Assembly (NCBI RefSeq): GCF_030145185.1
Contig: NZ_JAQYWB010000037.1
Coordinates: forward strand, 1-58,322
Length of the DNA: 58,322 nucleotides
Source of the DNA: Desulfoluna sp.
GTDB lineage: Bacteria; Desulfobacterota; Desulfobacteria; Desulfobacterales; Desulfolunaceae
Direction: 5' to 3'
Below the pieces are notes generated by a model, which saw only the letters and a program-made list of their open reading frames with translations, was not told where the DNA came from and did no database searches. This document shows positions 1 to 58,322 of this stretch, one piece after another. The translations under genes and the position numbers were made by a program. Within the stretch, counting starts at the first letter, position 1; each line of letters opens with the position of its first letter.

Positions 1-738
1 ACTCTGGAACATCAGATCGAGGGGTACCCCTTTTTCCAGGGCCTGCATCTGGGTGGTGACATGGGCCAGGACCACACACTGGGTGGGAACCTCGTACAGT
101 TCCCTGAAATCGCAGAGGGCGCCCATGACGCGCTGAAAATTCTCGACATTATCTTCCACGGGGTTCACACCAAAACAGGCATCCCCACAGCCAAAGGAGA
201 GGCCCTCTTTGAGTGAGGATAAAATGCCTTCGATGCTGTCTGTGGGATGATTGGGCTGATTTCGATAGGAGACGGTACCGGGTAGGCCAATGGTGGTGTT
301 GCAGTGAGCGGATATTTTGATCTTTTTTGCTGCGTAGACAAGGTCCATGGTAGACATCAGCTTGGCGGCGGCGGCGATCATCTCGCTGGTCAGGCCCCGG
401 CTGAGGTTCAGGAGATCCCCCTGGCGACGGGTTTTGAGAATCGTCTCGCGCAGTTCGGCCACGCTCCAGTTTTTCACTTTCTCATACAAGGTGGTGTTCA
501 AACCATCGTAGATGGCCCGGGTCACTTCGTCCCCCTCATAGGGGATCACCGGGTTTTCGTAAATATCTTTCAGCTGCAGATTAGCGAGGCAAAGCTTGGC
601 AGCCACGCGCTCGGTTGCGGATTCAGCAGCGATACCGGCCAGGGCGTCGCCGGACTTTTCATTGTTGGCTTTCGCCAGGACGTCACGAACCGATGAAAAA
701 GAAAAAATCTTGTCACCGATCTGGCTTCTTAAATTCAC
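1..738 (-). CDS. eutB: Ethanolamine ammonia-lyase large subunit paralog (EutB2), 3' end beyond window
   Basis: The first 246 codons of a second EutB-like protein, cut by the left window edge. It reads in register with the full EutB at 14913-16277, sharing its N-terminal 'AKANNEKSGD' segment, 'SRGLTSEMIAA', 'SAHCNTTIGLPGT' and 'VLAHVTTQM'. These are the AdoCbl-dependent lyase TIM-barrel regions. I chose the GTG at 738 because GGAGG lies 7 nt upstream; another GTG six bases upstream sits too close to that site. EutB normally needs EutC, and whether a second eutC follows cannot be seen. The two copies are clearly diverged rather than a recent duplication, so this one may have another substrate preference or condition of use. 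The family is certain; the specific role is not. Confidence 0.9.
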   Translation of the reverse strand, partial: MNLRSQIGDKIFSFSSVRDVLAKANNEKSGDALAGIAAESATERVAAKLCLANLQLKDIYENPVIPYEGDEVTRAIYDGLNTTLYEKVKNWSVAELRETILKTRRQGDLLNLSRGLTSEMIAAAAKLMSTMDLVYAAKKIKISAHCNTTIGLPGTVSYRNQPNHPTDSIEGILSSLKEGLSFGCGDACFGVNPVEDNVENFQRVMGALCDFRELYEVPTQCVVLAHVTTQMQALEKGVPLDLMFQS

Positions 739-850
739 GTGCACACCTCCTTGCGTTTAACGGACGCATCCGCGTTGACTTACACTCACTCTCTCAAATT
801 GAGGAAGATAGTTTCTTAGATTATCCTTTTATGCTAAAATTTATATCAAT

Positions 851-885
851 GTCGAAGGCCTCACCTGTGACCGCGGGCCTTCGAC
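851..885 (-). terminator. Stem-loop downstream of the HAD lipoprotein gene
   Basis: A perfect 10-bp stem GTCGAAGGCC / GGCCTTCGAC encloses a 15-nt loop and lies in the 208-bp gap between the HAD gene and the second eutB. No U-tract follows on the minus strand, so it is either a weak or Rho-assisted terminator or an mRNA-stabilising hairpin. Confidence 0.45.
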
Positions 886-946
886 AGGTTCCTAAGGCGT
901 ACGCCCCGGATTCAGCCCCGGCGCGTGCGCTTTTCTTTTTTTTCAG

Positions 947-2206
947 TTAGAACTGAGACAGCTGTCCATTTTCTTTAAGGAAGTTCACCACCTTGGTGGG
1001 GGTCTTAAGGGCAGAAGCCTTGGGCGCGAGACGCTTGTTCAGATCTGCCTGGGTGGCAACAAAACCTGGAGATTTCTTGTAAAGCACAGGCTGAATCATC
1101 CAGTTCCCGGGCAGAGAATCGCCGATCTGCTCCACAAGCCCTTTCTGGTACCCCATGGACTCAAGACGGGTGATCCAGAGGCGGTTCTCGGCTCGATCCA
1201 GCATGGGCAGGTCGTTTGAGCTGTCGCCCCCGATAAGAAAGGGACGCTCTTTGGTGATATACTTGATAATGTTGGCCACTTTGCCGAAATATCCGGTGAT
1301 GGGATAAACAACCTGGCTGGTCAATTCGTAGTTGGAGAGCTCTTCACGATCCAGATTCGCGTACTTGGCGTTGCTCTTCACAAGAAGCTGATCTTTGTAA
1401 AGTTTTCCGTCACGCTTGTCTTTCAGGAGAACGTTCACACCGATAACGTGATCGGGCGCAATGGCGATACCCTTACCGAACTTGGCCTCAAGGCGCTTGT
1501 TGAGGTTTTCGGCAACCATCCAGCGAACGGTCCAGATGTTGGAGGCAGAACAGACATACACGTCGTAACCATTTTTAAGCAGGGTGCCATAAAGTTCCAC
1601 CATTTCGGGGTAGAAAAAGGGCATACGATACCCGTTGATCTTGGTCTCTTTCAGATCGGCAGCACCGGAATCCTGGCTGGCAATGTTGTTGCCGAAAGCC
1701 TTCTCACTGAAAGGGATAATCTGATCAGGGGTCATGCCAGCCATGATCTGAACGACCCAGGCGTAGCTGTTGGCGTAAGGAGTCTTCTCACCTTTCTGGT
1801 GCTTGGTAGCTGAGAGAAAATCTTCGTAGAACTCCGGGAGGCTCTCGACGGTATCGAGAGAAACCCTCTTGTCACCGAGGACAAAGGAGGGGGTGATATC
1901 ACGGGAAACCTTCTCCAGTGAGAGCTGCCCGGCTTCCACCATGGCAGCGAAGGTGGCTTCGCCGATATCACGGCAGATGGAGGTGTTATCAAAGTCAAAG
2001 GCGGCCTTTTTGCCCTGGAAGGCATTTTCGGCAATGATTTTTTCCAATCTGGCTTTGACTGCAGGATTCCAGTTGCTCTCTTCAAGCTTGACCACGGGTG
2101 CCTTGGGGGTGGTCTCAACACCCGCCTTAACACCACATCCCGTCAGCAATGTTCCGCCGACGAACAGGGCTCCTACCATCCACGCCATACCTTTCTTGAA
2201 CATCAT
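947..2206 (-). CDS. Periplasmic lipoprotein HAD-family phosphatase
   Basis: A 419-residue protein starting at the ATG at 2206, which has AAGGAG eight bases upstream; the reading frame stays open further 5' but without a site. Residues 1-24 are a lipoprotein signal with lipobox LTGC (Cys24), and Gly at +2 allows outer-membrane sorting. HAD motifs are visible: motif I DFDNT (Asp71/Asp73), motif II 'VCSASN' and motif IV 'GGDSSNDLP' near residue 340. Known relatives of this DxDNT type include periplasmic phosphorylcholine phosphatases and the PHOSPHO1 group acting on phosphoethanolamine and phosphocholine. Its place between pduT and a eutB suggests it frees ethanolamine from phosphoethanolamine outside the cytoplasm. 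That substrate is an inference from context only. Confidence 0.8.
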   Translation of the reverse strand: MMFKKGMAWMVGALFVGGTLLTGCGVKAGVETTPKAPVVKLEESNWNPAVKARLEKIIAENAFQGKKAAFDFDNTSICRDIGEATFAAMVEAGQLSLEKVSRDITPSFVLGDKRVSLDTVESLPEFYEDFLSATKHQKGEKTPYANSYAWVVQIMAGMTPDQIIPFSEKAFGNNIASQDSGAADLKETKINGYRMPFFYPEMVELYGTLLKNGYDVYVCSASNIWTVRWMVAENLNKRLEAKFGKGIAIAPDHVIGVNVLLKDKRDGKLYKDQLLVKSNAKYANLDREELSNYELTSQVVYPITGYFGKVANIIKYITKERPFLIGGDSSNDLPMLDRAENRLWITRLESMGYQKGLVEQIGDSLPGNWMIQPVLYKKSPGFVATQADLNKRLAPKASALKTPTKVVNFLKENGQLSQF

Positions 2207-2361
2207 ACTTAAAACTCCTTTACGATTTAATATTACAGCAGACACACACCCATCCAAACAGGGTGCATGTTCATCAGATTCATCATTCTCGTACGTTCAG
2301 AGTTGTTGTATTTCAGTGAGCCTGAACCACGATACGGGCAGGCATCGAGGTTCAGGTTCAC

Positions 2362-2413
2362 GGGGGAGCCAACGCTCCCCCATGATGCCGGCCGGGCAAA
2401 AGGAGACCCGGCC
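2362..2413 (-). terminator. Double hairpin after pduT
   Basis: On the minus strand two strong stem-loops follow the pduT stop. One has stem GGCCGGG / CCCGGCC (2390-2413). The other has stem GGGGGAGC / GCTCCCCC with loop GTTG (2362-2381). No poly-U follows, so this is probably a Rho-type end or an RNA-stability element at the end of the main BMC transcript. Confidence 0.5.
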
Positions 2414-2421
2414 TGAGCGTC

Positions 2422-2973
2422 CTACATAAGCTGCGCCTTAAGATCATCGCTTGGAGAGGGGATGACCACGTGGTTGTAAACGGGTCCAGAATCGCCCACG
2501 CCCTCAACACCTGCGGCAACAGAGGCCTTTACGGAGCCCACATCGCCGGTCATGGTAACAAAGGATTTCCCCGCAAGTCCGGCGGCAAAACGGATCTCAA
2601 TAAGGTCTACCTGGCCGGCCTTGGCAGCGGCGTCGGCGGCGACAATACAGGCCGCCACGGTATAGGTCTCGATGACACCCAGAGCATTAATCCGGGGCAC
2701 AATGGTGACGCCAGAGAGGGCGGGCAGCACCATGGGATGGATGCTGGGGATAACAAACCAGTCGATGACCAGGTCGCTTCCCATCTCACGGCCTGCGGCC
2801 ACGGAGCTTTTGACGGAGCCGGTGTCACCGGCCACCATCACCAGGTACCGTCCGGGACAGGTGGGACGGGCCATCACCAGGTCCACGGTGGCGGCCTTGC
2901 TCATCTCGTCTGCGACCTGAATGCCCAGGGCGATGCTGTTGAGTTCCACCACACCGATCGTTCTGTAATTCAT
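2422..2973 (-). CDS. pduT: Tandem-domain BMC-T shell protein, PduT-like
   Basis: 183 residues with two BMC folds in tandem (about 1-90 and 95-183), each with the typical 'GDxGSVKASVAAG' helix. The N-terminal half has 'TCPGRYL' with Cys39, at the position where PduT of the propanediol microcompartment binds a [4Fe-4S] cluster in the central pore of the trimer. It lies directly downstream of pduS, as in pdu loci, where PduS and PduT are thought to pass electrons through the shell. Start ATG at 2973. A second PduT-like gene is at 7048-7593. The cluster ligand is inferred from alignment by eye to the remembered PduT sequence. Confidence 0.9.
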   Translation of the reverse strand: MNYRTIGVVELNSIALGIQVADEMSKAATVDLVMARPTCPGRYLVMVAGDTGSVKSSVAAGREMGSDLVIDWFVIPSIHPMVLPALSGVTIVPRINALGVIETYTVAACIVAADAAAKAGQVDLIEIRFAAGLAGKSFVTMTGDVGSVKASVAAGVEGVGDSGPVYNHVVIPSPSDDLKAQLM

Positions 2974-3045
2974 ACGCTTACCTCTTTATTTTCTAAAACC
3001 GGATCACCCGGCCTCTATCCATTTAAAAAGACGAACGGTGTCGCC

Positions 3046-4377
3046 CTACCCTCTTGAGATCCTCACCACGCCGCCCTCAACCGAGGTGACGATACCGTCA
3101 ATACTGGCGTGGACCCGGGCTCCCAGGGCACCCTCGGGAATCTCGCCGATCAGGTCCCCTTTGGCCACACGGTCGCCCTCTTTCACCAGGCACTGGGCCG
3201 GAGCACCGATATGCTGGGAAAGTGGAATGGCGACACGTTCAGGCACGAAGGCCTCTTCGGGCATCCCTGGGTGGGTGTCGTACTTCAACACATCCAGGCG
3301 CTGCATCAATCGCTTGGTGGGCACGTAGCGGACATCGCGCATGGGATGGTTGGTCGGTTCTTCACCGGTGCCCTCCCAACGAATGCCCTCTTTCATGAGC
3401 TCTTTCTTGATGAGCATGTTCACTTCACGAGGTGAAATCCCCATGGGGCAGGCGAATTTTTCGCAAATACCGCACTCACAACAAAGGAGGGCTTCCCTGC
3501 GCGCTCTGGGATCCTGCACCAAAGCGGAGAGGGACCGCATCAGCTTATGGGGGTGAATGGAGTGCCCCAAAAGATTTCGCGGACAGAGCTCGGTGCAGTG
3601 GGTGCACTGGCAGCAGACGGTGCCGGTAATGCGCTTGAGGGCTTCCGGGTCCTTGATCTTGCCCTTGACCACGTTATGCTCGGGGTCCAGAACAATGAGG
3701 CCACTGGTGACTTTGGTAACGGACTGATTCGTGTCGGGAAGCACGCGCCCCATCATGGGCCCGCCGTCCACCACCCGATACTCGGGAATTTTCGAACCGC
3801 CGGCAAAGTCGAGAAGATCGGAGACGATGGTGCCCACGGGAACCTTGACCACCATATCCCGGCCCACTTCCCCTGTGACCGTCACGTAACGCTCGGTCAG
3901 CGGAACCTCTTTCATGGCATGGGCCACGTTGTAGAGGGACTCCACGTTGCTCACCACCACACCGACCTGAAGAGGAATCCCGGCCTCGGGCACGGTGCGA
4001 CCGGTGACCTCACGGACGAGGACCTGCTCATCCCCTGCGGGATAAAAATCCCGCAGCTCAAAGACTTCAAGGCGACCGGTGATGTCTTTGGCCACGGCGG
4101 CTTTCACCGACTCCATGGCATGGGCATGCTTGCCCTTGAGGCAGATCACGCCCCGCTTGGCGCCCGTGGCATCGAGGACAGTGTTGAGCCCCTCCACGAG
4201 AACATCCACCTCGTGCTCCATGATGTAGGGATCACTCATGAGCAGGGGCTCACAGGAGGCACCGTTCACCAGAACGGTGTCCACCTCGGCATTGATCTTG
4301 ACATGCGTCGGGAACCCGGCGCCGCCGGCGCCTACCACGCCGGCCTGTTTTACCTTCTCTACAATCTGATCTTTCAT
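3046..4377 (-). CDS. pduS: PduS-like (RnfC-type) corrin reductase / electron-transfer flavoprotein
   Basis: 443 residues. The N-terminus has the glycine-rich 'GAGGAGFPTHVK' of RnfC/NuoF-type FMN/NADH-binding domains, followed by a SLBB-like region. Two cysteine motifs of ferredoxin type follow in the last third, 'CCQCTHCTELCP' and 'CCECGICEKFACP', suited to two [4Fe-4S] clusters. The C-terminus (about 390-443) is a biotinyl/barrel-sandwich-like domain, 'VKEGDRVAKGDLIGE'. PduS reduces cob(III)alamin so that the adenosyltransferase can make AdoCbl, and it interacts with PduT. An in-frame TTG lies four codons upstream, but the ATG at 4377 is the more natural start. The gene is followed by pduT and preceded by eutG. 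Confidence 0.9.
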   Translation of the reverse strand: MKDQIVEKVKQAGVVGAGGAGFPTHVKINAEVDTVLVNGASCEPLLMSDPYIMEHEVDVLVEGLNTVLDATGAKRGVICLKGKHAHAMESVKAAVAKDITGRLEVFELRDFYPAGDEQVLVREVTGRTVPEAGIPLQVGVVVSNVESLYNVAHAMKEVPLTERYVTVTGEVGRDMVVKVPVGTIVSDLLDFAGGSKIPEYRVVDGGPMMGRVLPDTNQSVTKVTSGLIVLDPEHNVVKGKIKDPEALKRITGTVCCQCTHCTELCPRNLLGHSIHPHKLMRSLSALVQDPRARREALLCCECGICEKFACPMGISPREVNMLIKKELMKEGIRWEGTGEEPTNHPMRDVRYVPTKRLMQRLDVLKYDTHPGMPEEAFVPERVAIPLSQHIGAPAQCLVKEGDRVAKGDLIGEIPEGALGARVHASIDGIVTSVEGGVVRISRG

Positions 4378-4406
4378 ATGAAATTCCAATGGTTGATCTT
4401 GCCTTA

Positions 4407-5522
4407 TTAATACGCTTTTCGAAGCAACTGCCGAAGGTCCCTCAGGGAAGGACGCCGCGGGTTGGTTCCGGTGCAGGCATCATCCATGGCATGCCGGGCC
4501 ATGGTCTCAAGAGAGTCCTGAAAGTCGCCCTCATTGATCCCCAAGCCACTGATCCTGTTGGGGATATCCATCTGGCTGTTGAGCCATCGCACCGCTTCGA
4601 TCAAACTCTCGTTGCCCTGTTCCACGGTCTCACAGGGGAGCCCGAGTTTCCTGGCGATGGTTCGATATCGATCCCGCACGTCAAAGCTGTTAAAGCGGAT
4701 AACGTAGGGAAGGATCACGGCATTGGCTTTGCCATGGGGGATATGAAACAGCCCGCCCAGGGTGTGGGCGATGCTGTGGGTCACACCGAGGCCGCTGTTG
4801 TTGAAGGCCATCCCCGCCATGCAGGAGGCCAGAAGCATATTCTGGCGCGCCTCCATGTCATCCCCGTTGCGATAACACCGGAGAAGATACCGGAATACAT
4901 ACTTGATGGCGTGCACAGCGTAGAGGTCGGTGAAGGCGTTGGCTGGAGTCGAGACAAAAGCCTCCAGGGCATGAGAAAGGACATCCATCCCGGTGGCAGC
5001 GGTCACCGACGGAGGCACAGACCGGGTAAAGCGCGCGTCCAGCACCGCCATGTCCGGAACAATGAGATCATCCATGAGGGGAATCTTCATCTGCTGCTCG
5101 GTGTCGGTGATCACGGTGACCGCGGTCACTTCAGAGCCGGTGCCGCTGGTGGTGGGAACGACCACCAGCTGGGGCTTGCCCTTGGAAGGGTCGGCTTTGT
5201 AGGCGAAATACATAATCGCCTTGGCCGCATCAATGGACGAGCCACCCCCTAAGGCAATGATCAAATCCGCGCCATCGGCCAGAAAATTGACCGTGCCTTT
5301 TATTACCGTTTCAAGGGAAGGATCCGGCTCCACCTTATCGTAAACGCTGCTGCTGATGTTTGCACGTTCCAGCCCACTGATAATGCGGTCGGCAAACCCT
5401 ATCTTCACCATAAAGGGATCGGTGACGATAAAGGCGTGCCGCCCCGTCAATTTCTCCAAGGTGTTGATGGCATTTTCGCCGTAGCAAATCTGGGTGCGTC
5501 CGTTAAATTGGGTCACGGTCAA
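4407..5522 (-). CDS. eutG: Iron-containing alcohol dehydrogenase (EutG/PduQ type)
   Basis: 371 residues of the group III metal-dependent alcohol dehydrogenase family. The NAD-binding 'ALGGGSSIDAAKA' loop and the metal-binding stretch 'HALEAF ... HSIAHTLGG ... HIPHGKANA' are all intact. It would reduce part of the acetaldehyde to ethanol and recycle NADH inside the compartment, paired with EutE. It is followed 29 bp later by pduS and preceded 11 bp upstream by eutQ, so these genes form one transcript. It lacks the extra aldehyde dehydrogenase domain of AdhE. The exact alcohol specificity cannot be read from sequence. Confidence 0.92.
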   Translation of the reverse strand: MTVTQFNGRTQICYGENAINTLEKLTGRHAFIVTDPFMVKIGFADRIISGLERANISSSVYDKVEPDPSLETVIKGTVNFLADGADLIIALGGGSSIDAAKAIMYFAYKADPSKGKPQLVVVPTTSGTGSEVTAVTVITDTEQQMKIPLMDDLIVPDMAVLDARFTRSVPPSVTAATGMDVLSHALEAFVSTPANAFTDLYAVHAIKYVFRYLLRCYRNGDDMEARQNMLLASCMAGMAFNNSGLGVTHSIAHTLGGLFHIPHGKANAVILPYVIRFNSFDVRDRYRTIARKLGLPCETVEQGNESLIEAVRWLNSQMDIPNRISGLGINEGDFQDSLETMARHAMDDACTGTNPRRPSLRDLRQLLRKAY

Positions 5523-5533
5523 ACTCCTTAAGC

Positions 5534-5986
5534 TTACTGCTCTTCCCAGTTGGCGGGATAGGTAACGTACATGAACCGTGCGTACTCAGGCACACTGAAA
5601 GCGATGGAGGTGTCTTTGGGAATAAAGATGATATCCCCTTTATTTCCAACGATCTTGCGGCCGTCGATAACAATCTCCAGGGTGCCGTCGATGATGTAAT
5701 CCACTTCATCGTACTTCAGCGTCCAATCAAAGGAGGTGGTCTTCATCTCCATAACGCCGCATCCAAGACGGGGGCTCTCGTCAAGTGTGACGATATCCGA
5801 AAGCAGAACCTGGTCGCCGGCTTTGCCGGTATCAAAAGGAGCGGGCTTCACGGTGCTGGTTTTCACACAGAGAACGCCGCTTTTTTTATCCACGACCTTC
5901 TCAAATGCCGGAGTATTCGCTCCGCCCAACTGCTCAGACACAACTTTTCGAATCAGCTCTTCAAGGACTTTTTCGTTAATATCCAT
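5534..5986 (-). CDS. eutQ: EutQ-like cupin (acetate kinase-like)
   Basis: 150 residues. Residues 1-20 (MDINEKVLEELIRKVVSEQL) form an amphipathic helix of the type used as a BMC encapsulation peptide. The rest is a single RmlC-like cupin with 'YDEVDYIIDGTLEIVIDG' and 'GDIIFIPKDTSIAFSVP'. EutQ proteins are associated with ethanolamine microcompartments, and acetate kinase activity has been reported for the family. Together with PduL this would yield ATP from acetyl phosphate. AAGGAG lies upstream of the ATG at 5986. First gene after the palindromic element at 6080-6292. Confidence 0.9.
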   Translation of the reverse strand: MDINEKVLEELIRKVVSEQLGGANTPAFEKVVDKKSGVLCVKTSTVKPAPFDTGKAGDQVLLSDIVTLDESPRLGCGVMEMKTTSFDWTLKYDEVDYIIDGTLEIVIDGRKIVGNKGDIIFIPKDTSIAFSVPEYARFMYVTYPANWEEQ

Positions 5987-6079
5987 TTTGAACTCCTTTT
6001 CCGCCTCAGCGGTCCACTCAAAGTGAATGATTTTCCACTTTTGGTTGGCATATTTTCAGGGGGTGCGGTCTTTCGTTCC

Positions 6080-6292
6080 CCTTTGCTTGTCTGGAGAGAG
6101 GGATAAACACGTTTAATAAAACTTGTTCTTGGTTCTTCGTTCTTCGTTCAAGGTATTCGCTTCGCTCATGGCCAAATTTGTAAACGTCGAAGCATATGAA
6201 CTCATCACTCTTCTTTTTTGTGACGGAGCGCAGCGACTCCTCAACCAAGCACCAAGAACGAATGCTTATCGCCCTCTCCAGGCAAACAAAGG
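6080..6292. mobile_element. Palindromic (MITE-like) intergenic element
   Basis: This fills most of the 343-bp gene-free stretch between eutQ and eutM2. Its ends are inverted copies of about 29 bp: CCTTTGCTTGTCTGGAGAG... on the left and CCTTTGTTTGCCTGGAGAG... on the right arm read in reverse. Complementarity continues inward with mismatches, for example TTCGCTTCGCTC against GTCGCTGCGCTC, so a transcript could fold into one long imperfect hairpin. No transposase is present. A 100-codon ORF inside it is not a gene. Confidence 0.6.
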
Positions 6293-6329
6293 CGGCGGCA
6301 CACACAACCTGTGCCGCCACCCGAAAAGC

Positions 6330-6608
6330 TTAGGCTTCCTTCTTTTTGGGAAGAATCAGCTCCACTTCTGAGTGAGGACGGGGAATCACATGAACGCTGA
6401 TGAGCTCACCCACACGGTCGGCAGCGGCGGCGCCTGCATCGGTGGCTGCCTTGACGGCGCCTACGTCACCACGAACCATAACCGTTACAAGACCAGACCC
6501 GACCTGCTCACGGCCCACCAGTTCAACGTTGGCTGCTTTGACCATGGCGTCCGCTGCTTCGATGGCGCCTACAAGACCTTTGGTTTCAACCATTCCAAGT
6601 GCTTTCAT
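6330..6608 (-). CDS. eutM: BMC-H hexameric shell protein (EutM/PduA-like), copy 2
   Basis: 92 residues forming one Pfam BMC domain, nearly identical over most of its length to the copy at 10817-11101. It begins '[20 protein letters not shown]' and ends '[23 protein letters not shown]'. Such proteins tile as hexamers to form the flat facets of the shell and carry a small central pore. GGAGG lies directly upstream of the ATG, and a stem-loop at 6684-6717 precedes the gene, which may protect or separately express this segment. The likely role is bulk shell; divergence from copy 1 is confined mainly to the termini. Confidence 0.95.
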
Positions 6609-6683
6609 ATTCTCTCCTCCTTAAAAAATAGGTATTTTCTGCTGTTAAATTATGATGCCTGCATCAGCATGACGCTGAAAATA

Positions 6684-6717
6684 TCTTGCGAAGGGGACCA
6701 CCCCCCTATCCGCAAGA
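6684..6717 (-). promoter_or_regulatory. Stem-loop upstream of eutM2
   Basis: On the minus strand TCTTGCG / CGCAAGA encloses an inner stem AGGGG / CCCCT with a GGTGGT hexaloop. The U-run is weak (ATATTTT). This is probably an mRNA processing or attenuation structure between the small gene at 6728 and eutM2. The loop lacks the A at position 1 expected for an ANTAR target. Confidence 0.45.
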
Positions 6718-6727
6718 ACCATTTCAA

Positions 6728-7006
6728 TTATGCGTTTTCCTTGATTATCTCAACGACCTTGCCACTAACCGCCTTCACCTGTGCTTCATCGGTGATGCCA
6801 TACTCTTTTTTCAAGAGTGCAGCGACGGTGGCTTCAAGCTGATCTTCTTCCGATCTCTCCGGCTTCGCCCCATAGACTATGGTCACGCCTTTGTTCCGTA
6901 AAAAATCTTTGGCGCCGGGGGTAAGGATAATCGAGCCATCCATGTAGAAGTTACCGCCACAGACGAGCGTTTCCACGTCCTTTTCGCTCACAAGTTTCTT
7001 TGCCAT
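6728..7006 (-). CDS. Small BMC-locus protein resembling the N-terminal domain of EutT
   Basis: 92 residues. Residues 1-46, notably 'ILTPGAKDFLRNKGVTIVYG', match the pattern at the start of EutT ('ILTPSASQLLGEKGVKVVRG' in the EutT at 10052-10810). Residues 50-92 are helical and charged, 'LEATVAALLKKEYGITDEAQVKAVSGKVVEIIKENA', somewhat like an encapsulation helix. There is no catalytic adenosyltransferase domain. It could be a scaffolding or binding module that shares the EutT N-terminal fold. No function is assigned. Confidence 0.7.
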   Translation of the reverse strand: MAKKLVSEKDVETLVCGGNFYMDGSIILTPGAKDFLRNKGVTIVYGAKPERSEEDQLEATVAALLKKEYGITDEAQVKAVSGKVVEIIKENA

Positions 7007-7047
7007 AATTTACCTCGTTATTTTTGCGATCCGCCCGTAAACTTAAG

Positions 7048-7593
7048 CTACGAACGCCTCACCAACGCGTTGACGACCGAGGAGTCGGGCGAGGGAATCA
7101 CCACTGCCTCCACAAGGTCTTTTCCAAGGGTCTCTCTTGCCGCGGCAATCGACTCCTCCACGGAGGCCACATCACCCGTCATCACAAAATAGGATTTCCC
7201 GTTGATACCGTTTCCCGTCACAATCCTCGCAAGGAAGGCGGTGGATCGTTTAACGGCTTGATCGGCCGCTGCGACCCCCGAGGAGGCCGTCCGGCACTCC
7301 ACCACGCCGATGGCGCCGTGGCCGGAGACAGAAAGGCTTCGTTTCAGGGCCTCGACCACCTCGGGCGAGATGCCCCCGATGGTATAACTTCCCGCCAGGG
7401 CATACCCAGCCTCTTCGGCAGCTTTGACCGAGGTGGCCACAGATTCACGATCGCCCGAAACATAAATCATAAAGCGCCCGGAGCAGATGGTTCCCGCCTT
7501 CACCAGGGTCACCCCGGCAGCTTTCACCATAATATCGGCCAGAACGGCCCCTGCCGCGATGCTTCTGCTCTCTATGAGTCCCAGCGAATCCAT
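7048..7593 (-). CDS. pduT: Tandem-domain BMC-T shell protein, PduT-like copy 2
   Basis: 181 residues, two BMC domains (about 1-88 and 92-181; the second starts 'AIGVVECRTASSGVAAAD'). 'TICSGRF' places Cys37 at the PduT pore-cluster position, so this trimer may also hold an iron-sulfur centre. It starts three bases after the eutN stop, so the two vertex/facet genes are tightly coupled. Having two cysteine-bearing PduT-like proteins in an ethanolamine locus is unusual and points to more than one redox pore. The family call is firm; cluster binding is inferred. Confidence 0.88.
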   Translation of the reverse strand: MDSLGLIESRSIAAGAVLADIMVKAAGVTLVKAGTICSGRFMIYVSGDRESVATSVKAAEEAGYALAGSYTIGGISPEVVEALKRSLSVSGHGAIGVVECRTASSGVAAADQAVKRSTAFLARIVTGNGINGKSYFVMTGDVASVEESIAAARETLGKDLVEAVVIPSPDSSVVNALVRRS

Positions 7594-7596
7594 GCT

Positions 7597-7872
7597 CTAT
7601 ACCCCTTCCTGAACCTCGACCTCATCGATAATTCCGACGATGGTGGCGTCCACAGGTGCATCGGTAATGTGCCCTGCGTTTCGGGCAGAACTTCCGGTGG
7701 CCACCAAAACGCGATCCCCGATGCCTGCACCAATAAAATCAACGGCTACCAGACTATCAAGTTCCTCATTGGTGCTGGCGTCCAGACGCCTGACCACCAT
7801 CAATTTCATTCCGGTCAGGCCCTCTTCCTTCCGAGTGGCCCATACATTTCCGATCACTTTGCCAACGATCAT
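7597..7872 (-). CDS. eutN: BMC-P pentameric vertex protein
   Basis: 91 residues of the EutN/CcmL family, with the diagnostic N-terminus 'MIVGKVIGNVWATRKEEGL' and 'GDRVLVATGSSARNAG', ending '...DATIVGIIDEVEV'. Pentamers of this family cap the vertices of the polyhedral shell. This is the only BMC-P gene visible here, which is enough for closure. It is followed after 3 bp by the PduT-like copy 2. Confidence 0.95.
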   Translation of the reverse strand: MIVGKVIGNVWATRKEEGLTGMKLMVVRRLDASTNEELDSLVAVDFIGAGIGDRVLVATGSSARNAGHITDAPVDATIVGIIDEVEVQEGV

Positions 7873-7929
7873 CTTCGTCGCCTCATTGTCTTGGGTTTGG
7901 GTCGAGCCTCAAAAAGGCCCTTTCCCGAG

Positions 7930-8520
7930 TTATCCCCGGATAATAGTCAGTCCAAGGTCTCTGGCGCTCTCCACGGCAAGGGGCGTCACCTGAGCGTCAC
8001 GGGGGAGCAGTAACTCACGCGCCCCTTTCTGCTTGGCTGCGGCCACATCCGCGTCCGTCACGAGGAGTTTCCGAAGTCTGACGGCCTCACGCTGGGTCGT
8101 ATCAAACGCTTTAAGGCCAAAGGAAGCCAGAGCCGCCTCCTGTCCCTCAAAAAGACGCATCAACCCTTCAGGGGCTGTCTGATCGTACCGCTTGTAGTCA
8201 AACTCCATCACCTCCACCTCCTGACCGGCGAGGAGAGCCGCAAGGACGATCTCCATCAAGGGTCCGTCGGCCTTGCCTGCGGCCATATCGGCCATATGAC
8301 GGATGGAGAGAAAAGGGACAATGCGGCGTATTTTTGCCTCAGAGCCCGGGTCCTCATCGGGATAGAGAAAGGTGTGCTCCTTGCCCAGCCGTTTTTGGGC
8401 GGCCTGGCATTTCGGACAGGTTCTATCGCCGATGATCAGCACACGAGGGGTTTCCCCCTGTCCGTTGACCTGCTTGAGGACTTCGGCTGCAATGGCTTTT
8501 ACCAGTGCTTCAACATCCAT
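7930..8520 (-). CDS. BMC-associated protein with encapsulation helix and CxxC motif
   Basis: 196 residues. The first 18 (MDVEALVKAIAAEVLKQV) form an amphipathic helix of the encapsulation-peptide type, followed by a flexible stretch. A beta strand then leads to a CPKC motif (Cys35, Cys38) in 'VLIIGDRTCPKCQAAQK'. The C-terminal 'LLLPRDAQVTPLAVESARDLGLTIIRG' resembles the 'tPxAxxxxxxxgixIxxg' pattern of EutT-type N-domains. It appears to belong to the hypothetical ethanolamine-utilization proteins often found beside eutJ, but I cannot confirm a family name. It overlaps eutJ by 11 bp. The CxxC could bind metal or act in thiol chemistry. Confidence 0.75.
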   Translation of the reverse strand: MDVEALVKAIAAEVLKQVNGQGETPRVLIIGDRTCPKCQAAQKRLGKEHTFLYPDEDPGSEAKIRRIVPFLSIRHMADMAAGKADGPLMEIVLAALLAGQEVEVMEFDYKRYDQTAPEGLMRLFEGQEAALASFGLKAFDTTQREAVRLRKLLVTDADVAAAKQKGARELLLPRDAQVTPLAVESARDLGLTIIRG

Positions 8521-9361
8521 GGTTCATCTCCTGTTCGCCTTGAAGCGCAGAGCTCAGGGCAATGCCCATGGGGGTCACCAGAAAAGGATTGGCCGGCTTG
8601 TGTACGGGGATCCCGAGCTCATTTTCGAACACAGTCTCCATGCCGGTCAGGCAGCAGGTGCCGCCCACGAGATAGACAGAGGATATATTCCGTCCCTCAA
8701 TATGCCCTTTCACGATGGTGGCCATCTTCTGGATCACGGGACGGACCGCGGCAAAAATCTCTTTATGCCGGGAGTTATCCTTCTTGATCGCCTCGGCCTC
8801 TTCAAAGCTCACCTTGTAGGCGCCCGAGAGAACGAGAGAGAGATGGGTTCCGCCCGTGGCTTCATCGGCCACGTAGACCACCTTACCCTCCTCAATCACG
8901 GAGAGGCCGGTGGTTCCGCCGCCGATGTCCACGATGACACCATTTTGAACCCCGAGGACGGCGTTGGCCGCCGTGGGCTCGTCCAGCAGGTTGGTCACTT
9001 CCATCCCCGCGCCTTCCACCACATAGCCGTGGGTCTTGCAGTCCGACTCCCCGGTCCCCGGAGGAACCGCAATGGCGGCCTTCTCCAGTTCCCGTCCGAG
9101 ACGTTCCTCCAGCTGGGCTTTCAGGCGTTTGACCACCCGCATGGCCCCGATGTAATCCACCACGAGGCCATCTTTGATGACCTGGGCGAACTCCATGGCA
9201 CAGGCCACAGGCTCCCGTTTGCTGTTCATCACCACCAGAACGATATAGGCCGTTCCAAGGTCCACGCCCACGAGCAGTTCTTCCGTGGGTGAGACCTCCC
9301 GTGTGGTTTCTATGCACGTTTCAAGATCGGCGATAATCCGATCAACGGATGAAAAGTCCAA
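8510..9361 (-). CDS. eutJ: EutJ chaperonin-like actin-fold ATPase
   Basis: 283 residues of the sugar kinase/Hsp70/actin superfamily. The phosphate-1 loop 'VGVDLGTAYIVLVV', phosphate-2 'VIVDIGGGTTGLSV' and adenosine motif 'VYLVGGTCCLTGM' are all present. EutJ is thought to act as a chaperone or assembly factor for ethanolamine enzymes; its exact role is unsettled. The start is a TTG at 9361 with GGAGG six bases upstream, inside the end of pduL, so translation is coupled. The 3' end overlaps the next gene by 11 bp. Confidence 0.9.
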   Translation of the reverse strand: MDFSSVDRIIADLETCIETTREVSPTEELLVGVDLGTAYIVLVVMNSKREPVACAMEFAQVIKDGLVVDYIGAMRVVKRLKAQLEERLGRELEKAAIAVPPGTGESDCKTHGYVVEGAGMEVTNLLDEPTAANAVLGVQNGVIVDIGGGTTGLSVIEEGKVVYVADEATGGTHLSLVLSGAYKVSFEEAEAIKKDNSRHKEIFAAVRPVIQKMATIVKGHIEGRNISSVYLVGGTCCLTGMETVFENELGIPVHKPANPFLVTPMGIALSSALQGEQEMNHGC

Positions 9362-9362
9362 A

Positions 9363-10043
9363 TCACGCCTCCTGGGTCACGCCCACAATCCGGCCACGGG
9401 CGTTTTTGCCCAGACCGCAGCTGTTGGCTTCGTCAAAGTCGATGTGCATGGCCAGTTTAAAGTTGGGGTTTACCCGGACAACGACATCCTTGAACACCGC
9501 AGGACGGGTCCCGTCCATATGGACATCCACTTTCTGGTTGTCGAAAACACCGAACGTCGCTGCGTCAGCCGGAGACATGTGGATATGACGAGCGGCCACG
9601 ATGACCCCTTCTTCCAGGCCGGCCAGACCGCTGCCCGAGGTGAGGACGATGCCGGGGGTGCCAGCCACGTCACCGGACTGACGGACCGGAACTTTCATCC
9701 CTAAAATCCGTGCGTCGGTAAGGGACAGTTCCACCTGGCTCTTGGGCCGGGACGGCCCCAGAATCGCCACGTTATCGATGACACCGCTGGGACCGATCAG
9801 CCGAACCCGCTCCTTGCAGAGGTACTGTCCCGGCTGGGAAAGTTCCTTTACATGGGTCAGGGGCGCACCGAAGAGTTCCTTAATGTCCTCGTCACACAGA
9901 TGGACATGACGACCGGAGAGTTCTACGGGGAGGGACTCATCACAGGTCTTCTTCTCCGAAAAGCCCTTCCCGGAAGCCCCTTCAGGGGTCCCCATCTGAG
10001 CCATGACCTTCTTGATAATATCTTCTACAATTCTCTGATCCAT
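9363..10043 (-). CDS. pduL: BMC phosphotransacylase PduL (EutD role)
   Basis: 226 residues. Residues 1-18 (MDQRIVEDIIKKVMAQMG) are an encapsulation helix, followed by a variable linker. The two PduL domains carry the zinc-ligand histidines His46 and His48 ('SGRHVHL'), His153 and His155 ('ARHIHMSP') and His200 ('LAMHIDFDE'). It converts acetyl-CoA made by EutE into acetyl phosphate and frees CoA within the shell, doing the job of the unrelated EutD. It lies between eutT and eutJ with spacings below 10 bp. Confidence 0.95.
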   Translation of the reverse strand: MDQRIVEDIIKKVMAQMGTPEGASGKGFSEKKTCDESLPVELSGRHVHLCDEDIKELFGAPLTHVKELSQPGQYLCKERVRLIGPSGVIDNVAILGPSRPKSQVELSLTDARILGMKVPVRQSGDVAGTPGIVLTSGSGLAGLEEGVIVAARHIHMSPADAATFGVFDNQKVDVHMDGTRPAVFKDVVVRVNPNFKLAMHIDFDEANSCGLGKNARGRIVGVTQEA

Positions 10044-10051
10044 CTGATCTC

Positions 10052-10810
10052 CTACTTGTAAATACCGCCCTTGTCCTTGAGCATCATGATGTACAATGCG
10101 CTGCTCATACGATTCAGGGCCTGGACGATGTCGGGTTTGTCCAGCTGAAAAGCTTCTTTCAGTGCACTGACCGCCGACACTTCCATTTCCCGGACCAGGG
10201 CCCTCAGACGGTTGAGTCCGAGGATCAGCTCACCCATGTCATACGTGGGGAGCAGGTGACCAATTCCAAAATACTTCTTCGGGTTGTGTGAATGAGCCCT
10301 TAACTCCGCATCGGACAAACCGATAATGGGCTTTTCCGGAACGGGCGTGTCCAGGACATCACGCCGCATAATATCCCGAGTCCACTCGAGGATCTCTGAA
10401 AGATCCGTCACCAGGGCTTTTTTTCCAGCCTCATGCGCTTTGGCCTGCAGAAGAAGAATCTCCCCCTGGCAGGTGTCGAGGCGACCTCTGAAAACGATAC
10501 GCGGGTGATCCTTGGGGACCAGCCGGTTGCCGGTGAGCTGGGTCATATGCTCAGGCTTTGTTTCATAGAAACCGCCGTCGATGGCCGACACATATTTCGG
10601 GCCGGCCACCTTCTCCGCCTCTGATTTCTTCGGGGCGGTCTCGGGCTGTGAAGAGCATGGCTCTTGGGCGCCCCTGACGACCTTAACCCCCTTCTCACCG
10701 AGAAGCTGGGATGCGGAGGGGGTCAGAATCTGACCCTCCTCCAGCCTGAAAGTCTCAGGAACGTCCTTTCTGAAGAGATCCCTCAGATAGGATTCCGATA
10801 TGACTTTCAT
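10052..10810 (-). CDS. eutT: EutT ATP:cob(I)alamin adenosyltransferase, class without HX11CCX2C
   Basis: 252 residues. The N-terminal domain has 'ILTPSASQLLGEKGVKVVRG'. The catalytic part includes 'PRIVFRGRLD', 'IIGLSDAELRAHSHNP' and the C-terminal helix 'DIVQALNRMSSALYIMM', all typical of EutT. It provides AdoCbl for EutBC. The HX11CCX2C metal-binding motif of enterobacterial EutT, expected between residues 60 and 90, is absent: that stretch reads GPKYVSAIDGGFYETKPEH. A second class of EutT lacking this motif is known from Listeria. Stop and start spacing to eutM (6 bp) and pduL (8 bp) place it inside the main operon. Confidence 0.92.
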   Translation of the reverse strand: MKVISESYLRDLFRKDVPETFRLEEGQILTPSASQLLGEKGVKVVRGAQEPCSSQPETAPKKSEAEKVAGPKYVSAIDGGFYETKPEHMTQLTGNRLVPKDHPRIVFRGRLDTCQGEILLLQAKAHEAGKKALVTDLSEILEWTRDIMRRDVLDTPVPEKPIIGLSDAELRAHSHNPKKYFGIGHLLPTYDMGELILGLNRLRALVREMEVSAVSALKEAFQLDKPDIVQALNRMSSALYIMMLKDKGGIYK

Positions 10811-10816
10811 GGTTTA

Positions 10817-11101
10817 TTATCCTTCAAGCTTGGGAAGAATCAGTTCGACTTCGCCATGGGGACGGGGAATCACGTGAACACTGATCAACTCACCCACACG
10901 GTCAGCGGCTGCGGCACCGGCATCTGTAGCAGCCTTAACAGCGCCCACATCACCACGTACCATCACGGTGACGAGACCGGCACCCACCTGGCTGCGACCG
11001 ATCAGGGTCACGTTTGCGGCCTTAACCATGGAATCCGCTGCTTCCACTGCACCTACAAGACCACGTGTTTCAATCATTCCAAGAGCGTTCTGTGAACTCA
11101 T
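10817..11101 (-). CDS. eutM: BMC-H hexameric shell protein (EutM-like), copy 1
   Basis: 94 residues beginning [20 protein letters not shown]. The ATG at 11101 is preceded by GAGGAG at a seven-base distance, better than an in-frame ATG 15 bases upstream. A single BMC domain ends in '[18 protein letters not shown]'. It shares long identical stretches with copy 2 (6330-6608). It is a major facet protein of the shell. Two hairpins (11184-11230) precede it, which may raise its expression over neighbouring enzymes. Confidence 0.95.
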
Positions 11102-11183
11102 GTTTTTTCTCCTCATGTTATCGTATTAAAATCGTTCGCTTTAAAAACCTGCCCCTGTACAGAGCAATTTGCTTGCCAATTCC

Positions 11184-11230
11184 TTTGAGAAACCGGCCAC
11201 AACGGCAGGTTTCAAAGCCCCTCACGGGGC
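11184..11230 (-). promoter_or_regulatory. Paired hairpins between eutE and eutM
   Basis: In the 144-bp gap after eutE the minus strand carries a GCCCC / GGGGC hairpin (loop GTGA, 11217-11230). A longer stem CTTTGAAACC / GGTTTCTCAAAG (11184-11216) follows. Neither has a U-run. Position and shape suit an mRNA processing or stabilising element ahead of an abundant shell protein. Confidence 0.45.
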
Positions 11231-11245
11231 AAATCTCATGTTTAT

Positions 11246-12688
11246 TTAAACAGTTCCACTCATTTTCTTGAGCTGTTCTATAATCATGTTTGTCACCGCC
11301 TGCACGTCGAGATTCTCGACCGGAGCAGAACCGGTGGTCGCAGCCGCATCGTCCAGGCCGTAGGCAATGCGCCGAATGTTGAAAAGCTGCTGGGGGCCCA
11401 CGTTCTCGGAGGTGGCGCTGCCGCCCACGGTCCCGCACCCAAGGGTGAGGGAGGGAGCCATGTTGGTGGTGAGTCCCACGGCACCCTGGGTGGTCGGGGT
11501 GTTGACCAGGCAGCGGGAAACAGGCTTCTTCATGGCAAACTCACGAATCACGGTCTCGTTATTGGAGTGGATGCCGATGGAGTGACCGAGGCCGCCGTTC
11601 TTCAGGAGCTTGTAGCAAATCTCGCAGGCTTCCTGCCAGTCGTTGACCACATAAAAGCCCAGCAGGGCTGTGAGCTTCTCTTTGGAGAAGGGGAATTTGG
11701 GACCTACGCCCGGCTCGTCGCAGAGCAGCATGGTGGTGCCCGCAGGAATCTCGATCCCGGCTACCTTTGCGATATCCGCAGCGGAACGCCCGACGATGTT
11801 TGGATTCATGGCACCGTTGGGACGTTCCATGACACGTTTGACCTTGGCAAGCTTCTCGCCTTCGAGGAAGTAACCGCCCTGAGCGATGACACTGGCCTTG
11901 ACCTTATCGGCGATGCAGGCTTCCGTCACGATGGACTGCTCGGAGGCACAAACAGTTCCATTGTCAAAGGTTTTCGAGGAAAAGATCTTCTGAACCGCGA
12001 CATCCACATCGGCGCTTCGCTCGATAAAGGCAGGCACGTTGCCGGAGCCCACGCCAAGGGCGGGAGTTCCTGAGCTGTAAGCCGCCTTCACCATGGCGTT
12101 GCCGCCGGTGGCAACGATGATATCGGCGATCTTCATCAACTCATCGGTCCCCTGCATGGTGGGAACGCTGATGACACCCACCAGATCTTCAGAAAAATCC
12201 ATGGCTTTCAGGACCCCTTTGATCATGTTGACGGTGGCGGTAATACACTTCACCGCGCTAGGGTGGGGGCTGAAGACAATGGCGTTGGCACTTTTAAGCG
12301 AGATAATAGCCTTATAAAGGGTGGTGCTCGTGGGGTTGGTGGAAGGAATTAGACCCGCGACCACGCCCATGGGCGCAGCAATTTCAACGATTTTTCTTTC
12401 ACTGTCCTCGTTGATGATCCCTACGGTTTTGGTGCCTTTGTAGTAGTTGACCAATTTTTCAGAGGCGAGGATGTTTTTCTGTTTCTTGTCCTCCCATTTA
12501 CCAAAACCGGTCTCTTCACTGGCCATCTTGCCCAAGGTTTCGGCCATCTCGACGCCCACCTTGGCAATAGCCTCCACAAGGGCGTCTACACGTTCCTGAC
12601 CCGCATTTTGAAGCTCAGGCTGAACAGCGCGTGCTGCGCGAACCAAGGCCCGTGTTTCCTGAATTGAGAGCAAATCCTTATCTACCAT
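11246..12688 (-). CDS. eutE: CoA-acylating acetaldehyde dehydrogenase
   Basis: 480 residues of the EutE/PduP aldehyde dehydrogenase family. The catalytic cysteine is Cys247 in 'FDNGTVCASEQS'; the NAD-binding 'GSGNVPAFIERSADVD' and C-terminal 'GTVGGSATSENVGPQQLFNIRR' are intact. It oxidises acetaldehyde to acetyl-CoA. The C-terminal tail, about 455-480, 'LDVQAVTNMIIEQLKKMSGTV', is an amphipathic helix after a flexible linker and looks like a C-terminal encapsulation peptide; classical EutE carries its targeting helix at the N-terminus. The operon neighbours are the eutK-like gene upstream and eutM downstream. Confidence 0.95.
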   Translation of the reverse strand: MVDKDLLSIQETRALVRAARAVQPELQNAGQERVDALVEAIAKVGVEMAETLGKMASEETGFGKWEDKKQKNILASEKLVNYYKGTKTVGIINEDSERKIVEIAAPMGVVAGLIPSTNPTSTTLYKAIISLKSANAIVFSPHPSAVKCITATVNMIKGVLKAMDFSEDLVGVISVPTMQGTDELMKIADIIVATGGNAMVKAAYSSGTPALGVGSGNVPAFIERSADVDVAVQKIFSSKTFDNGTVCASEQSIVTEACIADKVKASVIAQGGYFLEGEKLAKVKRVMERPNGAMNPNIVGRSAADIAKVAGIEIPAGTTMLLCDEPGVGPKFPFSKEKLTALLGFYVVNDWQEACEICYKLLKNGGLGHSIGIHSNNETVIREFAMKKPVSRCLVNTPTTQGAVGLTTNMAPSLTLGCGTVGGSATSENVGPQQLFNIRRIAYGLDDAAATTGSAPVENLDVQAVTNMIIEQLKKMSGTV

Positions 12689-12701
12689 CTTACGTCCTCT
12701 C

Positions 12702-13328
12702 TTACTTCTCTAATGTCTTCATATATTGAGCAAACGCCTCAAGAAGATCTTTCTTCTTGGCATATTTAATCTCACCCCTCGCAATGGAGAAGGTGGGAAG
12801 CTGCCGGGCGAGACGCCTCAATTTGGTCACTTTCAACTTTTTAAGATCTGCCAGGTCGAAGCTCAGCGGTTCACTGCCAGAGTCAGAAGTAAATGAAGCT
12901 TCTGATGTCTTGACGGAAGCCTCGGAGCAAGGAGCCTCCTCACAAACCGGGAGGGGGGCTGACGCCATCACAGGCTCCAACATCTGGCCTGCCGGCTTGT
13001 TGGCGGAACCGGATCGATGGGGAAAGCACCGGGGGCACTTTCCCTCTTCGATCAGAATCCCTTCAAGACCTTCGGCGGTCCGAGCAATCACGGTAATCGA
13101 GCAAACCTCACCCAGGCGAGTCGCCGCTGCGCTGGCAGCATCCACAGAGGCCTTGACAGCGGACACATCGCCTGTGAACAGAATGGAGACGAGTCCCCCG
13201 CCCACAGCCTGTAAGCCGAGAATGGTGACATCGGCGGTTTTCACCGCCACATCCCCTGCTTCCACGGCCGGGACGAGACCCATGGTCTCGATCAATCCTA
13301 AAGCCTTGCCGTTCACCTTATCGTTCAT
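12702..13328 (-). CDS. eutK: EutK/PduK-like BMC shell protein with C-terminal SAP/Rho-N-like domain
   Basis: 208 residues. Residues 1-92 form one BMC-H domain ('GLIETMGLVPAVEAGDVAVK'). There follow a KCPRC motif (Cys98, Cys101), a low-complexity Ser/Glu/Pro linker and a basic helical domain at about 155-208, 'LKKLKVTKLRRLARQLP ... IKYAKKKDLLEAFAQY'. The spacing of the last part resembles SAP or Rho N-terminal modules, which bind nucleic acids; E. coli EutK also ends in a predicted nucleic-acid-binding domain, of helix-turn-helix type. The CxxC recalls cysteines after the BMC domain in PduK. Nucleic-acid binding is inferred from sequence pattern only. Confidence 0.88.
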   Translation of the reverse strand: MNDKVNGKALGLIETMGLVPAVEAGDVAVKTADVTILGLQAVGGGLVSILFTGDVSAVKASVDAASAAATRLGEVCSITVIARTAEGLEGILIEEGKCPRCFPHRSGSANKPAGQMLEPVMASAPLPVCEEAPCSEASVKTSEASFTSDSGSEPLSFDLADLKKLKVTKLRRLARQLPTFSIARGEIKYAKKKDLLEAFAQYMKTLEK

Positions 13329-13343
13329 TGGGACCTCCCGTGA

Positions 13344-13997
13344 TTAATACTTCAGAGGATTCTCAGCCACCTGAAGAACGGCATCAGCAAAGGCATCGCA
13401 GGCTGCCTTGCAGGCAGACTGGGAACCGGTCAGCAGGCCCCCGCCGAAGTTGGTCTCGGAAGGAGGACCGAAAAACTCTACCATCTTCACGTCGGCAGCC
13501 TTCAGGGCTGCATCCAGAGCGTAGACCGCCTCAATGGGAGGAGCGATCAGGTAGGCCATGGCCTCTCCCTCGGGGATACTGCCCAGCCCGGAGAGAAAAG
13601 ACCCGGTTCGGGAGACGCAGTGGGCGTAGTAGGGGATGGAATCATCGTCGTTGGCGCTGTAGAAACAGGCGTCATTTTCGATAAACTCGATGGCTGCGTT
13701 GATGCCGCTTTTTACCTCTGCGGGATCAGGGCCGGAGAGAATGCCGATAAATTCACCGGCAAGCTTGGTGCTGGCATTACCGGCGCCCCCGTAAAAGCTC
13801 TTGGCATAAGCCACCTTGACATCGGCCTTTTTGGTGGCTTCGTCGATGGCGGTGTACCCCACATCATCGCAGTCGGTGGTGATCATGCCGATGCTTCGGT
13901 GCCCTTCGGGCAGTTCGAGGCGCTTGATCAGGTCCGAATCCACGTTGGGGATCATCTTAACGCTGAGGACGGTTGTGCGAAGTGCATCACCTTTCAT
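13344..13997 (-). CDS. eutL: EutL trimeric shell protein with gated pore
   Basis: 217 residues of the EutL family, a circularly permuted tandem BMC protein. Recognisable stretches are 'RSIGMITTDCDDVGYTAIDEATKKADV', 'GPDPAEVKSGINAA', 'YYAHCVSRTGSFLSG' and the C-terminal 'GGLLTGSQSACKAACDAF'. Trimers have a large, gated central pore and are proposed to pass substrate or cofactor. It lies between eutC and the eutK-like gene, as in enteric eut operons (eutC-eutL-eutK). Confidence 0.96.
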   Translation of the reverse strand: MKGDALRTTVLSVKMIPNVDSDLIKRLELPEGHRSIGMITTDCDDVGYTAIDEATKKADVKVAYAKSFYGGAGNASTKLAGEFIGILSGPDPAEVKSGINAAIEFIENDACFYSANDDDSIPYYAHCVSRTGSFLSGLGSIPEGEAMAYLIAPPIEAVYALDAALKAADVKMVEFFGPPSETNFGGGLLTGSQSACKAACDAFADAVLQVAENPLKY

Positions 13998-14021
13998 GTG
14001 TTCAAGTCTCCTGGCTCTTCG

Positions 14022-14897
14022 TTAAATTTGAAGGTCGATGCCGCTTGCTTTCTGCTCGAGCATCTTCTTGACGATATCCGCAATCTGAGCTCCAGCTTCC
14101 ACGGCAGGAGTTCCGCCCTTGTGAATATTGGAGATGATGGTGCGCTTGGACTCAGAGATGCCTTCATGGCAGTTGTAAACCATATAAGCACTCATGGACT
14201 CGCCCGTGGCGAGACCGGGACGCTCGCCCACGAGGGCGACGGTAATCTCAGGTTTCAGCACCTCAGAGGCGCTGTCCATGGAGGGAACGCGTGCGTAACG
14301 AATAAAGAACGGTTTCCCCGCATCGATCCCCAGGTTTTTCAAGCCCTGAAGTGCCGCTTCCATGGTGTCCTTGGCGTTGGTCTCAATGGCGGTGGAGCTG
14401 AGGCCATCGATCACCACAAACTGAACCGTGGGTGTTCCCTTGCACGCAGCCTTCACCGTCTCGATGCTCGCCGCGTCAAGCTTACGTCCAAGGTCAGGCC
14501 GGGTGAGAAACTCATCCTTGTCGGCACACATGGTTTTCATATCCAGCAAGCCCCAATCCTTGATAAAATCGGGACAAACGTTGTTGAAAACAGCGTCCTG
14601 AGCCACGGCATGGTCAGCACGAAAACGCAGGGAGGAACCGGTAAGATACCGGGGGCCAGCGCGCCAGATGCCGATACGGGCAGGGGTGGTCGCCTTCATC
14701 TTGAGATACGCATCGCGGTTGTGAGGTTCCGGCACGAGAAGCTGTTTTCTCAAATCGATGGCTGCGAGATCACATCCTTCTGCGCAATCCGGGGTCACCG
14801 CCTCAGCCACAGCGGCGGCAGCCGGAGCGGCAATCTCTCCGCCCATGCTGGAGAGCACCTCTGCAATGATATTCTTGATCTTGTTTTCTGAAATCAC
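14022..14897 (-). CDS. eutC: Ethanolamine ammonia-lyase small subunit
   Basis: 291 residues. Residues 1-18 (MISENKIKNIIAEVLSSM) are an encapsulation helix, then an Ala-rich linker. The EutC core shows 'TPARIGIWRAGPRYLTGSSLRFRADHAVAQDAV' and 'VGERPGLATGESMSAYM', which help bind the lower face of AdoCbl. With EutB it converts ethanolamine to acetaldehyde and ammonia. It begins 15 bp after eutB. Confidence 0.97.
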   Translation of the reverse strand: MISENKIKNIIAEVLSSMGGEIAAPAAAAVAEAVTPDCAEGCDLAAIDLRKQLLVPEPHNRDAYLKMKATTPARIGIWRAGPRYLTGSSLRFRADHAVAQDAVFNNVCPDFIKDWGLLDMKTMCADKDEFLTRPDLGRKLDAASIETVKAACKGTPTVQFVVIDGLSSTAIETNAKDTMEAALQGLKNLGIDAGKPFFIRYARVPSMDSASEVLKPEITVALVGERPGLATGESMSAYMVYNCHEGISESKRTIISNIHKGGTPAVEAGAQIADIVKKMLEQKASGIDLQI

Positions 14898-14912
14898 GTC
14901 GATTCTCCTTGG

Positions 14913-16277
14913 CTATCGAATGAATAAAGATGCGTCGCCAGCCCTGCGGGTCATCTTACCGTTTTCCCAGAGGCCCATCTTTTCAAGCCAGGCTTCAAAC
15001 TCAGGGACAGGGCGCAGGCCCATGAGTTCACGCAAGGTGGGAACTTCATGGTAACCGGGGCACTGGTAGTTGAGCATGATGTCATCACCCTGAGGAACGG
15101 AGATGAGATAGTTCACCCCGGCCGTGCAAAGGAGCATGCCAAGGTTCTCGACGTCGTTCTGGTCTGCCTTCATGTGGTTGGTGTAACAGGCATCAACACC
15201 CATGGAGATACCGGAGAGCTTGCCCATGAAGTGATCTTCAAGGGCTGCACGGGTCACCTGCTTGCTGTCATAAAGGTACTCGGGACCGATGAAGCCAACC
15301 ACGGTGTTCACCATGAAGGGCTTGTAGTGCCTGGCCAGACCATAACAACGGGCTTCCATGGTCAGCTGATCGACACCGTGATGGGCGCCGGAAGAGAGCT
15401 CGGAGCCCTGACCGGTTTCAAAATACATCACGTTGGGTCCCTCAGAGGTCCCCTCTTTGCGCATCAGATCTTCGGCTTCGGAGAGAAGCGCCACCGAAAC
15501 ACCAAAATCTTCGTTGCCCTTCTGAGAACCTGCAATGGACTGGAAGATCATGTCACAGGGGGCGCCTTTTCGAATCGCGTCCATCTGAGTGGTGATGTGA
15601 GCCAGCACGCAGTTCTGGGTAGGGATCTCATACTCGTCCATGATCTCGCGGAACATGGTGAGGATAGAGATGCAGGAGTCGGTGGTGTCATTGACCGGGT
15701 TGAGACCGATGACCGCATCGCCGGACCCGTAAGACAACCCTTCCAGAGTCGAGATACGAATGCCGTCGGGATCGTCGGTGGTGTGGTTGGGCTGCAGACG
15801 CCAGGCCAGGGTCCCGGGAAGGCCGATGGTGGTGTTGCAGTGGGCGGTGATGGTGATCTTCTTGGCACCGTAAACCAGGTCCAGGTTACTCATGAGCTTG
15901 GTGACGGCTGCGATCATCTCGGAGGTCAGCCCGCGGGAGGCCCGGAGGAGATCAGCGCCGGTGGTTTCATTTGCCAGAATCCATTCACGAAGTTCAGCCA
16001 CGGTCCAGTTCTTCATGGCCCCGTAGATTTTTTCGTTGAGGTCATCCTGGATAAGCCGGGTGACTTCATCATCTTCATAAGGAACCGCAGGGTTGTTCCG
16101 GATGTCGGCAAGGGTGATATTGCTCAGAATCTCCTTGGCGGCAACCATTTGAGTCACAGACTCGGCAGCCACTCCGGCAAGCCGGTCACCCGACTTCTCC
16201 TCGTTGGCTTTGGCCATGACATCGTAGAGATCCTTGAACTCATAGACGGACCCGAAAAGGGTTGTTTTCAATCTCAT
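14913..16277 (-). CDS. eutB: Ethanolamine ammonia-lyase large subunit
   Basis: 454 residues, the usual EutB length. The ATG at 16277 has AAGGA seven bases upstream; 20 further in-frame codons upstream are leader sequence, not protein. The complete TIM barrel is present, with 'ITAHCNTTIGLPGTLAWRLQPNH', 'LSYGSGDAVIGLNPVND' and 'FETGQGSELSSGAHHG', which carry substrate and cobalamin contacts. It is the first gene of the long run eutB to eutM2. The 800 bp upstream hold a MITE-like element, a possible sigma-54 site and a possible ANTAR hairpin, so this segment probably has its own promoter. A diverged second EutB is at the left edge of the window. Confidence 0.97.
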   Translation of the reverse strand: MRLKTTLFGSVYEFKDLYDVMAKANEEKSGDRLAGVAAESVTQMVAAKEILSNITLADIRNNPAVPYEDDEVTRLIQDDLNEKIYGAMKNWTVAELREWILANETTGADLLRASRGLTSEMIAAVTKLMSNLDLVYGAKKITITAHCNTTIGLPGTLAWRLQPNHTTDDPDGIRISTLEGLSYGSGDAVIGLNPVNDTTDSCISILTMFREIMDEYEIPTQNCVLAHITTQMDAIRKGAPCDMIFQSIAGSQKGNEDFGVSVALLSEAEDLMRKEGTSEGPNVMYFETGQGSELSSGAHHGVDQLTMEARCYGLARHYKPFMVNTVVGFIGPEYLYDSKQVTRAALEDHFMGKLSGISMGVDACYTNHMKADQNDVENLGMLLCTAGVNYLISVPQGDDIMLNYQCPGYHEVPTLRELMGLRPVPEFEAWLEKMGLWENGKMTRRAGDASLFIR

Positions 16278-16685
16278 GTTTACGTCCTTATCGTAAGTAG
16301 AGTAAAACGCTGCGTCGATCTCTCCTGCGCACGCCACAATATGGCGAAAACACAGTGTGCGGGATCATGCCTGATGGACATGGAAGAAACCCATGCACCG
16401 GGTGTTTCGTTGGAGTAAGGGAACAAAGCACACCTTTTTTCAGGGTGCGGCCCAGGTTCATCGGGCAAATTGGAGTTTGCGGGTCCCACCCGTCAAGATC
16501 TGCCCGTTCCCTATACATGACGCAGAAACGTAAAACACCCATGCTGCATAGCGCATCCTCAGCTCGATGCCGGATGAAATCCGACAAAATTTCAGGTGGG
16601 GTTGAATCAACATTGAACCAATCACCCCCCTGATTACGAACCTTGTGAAAGCCGAAAAATCGAAGCTTTCACCCTGATGCACTTC

Positions 16686-16707
16686 TCCCGAACACCTTTG
16701 TAAGGGA
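16686..16707 (-). promoter_or_regulatory. Possible ANTAR-type hexaloop hairpin in the eutB leader
   Basis: On the minus strand TCCCTTAC / GTTCGGGA pairs with a two-base internal mismatch around a six-base loop AAAGGT. The loop has A1 and G4, as in the three clear hairpins ahead of eutH, eutS and eutA. The stem is imperfect and no U-tailed terminator follows at once, so this is the weakest of the four. Confidence 0.4.
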
Positions 16708-16785
16708 ATCCGCTTGAGTCGGTTCCTCCCCGTCAATCATTGCCGGAAAGGAAAACCGTATCTTCTTCTTTCATTATTTAAAGGA

Positions 16786-16800
16786 GCACCTCAGGTGCCC
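16786..16800 (-). promoter_or_regulatory. Candidate sigma-54 promoter upstream of eutB
   Basis: On the minus strand GGGCACCTGAGGTGC places GG and GC 12 bases apart as in TGGCAC-N5-TTGC, with two mismatches. The same bases also form a small hairpin (GGCACC-TGA-GGTGCT), so a terminator-like or other role is possible. It lies 29 bp from the MITE-like element end and about 510 bp from eutB. Confidence 0.4.
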
Positions 16801-16829
16801 TCGTGTAACCCGTTGAAATAAAATTCTAA

Positions 16830-17073
16830 CCCGGATATTTCATGAAAAACAATCAGGGCTAAGGAATCATTCGTAATGACAGTTCTTTGCAGTCATATTT
16901 TCAGTCGTTTCAAAAATGCAAAATGTAATCTACAGTATTCGGTTCGATTTTCTCACCCTTCGGGCGAGCCGGGTGCACTCATCTGCCGCGTTATCAGAGC
17001 CTTGAGGTAAACCACTACATCTTCAGCTCTGATGCCTTGCATATGAGCGCACCCAACTCGTGAAATATCCGGG
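16830..17073 (-). mobile_element. MITE-like element, copy A
   Basis: A 244-bp element with inverted ends CCCGGATATTTCATGA / TCGTGAAATATCCGGG, flanked by direct CTAA repeats (16826-16829 and 17074-17077). It has no ORF. An internal hairpin (GCATCAGAGC... / ...GCTCTGAT) and the string CACCCTTCGGGCGAGCCGGG are shared with the copies at 57933 and 58183, which lie in the opposite orientation. It separates eutA from eutB. Size, ends and 4-bp target duplication suit a non-autonomous derivative of an insertion sequence, perhaps IS1380-like. Confidence 0.8.
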
Positions 17074-17084
17074 CTAAGGTTCAT

Positions 17085-18515
17085 TCAATAACTGAAGAGC
17101 AATGTCTTCACGATCACGGGGACCACATTGCCCCCGGCAAGCTCGCGGCCGATATCGATATAGTCTCCATTTTCAACCTTCACCGTATCGATACAGATGA
17201 CATCCTTCCGACCTTGAAGCTTGGCTTGGAGCGTCTGCCCCAGGGCCTTCGCCAGATCATTTTCCACCACCACGGTCAGCGGAGCATCTTCCTCCAGGAC
17301 GGCTTCCATGCCGGCAAGGAGGCTCTCGGCCAGACGATGCAGAGCCTGAAAGCCGATGTCCAATGGCCCCTTGAAGGCCAGGGCGGGCATCTGTTTCTCT
17401 CCTTCCTGGAGCTTGTACCAGGCCACCTTTTCACGGATCACCTCGCTCCACTGTTCAAAAGGAAGGGCTTCATCCTCGCAGGAGAGCTTCAACACGGGAA
17501 CGTTCTGAATGGGAAGAGAGGTCCCGGAGACAAAAATGGTGCTGCCGCTGATGTCGGTGGTATGGGATCCGGCCCCCACGACGGTGGCGCCGATGGTTTC
17601 AACCGGTGTCAGCACCGAAATGGCCTCGCCAATCAACGAGTGGGAGATCGCCTGCCCCAAAAGAAGACCGATATCCCCGTACAAAAAGGGATCGCAGGCG
17701 ATGTCCTCGGAAACGCAATCGGCCACGCCGCCGGAAATAGTTATGTAATCGATGGTGTAATCGCGCCTCAGGTCTTTATCCGTACAGATCAGGCCCAGGT
17801 CGTCGGTGGCGGGTCGAATCCCGACCACCTCTTCCAGGAGCTCGCCCATGCGCATGGCGATCTTGGTCAGAAACCCTCGATCCACCGGCTGTCCCACCGT
17901 AACGGGGATGCGGTTGGATTCGGCCAGTTTCATTATTTTATCGGAGATATAGGTTATTTTCCCTTCCTCTACCTTGATGAGGCGACCTCCGATATCGAGG
18001 CAGCTGGTGTCCAGCACCTCCCCATTGTCGAACACGGCGATGTTGGTGGTCCCGCCGCCGATGTCGAGGTTGGCCACCACCGCGCCACGTTTCTTGGATT
18101 CGCCGGACGCGTTGGCCCCTTTACCGGCGATGATCCCCTCAAGGGCAGGACCGGCCGTGGCCACCACAAACTCACCGGCAAAATGGCTGAGCGCTTTTTG
18201 AACCTCGGCGGCGTTCTCTTTCCGGGCGGTCTCGCCGGTAATGATGACCGCCCCGGTCTGGACCTGATCTGGAACGACCCCTGCTTTTTCGTACTCTTCC
18301 TTCACGATGAGGCGGACCTTCTCCCCATCGATTTCGGTGGCGGATTTTAAGGGGGTAAAGTGAATCTCACTTCGGTAGATAACCTCCTTATCAGCGATCT
18401 TAATACGCGGCACGGAGATCATCGAGGCCGTGTTTTCAATGGTGATCCGGCTAAAAACCAACTGAGTGGTAGACGTTCCGATATCAATGCCGACACTTAA
18501 GATGCTCTCTTTCAT
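17085..18515 (-). CDS. eutA: Ethanolamine ammonia-lyase reactivating factor
   Basis: 476 residues of the EutA family. It starts at the ATG at 18515 with CGGAG seven bases upstream; the longer frame would run through a terminator. Actin-like ATPase motifs are visible, '[17 protein letters not shown]', '[16 protein letters not shown]' and 'TISGGVADC'. EutA exchanges damaged cobalamin out of EutBC using ATP. It follows eutW after 187 bp that hold a hexaloop hairpin and an intrinsic terminator, so its expression is likely decided by EutV-dependent antitermination. The gene stops 8 bp before the CTAA repeat of MITE copy A. Confidence 0.95.
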
Positions 18516-18565
18516 GGATAAACTCCGCTCCGTAAAATCCTGACCCGTTCCTGTGTACCGAAAAC

Positions 18566-18612
18566 AAAAAAAGCCTGAAGATCTCCGCAGATAGTCGCGG
18601 GGTTCTTCAGGC
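18566..18612 (-). terminator. Intrinsic terminator in the eutA leader
   Basis: On the minus strand the stem GCCTGAAGA / TCTTCAGGC contains an inner CCCGC / GCGGA helix and is followed by seven U residues. It stands 51 bp before the eutA start and 16 bases after the hexaloop hairpin at 18629-18650, the arrangement expected of an ANTAR-controlled attenuator. Confidence 0.85.
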
Positions 18613-18628
18613 TTCGTCGCCTTTTGGT

Positions 18629-18650
18629 GTCTCCACCCCATTGTGGAGAC
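18629..18650 (-). promoter_or_regulatory. ANTAR (EutV) target hairpin before eutA
   Basis: On the minus strand a perfect 8-bp stem GTCTCCAC / GTGGAGAC closes a six-base loop AATGGG. A at loop position 1 and G at position 4 are the bases known to be needed for ANTAR protein binding. A second GC-rich hairpin (GCCGG / CCGGC) lies just upstream but has a five-base loop. Confidence 0.7.
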
Positions 18651-18702
18651 TTCAATTTATCATATCTATCTTGCCGGAGACTCCGGCATGACCTGTTCTC
18701 TT

Positions 18703-20166
18703 TTAATCCGTCTGAGGCAACACGGGATATTCCGTGGGAACCTCGCTGGTGGCCTCATCCAGGGGGAAGTCAAAAAACACCTTGGTGCCCCCTTCGCCCG
18801 ACTCGGTGGTCAGGGTGCCGTGGAGCTTGTCTTTCACGATGATATTCACAATCCGTGTCCCCAAGGCCCCTTCTCGAACCTGGCTCACATCAAAACCCAC
18901 CCCGTCATCGGTGATCACAATACTGCCGTAGCTGGACGCCTTTCCGATTTCCACATAAATTCGGCCCTTGTCCCGTCCCTTGAAGGCATGCTTCAAGCTG
19001 TTCTGGATCACCTCGTTGGCCACCAGGGCGATGGAGGTCGCCGTATCGGAGTTGCACATAAAGGTGTCTCCCTGGGTAAAGACCTGGACCTCTTTGCCAC
19101 CCACCATGGAGTAGTCCACGATGCTGCTCTTAATGCGCTGGAGCATGGTGAGAAGGTCCACGTCATCCACCCCGTTCTGGGCGAGAATTTCATGGGTGGC
19201 CGCGATGCTCAGCACGCGGCTGATGCTCTCACTGAAGGCCGTCTTTGCCGAGGCGTCGTCCACACGTCGAGACTGCAGCCGAAGGAGGCTGGCAATGGTC
19301 TGCAGGTTGTTCTTCACCCGATGGTGAATCTCCCTGATCGCGACAGACTTGAGAATCAACTCCTTCTCTTGGGCTTTCACATCTGTCTCATCCCTTATTA
19401 ACATGACCACTCCCGATACGTTGAAATCCCGATTCTGCATGACAGCGTATTTGATGTTCAGCACCAGGCTGCCCACCTTCACTTCGTTATGACTCAGTTG
19501 TCTCTTTTCAAGGATATCCTGATAAAGCACCTGATCCAGGACCATGTTGGAAAAATGAATCCCCTCAAGCTTATCGAGATACCCGAGTTTTCTAAAAATC
19601 GCTTCCGCAACCGGGTTGACGTAGGTCGAGACCCCGGTTTCATTAAACATCACAATGCCGTCGCTGTCGTGATAGGGCAAGGAAGGGGCCCCGGCCCTTG
19701 AGGTCATCAGCGCTTCCATCAGCTGCTCGGTGGTCCGGGAAAGAACCGACAGATTGTTCCGGGTTTTCACATGATCGGTGACATCTTTTTCGGCAATGAG
19801 CACCCCGATAACCCGACCTTCATCATTCTTAATGGGGGAGACGTTCTGACGAACATTTTTGTTCTCCTGGGTCACGGCCCACATGTCCGTCGTGGGCATC
19901 CCCACCTCCAGGGTTCTGAGCACCGCAGGCTCCTTGCTCCGATACGCCATCTCTCCCACAACCGATCCCGCATAGAGTGAATCCCGGCTGTTGGGTTTGG
20001 CTTGAGCCACCACCACGGCCTCGTCCGGATCACGCGTAATGCAATCAATAAAGATATCCGCTCCGGTGCAGTCGGCGATAATGCTGAGGTTCTCCGCCAC
20101 AGATGTGAGCTTTGCAATATCCTTGACCGTCAAATCATTGTATTTGCGGCATAGTTCTTCGATCAT
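18703..20166 (-). CDS. eutW: EutW ethanolamine-sensing histidine kinase
   Basis: 487 residues, start ATG 20166 placed after the eutV stop. There are no membrane segments. An N-terminal PocR-like/GAF sensor region (about 1-130) is followed by a PAS-like domain (about 165-265). A HisKA_2 dimerisation domain with 'REIHHRVKNNLQTIASLL' (His281/282) and an HATPase_c domain with 'NEVIQNSLKHAF' and 'DDGVGFD' complete it. EutW kinases of this type sense cytoplasmic ethanolamine and phosphorylate EutV. The gene lies 29 bp after eutV and ends 53 bp before the eutA leader hairpin. Confidence 0.93.
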   Translation of the reverse strand: MIEELCRKYNDLTVKDIAKLTSVAENLSIIADCTGADIFIDCITRDPDEAVVVAQAKPNSRDSLYAGSVVGEMAYRSKEPAVLRTLEVGMPTTDMWAVTQENKNVRQNVSPIKNDEGRVIGVLIAEKDVTDHVKTRNNLSVLSRTTEQLMEALMTSRAGAPSLPYHDSDGIVMFNETGVSTYVNPVAEAIFRKLGYLDKLEGIHFSNMVLDQVLYQDILEKRQLSHNEVKVGSLVLNIKYAVMQNRDFNVSGVVMLIRDETDVKAQEKELILKSVAIREIHHRVKNNLQTIASLLRLQSRRVDDASAKTAFSESISRVLSIAATHEILAQNGVDDVDLLTMLQRIKSSIVDYSMVGGKEVQVFTQGDTFMCNSDTATSIALVANEVIQNSLKHAFKGRDKGRIYVEIGKASSYGSIVITDDGVGFDVSQVREGALGTRIVNIIVKDKLHGTLTTESGEGGTKVFFDFPLDEATSEVPTEYPVLPQTD

Positions 20167-20195
20167 GTGAATCCCCGTTGATTCCTGTATAGAAG

Positions 20196-20765
20196 TTATC
20201 CGTTCAGCACGATAACCTTGGCGATCTCTTTCATAGAGCACCGCTTGTCCATACTCAGCTTTCGAATCCTGTTGTACGCCATCTCTTCACTGATTTTGTA
20301 CGTCTTCATCATGATACCCTTGGCGCGCTCCACCAGCTTTCGGCCTTCAAGCTGGCCCTGGGCCTTCTGCTTGTCACTTTCAATCTGGGCAATTTCAGCG
20401 CCCTTGGCCACGGCAATCTCCACCATGGGCAACAAAGAGGCTTCTTTGATGGGCTTCACCACATACCCCATGACCCCGACTTCCTTGGCCTGATCCACAA
20501 ACTCTTTGCCAGAGTAGGCGGTCAAAAGCAGGATGCCCCCTGCGGTGTCCTCATCCCGGATCATCCGAGACGCTTTAAGCCCATCCAAAAGCGGCATCTT
20601 AATGTCCATCAACACGAGATCCGGCTTGTGCTTGCGGCACATCTCCACCGCATCAAATCCATCGGAGGCCTCACCCAGCACCTCGTAGCCAGCCCCTTCG
20701 AGAATTTCCCGAATGTCCATCCGTGTGATGGGCTCGTCATCTGCTATGACAATTCTGTACCCCAT
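20196..20765 (-). CDS. eutV: EutV response regulator with ANTAR RNA-binding domain
   Basis: 189 residues. The receiver domain (about 3-120) has the acidic pair Asp9/Asp10, phosphoacceptor Asp54 in 'LVLMDIKMP' and Lys in 'VVKPIKE'. After a coiled coil comes an ANTAR domain (about 130-185) with 'LVERAKGIMMKTYKISEEMAYNRIRKLSMDKRCSM'. Phosphorylated EutV dimers bind paired hairpins in nascent eut mRNA and stop terminator formation. Three fitting hairpin-terminator leaders are present in this window. It sits between eutP and eutW. Confidence 0.96.
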   Translation of the reverse strand: MGYRIVIADDEPITRMDIREILEGAGYEVLGEASDGFDAVEMCRKHKPDLVLMDIKMPLLDGLKASRMIRDEDTAGGILLLTAYSGKEFVDQAKEVGVMGYVVKPIKEASLLPMVEIAVAKGAEIAQIESDKQKAQGQLEGRKLVERAKGIMMKTYKISEEMAYNRIRKLSMDKRCSMKEIAKVIVLNG

Positions 20766-20818
20766 GCCTTCTTACTCCTGATTCTTTCTATGAAACCGCC
20801 GAAAAAGGATCCCTTCCT

Positions 20819-21259
20819 TTAACGACCCGCCAGCATATCCTGAACGATATCAAGGCCGATGTTCGCCTTTGCGCTTACCCGGATAATGTCTTTGGCGCCT
20901 GCGTTTTTTAAAAACCGTTCCGCCCGGTCGACATTGCACCCTTCCACGTCCACTTTGGTGATGATTCCCACCACTTTCCGATTGAATATGGTGGCAAACT
21001 GCGGGGGAAACAGGCTGCTGATCCGTGTGGCGTCCTGTACCATGGCCACCACCTCACAATCCACTGAGGACGTGATCAAAGCCGGATAAAATCGCCTGTT
21101 CTCCAGGAACTCACCGGGTGTATCAATAAACCGGCCGCAAAACTCCACGGCCTGGGTTTTTCGTGTTGAAAACTCATCTCCGGAGAGCACGCGAATCAAG
21201 GTGGTTTTCCCCACACTGGACTCTCCTATGAGCATCATCTTCTTCATCTCGTCAGCCAT
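20819..21259 (-). CDS. eutP: EutP/PduV-like small GTPase-fold protein
   Basis: 146 residues with a Walker A loop 'MLIGESSVGKTTL' (about 10-21), 'DTPGEFLENRRFY' as the G3-like motif and 'ITKVDVEGCN' as the TKxD G4 motif. EutP is reported to act on acetate/acyl phosphate and PduV to position microcompartments; the exact task here is open. It starts three bases after the eutS stop, so the two are coupled. Confidence 0.93.
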   Translation of the reverse strand: MADEMKKMMLIGESSVGKTTLIRVLSGDEFSTRKTQAVEFCGRFIDTPGEFLENRRFYPALITSSVDCEVVAMVQDATRISSLFPPQFATIFNRKVVGIITKVDVEGCNVDRAERFLKNAGAKDIIRVSAKANIGLDIVQDMLAGR

Positions 21260-21262
21260 GGG

Positions 21263-21622
21263 CTAAGACCGCGTCATTTCGACGGAGGCGTAGTGCAACG
21301 TCTCGTCAAAGTAATCAAGAACCCCCTTGAGGGACGACTCAACGCTGGCAACGTCCCCAATGAGAACCAGGGACCCCCCGAACCGATCCAGAAAACCGAT
21401 CTCGACCCCCGCCGCCTTGGTGGCAATATCGGCGGCAATGATCACCCCTTCACTCGGCGTGATCGTCAGAATACCAATGGCGTCGCCCGTCTCATCATCC
21501 AGACCGAGCTTCATATAGATGCTTTGATGGGGGCTTGCAATCACATGGGCCAGCGTTACCTGTTTACCCGGCACATATTCTTGTATCACCCGTTGCTTCT
21601 GTTCTTTCGCGTCAACTATCAC
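21263..21622 (-). CDS. eutS: EutS shell protein (bent BMC-H hexamer)
   Basis: 119 residues of the EutS/PduU family, with the characteristic '[21 protein letters not shown]' N-terminal strand and '[38 protein letters not shown]'. I choose the GTG at 21622, because the frame upstream of it runs into the U-tract and stem of an intrinsic terminator (21639-21690) that cannot be coding. EutS hexamers are bent and may make shell edges. First gene of the sigma-54-preceded operon eutS-eutP-eutV-eutW. Confidence 0.9.
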
Positions 21623-21638
21623 ATCTACCCCCAAAAAC

Positions 21639-21690
21639 AAAAAAAGCTTGACCCGGTAAGCCAGAAAAACTGGTCTTCTCCGAAGCAAGC
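21639..21690 (-). terminator. Intrinsic terminator in the eutS leader
   Basis: On the minus strand GCTTG / CAAGC closes a long stem with inner CGG / CCG and CCAG / CTGG helices, followed by seven U residues. It ends 16 bp before the GTG of eutS and starts 13 bases after the hexaloop hairpin at 21704-21721. It is a conditional (attenuator) terminator by position. Confidence 0.8.
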
Positions 21691-21703
21691 ATCATCGCTG
21701 TCG

Positions 21704-21721
21704 TTACACGCCGTTGTGTAA
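21704..21721 (-). promoter_or_regulatory. ANTAR (EutV) target hairpin before eutS
   Basis: On the minus strand the perfect stem TTACAC / GTGTAA encloses loop AACGGC, with A1 and G4. It directly precedes the eutS leader terminator. The linker and terminator start (CGATGATGCTTGC) match the same stretch in the eutH leader (CGATGAAGCTTGC). Confidence 0.75.
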
Positions 21722-22004
21722 GAAAATAAGTTGTTTAGTGGTTATCATAATCGCCTTTAAATTGACAAGCCTTTTTTTCAACGCAGACAACCCCTTCCGA
21801 TGTCCAATAACCCGAGAGCACACCTCGACAAGCCCCATAAAACCTTGAATTAACATGAAATCAGCCCTGACATTCTGTCGACCAAGCCGTAAGTCCATGC
21901 CGGGTTGTTCAGCAAAAAATCTGCCCAGAAAAGCCCATATACTAAATTCAGACAAGAAGGGACCATTCGATATGACATCAAAGGGTTAGTGTCTAAAGCC
22001 TATT
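21722..22004 (-). other. Transcribed 5' leader of the eutS operon, no gene seen
   Basis: About 280 bp between the sigma-54 promoter and the eutS attenuator. An 83-codon ORF starts with TTG and has no ribosome site, so I do not call it. Nothing else is recognisable. Confidence 0.5.
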
Positions 22005-22019
22005 GCAATTCACGTGCCA
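22005..22019 (-). promoter_or_regulatory. Sigma-54 promoter of the eutS-eutP-eutV-eutW operon
   Basis: On the minus strand TGGCACGTGAATTGC matches the -24/-12 consensus TGGCAC-N5-TTGC at every fixed base. It lies about 390 bp upstream of eutS with the ANTAR leader between. An NtrC-family activator gene is at 25019-26410. Confidence 0.85.
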
Positions 22020-22169
22020 CTATCTAAGGACATATTTTCCCCACCCCAGAGAGGCTTGCCCACCCTTTGCCCTCAAATCCAACAGAAGGGGGTGCACAAG
22101 CGCACCCTACCCTCTCATCGAGAGCCCCTGCGGACAGGCCATGGACAAAACCGTCACCGACGGTATCTC

Positions 22170-22204
22170 AAAAAAATGGCCGCGCAGAAACTGCGCGGCC
22201 ATTC
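22170..22204 (-). terminator. Intrinsic terminator after eutH
   Basis: On the minus strand a near-perfect stem AATGGCCGCGCAG / CTGCGCGGCCATT with a TTT loop runs into a seven-U tract. It lies 97 bp after the eutH stop and separates eutH from the eutS operon, which has its own promoter. Confidence 0.92.
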
Positions 22205-22300
22205 CAATTCGCGTCTTTTTGTCCACACGATGTAAACACATGTCTAAAAAAGACGGATCAATCATCACCCCATTAAGCAAAGAGCGATCAGAAGCCTTTA

Positions 22301-23533
22301 TTATGCGGCAGCACGAGCTTCTTCGGTGACGCCATTTTCTTTCTCTTCCTTTTCAAGAGCCAGAGCGGCAGGCACAGAGAGAAGATATGCCAGACCAAAG
22401 CCTGCAGCGCCCCCCAGAAGCTTGCCAGACATAACCGGAAGAATCATGTTGGGCTGAAAGTTGGCGGTAAAGGAGAGATGATCGCCAAAGGTGAAGGCAG
22501 CACATACAGAGAAGGCCACACAAAGGACCTTGTCCTTGGGACGCATGTCAGCGATGAGTCGGAACATGGCAAGGATGTTGGCAGCAGCAGCAAGGATACC
22601 CGCGGCACCGGTACTCTCAAGGCCAACCATATGGCCAATTTTATCCATGGGACCGGCGGCGTACTTCTTGATCAGGTAAACCATGGGGAAGGCACCGCAA
22701 AGCATAATCCCGATGAAACCAGCAACCTCCAGAGCCCTGAAGTTATCCGCCTCATCAGCGATGATGGGATCGAAACCCCAGGCACCGAAAACAGAAGCAA
22801 AGAAACCGGTGAAGTATTCAACGATGGAGAAGACAAGGACCAGAGTCAGAGCGATGTTCATGCTGCGACCAAAGAAGAGGAACCCCTTGATCATGGTATT
22901 GGGAACCATCTTGAGACCAACGGCCAGACTCACACAGAAGATAGTCAGAGGCATCAGGTTCAGGAAGATCATCTTAAACGTGAGACCCAGAGCAAAGGCA
23001 GAATCAGCGTTGACTGAGATCATGCCACGAACCATCATATCGGACATAGAGATCATGCTGCAGGAGATGAACACACCGATGGGAATACTGAGGAGACCGG
23101 CCATTACGCCAAGAGCCATATATTTATGGTCTTTTTTGTCCAGCATGGTCAAGCCCACGGGAATGGAGAAGACGATGGTCGCACCGGACATATAACCGAC
23201 AACCATGGCCATGATCCAGCCTTCACGAGACAGCGCCAAAACATCGGCAAGCTGATACCCGCCCATATCAACGGCGATGATGGTCGTGGCCGCAATCGCA
23301 GGGTCCGCGCCGATGGCGTTGAACATGGGGCCACAGACACTTTTTACAAAGGCAGAAAGATAGGGGCTTGCAGCCAGAATACCAGCGGTAGGGATAAAGA
23401 TGGGCCCGATACTGTGCAGACCTTCAAGAAACTCCTGTCCGAGGGGACTTTCGTCGTCCTTGATGTATGAAAAGGCACCAAGAACAGCACAGATCATAAT
23501 AATGTAAATAATGTATTGACCAATATTGCCCAT
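22301..23533 (-). CDS. eutH: EutH ethanolamine transporter
   Basis: 410 residues, very hydrophobic, about ten or eleven membrane segments. Typical EutH stretches include 'GLHSIGPIFIPTAGILAASPYL', 'DMGGYQLA' and 'FGDHLSFTANFQPNMILPVM'. It lets ethanolamine enter the cell. The ATG at 23533 has AGGAG eight bases upstream; the reading frame continues 18 codons upstream without a site. It is a single-gene unit: its leader carries a hexaloop hairpin and terminator, and a strong terminator follows. Confidence 0.95.
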   Translation of the reverse strand: MGNIGQYIIYIIMICAVLGAFSYIKDDESPLGQEFLEGLHSIGPIFIPTAGILAASPYLSAFVKSVCGPMFNAIGADPAIAATTIIAVDMGGYQLADVLALSREGWIMAMVVGYMSGATIVFSIPVGLTMLDKKDHKYMALGVMAGLLSIPIGVFISCSMISMSDMMVRGMISVNADSAFALGLTFKMIFLNLMPLTIFCVSLAVGLKMVPNTMIKGFLFFGRSMNIALTLVLVFSIVEYFTGFFASVFGAWGFDPIIADEADNFRALEVAGFIGIMLCGAFPMVYLIKKYAAGPMDKIGHMVGLESTGAAGILAAAANILAMFRLIADMRPKDKVLCVAFSVCAAFTFGDHLSFTANFQPNMILPVMSGKLLGGAAGFGLAYLLSVPAALALEKEEKENGVTEEARAAA

Positions 23534-23664
23534 GAGAAAAACTCCTAATTCTACTAAATTCAGTGGTGGATCGCCTACCTGTGCCACCCATAATCATCTG
23601 GGCAGGCTTCAAATGTGCGACCAAAAATTATCCTCGTTTTTGCTGTCGCCCGATAATTTTGGCC

Positions 23665-23707
23665 AAAAAAAAACTCGCAGACAGGGTATATTTCTCCCCG
23701 CAGCAAG
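23665..23707 (-). terminator. Intrinsic terminator in the eutH leader
   Basis: On the minus strand CTTGC / GCGAG and CGGGG / CCCTG pair around a nine-base loop and are followed by nine U residues. It stands about 130 bp before the eutH start and right after the hexaloop hairpin at 23727-23744, so it is most likely a regulated attenuator. Confidence 0.8.
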
Positions 23708-23726
23708 CTTCATCGACTCATTTCAA

Positions 23727-23744
23727 CAACACGCCTTTGTGCTG
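23727..23744 (-). promoter_or_regulatory. ANTAR (EutV) target hairpin before eutH
   Basis: On the minus strand CAGCAC / GTGTTG (one G-U pair) encloses the loop AAAGGC, with A1 and G4. Layout is the same as ahead of eutS and eutA: hairpin, short linker, U-tailed terminator, gene. Confidence 0.75.
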
Positions 23745-24112
23745 TCCTACTCCAATTTTTTAAATTCTTTACCACAGTCAAACTCACATTGACAAGAGAC
23801 CATATTGAATAATTTTATTTTTTTAACAATGTTCATACGTGGTCCACTTATTGCATTACAAACTGCATCTCGGGGGATGCATTGAAATGTCTTATTCCCT
23901 TCGTGCAACCCCAGCCGTTTGCCCCCACCCGACCCACACAGTCCCTGCAACGCAAAAGGAAGACCGACGCCCCGGCGCAAGAATCACGCAACGCCGACCC
24001 GCCACTGCCTTTGCCTTTGCCTTTTTATAAGGTTTTCCAAGACAGCCCCCAACGGACCCGTTATGATACCCGCCAACCCCAAAATGCCCACACAACCCAG
24101 CCAAGGAGACGC

Positions 24113-24790
24113 ATGACAATTCCTTCCACGACCATCCCTTACCTCCCCCATCGCCCTCAACACCCCCTGGACTGGAATGGATCAGAATGGAGCGCCGTCC
24201 CTTTTCTGACGCTTCCACACTTTCGCCCGGAAAGCAGCGACCACCGTCCCCCCACCCGGGTCAAATTAGCCTGTACCCCCGAGGGAATCTGCGGTCTGTT
24301 CGATGTCATCGACCGCTTCGTGCGCTGCACCCGAACCCACTTTCAAGACGAGGTCTACAAAGACAGCTGCGTGGAGTTCTTTATTCAGCCCAAAGCCGAC
24401 TGCGGGTACTTCAATTTTGAATTCAACTGCGGCGGGGCACTACTGGCCTCTTACATCACCGACCCCACACGCACGGAAAAGGGCTTTGAAGCCTTCTCAC
24501 CGCTCTCCTCGGCCCAGGGCGCTCTCGTTAAGAGCTTTCACTCTCTGCCGAGGGTTGTGGATCCCGAAAGGCAGATGCCGACCCCCTGGCTCCTTGGATT
24601 TTTCATGCCCTTTGCACTCCTTGAGTCCTTCGTCGGCCCCCTTGGCGAGATAAACCGTCAGCACTGGCGCGGCAACCTTTATAAATGTGCCGACGCATCC
24701 TCTCACCCCCACTGGGGATCCTGGGCACCGGTGGATGCGCTTAACTTTCACCGACCCCAATGCTTTGGAAGGCTTGACGTTGAGGCGTGA
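24113..24790 (+). CDS. Carbohydrate-binding family 9-like protein
   Basis: 225 residues, start ATG 24113 with AAGGAG four bases upstream. Most of it looks like a CBM9-type beta-sandwich, with 'VKLACTPEGICGLFDVIDRFVRC', 'DSCVEFFIQPKADCGYFNFEFNCGG' and a C-terminal 'GSWAPVDALNFHRPQCFGRL'. No signal peptide is seen, so it is likely cytoplasmic. Proteins of this kind are found alone in many bacteria and their ligand is unknown. Its neighbours give no clear operon partner. Confidence 0.75.
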   Translation: MTIPSTTIPYLPHRPQHPLDWNGSEWSAVPFLTLPHFRPESSDHRPPTRVKLACTPEGICGLFDVIDRFVRCTRTHFQDEVYKDSCVEFFIQPKADCGYFNFEFNCGGALLASYITDPTRTEKGFEAFSPLSSAQGALVKSFHSLPRVVDPERQMPTPWLLGFFMPFALLESFVGPLGEINRQHWRGNLYKCADASSHPHWGSWAPVDALNFHRPQCFGRLDVEA

Positions 24791-25018
24791 GATCCGCCGG
24801 ACAACCAGCAAGTCAAGCAAAAGTTCCCTCAGCGCTACCCGCCGCAACCCATACCGCCGCAAGAAGATCCTCTTCTCTATCGACGTTCTGCCGCCATTGC
24901 AGCCGGCCAACGAAATCAATCGAGACTTGCCCCTTCCCCTGCAAATAAGATAAAAGTGCATTCGTTTATAACGCAATCTATGCTTTTTAGAATGAAAGGT
25001 ATACGTATCCCAAAACTT

Positions 25019-26410
25019 ATGGAACAGATCCTGATCGTTGATGATGACCCGGGTATATGCGAGTTTATGACGGACATCATATCCGCGATGGGGTATGGAG
25101 CTCAGTCGGCCCTGACGCTGAAAAAAGGGCTGGACATGGCCTACTCCACTCCCTGTGAAATAATCTTTTTGGATGTTCATATGCCCGACGGCAGCGGACT
25201 GACTGCCGTAACAAACTTCAGAAAGAGCCCCTCCTCTCCGGCAGTCATCATCCTGACAGGGGATGGGACCGCCGACGGTGCGGTCCAAGCCATCGAAAGC
25301 GGTGCCTGGGATTATATGGTCAAGCCTGCCACACCCGACGCCATCAGATGGGTGCTCAAACACGCCTTGGAGCTCCGTCAAGCAAGAGTGCCCTCCCCCT
25401 CATCGACCTCCTTCAAGCGAGAAAAAATCGCAGGAGACAGCCCGGAGCTCACCCAATGCCTGACGGTGGCAGCCGATGCTGCCGGAAACAATGCCAACAT
25501 CTTAATCACCGGCGAAAGCGGGACAGGCAAAGAACTGTTTGCCCGGGCCATCCATCATAACAGCGACAGGGCAAAAAAGCCCTTTGTGGTTGTGGACTGC
25601 GCCGCTCTGCCTGCGCCCCTGGTGGAAAGCGTTCTATTTGGCCATCAAAAAGGAGCCTTCACCGGAGCCTCAGAAGCCCGGACGGGACTCATTCGGGAAG
25701 CGGACGGAGGAACACTTTTCCTCGATGAATTGGGAGAGCTCTCAGCCTCAAATCAAAAACGGTTTCTTCGGGTCCTTCAGGAACGACGCATTCGCCCCAT
25801 CGGGGGCTGTCGAGAAGAGGCCGTCGACTTCCGACTCATTGCCGCCACCCACCGGAACATTGAGGCGATGGCCCACGAAGGCTCCTTCAGGGAGGATCTT
25901 CTCTTTCGCCTGCGCGGGCTCTCACTGGCCCTCCCCCCTTTAAGGATCCGTCACGGGGACACCCACATTATCGCCATGCGTGCCATCGAAACATGCTGCC
26001 ACCGCTTCGGATTTTCAGACAAAGGGTTTTATCCCGAATTCCTGGAAGCCCTGATCCTCTACCCATGGCCCGGGAATGCGCGCGAGCTGATCGCTGCCAT
26101 GGAAGCGGCCGTGATCAAGGCAAAATCAGACCCACTCCTGCACCCTATCCACCTGCCCCTCCATATCCGGGCGGAGTTGGCCCGTACGTCAGTGCTCAAG
26201 GGGTCAATACAGCCCGATATCGCTGAAAGGGGAAGAGAAGACGGGACGTCTCTTCCGGCTCATGCCCATCATATGAGCACCGCCGAACAAAAATACCTTC
26301 GAAGGGTTGCCACCGCCGCAGGCGGTAACATCCGGGAAATATGTCGAATCGCCAACCTTTCGCGAGCCCAGGTCTATCGGTTAATCAAAAAGCACGGCAT
26401 TTCCATTTAA
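25019..26410 (+). CDS. NtrC-family sigma-54-dependent response regulator
   Basis: 463 residues from the ATG at 25019, where the receiver domain begins ('MEQILIVDDDPG'). Ribosome sites are poor here and starts up to 63 bases upstream are possible. The receiver has phosphoacceptor Asp52 and Lys102. The AAA+ domain has Walker A 'GESGTGKE' (165-172) and the sigma-54-contact GAFTGA motif (212-217). The C-terminus is a Fis-type helix-turn-helix, 'GNIREICRIANLSRAQVYRLIKKHG'. No kinase lies beside it. Three sigma-54-like promoters occur in the window (22005, 16786, 26603), making it the natural candidate activator. Confidence 0.93.
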   Translation: MEQILIVDDDPGICEFMTDIISAMGYGAQSALTLKKGLDMAYSTPCEIIFLDVHMPDGSGLTAVTNFRKSPSSPAVIILTGDGTADGAVQAIESGAWDYMVKPATPDAIRWVLKHALELRQARVPSPSSTSFKREKIAGDSPELTQCLTVAADAAGNNANILITGESGTGKELFARAIHHNSDRAKKPFVVVDCAALPAPLVESVLFGHQKGAFTGASEARTGLIREADGGTLFLDELGELSASNQKRFLRVLQERRIRPIGGCREEAVDFRLIAATHRNIEAMAHEGSFREDLLFRLRGLSLALPPLRIRHGDTHIIAMRAIETCCHRFGFSDKGFYPEFLEALILYPWPGNARELIAAMEAAVIKAKSDPLLHPIHLPLHIRAELARTSVLKGSIQPDIAERGREDGTSLPAHAHHMSTAEQKYLRRVATAAGGNIREICRIANLSRAQVYRLIKKHGISI

Positions 26411-26602
26411 AACAGGTTTCCAGACAAGCTCGAACGCCGCCTCCCTCAAAAGCGAATCGCTCCCGCCATTCTCATGAGTGAGACGGCGTCTCATCCCTGA
26501 GATGTCATCCCCGGTATCCCAGATGTCCCAGCCCTCCGACCTCCCCGCCTATCAACCTGAATATATGTCGACTTCAGTCACATCCGCATGGCATTCGCCC
26601 AT

Positions 26603-26618
26603 TGGTACGATATTTGCT
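26603..26618 (+). promoter_or_regulatory. Sigma-54 promoter of the chemoreceptor gene
   Basis: TTGGTACGATATTTGC carries GG at -24 and GC at -12 with 12-base spacing; only the C of TGGCAC is changed. It lies 84 bp before the GTG start of the chemoreceptor and directly after the NtrC-type activator gene. Confidence 0.75.
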
Positions 26619-26701
26619 GAGCCATCACACCACTGGACTGCAGTCCATAACCAAAGCCTGGGGGAAAAATCAGGCTGGCCAAAAGGAGAGGGTTTTCGCT
26701 T

Positions 26702-29065
26702 GTGAAGAACTGGAAATTGAGAACGAAAATGTTAGCAACCATCTGTTCCGTAGTGCTCATTACCTACCTGGTCACCATTGTCTTTGTGACCGTAAAAGCC
26801 ACGGACATGGTAAAAAAAGAGGCCTTGGAAAAATCCCTCGAGATTGCCCACCGGCACGGGGGAATCCTGAAAACAGAGCTTGAGAAGGCCATGGCCGCCG
26901 GTCGGATCCTGGCCCAGAGCCTTGAAGGAATCAATGAGAGCACCTTTGTACCTGAAAAAGCCATGCTGGACGGCATCACCCGGAAAGTGCTGGAAAAAAA
27001 CAGCGATTTTTCAGGTGTCTGGATCATGATGGACCCGGACACAATGTACAAAGACTTCTACAGCGCCTGGTTTTATCGAAGCGGAAACACGATTATCTCA
27101 GCACCTTACACCACAAAAGAGGCCTATTTTAAAGCCGCTGCCGATGCCTACTACACCAAGGCAAAAACCGCCATGGCAGAAGCCATCTTAACCCCCTATG
27201 TGGACCCTGAAATCAACGCCCTGATGACGACCACCTCCATACCGGTTCTCGCAGGCGGTCGATGCATCGGGGTGGTCGGGGTGGACCTTGTGCTTGATCA
27301 CTTGAGCGCCATGGTCCGTGAGATCAAGCCCTTCGGCACCGGCAGTATCAGCCTGATATCTAACAATGGGACCTACGTCGCCCACACCCATCCAGAAAAA
27401 ATCGCCCAGGACATTGGCACATCCCAAACCTGGACGGCGGCCAAGGAGGCGATCAAAGCCAACCGTATCTATACGATGACAGAAGATTCAGCCCTCCTTG
27501 ACACGGAAATTTACCGGATTTTCGTCCCCTTCACCATCGGCAACACGCAAGCCCCCTGGGCCGTCGCCGTGGATATCCCCATGGATAAGGTGCTCCAAGG
27601 ACCCAGAAATTTGATGCAAGCCTGCATTTTGATTGGGATCATAGCCGTGCTGACCGCCATCATAGCCATCGTTCTTTTTTCAGGACGACTCGTCAAACCC
27701 ATTGTCGCCGCCGTCAACGGGCTGAAAGACATCGCCGAAGGGGAAGGAGATCTCACCCTGCGGCTTGATAAAGCCACAAACGACGAGGTAGGAGATCTGG
27801 CGCACTGGTTCAACACCTTTATGGACAGGCTTCAGGTGATGATCAAAGACATGACCGGAGACGCAGAGACCCTGCTGGCCTCCGGGACCTACCTCCTTGA
27901 CATGTCGAACAGCATCACCCAGGAAACGGACACCACCCTTCAGAGTTCGGCCACGGTAAAAACGGCCACTGACGAGCTGAATTCACGCATGGAATCCGTT
28001 GCCGCGGCCATGGAGCAGGCCTCCACCAATGTCTCCCTTGTCGCCTCGTCTGCGGAAGAGATGAACGCCACCACAACGGAAATCGCAGAAAACTCGGAAC
28101 GCGCCCGGGAGGTCACCGAAACAGCGGTTCAACGTGCCCACCAGGCCACGGAAAGCATGGTCCACCTGGGTAACACCGCCGCAACCATCAACAAAGTGAC
28201 GGAGGCCATCACAGATATTTCCGAGCAGACCAACCTCCTGGCTCTCAACGCCACCATTGAGGCCGCACGGGCCGGAGAGGCCGGTAAAGGGTTCGCCGTG
28301 GTGGCCGGAGAGATCAAGGAGCTGGCCAAACAGACGGCAGAAGCCACCCGGGAAATCCAGGGAAGTATCGAGGCGGTTCAGACCGCCGCCGAATCGGGCA
28401 TCTCCAGCATCGAAGGCATTACAAAAGTCATTGGTGACGTCAACGCCATGGTCACCACCATTGCCACGGCCGTGGAAGAACAATCCATCGGAACACGAGA
28501 GATCGCCGACAACACAAGCCAGGTCGCCATGGGTATCCATGAGGTCAACGAGAACATGGCGCAGGTTGCCACGGCAACGGAAAAAATTGCCCGAGAGGAA
28601 CTGGAAGTCAACCGATCCGTTGAAGATATTGCGTCCTCAAGCATGGAATCCACGATCAACGCCCGAGAGATGGGCCAGATCTCTGCTCACTTGCATGCCC
28701 TGGCAGGACAGTTCAAAGTGGGGGAAAAATCCTTTGCCATCGGCGACGTGAAAATAGCCCACCTTAAATGGGTGACCACCATTAAATCCGTCGTCGCCGA
28801 TCGAAAGGAGATGAAAGCGGAAGAGGTCACCTCCCACAATGCCTGTGAGTTTGGGAAATGGTACGCAGCCCAGAAAACAAACCTGTCATCAAACCCCGCG
28901 TTCAAAAAAGTGGGCAGCTTGCATGAACGGGTTCATACCCAGGCCCGGGAAATCGTCGGCCTCAAGAATCAAGGACGAAATAAGGAGGCCCTCGCGCTGA
29001 TTGGGACCTTTGAAGAGACCCGCAGCGCCCTGTTCGACAGCCTGGATGAACTCTACAGAAACTAA
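26702..29065 (+). CDS. Methyl-accepting chemotaxis protein with dCACHE sensor and CZB domain
   Basis: 787 residues, GTG start. TM1 at about 9-31, a periplasmic dCACHE-like ligand domain (about 35-285), TM2 at about 296-318, a HAMP domain ('[27 protein letters not shown]') and the signalling hairpin with '[19 protein letters not shown]'. The C-terminus (about 690-787) is a CZB zinc-binding domain: '[10 protein letters not shown]', '[10 protein letters not shown]' and '[13 protein letters not shown]' supply the His/Cys ligands. CZB domains in receptors are linked to zinc or reactive-oxidant sensing. No CheR-docking pentapeptide is seen. Position after a sigma-54 activator and next to eut suggests, without proof, taxis to ethanolamine or related amines. 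Confidence 0.95.
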
Positions 29066-29088
29066 CCTGGCTCGCTGAATCAAACAAA

Positions 29089-29121
29089 AGCCCTGGCATC
29101 CGATCGAATGCCAGGGTTTTT
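29089..29121 (+). terminator. Intrinsic terminator after the chemoreceptor gene
   Basis: Perfect 9-bp stem CCCTGGCAT / ATGCCAGGG followed by TTTTT, 25 bp after the stop codon. Confidence 0.92.
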
Positions 29122-29335
29122 CATGGCCACCCCATCGCCTGACACCCGCCCCAAACCAAGACAATTCACGCCCCTCCCCCGATGGGATCCGTCCACCGAG
29201 GCCTGTGAGGATGACACCGCATCCAAAATATACTATACTGAGTAACATTATCTTTTGCCCCTGCCCCTTCTCGCTCGCCTGCGCCCCACCCCCGGAACCA
29301 ACTGAATCAACCCGCTTGCCCGAAAGAGTAAACCC

Positions 29336-30517
29336 ATGAACAGAAACCTCTTCGTTCTCTTGATCCTTCTCGCCGCGTCCCTCTCGGCGCTCCTCTTTCA
29401 TGTGGCGGACACGCCCCTTTCCTTTCACGGCCCCCCCATCAAAATCGGAGTCGTGGTGCCCTTAAGCGGAGAGTTTGAGCCCCAGGGACGCATGGCGCTT
29501 CAAGGGGCGTTGATGGCTGCAGAAGAGATCAACCAGGGCGGAGTGCTGGGGGGAAAGCAGATTCGGCTTGAGATACGCGACAGCCAGTCAGACGCCGATA
29601 CGGCCGAAGTCGCCTGTCAAAGCCTGATGACAGAAAAAAAGGTCGTCGCCATTCTCGCGGCCACCGGCTCCCCCTCACGAAAACGCATGGCCACCCTTGC
29701 CGAGTCAGAAGGGTTCCCCCTGCTCTACGCCGCTGATTATGAAGGGGGCGAGTGCGCCCCCCATGTCTTTTACTACAGCGAAATCCCCGACCACACCATT
29801 CGCCCCATGATCTCTTATTTGCAGGAGACCCAAGGCCCTGATGTCTTCATTTTCGGCCTCGACGTCCCCTTGTCCCACAAAATCGCCGATATCGCCACCC
29901 GGGAAATTGACGCCCGGGGAGGGCGGGTGGTCGGCCAGGAATTCACCCCTTACGGCACCCCGGATTACAGCCCTGTCCTGCAGCGTATCAAGGCGTCAAA
30001 ATCCCGGACTCTGCTGCTCACTCCGTCTGCAAAGGACGGAACCCGATTCATCCATCAATTCAACGCATCCTCCCTGAAGGGAAAGGTCACCATCGCTGCC
30101 ATCGCCTTCAATGAGAGTCACCTCACGCAATTCAGCCCCGGTGACCTCGAAGGCATCCACACCTGCCTGCACTTCATGGCCAGCCTGGACTCACCCGAAA
30201 CGAAAGCCTTTGTTGCCAGGCACCGACATCTTTTTCCAAACGCCCTTTACCCGCCAACCCACATCACCGAAGGGAGCTTCGGCCTCTTAAAAATTTTCAG
30301 CTCCGCCCTCGACCGGGCCGGAAGTCTCGACATGATAAAAACCATGGCGCTGATGCCGGGAACCCGCATCCAGGGAGGCCATGGTGTCATTACCCTGAGA
30401 GACGACCGTCACGTTAATATGAACATGGTGATTGGAAAATTTACTCAGGGTGAATTACAGGCAGTAAAAAAAATGGGGGAGGTGAAACCGACCAGCCAGT
30501 GCCCCCGCCCTCATTGA
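29336..30517 (+). CDS. Orphan periplasmic binding protein (branched-chain amino acid/amide type)
   Basis: 393 residues. Residues 1-23 are a hydrophobic export or anchor segment without a lipobox. The rest is a type I periplasmic-binding fold of the Peripla_BP_6 group: 'KIGVVVPLSGEFEPQGRMALQGALMAAEEIN', 'VVAILAATGSPSRKRMATLAE' and the hinge 'YPPTHITEGSFGLLKIFSSAL'. The closest remembered types are urea/amide-binding proteins (UrtA, AmiC). No permease or ATPase genes adjoin, so it may be a sensor rather than a transporter part. Ligand unknown. Confidence 0.85.
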   Translation: MNRNLFVLLILLAASLSALLFHVADTPLSFHGPPIKIGVVVPLSGEFEPQGRMALQGALMAAEEINQGGVLGGKQIRLEIRDSQSDADTAEVACQSLMTEKKVVAILAATGSPSRKRMATLAESEGFPLLYAADYEGGECAPHVFYYSEIPDHTIRPMISYLQETQGPDVFIFGLDVPLSHKIADIATREIDARGGRVVGQEFTPYGTPDYSPVLQRIKASKSRTLLLTPSAKDGTRFIHQFNASSLKGKVTIAAIAFNESHLTQFSPGDLEGIHTCLHFMASLDSPETKAFVARHRHLFPNALYPPTHITEGSFGLLKIFSSALDRAGSLDMIKTMALMPGTRIQGGHGVITLRDDRHVNMNMVIGKFTQGELQAVKKMGEVKPTSQCPRPH

Positions 30518-30637
30518 GAATGATCGGGTTCAAGGCCATCCCGGTGCCATAATTTTATTCGTTTATCCGTTTCCATTCATCAAATAATTCTTTATACTAT
30601 CTAATCATTTCACTCTGAAACCAAAGAATGGATTTTT

Positions 30638-31489
30638 ATGCTAAAAAGCAAAGAACAAAGAGAATACGATCGATATGAAATGCGCCAGACCCTTTCCTTT
30701 CGAACCCAGTCCGCAAGCGATCATAAGTTGGGAAAGACCTGCAACCTGAGCAAAAAAGGGATACTGCTGGAAACCAGCCAAAAAATATCCCAGGGCGAAG
30801 AATTAGAGCTCATTATTAATATTGACCAACAGTCAGTCCATTTTAAGGGGAGATGCATCTATTGCCTGAAGGCAGGCGCCAACCTCTATCAAGCCGGGAT
30901 TCTTATTTTACAAATCAATACAGAAGGCCTGGAGGCCTTCCTCGCGCTGATCGAAAAGTTGAAAACTGAAAAAAGGCAGATAAACCTTGCCCTGAGCCCG
31001 GAAACAGGAGCCATAAACAATCTCGTCCAACGGGTTGCCTCCGAGCACAAAATCATCTCCCAATATGTGGTGGTCCTGCAGAAAGCCCTGGACGAAGCAG
31101 GGGGCACACCCCTCCATCTGGGAGAGCTCGAAACCGTCCTCCTGCATATGAAAAAGGCGCTATCGACACATTTTTATGTTGAAGAGAAGGTCTTCTTTAA
31201 AATTGGCCTGACCTCCCTGCCAACAGAATACCACGGATTGATCATGGAACTGTCACAGGATCACTCTGTGTTGGTGCATGAACTCAAGACCCTCACAACA
31301 TCTGCCCAGGAAGGCATGAAAAAAGGGAGCCCCTGGGGAGCCAAAGAAAAAGGTGACCTGGAAAAATTCCTGCTCAAAGTAAAAACCCATGCCCGAAAAG
31401 AACTCACGGAGTTTTTTCCCATCCTTGAATCAAACGAGAATGCCAAAGCACAGATTATGAAGGTGTTACGGAATATCATCGACGTGTGA
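30638..31489 (+). CDS. PilZ-hemerythrin fusion protein
   Basis: 283 residues. The N-terminal PilZ domain (about 6-105) has both c-di-GMP motifs, RxxxR (Arg12-Arg16) and NxSxxG (Asn36-Gly41). A C-terminal four-helix hemerythrin-like domain (about 128-280) has candidate iron ligands His137, His178/Glu182 (HxxxE), His209 and His251/Glu255 (HxxxE). The combination suggests that oxygen, NO or redox state is coupled to c-di-GMP signalling, reasonable in a motile anaerobe. It is a single gene after an AT-rich promoter region. Ligand binding is inferred from motifs. Confidence 0.88.
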   Translation: MLKSKEQREYDRYEMRQTLSFRTQSASDHKLGKTCNLSKKGILLETSQKISQGEELELIINIDQQSVHFKGRCIYCLKAGANLYQAGILILQINTEGLEAFLALIEKLKTEKRQINLALSPETGAINNLVQRVASEHKIISQYVVVLQKALDEAGGTPLHLGELETVLLHMKKALSTHFYVEEKVFFKIGLTSLPTEYHGLIMELSQDHSVLVHELKTLTTSAQEGMKKGSPWGAKEKGDLEKFLLKVKTHARKELTEFFPILESNENAKAQIMKVLRNIIDV

Positions 31490-31540
31490 GGGTGCGGGTA
31501 GCATGGTGCAGCTGGAAGGATGGGCTCCTGCGGTGACGGT

Positions 31541-32167
31541 TCACGGATTAAATACGGCGTCGTCAAGGGGACCATCCACCTTAAGGTTCCGAAGAAAAAC
31601 CGTCTCCTGGCTTCCGTTTGAAAAGAGCTTCACCACCTTGATGGGCAAATGGAACTCCGGGTGCACCCACAGCAGATAGGTCACCTCCTCGCTCTCGATC
31701 AGGAGCCGAGGACAAAGAGAGGTCTCCACCACCTCAGGTGGCAGAAGAGTCACAACACCCTGCCGTGCGTAGCGCATGACAGACTGGATCAGGGCCCCCA
31801 TATCAGAGCGATCAACCGTATGCCCTTTGGGATCGGTAATCAGACGGTTGTCGGGGGAAAGGCTCAAGGTCAGGAGCCGGGTTGAAAAGGGGCGCAGGGA
31901 CACCTTATTTATATTTGGATCGTAAATCAGTCGTGCGCCTTTGTGGGGCCGAATAAAATCCATCCGAATAAACCCCGGTTTTTTATAGGTATAGACAATC
32001 CGGTTACGCCCATCCTCCCCGTCCGAATCCAAAAGCGTGGTATAGTTTGTTAACGCATCAAACCGCCCCACCATCTCATCCAGAAGAGGATGCCCCTCTC
32101 CCCAGACAGGACTCGCACAAAACAGACAGACCCAGACAAAGAAAAGCCAGACAACACGGCGACGCAT
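31541..32167 (-). CDS. LolA-like periplasmic protein
   Basis: 208 residues starting at the ATG at 32167, whose A is the last base of the upstream stop codon (TGATG), with GGAGG seven bases upstream. The signal peptide is residues 1-23, ending 'SPVWGEG'. The body has the half-barrel pattern of LolA-type proteins ('RIVYTYKKPGFIRMDFIRPHKGARLIYDPN' and 'LPIKVVKLFSNGSQETVFLRNLKVD'). It probably handles a lipid or lipoprotein in the periplasm. Translationally coupled to the START-like gene. Confidence 0.75.
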   Translation of the reverse strand: MRRRVVWLFFVWVCLFCASPVWGEGHPLLDEMVGRFDALTNYTTLLDSDGEDGRNRIVYTYKKPGFIRMDFIRPHKGARLIYDPNINKVSLRPFSTRLLTLSLSPDNRLITDPKGHTVDRSDMGALIQSVMRYARQGVVTLLPPEVVETSLCPRLLIESEEVTYLLWVHPEFHLPIKVVKLFSNGSQETVFLRNLKVDGPLDDAVFNP

Positions 32168-32670
32168 CAGCAATCCTCCGCTGCGAGATACCGAGTAAAC
32201 CCGGTCATTCCTTGAGCCATCAAGCTCTTATGATTCTCAATGAAGTACCCTTTTATAAAAGGTGACAAAAGACTCATCCAGAGGCGCGTGGTCCGTACCT
32301 TCAGAGAAAATACACCGCATGTGCCCCGACGTGTCTGCTGAATACGGCAGGAGCATTGCCCTTCCAGGTCTCCATGAATATCAGCCGTAATAAGGGCCAG
32401 GTCGTTGACCTCCCGGAGGACAGCCTGAATGTTCAGGCCATAGGGCAAAAGCCCTTTCCATCGCGTGCTGTATTGCTTGCCCTCCGTTCCCACGGAGAGT
32501 TCATTCTCGGGCAGGCAAAATTCCAGCCCTTCCCACCACTGGGGCCAGGCCTCCACATGAAGCATCCCGTTCCACACCGCTGCCACAGGAGCCTCTACCG
32601 CCCATTCCTGTTCAAAGCGATAATACCTCCATCGATCCAACCTCAAAAAATCCACGTCGCCCCGCTCCAT
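32167..32670 (-). CDS. SRPBCC (START-like/polyketide cyclase fold) protein
   Basis: 167 residues from the ATG at 32670 ('MERGDVDFLRLDRWRYYRFEQEW'); an earlier in-frame start would add 20 codons with no fold. Features 'EAPVAAVWNGMLHVEAWPQWWEGLEF' and 'FIKGYFIENHKSLMAQG' are typical of the helix-grip ligand-binding SRPBCC superfamily. It would bind a hydrophobic molecule. Paired with a LolA-like gene, it suggests lipid handling; the link to the lipid synthase cluster 2 kb away is a guess. Confidence 0.75.
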   Translation of the reverse strand: MERGDVDFLRLDRWRYYRFEQEWAVEAPVAAVWNGMLHVEAWPQWWEGLEFCLPENELSVGTEGKQYSTRWKGLLPYGLNIQAVLREVNDLALITADIHGDLEGQCSCRIQQTRRGTCGVFSLKVRTTRLWMSLLSPFIKGYFIENHKSLMAQGMTGFTRYLAAEDC

Positions 32671-33149
32671 TGCAAAAAATTCAGATGCTGATCGCCTGCC
32701 CCTGGGCAGGAGTGCACATGAGCACGGCACATTAACACAGCCTCACCCCATAGAGAAGCAACAAGTCACCCAACTTAACTATTTCTTAATTCTACCACGA
32801 CTCTGGACTCGATACGGAAAAAAATAAATACAAAAAAGATCACAGAGGATCATGCGCCTTTGAAGGGAACGGGACCATTCATATCGCAATGAATAAACAG
32901 ATCCCGACAATGATTGCGATGATCACCGCTAAGAGAACAACACGCTTTTAAAAAGGACACCGGAGAGCTCAACTTTATAGAAACAACGTTCTGAAGCTTG
33001 ACAGGCCCCATCATTCATGGAATGCCAAAGATGTCGCCTCTACCTCTTACAAGGACGACACCCGAACATGGGGACACCAACGATGACGACTTATCGCCAC
33101 CGCCGGAGCCGATTGAAAGAGAAGACTTCCATCAAAAAGCCGAGGAATT
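32671..33149. other. 479-bp intergenic region
   Basis: AT-rich in its first part (32760-32840), which may hold the minus-strand promoter of the START-like/LolA-like pair and the plus-strand promoter of the small Lys-rich gene. An 81-codon plus-strand ORF starting at 32998 overlaps that small gene in another frame and is not called. Confidence 0.4.
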
Positions 33150-33269
33150 ATGTCTAAATCAGGTGATTCAAAACGCGATGTTAAGAAAAAACCTCAAAAA
33201 ACTCTCAAGGAAAAGAAACAGGCAAAACGTGATAAAAAAATGAGTAAAGCCTCAGTTCCTGAGGGATAG
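33150..33269 (+). CDS. Tiny Lys-rich protein (39 aa)
   Basis: Thirty-nine codons beginning MSKSGDSKRDVKKKPQKTLK and ending ASVPEG, with GAGG four bases before the ATG. About 40 percent Lys/Arg. The start 'SKSGDSKRDVKKKPQKTLKEKK' resembles a short basic protein I have seen in many bacterial genomes without known function. It may bind RNA or DNA. A following inverted repeat could end its mRNA. Confidence 0.65.
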   Translation: MSKSGDSKRDVKKKPQKTLKEKKQAKRDKKMSKASVPEG

Positions 33270-33273
33270 GGTT

Positions 33274-33421
33274 GCTGAAAAAATAGACAAGAGAACGCTT
33301 CCGGCGATAAAACAAGCCTTATTCGAGCCGAGTCACCATGGTTCTAAGGCGTCTATTTTTTCATAAACCTTAACGGCTTCCCCGCACCTTCTTCCTTCAC
33401 CGGGACGGAAGCTGCGGGGAG
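33274..33421 (+). repeat. Two inverted repeats between the Lys-rich gene and the GNAT gene
   Basis: TGAAAAAATAGAC and GTCTATTTTTTCA form a 13-bp inverted repeat around about 65 bases (33274-33364), which could fold and end transcription. A second stem CCCCGCA / TGCGGGG (33384-33421, with inner CTTCC / GGAAG) follows just before the GNAT gene. Confidence 0.5.
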
Positions 33422-33456
33422 AAATTCTCCTTAACCCAACCGCCCTCCTTTTACCT

Positions 33457-33957
33457 ATGCTGACTCACAGACCCATAACGGAAAATGACTGGCCTCAAAT
33501 TCTTCAGATTCAAAAAGAAAGTTACGAAGAAAATCTTCAGGAGAGCCTCACCGCATTGCAGAGCCGCTGGCTCATGTCGCCGGATTTTTGTTTTGTCGCA
33601 GAAGCCGACGCCCTGGTCGTCGGTTATGCCCTGGCGCACCCCTGGAGAAATCATCACGTGCCGGCCCTGGGCATCCCCCTTGAGCCACCCGTCAACCACA
33701 CCCTCCTTTATATGCATGACGTGGCCGTCTCGTTAGCCTCCCGAGGCACTGGGGTTGCCGCACGTCTGGTCAATGTCCTGATCTCCCGGGCCACTGCCTG
33801 CCATGTGCCCCACATGGCCCTGACGTCTGTGCAAGGCAGCGCCCCCTTCTGGGAAAAATATGGTTTTCAGGTTGTGGAGTATGGCGGTGACTTGACGGGC
33901 TATGGGAAAGGAGCGGTCTACATGAAAAAGCACCTCAATCCCCATGGGGACGCCTAA
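33457..33957 (+). CDS. GNAT-family N-acetyltransferase
   Basis: 166 residues. Motif A is 'LYMHDVAVSLASRGTGVAARLVNVLISRA', with the acetyl-CoA-binding RGTGVA loop. Motif B is 'MALTSVQGSAPFWEKYGFQVVEY'. N-terminal 'RPITENDWPQILQIQKESY' is the usual first helix. A small-molecule or amino-acid acetyltransferase is most likely; substrate unknown. It faces the minus-strand lipid cluster tail to tail. Confidence 0.9.
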   Translation: MLTHRPITENDWPQILQIQKESYEENLQESLTALQSRWLMSPDFCFVAEADALVVGYALAHPWRNHHVPALGIPLEPPVNHTLLYMHDVAVSLASRGTGVAARLVNVLISRATACHVPHMALTSVQGSAPFWEKYGFQVVEYGGDLTGYGKGAVYMKKHLNPHGDA

Positions 33958-34071
33958 CCCGGCTCGCCCGGAAAACCTGCGTTCAAGGCGACACACCTTG
34001 CCGAGGCTCTTTTCATTTCACAAAAGCGGAAAAGAGTGACACGAATTGAAAAGGATGGCGATGGCGGCTGT

Positions 34072-35262
34072 TTATATGTCGTTTGCAGAAAGCCGACGCG
34101 CGACAGAGGCAAGAAGGGAATGGATGCGCCCCTGGGTGGCATACATATGGGGAGTTGCGGTGAGAATATCCACGTATTTCCCGGAGCCTGCGAGCGTCAT
34201 AAAGTGAGACATGCCCTCACCGCAGGGGGGGATAAAGAAACAGGCCTCGGGGTCGAAACCGCCACAGGCATATCTTTCCATGGGCATCTTTCCGAGATTG
34301 GATATCACAGCGGACGCGGAGTACAGATCCGTCGCTTGACTCTCCGCCGCAGACTGCCGGTAGACTCTCTTCATAAGTGACAAAGGGATAAAGGAAAGGA
34401 CAGGATACCACGAAGGCAGGGATTCATTTTGCCCCGCCAGGAGTAATGAGAGTTTGCCCTGGACGGATGTCACGGTGTCTTGATCTGACACCTCAAAATG
34501 AATCATGCTGGACAGATTATTGGTAGAACGAAGCCCCGGGATTCTTTTCCTCATATCCACCGGGATCAGAAAAGAGACTCGCCCCGGTTGATACTTCCAG
34601 GCTTCTTCGGCAAGTAAAATCGCCAGCTTTGAAACAAGATGCTTGAATTTTCCTTCCAGCCGGATGCGTTGCCAGGCGACGGCCTGGCTGTCTCCCTGGG
34701 ATTTACCCGTTGGAATGATGCAATCACTGGGCCTTATTTTGGTCGCACTGTTTTGGTTTTTATCGCGGGTCATGGAGGAAATGTCCATGTCTGTCACCCG
34801 TGAACGCGAGCCCACCGGTTTTTTTCCGTTCAGTGCAGCGAAAACATCTTCAACCCAAAGCTGAGTTCCACGGCCATCCATCATCCCATGGTTGGTTCTA
34901 AAAACGATCCGCGTTGTGTCCCCGGGCAAAAGCACAACCTGAGAGGTCGGCCCCTTCACCGGATGAAGAGGCTCCGTTAAAAACGGCGCGTTCAATGAAT
35001 GGAACCCATCCCACGCAGAATCCCGGATGACCTTCACCGATGCCGAGCCCCCTGAGGCCACCCATTTGGCAAAGCAATACCGCCCCTTCAAGCGCAGCCG
35101 ACTCCCCGGATGTGCGCGGCACGCAGCATCCACGGCCTTTTGTAACTCAACCTCATCAATGGTCCCCACCCCTTCCACCACCAACTGATTGGCGAAAGGC
35201 CTGGCCGCCCAATCGGCAACCAGGAGCGTTTTTTCGGCAGGAGATAATTTTCGACTGAACAT
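34072..35262 (-). CDS. Condensation-domain/PapA-like acyltransferase
   Basis: 396 residues; the ATG at 35262 has GGAG about seven bases upstream. The active-site motif HxxxDG appears as His125 to Asp129 in 'RTNHGMMDGRG', and the DFGW-equivalent region is 'VISNLGKMPMERYACGGF'. Such stand-alone enzymes esterify alcohols or amines with fatty or polyketide acyl groups carried on CoA or ACP, as in PapA proteins and wax-ester synthases. As the last gene of the lipid cluster it could attach the synthase product to a head group. Donor and acceptor are not readable. Confidence 0.82.
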   Translation of the reverse strand: MFSRKLSPAEKTLLVADWAARPFANQLVVEGVGTIDEVELQKAVDAACRAHPGSRLRLKGRYCFAKWVASGGSASVKVIRDSAWDGFHSLNAPFLTEPLHPVKGPTSQVVLLPGDTTRIVFRTNHGMMDGRGTQLWVEDVFAALNGKKPVGSRSRVTDMDISSMTRDKNQNSATKIRPSDCIIPTGKSQGDSQAVAWQRIRLEGKFKHLVSKLAILLAEEAWKYQPGRVSFLIPVDMRKRIPGLRSTNNLSSMIHFEVSDQDTVTSVQGKLSLLLAGQNESLPSWYPVLSFIPLSLMKRVYRQSAAESQATDLYSASAVISNLGKMPMERYACGGFDPEACFFIPPCGEGMSHFMTLAGSGKYVDILTATPHMYATQGRIHSLLASVARRLSANDI

Positions 35263-35347
35263 CGCAACAGACTCCATAAATAAAAATAAAGAACAGGAAT
35301 AACAAACAAATCCGGCGGCATGGTGACTTAACCCGGGGTCCCGGAGA

Positions 35348-36598
35348 TCACCCCCTGCTCGCCAGAGGGACTCGTTTAACAGATTGAATCGGCGTGGCTT
35401 TTCCATCTCGCACTGTCACCGCATCATGGATCGGGGCATCATCCCAGTCCCGCAACAGGGCTTCGGCAGAGGCGACCAGAAAGGCATCGTTGGGGACACT
35501 GACCCCGGAGTTGATCCGGACGGCGTTGCCCACTTTAACCCGGTGGCCGATCGCGGCCCCTAAAAAATGGGTTTCACTGTCTGCCAACCCCTCCCCGGTG
35601 TTTGCACAAACAGGGATGGATTTTCCAAAAGAAAGGTCCAGGATGGTGGCTCCGAAGGCCATGAAGCTGTCACGCCCGAAGAGACACATCTGATACCCCC
35701 CACCGGAGGAAACCATGGCACCGGGGTAGGCCACCGAAAGGTTTAGCATGGCACGTGTCGGCAGGTAGGCCTTGCGACCCACAACGCTCATCTGAACAAT
35801 AGAGTAGGGATCAATCACCGCCTCTACGCCAATATAACATCCCCGGACTACCGAAAAGGCTCCGATCTTTGCGCCTTTTTTGACGGTTGAAAACTCAACC
35901 ACCGCCGTCGGGTGAATGTCCGCCCCTTTTTCAATTTCGTTAAGCTGCTGCATCACCTTCCACTTGTTAATGGAGCGGGATTTCATCAGGAGCCGTGTGA
36001 TTTTAAGGGCCTTTTTAAACATCGAAGAGGACGTGAATTCACGTTTCCCTTTCTCCATCGCATAGCTCATCGACAAATGGTTCACACGCAGGATGTGCGT
36101 CCAGTGATCCATCTGAAACACCATCTCTGTCCCCAGCCAGAACGGTTGTTTCTCGGAGATCCCAAGGGCCGGGTGTTTCACGGCGGTCACCACGTCGTCC
36201 GGGTCCACCGCCCGCAGGTCAAGTTCCGTCACCACGACAGGGCACGTTTCAAACTCCGGGCGGGCACCTGGCAACATCCACGCCATCTCATACATCCCAG
36301 GCCCGTCCAACTCCTGTAACGCACCTGTCGACGACAACCAGTGGCTGTTTTTCACGCACAGGCGGCCATAATCACCTGCGATTATTTTTTCCACCAGCTC
36401 TGAAGTGAACCATGTGCGATCCGAAAAAAGAAAAAAAGGCTCATCGTCCGGGACCGCATCCACCCAGGTTACACCGGCGTCATTCAGCGCATTGCGTTGA
36501 ACCTCCGATAAGGGCTGATCCATAATCCGGGTTTTTCCAATCCCATCGCCAAAGGGGTTGATCGTCTTGTTCGTTTCAACACAAAAGGCTTTGATCAT
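35348..36598 (-). CDS. Left-handed beta-helix (hexapeptide) protein with N-terminal nucleotidyltransferase-like part
   Basis: 416 residues from the ATG at 36598 with AGGAG six bases upstream. The N-terminal half begins 'KTINPFGDGIGKTRIMDQPLSEVQRNAL' and includes 'DEPFFLFSDRTWFTSELV', recalling sugar-1-phosphate nucleotidyltransferases, though a clean GxGxR signature is missing. The C-terminal half (about 235-385) has hexapeptide repeats ('ADIHPTAVVEFSTVKKGAKIGAFSVV'), the left-handed beta-helix of acyl- and nucleotidyltransferases. Set beside a glycosyltransferase, it may supply or modify an activated sugar. Function is tentative. Confidence 0.7.
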   Translation of the reverse strand: MIKAFCVETNKTINPFGDGIGKTRIMDQPLSEVQRNALNDAGVTWVDAVPDDEPFFLFSDRTWFTSELVEKIIAGDYGRLCVKNSHWLSSTGALQELDGPGMYEMAWMLPGARPEFETCPVVVTELDLRAVDPDDVVTAVKHPALGISEKQPFWLGTEMVFQMDHWTHILRVNHLSMSYAMEKGKREFTSSSMFKKALKITRLLMKSRSINKWKVMQQLNEIEKGADIHPTAVVEFSTVKKGAKIGAFSVVRGCYIGVEAVIDPYSIVQMSVVGRKAYLPTRAMLNLSVAYPGAMVSSGGGYQMCLFGRDSFMAFGATILDLSFGKSIPVCANTGEGLADSETHFLGAAIGHRVKVGNAVRINSGVSVPNDAFLVASAEALLRDWDDAPIHDAVTVRDGKATPIQSVKRVPLASRG

Positions 36599-36642
36599 GC
36601 CCATCTCCTGCGTTCCGTTAAATAATGCCTCTGGCACGCCCT

Positions 36643-37830
36643 TCAGCTTTTCAATTCCTCAAGGCATCGTGCTGCTTTTTCCGCTCCCCCTGCCTTCACA
36701 AAGGACGCCTTGATTCTGAGCGCATTCTCACGGTAGGAGGGGTCATGAATCAGCGTCATCACCGCATCGTGCATGTCACTGGGTTTAAAACGCCGATACT
36801 TGAGTCGGAGCCCGGCACCGGCGGCAACCACCTGGCTCGCTACTTTTGACTGGTCATCTTTGATGGGGGTGACCACAAGGGGCAATCCGTTCATCAGAGA
36901 TTCACAGACCGTATTATGCCCGGCATGGCTGACCACACAGTCCACATGGGGCAAGACGTCCAGTTGAGGGATGCGCTTTCGGATGATAAAATTATCCGGT
37001 ATCCTGTCAAAAAAGTCACCCGGTGCAACCGCCACCACGGTCAGGTCCCGGTGTTCAAACGCCTCAACAATTTTACTGAAAAAGGCTTTTCCATGGTCTT
37101 GATTGACGGTACCCAGGGAGATCAAGACCTTGGGTGTGGTCGTTTTTTTCAGTCTCGCAAAGGGAAAAGGCGTCGTATCGATACGATGGGTAATCGAAGG
37201 ACCGACGAAGCGATAATGATCCGGGAATCTGCAGTGTTCCCCCACAAACAAAGGCGATGAAAAGATAACGGCAAGACGCGCCGATGTATTCACCTTTTCG
37301 TTGCAAGCCACTCCGACGCTCTGCTGGAATTCAATCATCCGGTCGTGTTCCCACTGATTCACCCGATGAAAGCCTTCTAAGGGTTCCTGAACGCCTGCGG
37401 AGGTGGTGCAGAAGGTGGCGTAAGGGATTTTTTTCTGCCATGCGACCACGGCACCGGCAAAGGCCTGTTGATCGTTAATGATCACATCCGGCTTCACCCG
37501 TTCGACGATGGACGCCACCCCTTGCATGGTTCCTCTGGCCATGGGAATAAAGACATCTTCATATAAAAACTTCAAACTTTGCAGACCCGAGACAGACGGA
37601 GATTTTTTAACTATCTTTCGATAATCCTCCGGGCCCATGTTGTCTTCTACGGCCATAAAGGTTCCCCCCTTGGGCAACCGGTCCCCTAAAGGGCCGTCAC
37701 CGCCCACAAGCAGAGCCTCGTGGCCGGCCCAAAGAACCTCATGCCCGCAGCTAAGCAGCTGAGCGCCGACGGAGAGCGTTGGATTGATATGCCCCGCCAG
37801 GGGTGGAACCACAAAGAGAAAGCGCCCCAT
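36643..37830 (-). CDS. GT1-family (MGT-type) glycosyltransferase
   Basis: 395 residues, ATG at 37830 after AAGGG. N-terminal 'FLFVVPPLAGHINPTLSVGAQLLSCGHEV' and the C-terminal nucleotide-sugar motif 'VVSHAGHNTVCESLMNGLPLVV' followed by 'DDQSKVASQVVAAGAGLRL' are typical of the UGT/macrolide glycosyltransferase group (GT1). These add sugars to lipids and natural products. In this cluster the acceptor is most likely the lipid made by the two synthases. The gene ends 44 bp before the hexapeptide gene. Confidence 0.92.
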   Translation of the reverse strand: MGRFLFVVPPLAGHINPTLSVGAQLLSCGHEVLWAGHEALLVGGDGPLGDRLPKGGTFMAVEDNMGPEDYRKIVKKSPSVSGLQSLKFLYEDVFIPMARGTMQGVASIVERVKPDVIINDQQAFAGAVVAWQKKIPYATFCTTSAGVQEPLEGFHRVNQWEHDRMIEFQQSVGVACNEKVNTSARLAVIFSSPLFVGEHCRFPDHYRFVGPSITHRIDTTPFPFARLKKTTTPKVLISLGTVNQDHGKAFFSKIVEAFEHRDLTVVAVAPGDFFDRIPDNFIIRKRIPQLDVLPHVDCVVSHAGHNTVCESLMNGLPLVVTPIKDDQSKVASQVVAAGAGLRLKYRRFKPSDMHDAVMTLIHDPSYRENALRIKASFVKAGGAEKAARCLEELKS

Positions 37831-37860
37831 AAATTTACCCTTCCAGAGTCCGCACACACA

Positions 37861-38634
37861 TTATTGACATGTTAACCACCTCGTCACCTGTTCACAGAGC
37901 TCTTCGGTTGCCTCCCATATCACCGAATGGGTACACCCTTTGATCACTCTGAAGTCGCATTGGGGAAGGAGGGACTTGAGGATCTCGCCTTTGTCCCGGA
38001 TATCTGAGTGTTCGCCGTAAATAGCAAGTACCGGGCAGGCAATCTCTGCCAGGGAGTGCTCGGAAATGGGCCTGAAATTCCGGATATCATGGACCAGTGA
38101 GGTGCCATAGACCAGCCCATGGGCATTGTCTGCCAGCCGGTTACGCTTTCGGGAGCTGTGACGCCCGAGCCACGTTTTAAACGACGCGGCAATGGCCCGG
38201 TCACGGGCATCTCCCTCAAGCGAAAGGGTCTCTGTCATGTCCGCGGCAAATCCGCTGTCCCCGATGTGGGCATCAATGAGAACAATCCCCGCTGTTCGTT
38301 CCGGATAGGCCAGGGCAAACGCCAGGTTGAGAATCCCGCCAAAACTGTTTCCGACCAGGTAAACAGGATCCACCAGGCCCAACCCGTCGAGGAGAGCCGC
38401 CAAATCCGCCACAAAATCAGGGAGGGTGTAACCGGATTCAGGTCGCTGTGTTTTGCCATGCCCCCTCAAGTCATACATCAGGGCACGAGCGAAACCTGAA
38501 ACCCGGGTACCCAGTGTAAAATACCAGCTCGACAGGTTGTCCATGATCAACCCGTGATGAAAGACAACGGTCTTCTCTCCGGACCCAAGATACTGATAAT
38601 GAATATCAATCGCATTGGCTCTAATCACTGCCAC
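37861..38634 (-). CDS. Alpha/beta hydrolase 1
   Basis: 257 residues. The nucleophile elbow is 'VGNSFGG' (Ser97), the oxyanion region 'VVFHHGLIMD'; the acid is in 'LAIYGEHSD' and the base His in 'VIKGCTHSVIWE'. It overlaps the next upstream hydrolase by 14 bp. In such clusters hydrolases often act as thioesterases or acyl-releasing enzymes. It shares the 'LMYDLRGHGKTQR' signature with hydrolase 2, so the pair likely arose by duplication. Confidence 0.9.
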   Translation of the reverse strand: MAVIRANAIDIHYQYLGSGEKTVVFHHGLIMDNLSSWYFTLGTRVSGFARALMYDLRGHGKTQRPESGYTLPDFVADLAALLDGLGLVDPVYLVGNSFGGILNLAFALAYPERTAGIVLIDAHIGDSGFAADMTETLSLEGDARDRAIAASFKTWLGRHSSRKRNRLADNAHGLVYGTSLVHDIRNFRPISEHSLAEIACPVLAIYGEHSDIRDKGEILKSLLPQCDFRVIKGCTHSVIWEATEELCEQVTRWLTCQ

Positions 38635-39388
38635 AAAAAAACTCCAAAAATTGATGGTTTACCTCACCGGAACACTCCACAGGCAGATAATGCCCCCCAG
38701 GCAAGACGACAAGGGTTGAATCCGGGATGTTTCCCGCGAGGCGCTGACCGGCATCCCTGCAGGAGGAGTGGTCCCCATACAGAAGCAGGGCGGGGACGGA
38801 CAGGGAGGCCAACAGGGCATCGTCTATATCCGGTTCTTTTTGGAGGTCGGAAAAAAGGGTGCTTTCACACGCCAGATATTCGAGTGAGGCCCTTAATTTT
38901 CGCGCCTGCCGTTTGCCGCTGAGAATCAACCCCTGCAACCAGGACGGCAAGGCCTCAATCATCTCCTCCGGGCTTCGGTTAAGGAACACCCCCATCTCTG
39001 CCAGATCCGACGGCGGGAGCGGAGCGTCCACGATCCCCAGTTTGTTTATTTTTTCAGGATGGCTGAGTGCATAATTCAAAGCAACCAGGCCCCCGTAACT
39101 GTGGCCCGCAAGGGAGAGGGTCTTTAACTGAAAATGGTGAATCACCGCGTCCAGATCACCCACCATAGAGGGGATATCAAAACCGGTACGGACCTTTTCA
39201 CTTTTGCCATGTCCCCGCATATCATACAGAATCACCCGATGGGTTTTCGCCAGCAAAGGGGCTGCGGTAAAATACCACATGGCCAGGCTGCCCACCAAAA
39301 GCCCATGCAGCAAGACAATGGTCTTCTCGCAATCCGGGTTCAGTTGCTGCACATGAAGCCGGGTGCCGTTTGCGTTCAGGTAAGGCAT
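38621..39388 (-). CDS. Alpha/beta hydrolase 2
   Basis: 255 residues with 'AGHSYGG' (Ser97), 'VLLHGLLVGSLAMWYF', Asp in 'LLLYGDHSS' and His in 'LPGGHYLPVE'. It overlaps the ACP gene by 13 bp at its start and hydrolase 1 by 14 bp at its end, so the three are translated together. One of the two hydrolases is a candidate thioesterase that frees the finished chain from the ACP; which one cannot be decided. Confidence 0.9.
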   Translation of the reverse strand: MPYLNANGTRLHVQQLNPDCEKTIVLLHGLLVGSLAMWYFTAAPLLAKTHRVILYDMRGHGKSEKVRTGFDIPSMVGDLDAVIHHFQLKTLSLAGHSYGGLVALNYALSHPEKINKLGIVDAPLPPSDLAEMGVFLNRSPEEMIEALPSWLQGLILSGKRQARKLRASLEYLACESTLFSDLQKEPDIDDALLASLSVPALLLYGDHSSCRDAGQRLAGNIPDSTLVVLPGGHYLPVECSGEVNHQFLEFFCGSD

Positions 39389-39666
39389 GAGTCAATGTAA
39401 TCCACCACCTCAGCCACGCTCAGGTGAATGATCGCGTCCAGTTCCATGGCCGAGAGCCACTGGGCAAAATCAACCCTTTCTCCGTAATGGTCCCTGATTT
39501 TTTCGGCAAATTCCACAATTTCAATGCTCTCCATCTCAAGGTCGTCTGCAAACGTGGTTTCCAGCACAATGTCCATATCATCCATGTAGTCTTCTCCGAT
39601 AACGTCACGAATGAAGCCCGCCACCGTCTCCAGGATGTTACCTTTTAAAGATTCTTCCATTATCAT
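39376..39666 (-). CDS. Free-standing acyl carrier protein
   Basis: 96 residues. The phosphopantetheine site is Ser47 in 'FADDLEMESIEIVEF', within the usual four-helix fold. Length and acidic nature fit ACPs. Its presence between the synthase genes and the hydrolases suggests that it takes over the acyl chain for tailoring or supplies a starter unit. The start could also be the ATG two codons later. Confidence 0.92.
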   Translation of the reverse strand: MIMEESLKGNILETVAGFIRDVIGEDYMDDMDIVLETTFADDLEMESIEIVEFAEKIRDHYGERVDFAQWLSAMELDAIIHLSVAEVVDYIDSCLT

Positions 39667-39973
39667 TATTATGACCTTCTATGGTTAAAGTGGGTGGAAA
39701 AACATGCCTCTGGAGGCCAGGGGCTGATTCACTTGGCCCCAGATTTCTCGCGTTACCCCGAACGTTATTTCGGCCTCCGACAGGGTTGGCTCCGTGGCGG
39801 CAAATTCGATAGGCTTTGATCGGCATACCGGCCTGGGTCATCCTTTCCGCCGCAGCCTTAAAAAAGTTCAGAAAAGAATGGACCGAAACGATGATCAAGG
39901 CAGAAATAACTCCGACGGCAAGGAGGGCGAGAAAGTCACTTTCGCGATAAACGCCTTGAAAACAGGTCTTCAC
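39638..39973 (-). CDS. Hypothetical small membrane protein
   Basis: 111 residues from a GTG three bases after the stop of the KS-AT-DH synthase; the end overlaps the ACP start by 29 bp. One clear membrane helix at about residues 14-34 ('LALLAVGVISALIIVSVHSFL') followed by an amphipathic segment and a Gly/Asn/Arg-rich tail. No ribosome site is evident, so expression would need coupling to the synthase. I do not recognise a family. It may be chance coding in an intergenic gap. Confidence 0.4.
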   Translation of the reverse strand: MKTCFQGVYRESDFLALLAVGVISALIIVSVHSFLNFFKAAAERMTQAGMPIKAYRICRHGANPVGGRNNVRGNARNLGPSESAPGLQRHVFPPTLTIEGHNNDNGRIFKR

Positions 39974-39976
39974 AAG

Positions 39977-42900
39977 TCAGAAGAACTTTTTGAACTTGAT
40001 ATGATCGGTCCCTTCGGGGACCACCGATGCCACCGAATAATTAGGCTCGGATGCCGTCATGAGCCAGTAGGTCTCACCGGAAGGCCCCACCGCTTCACAC
40101 CGCCCGATGGTCTCCTGCCCAATCAAAGAGATCTCGGCTGGATAGACAGGTGAAATCCCCTCGGCAAACAATCGATTCCGAACCGCGTCCTTTAAAACAA
40201 TCAGCGTGTTCAACCACGCCCTCTTCCGTTTGGGTTCAATGCGGTCATACAGCGCTTTTTCTGCCTGCGTACAATATCGTCGGCTGATGTACTGGGTGGC
40301 GTTGGCCGTTTTATAAACATCCCGGTAAATCAAAAAATCGTTCTCATCCACAGAGGAGAGAAGGTTTGATCCGGCGTCTCGCATCACCTCAAAGAGCGCC
40401 TCGTCCGTATCAAACCGCCTGTCATCCCACCCTGTAACCCCCGCCCAGAGAGTGCCACCCACCGTCAACTCCATATCTGCCGATGCGGAGCCCGGTTTCA
40501 TGGGATACGCTTTCACCAGGCAGTCCACCTCCTCACCGTCCCCTGGGTTATCCGAATAAAATTCGATTTTCCCTATCCGGATGGGCATGGCGAGCCTGTC
40601 TGTCTGAGTCATTTCCATGACCCAATAGCCAAAGAGCTGCCCCGCATTATCAAGCAACGACCCTTGCCCTTCTGCCGCGGTGATGACCCCGCGGATGCCA
40701 TTGTCCCCTAAGGTTCCAGTCTCCTTCACGCCCTGATAGGCCGGGCCGTGAAACATCCACCCCTCGCGGTAAAGCCTGTCACAGGAGACCGGCGCTTTTT
40801 GGGGATTCCGCAGAAGAAAGGGGGCCGGTTCAGGTGGGGTCGGGTAGGTATCGGCGAGTCGAACCCTGCCGGAGAAATAGCCTTTAATGACCATCTGAAC
40901 ATATTCTACGCCGTCATAGTCGGCTTCAAGTTCTGCCGTAAAGGGCTGGCTCAGATCGATCCAGTTAAACGCCTGTATCTTTTCAATGGCCGTAACTTTT
41001 TTACCTGGAACCATTTTTTTAGCGTATTCACACAGAATATCGATGGACATGGTCATGGGCACCACCGGAAATTTTTCAGATAGCTGGGTGCAGCCCTCAC
41101 TTTGTGGGAACAATGAATGATCGATCAGCCAGGGGTATCCCTCAAGGGAAAGATCCAGTGCGCAGGTTCTCTTCCTTGCCCCCGGATCCTGGTCAACAGG
41201 GGCTGCGGGAAGACACCTTTTCTGGCTTTCCGGCAGGGACTGCCACGTCTCAAGGACTTCTTTATGCATGTGGACAATACCGTTCAGGGTCTCCTCATAC
41301 GCCGCCAGCACAGGATGATTCTCAGAATTTGTCAGCACCGCTGAGGACGCAGGCCCAACGTGTGAGAAGTCGAGGCGGGTCTCAAGCCTGACCAGTGGAA
41401 CCCCCAGCGTCAGGGGCATCTCCATGGCCGTCCCCCCCGAAGGCACGGATAAAGGCTCTGCCAGCATCCCAGCCCCCGGAAGATCCGGTTCCAGCCCTTC
41501 AATAAAACAGGCGGCAAGGGCCCTTCTCAATTGGCGCATCCCGCTCATTTTCGGGGTATTTGTGTTGATGGCGGCAAACTTTTTGCCTTTTAAAATGTCC
41601 TGAACAAATCCGGTGAGGCTTCCGGTCCCGGCCTGAATAAAGACCCGAACGCCCTCCTCATATAATGTTAAAATAAGCTCTCGGAAACGGACCGGCTTGA
41701 CCAGGTGATCGAGCATCAGAGCCCTTAAGGCCTCCCGCTCTTCTGGATACGGCCCGCAGGTTGTCGCAGACCACAGGGGTGTCTTCATCCTTCCGATATC
41801 CAGCGCATCGAATTTTGCTCGATGAACACCCAGTGAATCAGCGTACAAAGGAGAATGGAACCCGGATCTAAAGGGAAGCTTCAGACACAAGATCCCCTCT
41901 TTTTTCATGGCATTAAGGGCCGCATTAACGCTTGCATCAATCCCGCACAGGATCACCTGATGAGAGCAGTTGTCCGTGCTCACGCAGATATCCTCAAGGT
42001 CATCAAAGAAGGATTCCGCGGTCCGGATATCGCATCCTGCCGCAGCAAAGGCCACATCCGGCACCTCTAAGGACCCGGCCTCCAGATTCTGAATAAATTC
42101 ATCGAGGCCCTTCGAGTCGATGACACCGGTGGCGATCATCCCGGACCACTCTCCGATGCTGTGCCCGGCGACCACATCGGGGGTTATTCCCAGATCACCC
42201 AGCAGGGAGTGGACAAATTGATTGACGCGGATAATCCCGACGCCGGTCTCTTCAAGGTTCTCCGGGTGCAGGCAACCCGGCAGGGTTTTATCAAAAAACG
42301 CAGCCACATCGTCGAGCTTCGGTTCAAACGCACTGTCCACCCCAGGAAACAGAAAGGCGGTTTTCCCGCCCCCTGTCACCAACCCTTCAGACGTATAATA
42401 AATATCCCCACGCCCTCGCCAGGCCCCACCCCGAAGGATTATTTTCCTGGCCTTGTCCCGCTTTTTTTCATCTGGATTAAACACCACAAGCCGGAACGCG
42501 CCTCCGTCAAGGCGTGTCTCTCCCTTTTCAAGGGCATCCAGCACCTCCTCCCGGGACCCAACGCTGATCAAGAGGAGGGGCTCCGCCGCCTCTTCCAGGG
42601 GGGCCGGCACGGGGGCGGTTGAAACAGAAGCCTCGGCCTCCCTGTCATGCTCGGACATCACAAGATGCACATTGACCCCGCCAAAACCGAAGGCATTGAC
42701 ACCAGCGATTCGCTGGAGCCCTTCGGAATGCCAGGGCTCCGCCTGATGAATCAACCGGAACCCGGTCGGGTCGAGGGCCTCATCCGGCTGATCACAGTTC
42801 AGGGAGGGGAAGCGAACCTTATGATAAAGGGACAAGGCGGTCTTAATAAACCCGGCGACCCCGGCTGCCGGCATACAATGACCAATCATGGACTTGACAG

Positions 42901-44026
42901 ACCCCAAGCCGGGCTTCGTTCCCATGCCTGTCTGCCCGAAAAATCCGGCGAGTGTTTGCAGTTCCGACAGATCTCCGGCACGGGTGCCGGTGCCATGGGC
43001 TTCAAGGGTGCCGATATGCTCGGGGTTCAGCCCGGACATCTTCCAGGCTCGTTCAAGGGCCAGGGTCTGGCCTCCGACATCCGGAGACATCAGGCTGGAC
43101 GCTTTGCCATCGCTTGAGACCCCGATGCCTTTGATGACAGCATAAATTTTATCACCGTCTGCCACGGCATCCTCGTAACGTTTCAAGACCACCACACCAA
43201 CGCCTTCTCCGATCAAGAGCCCGTCGGCATCTTTGTCAAAGGGCCGAATCACACCGGTCTTCGAGAGAACACCCAGCTGCGTGAACACACTCCAGAACGA
43301 AACGTCGTGGCAGAGATGAACCCCGCCAGCCAGCATCAGGTCGCACTGCCGGTGCTGAAGCGCTTTGGCCGCCTGGTCAATGGCCATAAGAGAGCTTGCG
43401 CACGCGGCATCAATGGTATAGGCCGGCCCACACAGATTCAGTCGGTTCGCCACACGCGACGCCGTCAGATTGGGGACCAGCCCAATCACGGTATCCGGCC
43501 CATAATGGCCCAGCTTGCTCTGAAACTCGGCCTTGATCTCACCGATGGCCTTTTTTGACATTTCGGGAAACAGGGATTCCAGGCAGGAGACCAGCTGCTG
43601 GGCAGTACGAACGTGTTGTTCCAGCCTGACCATGCCTGGACCGATATAATTGCCCCGCCCCAGGATAATACCCGTCTGACGGCCTGGCAGGTCGGACACG
43701 TCATAGCCGGCATCCCTGAGCGCCTCACAGCTCACCTTGAGGGTAAGCAACTGGTCCGGTTCAGCCCCTTCGGCCGCAATGGGCATGATGCCATGCGAGA
43801 TGGGGTCAAAGGTTGCGTACCCATCGATAAACCCGCCCCGGCGGCAATAAAACCGATCACTGGACGTGGATTCGGGATCGTAATACAAGGGGTCCCATCG
43901 ATGTTGAGGAACCTCTGTAATCGCATCGTACCCGGTGGTGAGGTTGTCATGGTAAGCCGCCAGATCAGGAGCACCTGGCAAAATACAGGCCATCCCTGTG
44001 ACCGCAATGTTGCAGGGATCACTCAT
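39977..44026 (-). CDS. Pfa-like lipid/polyketide synthase: KS-AT-dehydratase
   Basis: 1349 residues. A ketosynthase (about 5-465) has the active-site Cys near 207 ('DAACASS'), 'EAHGTGT' and 'GHCMPAAG'. An acyltransferase-like domain (about 550-850) has 'AGHSIGEW'. A C-terminal double-hotdog PKS dehydratase (about 950-1250) has the catalytic His in 'WLIDHSLF' near 970 and 'DNAGQ' near 1125. No ACP is built in, so it must work with the ACP of its partner or the free ACP. The start overlaps the partner synthase by 8 bp. The layout is like PUFA synthases and related secondary-lipid synthases. A reduced or polyunsaturated long chain is the likely product. Confidence 0.93.
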   Translation of the reverse strand: MSDPCNIAVTGMACILPGAPDLAAYHDNLTTGYDAITEVPQHRWDPLYYDPESTSSDRFYCRRGGFIDGYATFDPISHGIMPIAAEGAEPDQLLTLKVSCEALRDAGYDVSDLPGRQTGIILGRGNYIGPGMVRLEQHVRTAQQLVSCLESLFPEMSKKAIGEIKAEFQSKLGHYGPDTVIGLVPNLTASRVANRLNLCGPAYTIDAACASSLMAIDQAAKALQHRQCDLMLAGGVHLCHDVSFWSVFTQLGVLSKTGVIRPFDKDADGLLIGEGVGVVVLKRYEDAVADGDKIYAVIKGIGVSSDGKASSLMSPDVGGQTLALERAWKMSGLNPEHIGTLEAHGTGTRAGDLSELQTLAGFFGQTGMGTKPGLGSVKSMIGHCMPAAGVAGFIKTALSLYHKVRFPSLNCDQPDEALDPTGFRLIHQAEPWHSEGLQRIAGVNAFGFGGVNVHLVMSEHDREAEASVSTAPVPAPLEEAAEPLLLISVGSREEVLDALEKGETRLDGGAFRLVVFNPDEKKRDKARKIILRGGAWRGRGDIYYTSEGLVTGGGKTAFLFPGVDSAFEPKLDDVAAFFDKTLPGCLHPENLEETGVGIIRVNQFVHSLLGDLGITPDVVAGHSIGEWSGMIATGVIDSKGLDEFIQNLEAGSLEVPDVAFAAAGCDIRTAESFFDDLEDICVSTDNCSHQVILCGIDASVNAALNAMKKEGILCLKLPFRSGFHSPLYADSLGVHRAKFDALDIGRMKTPLWSATTCGPYPEEREALRALMLDHLVKPVRFRELILTLYEEGVRVFIQAGTGSLTGFVQDILKGKKFAAINTNTPKMSGMRQLRRALAACFIEGLEPDLPGAGMLAEPLSVPSGGTAMEMPLTLGVPLVRLETRLDFSHVGPASSAVLTNSENHPVLAAYEETLNGIVHMHKEVLETWQSLPESQKRCLPAAPVDQDPGARKRTCALDLSLEGYPWLIDHSLFPQSEGCTQLSEKFPVVPMTMSIDILCEYAKKMVPGKKVTAIEKIQAFNWIDLSQPFTAELEADYDGVEYVQMVIKGYFSGRVRLADTYPTPPEPAPFLLRNPQKAPVSCDRLYREGWMFHGPAYQGVKETGTLGDNGIRGVITAAEGQGSLLDNAGQLFGYWVMEMTQTDRLAMPIRIGKIEFYSDNPGDGEEVDCLVKAYPMKPGSASADMELTVGGTLWAGVTGWDDRRFDTDEALFEVMRDAGSNLLSSVDENDFLIYRDVYKTANATQYISRRYCTQAEKALYDRIEPKRKRAWLNTLIVLKDAVRNRLFAEGISPVYPAEISLIGQETIGRCEAVGPSGETYWLMTASEPNYSVASVVPEGTDHIKFKKFF

Positions 44027-47000
44027 TCACAAGTCCCCCTTGAAGCAGCATGGATTCAGGGCTTCCACACATGAGAATCACCCGGGCATCCTCTTTTTTC
44101 CCATACCGTATTTCATCCAGCAGGGCCTTGGTGCCCTCCTGGGACGCAATAAGGCCGATGCCCGCTTTTTCATATTCCCGTGACAACGCCTCGGACACCA
44201 TGCCCTGACCGGCCCAGGGCCCCCAATTGATGGAAAAAGCCCGCCCTTTAATCCTGAGATTGATATCCATGGCAAGCTTGTCCAGCGTATCATTTGCAGA
44301 GGAGTAATCTACCTGGCCCTTATTCCCAAATGCCGAGGCAATACTTGAGAAAAATGAGACAAACTGAACATCTTCATGAAGGCACTCGCAGAGAACCTGG
44401 GCGGGCACGGTTTTGGTTGCAAAAACGTTTTCAAAGGATTCTTTTGATTTCTGATGGAGGTACTTGTCATCAATGACTCCGGCCCCATGGAGAACCCCGT
44501 CGATACGCCCATGTGCCTTGTAGATGTCATCAATCAGCTCGGAAAAAGCTTTTTTATCCGTCACATCCATGGACACATACTCATACCGGCCGCCCTTCTC
44601 ACCAATAGCCCTGAGTGTGTCTCGCAACTGCCGTTCGGAACGGATCGCCTTAAGCTTTGATTCAATGTCCGCTGGTTTTTGACAGTCCCCCCGGGCGATG
44701 ATCGCCTTCCTCAGCTCGACATCAGAAAAAATTCCGGAAAAATCAGCCGATTCCTGGAGACCCGGCCGTTCTGACCGACCGACAAGAATCAATGTGCATC
44801 CATACCGATCCGCAAGTTCAAGGACCACGCTTGCGGTAATGCCCTTTCCGCCGCCCAGGGCCAGAATCACCGAATCACTGTCCAGTAAAATGTCTCCCTC
44901 CCCTTCTGTCGCCAGGGGATTGGAGTGAATGTTGTAAAGCTGTCTCAACCCGTTGGCGTACCCGACTTCGCAGATCACATCATCGACAAACATCTCGTCA
45001 ACGATATGATCGGTCAGCCTCTCCGGGGGCTCGTGCGGGCTGACATCAATGTATCGACAACGGGTTTGGTGCCACTCTTTGGAGAGGCTTTTTATAAACC
45101 CGGCCTCTCCCCGATACTGTGCCAGGGATGCCCTTACAGCAGAGGCTTCACCAAAATCCCCACCAAGCCCGGTCACGCCGTAGAGCCATTTGATTTTGTC
45201 CGGGTTCGTCTGTTTGACTAAATCAAACAGATCCGTGGCCGGACCACGGCCCTCTTTTTCAGACAAGGGGCTCAAGTAAATCAGGCCATCCATGTCCCCA
45301 AGAAGTCCGCTGTCATCAGGAAGGGTAACCACATGGACATCGGCCCCTTTCTCTTTAAGGGCCTCACTCAAACGGTCCACCACCCCCAGGGAGTCCTTGG
45401 TCAGGGCAAAACTCTGGCCGGATATATCGTATCCGTTCATCATGGGTTCGGGTGCCCTGGCGAGGACGGCTTTATACCGGGTCAATGCCAGGGGACTCTG
45501 GGAATCCTGGGTCTGGATGTCGCTGTCGGAGTCCCCCCCCGCCACCTTGTCATGCAACCAGTCGATAATACCCTGAAGCGTTTTAATGGCGGCCAGAGCC
45601 TCCATAATCTCTTCCGGGTTTTCATCCGCCTCAGAATTTTCATCCTCGCCAGGAACCAGAGCAAGGCGTGCGTTCAATTCCCCCAATATCTCGATACGCT
45701 TGATGGAATCAATGCTGAGATCCGCTTCAAGGTCGAGGTTCAGGTCAAGCATTTCGATGGGGTATCCGGTTTTGTCGGCGATAATTTCCAGTAACAGCTC
45801 CTTGACCGGCTTCGTCTCGGGCAACCGGTCTTGAACGGGCCTTTCAACCGATTTCGACGCGCCCTCCCCCCGGCCAGGAGCTGGCGCGGAAAGGGGTTCT
45901 AAGGCGGGAGCCCCCAAGTAACCCAGCATCACATCCCGCTGGGCCTGCATGATCTCTTTGACGTTATGAAGATAGCCCTTCACCGTTTCATCCCGGTTAT
46001 CCCCTGAAGTCAGGGTGCCAGAGGAGGAAAACCCAGAAAGTTTCAAGGGGACTTCCACCGGCCGCATGGCGGTATCCGGAAGATCCCCCACCACCGGGAC
46101 GCTCCTGTGTCCGTTCACGGCCCATACCGTCGAATTGAGTGTGTAGGATTCGGGCGAGTTCAGGTCAAAGACGATGGCCCCTCTCCCCTCAAAGAGGGTC
46201 TCTAAGTCAAAGGAACGTCCCGTCGAGAGGTATTGAGCCAGCACCGTCATCAAACGCCGGATCCCGTTTTCCCCTTTTTTATCGGTGCAGAAGGCCCGAT
46301 GCTGCCCCCCTGCCGTGTCCTGTACCAACCCTGTCAACACAGCCCCTGGTCCAATTTCGATAAACACCGTTGCGCCCTCTTTTTCCATGGACGTAATCTG
46401 ATCTGCAAAGCGCACGGGTTTGACAAGATGTTCCGAAAGACGCTCTCTGATTTTTTCCGGCGAGACGGGGTAGGGTTCCGCGGTGGTATTGGACCAGACA
46501 GGCAGGGACGGTGTCTGCAGGGGCACCCCCTTTAAATAGCTCAGAAACTCGGCTTGGGCCTTATAAATAAGCGGGCTGTGAAAAGCGCAGGCCACAGGGA
46601 TCTCTCGAGCTGTCACCCCCTGCTTTTTTAAATATGTCAGCGCCATATCAACCGCGTCCGAGGCACCGGATATCACCGACTGCGTGGGTGAATTATAATT
46701 TGCGACCACCACCCCGGCGATATCTTTAATGCAGGCATCACGTGCCTCCTCTCCCCCCAGGACGGCTGCCATCTTGCCCGGATCACTCTCCACGGAACGG
46801 AGAATGGCCTCGGCCCTATGTTTACTGACCACCGCCACATCGTTGATATCGATCGCACCGCTGTAACACAAAGCCGGTATTTCACCATAACTGTGTCCAC
46901 CGAGCATATCCGGTTCAATACCCAGCTTTTTGAGCAGCGCCGCCATGGCCAGAGAGACAACCCCGATCAGTTGCTGTGCATGAACCGTCTCTTTCACCGC

Positions 47001-50000
47001 ATCGCGAGCCCGCGCTTTCTCGTCAGGAGAAAACGCATCGGCAGGGTAAAGCAAAGGAACCAGCGCCTCGACAAAGACCAGAAAATCCTTCAAAAAAGGA
47101 AAGGTCACGAAGAGATCCGACAGCATGCCCGGATATTGACTCCCCTGGCCTGCAAACAAAAAGGCCACCTTCCCATCCACCGGCTTCACATAATGAACAT
47201 CCGGGTGGTCTCTGCCGTCTTGAACCGCCGCCAGCGAGGCCAGGAGGTCCTCACGGCTTTCAGCGACGATGGCTGCGTAGACCGGTTCTTTTTTCAAGAC
47301 GAGGCTGTAGGCCAGATCCCGCAAGCGGGCATTCGGCCTCAGGGTTAAAAAATCTCGGATTCCGCGGATAGTCTGTCGGGCTTCTTCGGCATCAAGGCCT
47401 CTGATAAGAATCAATTCAGCAGGCCAGTCTTCAAGGGAGGTAAAGGGAACCGGCGGCTGTTGTTCCGTGCAGTTTTTTAGAACCACATGAAAATTGGTGC
47501 CCCCAAACCCAAAGGCGCTGACACCGGCAATTCTATCTTTCGCCAACCAGGGCCGTGCCATGGAGCTGAAGACAAAGGGACTTGTTTTGGGGTCATAAAA
47601 GGAATTGGTTTGATGGAGATTGATCGTCGGGGGAAGCACCCCGTGGTAAAGAGAGAGCATCACCTTGATGATGCCAGCCATTCCCGAGGCACATTTGGTA
47701 TGGCCTATCTGGGACTTGACGGTCCCCAGGGCGCAGGTCCCCTTCGCGGCACCGGCGTTCACAAAGGTTTCGGTAAGGGATGACAATTCGGTTTTGTCCC
47801 CCACAATCGTCCCGGTGCCATGGGCTTCGATCAGGCCGACCTCCGCAGCAGAAATACCGGCCTGCGCATAGGCCCTTGTGACTGCCTTGGCCTGCCCCTC
47901 TTTCCTCGGCGCCGTCAAGCCAAGGCTCCGGCCATCACTTGAGCCACCGATCCCCTTAATAACGGCATAGATGCGATCGCCATCCTGGACGGCATCCTCA
48001 TAACGTTTCAAGACAACCGCCGCCACGCCTTCGCCCATGCACAGACCATCCGTCTCCGCATCAAAGGGCTTGCTTTCCCCCCCGCTGGATAAGGTGTACA
48101 GACTCGAGAACATCAGGTAATCATTGATACTGTTATGACTGTCCGCGCCACCGGCGATCACCAGGTTCGAGCCCCCTGACGCCAGCTCCCGGCAGCCCGA
48201 ATCGATGGCCGCCATAGACGAGGCACAGGCCGCATCCACCGTGTAGTTTCTGCCACCGAGGTCCAAGCGATTGGCAATCCGACCTGAAATTACATTTCCG
48301 AGAACACCGGGGAAGGAGTCTTCGGTCAGTGTGGGCAGGACGGCGTCGAGTTCCGGCGGGATATCGCCAAAATACTGGGGAAAAATATTTCTTAATCCGT
48401 AGGCCCCGGCCAGGTCGGTTCCGGCCTCGACACCAAAGATAACCGAGGTATTTTCCCTGTCAAAATCGAGGTCTTTATACCCGGCATCGGCAAGCGCTCC
48501 GGCAGAAACGTGCAGGGACAGGAGCTGAACAGGGTCAATCGCTGCCAGAGATTGCGGGGGAATGCCATAATCAATCGGATCGAAATAGCACTCAGGGAGA
48601 AATCCCCCCCATTTCGTGTTAGTTTTTTTCCCGGCAAGACCCAATTCCGGCTTTTTCGCTTCCGGGTCATAATACAGGGCCTTGTTCCAGCGACTATCTG
48701 GAACCTCGCTGATCAGGTTTTTAGCCGTCAGAATATGCTTCCAGTAGGAGGCGTGATCCGGTGATTCAGGAAAGACAGAGGAGGCCCCGATGATGGCAAT
48801 ATCCACCTGGAGCCCCTGTTTCTTTGGATAAGGAGGAACATCCAAGGCCGTTACAATGCGGGCCGCCCCTTCGGAGACCTCTTGATGCAGGGCTTCGACG
48901 GTCGTGGTGCCCGTTCGCAAAGAGGCGACTTGACCGATCATATAAAGCCCCTGCTCTGCTTGAAAACGCTCATCGACCGAAAGATTGGAATCACCCACCC
49001 AGGTCATGCCCTGGGCCGCTATCCGAAGCCGCCCCATATTCATTTGTTCAAGGGCTGTCCAGACCATTTCCCCCTTGCCGCCTTCCTCGGTCAGCGTTGC
49101 TTTCACCGACTCAAAATAATCCACGTAGCGGCTGGCAAGGCATCGTATTTCATGGCCGGGAGCCGTAGACAGGATACGGGTGGCCTTTTTGTTAATCGCT
49201 TTTTGCTGATAGGTTTTAAGCAGAGCGCCTGTTTTCACCGCTTCCTCTGTATAAAGATAGGAGGTTCCCATCAACAGACCGACCCGGGCTCCACGGGCAA
49301 CCAGAGGTGCGGTCATAACCGCGAGCATGGCCGACGAACAGGCATCGTGAATGCCTCCGGCAAAAAGAAGGCTCACATCGTCAAGCCGGTCGCGTTTCAT
49401 CAACCGGTCAATCTGCTGCTCCCACAGAACAAAGCTGCTCAAGGGGCCGATGTGACCGCCACACTCTCTTCCTTCGAAAACAAACTTCCGGGCTCCTTCT
49501 TTAAGAAAAAGATCGAGAAGTCCGGGAGTCGGGACGTGCAGGAAGGTTTGCACTCCGGCTCGTTCGAGGCTTTCAGCTTGGGAAGGCCTCCCCCCCGCGA
49601 TGAGAGCATAATGGGGTTTTGCCTTAAAAATATGCCCCAGCTGTTCGGAGAAAATTTCGTTCGGTAAAAAGCCAAGGAGCCCCACCCCCCAGCGTTTTTC
49701 CCCCAATAACGTGGCTGTACCTTCAAGCAGCTCGGCCGCCTGTTCCCCCGTAAAAGTGGACAATGCAATAAACGGAAGCCCACCCTTCTGCGCGATAGAA
49801 TCTGCAAATTCAGGATTCTCGCTAATAGAGGACATGGGTCCCTGGGCAATGGGGTAGGCCAAATGATGCTCACCTGCAAAAAGAGACCCTGCCCCCAAGG
49901 GATTCAGGTGCCGAGCCTGCCGGATGTGGGCATAAATGGATTCTTTTACTGAAAAGACAAAAGATTCTGCCGATTTGTATCGATCATAAATCGTCTTTGC

Positions 50001-50747
50001 AAAAGCAACATCCTGGCCCATGGGAATATAATGGCGGGCCACATCCAGCCCCCCGTACCGAGAGATGATATCATCTGCAGAGTCCCCGTCACAGGGGTCT
50101 AAAGCACCCGGACGAGAAAGAATCCTGTGACCGGACCACACCTTTGTCTCCGTGCCATCGAGCCTTTTTATGATCTCCTTCAGGCTGTCAGGGACCCTGG
50201 ATTCACGTAACAGGGAAAGCTGACTGTCAAAAACAACACCGGCCCCCCCCAACGCAAGAACCGCCGCGGCAGTATGAAGACCACACCCACCCTGGACAAA
50301 AACCGGAACAGTCAACGAGGCCTTCAAACTCTGGAAAAGAACAAAGGAAGACATCACCTGAATCTCTCCGCCGCTTTCACTTCCCTTGGCGATCACCGCC
50401 CACGCGCCGGCGTTTTCGGCACGAACAGCGCTCTCCAGAGTTGACGCCTGTACGGCTATTTTTTTGCCTGGATACAAAGAAATTTTCCGGGAATCAGAAA
50501 GCATAATGACACCGACATTTTCCGGAATCTCATCCCTGGACAAATGAACGCCATCAGGAATACGAATCCCGAATTCGCCACTGATTTTTTTCGATAGTCT
50601 CTTTAACGCCTCTTTCCCACGCTCCGGCTGATGCCCAATATCCAAGACTGAAAATGCACCGGCACGATGCAACGCATGGGCAAGTTGTTCATCCGGACAC
50701 TCAAAAGGGGTCACGGTCATTAGACTGCAGGGATTCCATTCCTTCAT
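44019..50747 (-). CDS. Giant Pfa-like synthase: NMO-NMO-KS-AT-ACP-KR
   Basis: 2242 residues from the ATG at 50747, with CGGAG eight bases upstream. The first 300 residues look like a partial nitronate monooxygenase-type barrel ('VPVFVQGGCGLHTAAAVLALGG'). Residues about 300-630 are a full one ('YPIAQGPMSS ... FEGRECGGHIGP'), the PfaD-type enoyl reductase fold. Then KS (about 650-1090; Cys near 840 in 'DAACASS'), AT (about 1200-1510; 'GGHSYGE'), ACP (Ser in 'DLSIDSIKR' near 1680) and KR (about 1970-2220; 'LGGGKGIT' and 'YSSAND'). Only one ACP is present, whereas PUFA synthases have several. Fusion of the reductase at the N-terminus is uncommon. Two neighbouring synthases make one megaenzyme. 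Confidence 0.94.
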   Translation of the reverse strand: MKEWNPCSLMTVTPFECPDEQLAHALHRAGAFSVLDIGHQPERGKEALKRLSKKISGEFGIRIPDGVHLSRDEIPENVGVIMLSDSRKISLYPGKKIAVQASTLESAVRAENAGAWAVIAKGSESGGEIQVMSSFVLFQSLKASLTVPVFVQGGCGLHTAAAVLALGGAGVVFDSQLSLLRESRVPDSLKEIIKRLDGTETKVWSGHRILSRPGALDPCDGDSADDIISRYGGLDVARHYIPMGQDVAFAKTIYDRYKSAESFVFSVKESIYAHIRQARHLNPLGAGSLFAGEHHLAYPIAQGPMSSISENPEFADSIAQKGGLPFIALSTFTGEQAAELLEGTATLLGEKRWGVGLLGFLPNEIFSEQLGHIFKAKPHYALIAGGRPSQAESLERAGVQTFLHVPTPGLLDLFLKEGARKFVFEGRECGGHIGPLSSFVLWEQQIDRLMKRDRLDDVSLLFAGGIHDACSSAMLAVMTAPLVARGARVGLLMGTSYLYTEEAVKTGALLKTYQQKAINKKATRILSTAPGHEIRCLASRYVDYFESVKATLTEEGGKGEMVWTALEQMNMGRLRIAAQGMTWVGDSNLSVDERFQAEQGLYMIGQVASLRTGTTTVEALHQEVSEGAARIVTALDVPPYPKKQGLQVDIAIIGASSVFPESPDHASYWKHILTAKNLISEVPDSRWNKALYYDPEAKKPELGLAGKKTNTKWGGFLPECYFDPIDYGIPPQSLAAIDPVQLLSLHVSAGALADAGYKDLDFDRENTSVIFGVEAGTDLAGAYGLRNIFPQYFGDIPPELDAVLPTLTEDSFPGVLGNVISGRIANRLDLGGRNYTVDAACASSMAAIDSGCRELASGGSNLVIAGGADSHNSINDYLMFSSLYTLSSGGESKPFDAETDGLCMGEGVAAVVLKRYEDAVQDGDRIYAVIKGIGGSSDGRSLGLTAPRKEGQAKAVTRAYAQAGISAAEVGLIEAHGTGTIVGDKTELSSLTETFVNAGAAKGTCALGTVKSQIGHTKCASGMAGIIKVMLSLYHGVLPPTINLHQTNSFYDPKTSPFVFSSMARPWLAKDRIAGVSAFGFGGTNFHVVLKNCTEQQPPVPFTSLEDWPAELILIRGLDAEEARQTIRGIRDFLTLRPNARLRDLAYSLVLKKEPVYAAIVAESREDLLASLAAVQDGRDHPDVHYVKPVDGKVAFLFAGQGSQYPGMLSDLFVTFPFLKDFLVFVEALVPLLYPADAFSPDEKARARDAVKETVHAQQLIGVVSLAMAALLKKLGIEPDMLGGHSYGEIPALCYSGAIDINDVAVVSKHRAEAILRSVESDPGKMAAVLGGEEARDACIKDIAGVVVANYNSPTQSVISGASDAVDMALTYLKKQGVTAREIPVACAFHSPLIYKAQAEFLSYLKGVPLQTPSLPVWSNTTAEPYPVSPEKIRERLSEHLVKPVRFADQITSMEKEGATVFIEIGPGAVLTGLVQDTAGGQHRAFCTDKKGENGIRRLMTVLAQYLSTGRSFDLETLFEGRGAIVFDLNSPESYTLNSTVWAVNGHRSVPVVGDLPDTAMRPVEVPLKLSGFSSSGTLTSGDNRDETVKGYLHNVKEIMQAQRDVMLGYLGAPALEPLSAPAPGRGEGASKSVERPVQDRLPETKPVKELLLEIIADKTGYPIEMLDLNLDLEADLSIDSIKRIEILGELNARLALVPGEDENSEADENPEEIMEALAAIKTLQGIIDWLHDKVAGGDSDSDIQTQDSQSPLALTRYKAVLARAPEPMMNGYDISGQSFALTKDSLGVVDRLSEALKEKGADVHVVTLPDDSGLLGDMDGLIYLSPLSEKEGRGPATDLFDLVKQTNPDKIKWLYGVTGLGGDFGEASAVRASLAQYRGEAGFIKSLSKEWHQTRCRYIDVSPHEPPERLTDHIVDEMFVDDVICEVGYANGLRQLYNIHSNPLATEGEGDILLDSDSVILALGGGKGITASVVLELADRYGCTLILVGRSERPGLQESADFSGIFSDVELRKAIIARGDCQKPADIESKLKAIRSERQLRDTLRAIGEKGGRYEYVSMDVTDKKAFSELIDDIYKAHGRIDGVLHGAGVIDDKYLHQKSKESFENVFATKTVPAQVLCECLHEDVQFVSFFSSIASAFGNKGQVDYSSANDTLDKLAMDINLRIKGRAFSINWGPWAGQGMVSEALSREYEKAGIGLIASQEGTKALLDEIRYGKKEDARVILMCGSPESMLLQGGLVNE

Positions 50748-51626
50748 CTTAAACTCTCCGAGGCACCGCACGATTCAAGGCCGATGCCTGGTTGTTGAGG
50801 TCGACACAAGGCTCAAAGGTTATTAAAAAGGGTTGCATTTGCGTCACGATAAACAATCCTTCGATGGAAGACCTCTCAACCCAAGAGGACGCCCCAAAGT
50901 ACTAAAAAGATAAAACGAAAAAACCGTCGTTTCAGCCGGAAGCACGAGGTCGGCTGTGATGCAAAAATTGTCCCTGATTTTTTCTCCGGCACGCGCCATG
51001 GCTCATAAGAATCTGTTTTAATGACAAACCTGGCAAAGCCTTAACACCCTTGCCGACAGCCAAGGGTTCCGTACTGAAATAATCAGCTTTTCGCAGCGAA
51101 ACCGTCTCTGTTTCCTGGAAGCATAAAATGACTTATTCAATAATCTATAACTCATTTTATGGCCTTATAAAAAACAGTATTACAAGCTAAAAAAGTTAGC
51201 TCAGAACGCTATAATGAGATTTCTAAAGGATCTTTAATTCCTCTTTCGTACCCCATGCGATATGGCGATATGCACCCGGGAAAAAGCCACTTCCAGGTCA
51301 AAACCAGAGATACCTCATCTATTTAGCAAACGACAGACCCGATACAGCAGGGACTGAAGAAAAGATGCATCTATCTGAATAATCGATGATTACACGATAG
51401 ATCAGCCATATTTACAGAGAGCCTAAAACGCCGTCCGCAACATAAACATTGTTTAAAGCGATTCATATATGTATAGTTCCTTTTCGATGATGTAAAGCAC
51501 TATTTTTTACTGTTAATTTAAAACCGCGAAATGCCCAGTTAAAAATTCTCAAATAATGCCTCAAAAAGATATATTATATTTACTCAAAGAATCATCACAT
51601 AAACAATAAGACCACAGAGACAGCCC
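50748..51626. other. AT-rich divergent intergenic region, 879 bp
   Basis: No gene is seen. It separates the minus-strand synthase operon from the plus-strand export operon and must contain both promoters. Base composition is much more AT-rich than the genes around it, strongest from 51130 to 51620 (for example TATATTATATTTAC near 51570). I find no sigma-54 motif or clear operator. Length and composition suit binding by nucleoid proteins or several regulators. Confidence 0.6.
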
Positions 51627-52343
51627 ATGCGCCAAATTGAAATCACACAGGTCACAAAAAATTATCGTCTTGGAAAAACGACGATTCAGGCTCTTAAAGG
51701 GGTCAATTTCACCGTTGAGGAGGGAGAATTTCTTTCCGTTGTCGGAGCCTCGGGCAGCGGAAAAACCACGCTTCTGAATATCATCGGCTGTATCGATGCG
51801 GCCTCTGAAGGGAGCGTTAAAATAGACGGAATTGAAATTAAGAGATTAAATGACAACGAACTTACGGATTTAAGGCTGCGAAAAATAGGGTTTATTTTTC
51901 AGACATTTAATCTCATTCCAGTCTTGAATGTCTTTGAAAACATCGAGTTCCCCCTGCTCCTGATGAACCATTTGCCCAAAAAAGCCGTCGTCTCACGGGT
52001 CAACGCTCTCATTGAACAGGTCGGTTTAACCGACTTTGTCCGACACAAACCGGCTGAATTGTCGGGAGGCCAGCGTCAACGCGTGGCCATCGCCCGATCC
52101 CTTGTCACAAACCCTGCGATTGTTCTTGCGGATGAGCCCACGGCCAACCTGGATACAGAAACCGGAAACTCTATATTGGCACTCATGAAGGCCATCAATA
52201 TGAGAGAAAAAAGCACCTTTATCTTCTCCACCCACGATCCTGAGGTACTGAAATATGCGGATCGAATCGTCAACATCAGAGACGGCAGGGTGGTCAATCC
52301 AGAGCCCCCCGTCGCCCTCTGCCTCGATGGCAGGGGCTACTGA
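51627..52343 (+). CDS. LolD/MacB-family ABC transporter ATPase
   Basis: 238 residues with Walker A 'GASGSGKTT', signature 'LSGGQRQRVAIARSL', Walker B 'IVLADEPTANLDT' and switch His in 'FIFSTHDPEV'. The 'SGSGKTTLLNIIGCID' and 'FIFQTFNLIPVLNVFEN' stretches are those of the LolD/MacB/FtsE group. It powers extraction of a lipid or lipoprotein from the inner membrane. The next gene starts one base after its stop. Confidence 0.95.
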   Translation: MRQIEITQVTKNYRLGKTTIQALKGVNFTVEEGEFLSVVGASGSGKTTLLNIIGCIDAASEGSVKIDGIEIKRLNDNELTDLRLRKIGFIFQTFNLIPVLNVFENIEFPLLLMNHLPKKAVVSRVNALIEQVGLTDFVRHKPAELSGGQRQRVAIARSLVTNPAIVLADEPTANLDTETGNSILALMKAINMREKSTFIFSTHDPEVLKYADRIVNIRDGRVVNPEPPVALCLDGRGY

Positions 52344-52344
52344 G

Positions 52345-53883
52345 ATGGGGCTGCTCATAAAAATTGCGTTCAGGAATCTCTTACGCCACAAAGGTCGCAG
52401 CCTGGTCATCGGGGCCATTCTTTTTGCCGGTGCCCTGGTCATGTCCTTGGGCAACGGCATTATTTCAGGCATGGAAAAGGGGCTTGAAGCCAACATCATC
52501 CATCAATGGACCGGGCATCTCATCATTATGTCCTCACGGCAGACAAACGATGATGCTTTATTCAGCCCCAAACCCATGAAGGTCATTCGCCATTATCCCC
52601 AGGTTGAGACCGCCCTGAGAAACGACCGCAACGTCCGTGCCTTTTTACCGGCAACCAAGGGGCTTGTCATGGTGCTGAATATCGGTGCCCGGAAAAGAGC
52701 GGCCGAGCATCCGGTGCTCAGCATGCTCCTGGGAGTTGACTTTCAACACTACCGAAAAATGTTCAACAACAGTGTGAGCCTTCTTGAAGGGAGCGGATTA
52801 GGCCCGGACGAGAAAGGGCTTTTGGTCAACGTCTATGAACGAAAGAAAATTTATGAGTCAGAAAACACCTGGCTTCTCCCTCTCGGCACGGGTCTTAATC
52901 GAAGCAAGATGCCTCCCGACGCTTTATCTGAGATAGACACCCTTGAGACCGCATCGAGCTTGGTCTTAATGGGAATCGGAGATGACAACAGCGCCCTTGA
53001 CGTATTTGCTCACGTAAAGGGTATTTATGAGTTCAAGGCTTTAAATCTCCTTTTCAAAGAGATCAACCTGATTGACCTGGAGTCCTTCAGGGAGTGTTTT
53101 GACTATGTAACCCGAGCCGAAAGCCAGACCGCTGTGTCCAAAGAAAACAGTGAGATTCTGGATGCCACAGAAGAATCCCTGATGCACTATTTTTCGAAGA
53201 CGGCACTCATTGAAGGGCCTGGTCTTGAGACCGATCTGGGGACGGATGCTTTAAAAAAAGAGGTGGATACCGGCGGGATGATCACCGCCACAGCCCACGA
53301 TGCCTACAACCTTATCTTTGTAAAATTGCATCACGGTCAAATACTTGAAGCAACCCTTCACAACCTGAACAACCGCTTCCAGTCAAACGGAACGGATGCA
53401 AGGGCGGTCTCCTGGAGAAAGGCAATCGGGTATATCTCTGATATATCCCTTCTTTTCCGCATCGCACTGAATATTTTTGTCTTCTTTATCTTTTTTGTGG
53501 CTGTGATCATCATCATCAACACCCTGACCCTGAATACCCTGGAGCGAACACCGGAAATAGGCACCATGAGAGCCATCGGAGCCCCAAAACGATTTATCAC
53601 GAGAATGCTGATTCTCGAGACCTTGTTCTTGGCATGTCTCTTCGGAAGCCTCGGCCTCATAAGTGGCTCTCTCCTCACCCTGTTTCTATCGGGTCTTGAC
53701 CTGGCGGCCTCCAACGAAATGATGAGCTTAGCCTTCGGCGGAGACACATTCTGCCCGGTCATGGATCTAAACGGCATGACACACGTTTTTATTCAACTCA
53801 CCGTTGTCACCCTGATGGCTGTTCTTTATCCGGTGCATCTTGCAAAAAAAGTATCACCCCTTGACGCCGTGGCACGGGATTAG
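52345..53883 (+). CDS. FtsX/LolC-E-like ABC permease 1
   Basis: 512 residues from the ATG at 52345. N-terminal 'LLIKIAFRNLLRHKGRSLVIGAILFAGALVMS' is the typical LolC/E first segment. A large periplasmic domain (about 50-370) follows, then three membrane helices with the FtsX-domain sequence 'LERTPEIGTMRAIGAPKRFITRMLILETLFLACLFG'. It pairs with permease 2 and the ATPase to form a LolCDE-like complex. Overall the complex moves amphiphiles toward a periplasmic carrier. Confidence 0.92.
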   Translation: MGLLIKIAFRNLLRHKGRSLVIGAILFAGALVMSLGNGIISGMEKGLEANIIHQWTGHLIIMSSRQTNDDALFSPKPMKVIRHYPQVETALRNDRNVRAFLPATKGLVMVLNIGARKRAAEHPVLSMLLGVDFQHYRKMFNNSVSLLEGSGLGPDEKGLLVNVYERKKIYESENTWLLPLGTGLNRSKMPPDALSEIDTLETASSLVLMGIGDDNSALDVFAHVKGIYEFKALNLLFKEINLIDLESFRECFDYVTRAESQTAVSKENSEILDATEESLMHYFSKTALIEGPGLETDLGTDALKKEVDTGGMITATAHDAYNLIFVKLHHGQILEATLHNLNNRFQSNGTDARAVSWRKAIGYISDISLLFRIALNIFVFFIFFVAVIIIINTLTLNTLERTPEIGTMRAIGAPKRFITRMLILETLFLACLFGSLGLISGSLLTLFLSGLDLAASNEMMSLAFGGDTFCPVMDLNGMTHVFIQLTVVTLMAVLYPVHLAKKVSPLDAVARD

Positions 53884-53899
53884 CCCGGATAGGCCTATC

Positions 53900-55654
53900 A
53901 TGAAACTTATCTTTCGTATCGCATTCAGAAACCTTATCCGGCAGAAGCGCCGGAACCTCCTGCTGGGCACCGGCATCGCCTTTGGTATCATGATTCTTTT
54001 TATCTCTCAGTCCTACACGAAAGGGCTGTCAGATATTCTCATCAACTCGTTTATTTCAAGTGTTTTTGGGCATATCCAGGTGAATGCGACGGAAAAGTCC
54101 GACCGCTCCATTGCCATCATACGCGATAAAGACGCGGTGCTTGAAACCATCCACCAAACCCTTGACGATGTGAATTATTGTTGGGAATCCGTCTCCACAT
54201 TGACCCGAACGATCGGAAACGGCAGCGGTGCCCTGATGCTGGTGGTCGGAATTGAAAAACACAATGGGGATTTTCTCCGTTCCTTGAACGTGGCGGAAGG
54301 TGACATCCGTGATTTCACCGAAGAGAGAACAGACACACCCATCATTCTATATGCACCCAAGGCGGAAGAGTTGAACGTGAAAACCGGGGAGACGGTCAAT
54401 ATGAAACTGACCACGATATACGGCCAGGTTCAAAGTACTCGGGCGACGGTTGCCGCGATCGTAAAACCGGAAAATATTTTCATGACCATGGCCGGATTTA
54501 TCCCCCTGGACACCCTCAAATCTCTCCTCGGATATCGCCCCCACGAAACATCACGCATCAATATTGTCCTGAATCATATCCGCAAACCCGAAGAGACAGT
54601 GGCTCAAGCGGATCGCCTTCACCGGGCATTTAAACCGAAACCTGTTTTTTTCAACCTGACCCTGACCGGCCGCCACGGTCAAACCCAGGCCCTGGCCGGA
54701 GGATTGCAGACCCAGCCTGAGATCACTCCCTTATTTTTAGAAGAGTTCAATCTCCCAACCGACATGGCCGATACGTTTTCGGCAGATGCCATGTCCGTCA
54801 TCATCGGCAAAGGGATTGCTGACACACTCCAGGAAGAGGTCAACGGCACCCTGACCCTTAGCTACCATACAAAGTTTGACGGCCCACACGCCCCAGACGC
54901 TGTCTTTACGATTCGCGGCGTAATCGATGAGCCCTCCGGAGCCTATGCCGATGTCGCGTTCTTTAATGTGTCCGGTTTTTATCCCATCTATTCCGAAGAT
55001 CTCCCACGCGTCATCTCCGGCAATGATCAGGTCAACGACCTGACGACCCGAGATCCTCTGCGGATGGCTCTTGCTTATGACAAAATGCTCCTCAAACGCC
55101 CTGCAGACAGCAGGGAATGGAAAAAGCTGCTGAGGCAGATCAACAAACACCGCGGCCCGGGCACTCTCATGCACATCACGAGCATGAATGAAACGGCTGA
55201 GGATGTTCTAAAAATAGAATCCGCCCTCAACCTGATCTGCATCATCACCGTCATCATCCTTTTTATGATCATCCTGACCGGAACGGTGAATGCCCTTCGT
55301 ATGACCCTGCGGGAACGCACCCGGGAGATCGGTACCATTCGCAGTATTGGCATGCAAAAAAAACATGTGGTCCGTCTCTTTGTGATCGAATCAGGACTCC
55401 TGGCCCTCTTTGCCTCCGCAGCCGGAACAGCCGGTGCCCTTCTTCTCATGTTCCTGCTCACAAAGATCTCATTTCAGGTGGACAACCTCTTCAGCCTGTT
55501 GATCGACAACGGACACCTCCACTTTTTACCCGATCTGACGACAGGGTTGGTGAATATCATTCTAACCGTTGCCGTAACCGTGTTTACTATCTGGTTTCCT
55601 GTAAAAAAAGCCGTCGGTACGTCCATCACTGGAGCGTTGAGTTGCTACGAATAA
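53900..55654 (+). CDS. FtsX/LolC-E-like ABC permease 2
   Basis: 584 residues, start ATG 53900, 16 bp after permease 1. Same plan: 'LIFRIAFRNLIRQKRRNLLLGTGIAFGIMILFIS' at the N-terminus, a long periplasmic domain, and the C-terminal FtsX domain 'LRERTREIGTIRSIGMQKKHVVRLFVIESGLLALF'. It is longer than permease 1, as expected for the two different halves of a heterodimer. Substrate likely the lipid made by the divergent cluster, by context. Confidence 0.92.
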   Translation: MKLIFRIAFRNLIRQKRRNLLLGTGIAFGIMILFISQSYTKGLSDILINSFISSVFGHIQVNATEKSDRSIAIIRDKDAVLETIHQTLDDVNYCWESVSTLTRTIGNGSGALMLVVGIEKHNGDFLRSLNVAEGDIRDFTEERTDTPIILYAPKAEELNVKTGETVNMKLTTIYGQVQSTRATVAAIVKPENIFMTMAGFIPLDTLKSLLGYRPHETSRINIVLNHIRKPEETVAQADRLHRAFKPKPVFFNLTLTGRHGQTQALAGGLQTQPEITPLFLEEFNLPTDMADTFSADAMSVIIGKGIADTLQEEVNGTLTLSYHTKFDGPHAPDAVFTIRGVIDEPSGAYADVAFFNVSGFYPIYSEDLPRVISGNDQVNDLTTRDPLRMALAYDKMLLKRPADSREWKKLLRQINKHRGPGTLMHITSMNETAEDVLKIESALNLICIITVIILFMIILTGTVNALRMTLRERTREIGTIRSIGMQKKHVVRLFVIESGLLALFASAAGTAGALLLMFLLTKISFQVDNLFSLLIDNGHLHFLPDLTTGLVNIILTVAVTVFTIWFPVKKAVGTSITGALSCYE

Positions 55655-55717
55655 ATCCAATAACCTCGTTTTAACACCTTGCTGAGCACCATGAGCAAAA
55701 GATCTCAGGAGCAGAGA

Positions 55718-56488
55718 ATGACCCATCTTCGACTTATTTTTATAGCCCTCTTCATCCTTTCACTGGCACCAGAGAGGTCCCTGGCCGGCCAGGTGCAAGA
55801 GATCCTCGAGTGCCTCGAGGAAAGCCTGACCGTCGACCATGATTTTTCGGCCAAAATGGTCATGGTTGAAGAAAAGGCAGGGCAAGGCAAAAAAAAACAC
55901 GAGCTCGTTTACTACCGACGAGACTCTGATGATTCCTTTCTTCTGGTGGCCACCTACCCGTCCACCAAAAAAGGCAACGGCTACCTCCGGGTGGGGGATA
56001 ATTTCTGGGTCTATCGCCGGAACACCCGCTCCTTTCAGCATGTAAACCGAGATGAATCCGTCTCCGGTACCAACATGAAGCTTGAGACCTTTGAGAAGAA
56101 AAAGCTGACGGAGCTTTACCGGTCCGACAAAACCAAAAATGGGCGAGATCTCATTTATAAGGACAGGCTGGGAGACATCCCTGTGTATAAGTTTATTTTG
56201 TATGCAAAAGTAAAAGACGTTGCCTATCCAAAGCAAATCATGTGGGTCAGGCGGGATAATTTTTTGCCTTTAAAGATTGAATATTTTTCGGTCTCTGGAA
56301 CCCATATGCTCACGAGTCTGTACCTTAAATACACTAAAATCAAAGGGCGTTACTTCTGGATCAAGCTGTTGAATATCGATGAGTTTGAAAAAGGGAACAA
56401 AACCGTGGCCGATATTTCGGGGATTTCCTTAGCCCCCCTGGATGACGTCATTTTTACAAAGCCATATTTAGAGAATCTCAGCAATTGA
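55718..56488 (+). CDS. LolA-like outer-membrane lipoprotein/lipid carrier
   Basis: 256 residues; ATG at 55718 with AGGAG six bases upstream. A signal peptide (about 1-23, ending 'ERSLAGQ') precedes a LolA-type fold of the COG2834 group ('KKHELVYYRRDSDDSFLLVATYP', 'VGDNFWVYRRNTRSF', 'PKQIMWVRRDNFLPLKIEYF'). It would carry the substrate of the ABC complex across the periplasm. The second LolA-like protein of the window is at 31541-32167. Confidence 0.88.
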   Translation: MTHLRLIFIALFILSLAPERSLAGQVQEILECLEESLTVDHDFSAKMVMVEEKAGQGKKKHELVYYRRDSDDSFLLVATYPSTKKGNGYLRVGDNFWVYRRNTRSFQHVNRDESVSGTNMKLETFEKKKLTELYRSDKTKNGRDLIYKDRLGDIPVYKFILYAKVKDVAYPKQIMWVRRDNFLPLKIEYFSVSGTHMLTSLYLKYTKIKGRYFWIKLLNIDEFEKGNKTVADISGISLAPLDDVIFTKPYLENLSN

Positions 56489-56519
56489 TGGCCTTGCTAA
56501 AAACCCAAGGGGTGTGGAC

Positions 56520-57932
56520 ATGAAATTCAGAGTTTATCTGCTTATCGTTCTCATGTTGCATGGGTTTGCCAACCCATGTTTGAGCCGTGACGATCTTGAC
56601 ATGGACAATCTTTTTTCAAATGACGGGTTCATTATTCAAATAGATGACCTCGAAAACGAGTCCGTCATGTCGATAATCAATGGCAGATCCGTGAACTTTT
56701 CCGGTTCGTTATACAACAAGTCGAGATACACCACCAAACGAAGCGATTACACGTTGAAGACGATCTTCGTTGATTATGTTAGCCAGTTACCCGAAAGCTT
56801 TCGTGAACAGAATCAGGCAGATATTGATAAATTTAAAGAGACCTATCACATAGGAGACGATGACTGGTTTACCTCAACCATGACCGCGAATCTTCTTTTT
56901 GATATCCGGCTGGTGGACAACGTCCGGGGCTTCATGAATCTGGACGCCATCTACTATCCCTACGGATTTTCCGAATACCACCTGGCAAGGGACGAAAACC
57001 AGAAAATCCTGGAAATAGAAGAGGAAAAAGACACAGACCTGATCCTCAAAGAGATTTTCATTGATGCCAACATCAATAAAAAAGTATTTCTTCGGGGAGG
57101 AAAACAGGTCCTGCAATGGGGCCGGGGGTTCTTTTTCAACCCCACCGATCTGATCAATATCGAAAAAAAACGGTTTCTCGATATGGACGCCAACCGGGAA
57201 GGAACCTACGGATTAAAGGCGCATGTCCCCTTTGGAATAAAATATAATGTTTATGGCTTCATAGACCTGGGAACCGAGGAAGACACCGATTATTTTGCCT
57301 ATGCGGGAAAATTCGAATTTCTTCTGGATAAAACAGAAATATCCCTCTCCTCCTGGAAAAAAAAGGGGGTGGACCCGATCTTCGGGTTCGATATTTCCAC
57401 CCGATGGGAAAATATAGACATCTTAGGCGAGCTCAGCCTCACGTCGAAAGAGACCGTCCTCCGGCCCAATAATGATTTCACCGTAACGGAGACCGAAGAC
57501 AGATGGGTCCCGCGGTACAGCCTCGCGCTGATGACGTCCTTTGATTTCATGGATATCAACGACAGAATCACCCTTGGATCGGAACTGTACTACAACCATG
57601 CGGGCTACTCTGAAAATATTTTTGACGACCCGGCCAAAGTGCTGACCCTCTTTGCCAACGATCTGTACACCATGCACAACCACTCCGTTTATTATGCAAT
57701 GTTCTTCGCCGAATATAAGGAATTTTTTATCAATGACCTTACTTTTTGCTTAAGCGGTCTGGGAAATTACACGGACAAATCCGGGATTGGCATGGCACAA
57801 CTCAAATACACCCCCCTGTATGATTTTACCCTGGAGTGTTCCCTCTCCTCAACCTTTGGTGACGACGGTGCGGAGTTTACCTTCACCGGCGATGAGGTGA
57901 GCATCGAAGTTGTCGCGAAAATTCTTTTCTAA
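56520..57932 (+). CDS. Outer-membrane beta-barrel-like protein
   Basis: 470 residues, start ATG 56520. Signal peptide about 1-23. The body is rich in alternating aromatic/polar strands and short turns ('RGFMNLDAIYYPYGFSEYHLA', 'KVFLRGGKQVLQWGRGFFFNPTDLI') and ends in a strand with terminal Phe ('EVVAKILF'), a usual barrel-assembly signal. It resembles DUF1302-like barrels, but I cannot name the family with certainty. As last gene of the export operon it may be the outer-membrane receiver. Its TAA stop lies inside the CTAA repeat of MITE copy B. Confidence 0.8.
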   Translation: MKFRVYLLIVLMLHGFANPCLSRDDLDMDNLFSNDGFIIQIDDLENESVMSIINGRSVNFSGSLYNKSRYTTKRSDYTLKTIFVDYVSQLPESFREQNQADIDKFKETYHIGDDDWFTSTMTANLLFDIRLVDNVRGFMNLDAIYYPYGFSEYHLARDENQKILEIEEEKDTDLILKEIFIDANINKKVFLRGGKQVLQWGRGFFFNPTDLINIEKKRFLDMDANREGTYGLKAHVPFGIKYNVYGFIDLGTEEDTDYFAYAGKFEFLLDKTEISLSSWKKKGVDPIFGFDISTRWENIDILGELSLTSKETVLRPNNDFTVTETEDRWVPRYSLALMTSFDFMDINDRITLGSELYYNHAGYSENIFDDPAKVLTLFANDLYTMHNHSVYYAMFFAEYKEFFINDLTFCLSGLGNYTDKSGIGMAQLKYTPLYDFTLECSLSSTFGDDGAEFTFTGDEVSIEVVAKILF

Positions 57933-58178
57933 CCCGGATATTTCACGAGTTGAGTGCATCCATATTCAAGGCATCAGAGTTGAAGATGTAGTGGTTTACC
58001 TCAAAGCTCTGATAACGCGGAAGATGGGTGCACTCGGCTCGCCCGAAGGGTGAGAAAAGCGAGCAGAAAACGGTGAATTACATTTTGCATTTTTGGAAAT
58101 GCCTATATTTCTCCACGGAACTAACTGTATTAACTCGTTATTGATCTGGATCAACAGTTTTCTCATGAAATATCCGGG
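57933..58178 (+). mobile_element. MITE-like element, copy B
   Basis: A 246-bp element with ends CCCGGATATTTCACGAG / TCATGAAATATCCGGG and flanking CTAA (57929-57932 and 58179-58182). It shares the hairpin GATGTAGTGGTTTACCTCAA and CTCGCCCGAAGGGTGAG with copies A and C. It is in opposite orientation to copy A. The insertion abuts the stop codon of the barrel gene without changing it. Confidence 0.85.
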
Positions 58179-58182
58179 CTAA

Positions 58183-58322
58183 CCCGGATATTTCACGAGT
58201 TGGGTGCGCTCATATGCAAGGCATCAGAGCTGAAGATGTAGTGGTTTACCTCAAAGCTCTGATAACGCGGCAGATGAGTGCACCCGGCTCGCCCGAAGGG
58301 TGAGAAAATCAGACAGAATACC
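58183..58322 (+). mobile_element. MITE-like element, copy C (cut by window edge)
   Basis: The first 140 bp of a third copy, in direct tandem with copy B and sharing the single CTAA between them (58179-58182). Sequence is closer to copy A (both have CAACTCGTGAAATATC and GAGCGCACCCAAC forms) than to copy B. Confidence 0.85.

Follow-up and report, generated by a model that had tools for sequence, protein, structure and literature searches.

A five-gene Lol-type export cassette beside PUFA-like synthases in Desulfoluna sp. and its possible lipid cargo

The window, a stretch of 58,322 nucleotides from Desulfoluna sp., a bacterium of the sulfate-reducer type, harbors two divergent gene arms (Table 1). 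These arms can be read as a module that makes and decorates a lipid and, side by side with it, an autonomous exporter whose cargo is the neighbouring lipid, a reading to which we give an even chance. The exporter cassette is a real conserved unit of exactly five genes. The two arms are not obligate partners, and the pairing of the synthase arm with the exporter is plausible but rare. It is the cassette that forms the newer part, systems that make, decorate and export lipids being already known. What the synthases produce and what the cassette carries are separate questions, which were merged in the initial annotation.

Domains were assigned by Pfam and NCBIfam profile searches, with scores judged against the family cut-offs, and gene starts were re-estimated by comparison with relatives. 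Every gene listed in the initial annotation is present where it had been placed. The likely true starts of permeases A and B are 52345 and 53900, and that of the PapA-like acyltransferase is 35262, its open reading frame opening at 35406, which would overlap the neighbouring hexapeptide gene. An open reading frame at 39638-39973 has no family match and is probably not a gene. The arms diverge and do not form a single operon; promoter-like sites in 50700-51700 number 3 against a mean of 1.8 in shuffles, which is not above chance. GC3 is alike in both arms (0.609 and 0.590) and falls below the 0.667 of 17 genes in the left part of the window, which speaks for the cargo reading given above. Against it stand the divergence of the arms, with no promoter signal beyond chance, and the end of the contig 390 bp past the barrel gene.

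Table 1. Features of the two arms and the evidence for their assignment
Feature	Coordinates	Strand	Evidence or content
Minus-strand arm	34072-50771	-	two PUFA/polyketide-type synthases, ACP, two alpha/beta hydrolases, GT1, hexapeptide-repeat protein, condensation/PapA-fold acyltransferase
Condensation/PapA-fold acyltransferase	34072..35262	-	motif HGMMDG, alignment, AlphaFold and Foldseek
Left-handed beta-helix (hexapeptide) protein, N-terminal domain of no assigned kind	35348..36637	-	sub-cut-off LbH matches
GT1 (MGT/YjiC-like) glycosyltransferase	36643..37857	-	PF00201 (UDPGT) 75.5 bits, cut-off 19.5
Alpha/beta hydrolase 2	37861..38634	-	PF00561 75.3 bits, above cut-off; GNSFG
Alpha/beta hydrolase 1	38621..39388	-	PF00561 88.9 bits, above cut-off; GHSYG
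Free acyl carrier protein, 96 aa	39376..39666	-	PF00550 25.5 bits (cut-off 20.8)
Syn2, KS-AT-DH and degraded C-terminal PPTase-like region, 1349 aa	39977..44026	-	Pfam, relatives
Syn1, NMO/PfaD-like ER-KS-AT-ACP-KR synthase, 2250 aa	44019..50771	-	Pfam, NCBIfam, motifs
Divergent intergenic region between arms	50772..51626	.	855 bp, GC 0.40
Plus-strand arm	51627-57932	+	five genes: LolD-like ATPase, two FtsX permeases, LolA-like carrier, OprD/AlgE-like barrel
LolD-like ABC ATPase	51627..52343	+	PF00005 118.4 bits; TIGR02211
FtsX-type permease A (PermA)	52345..53883	+	PF02687 58.5 bits, above cut-off
FtsX-type permease B (PermB), MacB periplasmic core	53900..55654	+	PF02687 and PF12704 above cut-off
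LolA-like periplasmic carrier	55679..56488	+	PF17131 (LolA_like) 104.8 bits, cut-off 30
Outer-membrane beta-barrel, OprD/AlgE-like fold	56520..57932	+	AlphaFold, Foldseek, VIA-align

The plus-strand arm is a coherent Lol-type unit, as had been proposed, and stands apart from the Lol system of the host. It shares with LolCDE-LolA a LolD-like ATPase, a pair of FtsX permeases and a LolA-like carrier. It differs in possessing its own barrel, in permeases that lie far under the LolC/E equivalog cut-off (48.1 and 63.7 bits against TIGR02212, cut-off 362.45), and in the canonical system alongside: the lolC/E gene on contig C107 scores 398.7 bits against the same cut-off and lies beside lolD, bamA and lpxD. 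Because the host has this system of its own, the cassette is an extra one. The LolD-like ATPase reaches 233.3 bits with TIGR02211, below the cut-off of 307.75, under which the host's LolD beside lolC/E likewise falls (266.4 bits); the ATPase also matches the DevA model at 211.7 bits (cut-off 295.8). The family profile of permease A (A5) has PDB matches to YtrF, LolF and LolE in its FtsX part, and that of the carrier matches 3buu (E 2.9e-15). The barrel protein is conserved across the relatives of the cassette and matches no family above cut-off, DUF1302 giving a weak 15.5 bits (cut-off 23.2). Its AlphaFold model is modest (pLDDT 67.3, zero residues at 90 or more) and matches OprD/Occ and AlgE barrels with a VIA-align Z of about 23 and an rmsd of 3-4 A.

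Twenty further copies of the cassette were found, two in Desulfobacterales and 18 in Elusimicrobiota, with the gene order kept. All five genes follow in order at both Desulfobacterales loci (L061 and L062, from genomes G020 and G084) and at 15 of the 18 Elusimicrobiota loci; at the remaining three (L069, L071 and L088) the contig stops at, or no more than 375 bp from, the LolA match. Beyond the cassette, relatives of any one open reading frame occur in at most 4 of the 19 other loci compared.

The distribution of the synthases does not follow that of the cassette, and the earlier picture of one conserved two-arm system is not supported. Relatives of Syn1 and Syn2 occur in the flanks read around none of the 18 Elusimicrobiota cassettes; in seven of these 18 genomes, which are draft MAGs, no multidomain ketosynthase was found at all. 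Similarly, the cassette is absent beside the synthase-arm relatives in the stretches read of six other Desulfobacterota genomes. Taken strictly, an export operon without the synthases is the outcome that the initial annotation had itself named as refuting its view. Homologues of Syn1 and Syn2 recur with adjoining relatives of alpha/beta hydrolase 1 in four other genomes (G429, G473, G171 and G390), joined by the GT1 in two of them (G429 and G171), and the exact pair of synthase arm and cassette was seen in a single genome. Since no such synthases adjoin the Elusimicrobiota cassettes within the flanks read, the cassette probably serves further cargo in that phylum.

Of the two other Desulfobacterales copies, only that of G020 has upstream DNA that could be read. 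Here the cassette lies within an NRPS-PKS operon distinct from the synthase arm of the window. On one strand lie an NRPS (C-A-PCP, truncated by the contig start), a PKS (KS-AT-KR-ACP-TE), a dehydrogenase, the cassette and a type II thioesterase, which begins 18 bp past the barrel gene. By our rough estimate, based on 3 multidomain KS loci in some 6,000 genes, such adjacency would arise by chance about 0.1% of the time. This placement lends independent support to a megasynthase product as cargo.

The cassette could instead be an additional Lol system with a special task, handling some of the lipoproteins or a general lipid of the envelope, whose position next to the synthases is due to chance. 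Such an account draws on the ATPase, which is nearest to LolD_lipo_ex, on the resemblance of the FtsX part of permease A to LolF and LolE, and on the Elusimicrobiota cassettes and genomes just described, but it has to contend with a host already equipped with lolC/E-lolD, with permeases so distant from the lolCE model, and with the G020 operon; we consider it somewhat unlikely. On the reading that we prefer, with cargo from the adjacent synthases, recruitment of the cassette to a megasynthase locus took place both here and, separately, in G020, so that the likeliest cargo in the window is the adjacent lipid.

In support of the earlier suggestion of a glycosylated or esterified long-chain lipid, the synthesis arm fits a reduced long-chain lipid, glycosylated and/or esterified. 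The best NCBIfam model for Syn1 is PfaA (TIGR02813, 908.7 bits, below the cut-off of 1010.1), to which Syn2 gives 449.1 bits, also below cut-off, and the N-terminal part of Syn1 is a PfaD-like enoyl reductase (PF03060, 75.2 bits, cut-off 28). Pfam recognises one KS in each synthase and no KS-CLF pair, and one PP-binding stretch in Syn1 and none in Syn2, hence no tandem ACPs, a count that divergent domains could escape. The dehydratase of Syn2 matches PF14765 below cut-off (E 7.6e-4, 19.5 bits, cut-off 23.7). At the place of the Syn2 C-terminal region two relatives have PS-DH and ACPS domains, and the pairwise match to the PPTase region of a relative has an E of 6e-5. Both synthases retain the catalytic KS motifs DAACASS, with the active-site Cys, EAHGTGT and KSxIGH, as well as the AT motif GHSxG. 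Also intact are the catalytic motifs DSIK (ACP) and YSSAN (KR) in Syn1, DHS and DNAGQ (DH) in Syn2 and GxSxG in both hydrolases, and the free ACP has the motif ESI at residue 46.

Three further genes encode putative decorating enzymes. The GT1 scores 187.7 bits with TIGR01426 (cut-off 260), and its PDB relatives are YjiC and the oleandomycin glycosyltransferases. The hexapeptide protein, present in 1 of 242 genomes, its own, is a presumed acyltransferase; it matches LbH_EIF2B at 28.5 bits, below the cut-off of 54, and GlmU in the PDB (E 0.002). The third belongs to the PapA/condensation superfamily, having both an HHxxxDG-type motif (HGMMDG, with N replacing the first His) and a condensation fold. 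Pfam gives no condensation match for the window protein, and a relative in G299 matches PF00668 below cut-off (E 1.6e-5). The AlphaFold model of the window protein (pLDDT 75.5, pTM 0.83; five models spanned pLDDT 49.7 to 75.5) retrieves with Foldseek the AzeD dehydratase 8s6l (E 1.2e-18), the condensation domain 6ad3 (E 4.1e-15), 8f7f and PapA5 1q9j (E 8.5e-14). In G175 and G299, too, PapA-like genes have GT1 genes nearby.

The product of this arm might instead be a diffusible polyketide natural product and not a membrane lipid. The single ACP recognised in Syn1, where PUFA synthases have tandem ACPs, the lack of a Pfam-recognised chain-length-factor domain, the macrolide/MGT type of the GT1 and the NRPS-PKS company of the exporter in G020 all point that way, but PfaA as the best model, the PfaD-like reductase fused to Syn1 and a LolA-type carrier suited to lipidic cargo do not, and we judge this alternative unlikely. 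For a membrane lipid, the domains of Syn1 and Syn2 (KS, AT, KR, DH and ER) would build a long, largely reduced acyl or polyketide chain, using the ACP of Syn1 and the free ACP. An alpha/beta hydrolase, presumably hydrolase 1, would release the chain or pass it on. Judging from their families, the GT1 may attach a sugar and the PapA-like enzyme, perhaps with the hexapeptide protein, may esterify the product to give an acylated glycolipid. By homology, the ATPase and the two permeases would pull this amphipathic molecule out of the inner membrane, the LolA-like protein would shield it through the periplasm, and the barrel would take it at the outer membrane or pass it across.

The initial annotation knew of no described system with this full set. 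In part this does not hold, as aryl polyene (APE) and heterocyst glycolipid loci provide precedents. APE clusters, such as that of E. coli CFT073, are described as encoding a polyketide-type lipid, ACPs, a thioesterase and glycosyl- and acyltransferases, with a proposed dedicated Lol-homologous export to the outer membrane through the RND pump ApeM, LolA-like ApeL and LolB-like ApeN (PMC8253772). The window likewise combines polyketide-type lipid synthesis, decorating enzymes and a dedicated Lol-homologous exporter. It has, however, multidomain synthases and an ABC/FtsX exporter in place of dissociated single-domain enzymes and an RND pump, and an OprD/AlgE-type barrel that is not among the APE cluster genes in the sections of that paper describing them (PMC8253772). 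The hgl/hgd islands of cyanobacteria encode PUFA-synthase-related enzymes, the glycosyltransferase HglT and hgd transporter genes (PMC11804610), and DevBCA too is needed for heterocyst glycolipid export (PMC8064123). As in these islands, PUFA-related synthases, a glycosyltransferase and transporter genes are found together in the window. Heterocyst glycolipids are exported with a membrane-fusion protein and a TolC-type duct, and we know of no LolA-like carrier for them. In contrast, the barrel model of the window is of OprD/AlgE type, the Pfam matches of either arm include neither HlyD nor OEP families, and those of the synthase arm include no thioester-reductase family.

The Pfa-type secondary lipid synthases (Shulse and Allen types A-T) include several types found in Deltaproteobacteria and, in Elusimicrobium, type R (PMC3098273). 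The window shares their PfaA-like KS-AT-ACP-KR and PfaD-like ER, and differs in the one recognised ACP, the lack of a recognised chain-length-factor domain and a KS-AT-DH Syn2 with a degraded PPTase; its synthases were matched to no named type. Borrelia BBJ23-29 clusters an ATP-binding protein, an FtsX/MacB-type permease, a LolA-like carrier and an outer-membrane barrel, and, as described there, has one permease, an Omp85-type barrel and TPR proteins but no lipid-synthesis genes (PMC13078400). The Ame system, which supports monoterpene tolerance, joins an HAE3 RND pump to a protein of the LolA superfamily and an outer-membrane protein of the DUF1302 family (PMC6394551). It thus parallels the ABC cassette in its inner-membrane pump, LolA-superfamily periplasmic protein, outer-membrane protein and hydrophobic cargo, but uses an RND pump and two periplasmic proteins. 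That precedent, the channel-type folds matched by the barrel and the weak DUF1302 match would suit an exporter that clears a toxic or excess product of the neighbouring arm, but the number of decorating enzymes speaks for an assembled end product and, although sequence does not tell efflux from outer-membrane placement, efflux seems improbable.

No description of an ABC, LolA and barrel exporter beside a synthase was found in the open-licence literature. More tentatively, the cassette may represent a so far undescribed class of exporter, dedicated to carrying lipidic natural products from the inner to the outer membrane and forming an ABC-powered counterpart of the APE RND-LolA route. In Desulfobacterales it would then have entered unrelated megasynthase loci on at least two occasions, namely the PUFA-like glycolipid locus of the window and the NRPS-PKS operon of G020. 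Outside a few model systems, little is known of how polyketides and lipids other than LPS get to the outer membrane. If the proposal is true, a compact cassette that joins a Lol-type ABC to a LolA-like carrier and a barrel of its own, beside two different megasynthases, would offer these lipids an ABC-driven route open to testing, and a LolA-like gene and a barrel gene adjoining a PKS would provide a genome-mining handle for unseen glycolipids of anaerobes.

The two arms of the locus, the synthase arm and the divergent five-gene export cassette, had been read in the initial annotation as parts of one system for making, decorating and exporting a polyketide-type lipid, a claim that was to be checked by the conservation of both arms together in other genomes. 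The exact pair was found in its own genome alone, and the view of the arms as one conserved system is rejected; the search covered 146 relatives, samples of 395 Desulfobacterota and 198 Elusimicrobiota genomes, and, for permease A only, a scan of genome contigs. The genome that carries the pair is 5.79 Mb in 152 contigs, with an estimated completeness of 96.9% and contamination of 3.9%.

Positions and composition of the features discussed (in the window unless a contig is named)
Feature	Position	Strand	Description
Synthase arm	50771 to 34072	minus	eight genes (Syn1, Syn2, ACP, two alpha/beta hydrolases, GT1, LbH, PapA-like), besides one doubtful ORF
Syn1		minus	NMO/PfaD-like reductase, KS, AT, ACP, KR
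Syn2	39977-44026	minus	KS, AT, DH (DH match of its own sequence below cut-off)
Cassette	51627-57932	plus	five genes: LolD-like ATPase, permease A, permease B, LolA-like protein, OprD/AlgE-like barrel
DUF1571-like gene	31541-32173	minus	match below cut-off
SRPBCC-like gene	32167-32730	minus	polyketide-cyclase/SRPBCC-like; match below cut-off
MITE-like repeat	57932-58180; 58182-58321		249 bp, dispersed; two tandem copies
Fused ORF of G020	L063:8122-8739 (C70)		205 aa; LolD-like start piece joined to last 161 residues of permease B
Second large synthase, own genome	L091:2-9310 (C44)		3103 aa, single open frame; NMO, three KS stretches, one AT, five ACP stretches
PapA-like copies of G175	L121-L123 (C6, about 312-370 kb)		three copies

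Among 145 other genomes compared, near-full-length relatives of permease B occur only in two further Desulfobacterales, G020 and G084. The contig scan with permease A gave 14 loci, 12 of which are true cassettes, belonging to these two genomes and to ten Elusimicrobiota-type metagenome-assembled genomes, one of which bears only the record title 'bacterium'; two Pseudobutyrivibrio loci (L078 and L079) match only about 78 query residues and were dropped. The Elusimicrobiota sample (n=198) held 11 cassettes, 8 of them new, and the Desulfobacterota sample (n=395) only the window's own, G020 and G084 evidently lying outside the sample drawn. With the window's own copy this brings the total to 21. 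Gene order is the same, with all five genes present, in the window, G020, G084 and 15 of the 18 Elusimicrobiota loci; at L069, L071 and L088 the contig stops before the barrel gene. None of the open reading frames outside the cassette has relatives at more than 4 of the 19 other loci in the comparison. The cassette proteins elsewhere are 32-70% identical to those of the window. Recent transfer from the sampled Elusimicrobiota is unsupported, the window's cassette being 38-40% identical to each of 17 others compared. A permease A scan of viral contigs found no relative, and the barrel profile had no match among PDB sequences up to an E value of 1. In G020 the fused ORF listed in the table has the appearance of a second cassette with an internal deletion.

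The organism also has a Lol system of its own. A canonical lolC/E gene (398.7 bits against a cut-off of 362.45), lolD, bamA and lpxD lie in a row on contig C107, so the cassette is an addition; its permeases fall outside the LolC/E equivalogs.

Relatives of the synthase-arm proteins are not found beside the Elusimicrobiota cassettes: tblastn (E up to 1e-3) gave no match at the 18 loci in the flanks read, whose lolD side is 0.8 to 9.3 kb long. In 11 of these 18 genomes a ketosynthase lies somewhere in an open frame that is 1000 aa or longer; in the other seven only KS frames shorter than 460 aa were found, in drafts that can miss genes, and it is unlikely that all seven missing large KS are artefacts. 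A special link between cassette and large KS within Elusimicrobiota is unsupported, as many cassette-free genomes among the matches listed also carry a large KS. The predicted exporter is thus found without the synthases and is separable from them, and its cargo in general is probably something other than the lipid of the window.

The core of the synthase arm has a distribution of its own. Out of 395 Desulfobacterota genomes, 7, the window's own among them, have the dehydratase half of Syn2. In G429 and G171, Syn1 and Syn2 are accompanied by GT1, an alpha/beta hydrolase, a type I phosphodiesterase (PF01663) and one or two SDR enzymes, while in G473 and G390 the stretch read contains Syn2, the hydrolase and a Syn1 truncated by the end of the stretch, but no GT1. 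G146 is represented by a contig of only 6 kb, and G420 has one fused synthase of 3451 aa. Judged by gene content, this core is a recurring Desulfobacterota lipid cluster that does not regularly include PapA, LbH or the exporter, since a tblastn search (E up to 1e-5) of the ten stretches L103-L112 matched neither PapA and LbH nor any of the five proteins encoded by the cassette. Of 146 genomes of the order, 139 have single-KS matches to Syn2 (E up to 1e-30), and because these matches extend to at most about residue 600 they show only how frequent KS-type synthases are. In the G429 and G171 clusters (L104, L106, L109 and L111) the phosphodiesterase follows the synthases and a sulfatase-family gene lies further downstream; the Pfam matches of the window's synthase arm include neither family.

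The catalytic motifs of the synthase arm are intact and KR, DH and ER are all present, so that Syn1 and Syn2 could possibly make a reduced chain, the length and substitution of which are not readable from sequence. The DH is clear in both Syn2 relatives scanned, and a PPTase domain ends both proteins. The C-terminal region of Syn2 is a degraded PPTase remnant (pairwise match to a relative, E 6e-5), at the position of which the relatives L105 and L106 have PF01648 above cut-off. The second large synthase of the genome is more PUFA-like than Syn1 because of its tandem ACPs.

Among the decorating enzymes, the glycosyltransferase belongs to the MGT/YjiC group. The PapA-like protein gave no condensation match in Pfam, and its AlphaFold model (pTM 0.83, from an alignment five sequences deep) matches AzeD (8s6l) best, as well as condensation domains and PapA5; the active motif is kept in all four aligned relatives. 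PapA-like relatives occur in 4 of 247 Desulfobacterota genomes, own included. In G299 the copy is close to a GT1 gene. The three paralogues of G175 lie in a region with GT1, acyl-CoA ligase and acyl-CoA dehydrogenase, with a type I restriction-modification set lying between the paralogues. LbH, the hexapeptide protein, was detected in its own genome alone among 242 searched; an acyltransferase-type role for it is a guess.

The arms are separated by an 855 bp spacer (GC 0.40), in which no regulatory signal above chance was detected. Their overall GC differs (0.547 versus 0.487) and their GC3 is close (0.609 versus 0.590), and no conclusion as to separate origin was drawn. Two overlapping genes adjoin the locus; the DUF1571-like product, which we take to be LolA-like, and its SRPBCC-like neighbour gave no NCBIfam match and may belong to the locus as an additional pair of genes for lipid handling. 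The contig terminates with the MITE-like repeat directly beyond the cassette. Read over the junction of the tandem copies, the repeat has inverted ends of 17 nt (94% complementary), and 42 matches of 81-100% identity are listed in the genome, query included, with 40 of 407 first-look candidates scored. No tRNA was found in the window, which is the entire contig C94 (58,322 bp).

Several known systems resemble parts of the locus. Many PUFA-like synthase types, several of them Deltaproteobacterial, were described by Shulse and Allen (PMC3098273). Heterocyst glycolipid islands combine PUFA-like synthases with glycosyltransferase and transporter genes (PMC11804610, PMC8064123), aryl polyene clusters combine a polyketide-type lipid with a private LolA/LolB-like route (PMC8253772), a LolA-superfamily protein acts with a DUF1302 outer-membrane protein and an RND pump on apolar compounds (PMC6394551), and a comparable Lol-type set, though with a different barrel, is present in a Borrelia cluster (PMC13078400). 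The window differs in having an ABC/FtsX pair, LolA and an OprD/AlgE-type barrel beside PUFA-like synthases. In a search of open-licence papers the five-gene cassette was undescribed; a survey from 2026 on hybrid PKS-NRPS-PUFA lipids contains neither 'Desulfo' nor 'LolA' in its main text (PMC13291983).

Upstream DNA is readable in only one other Desulfobacterales copy, that of G020, as the G084 contig begins about 200 bp before lolD. In G020 an NRPS (condensation, adenylation, PCP), a PKS (KS-AT-KR-ACP-TE), a zinc dehydrogenase and the cassette follow one another on one strand, with a type II thioesterase 18 bp after the cassette; the PKS is not orthologous to Syn1 (28% identity). Both readable Desulfobacterales copies thus adjoin megasynthases, and different ones, which would fit recruitment of the cassette for megasynthase products, although G020 is the single independent case, the window having been selected for its own adjacency. 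The genes of the proposed system are as first described, and the arms are separable modules; that in this Desulfoluna they may nonetheless jointly make, decorate and export a lipid is plausible, at about even odds.
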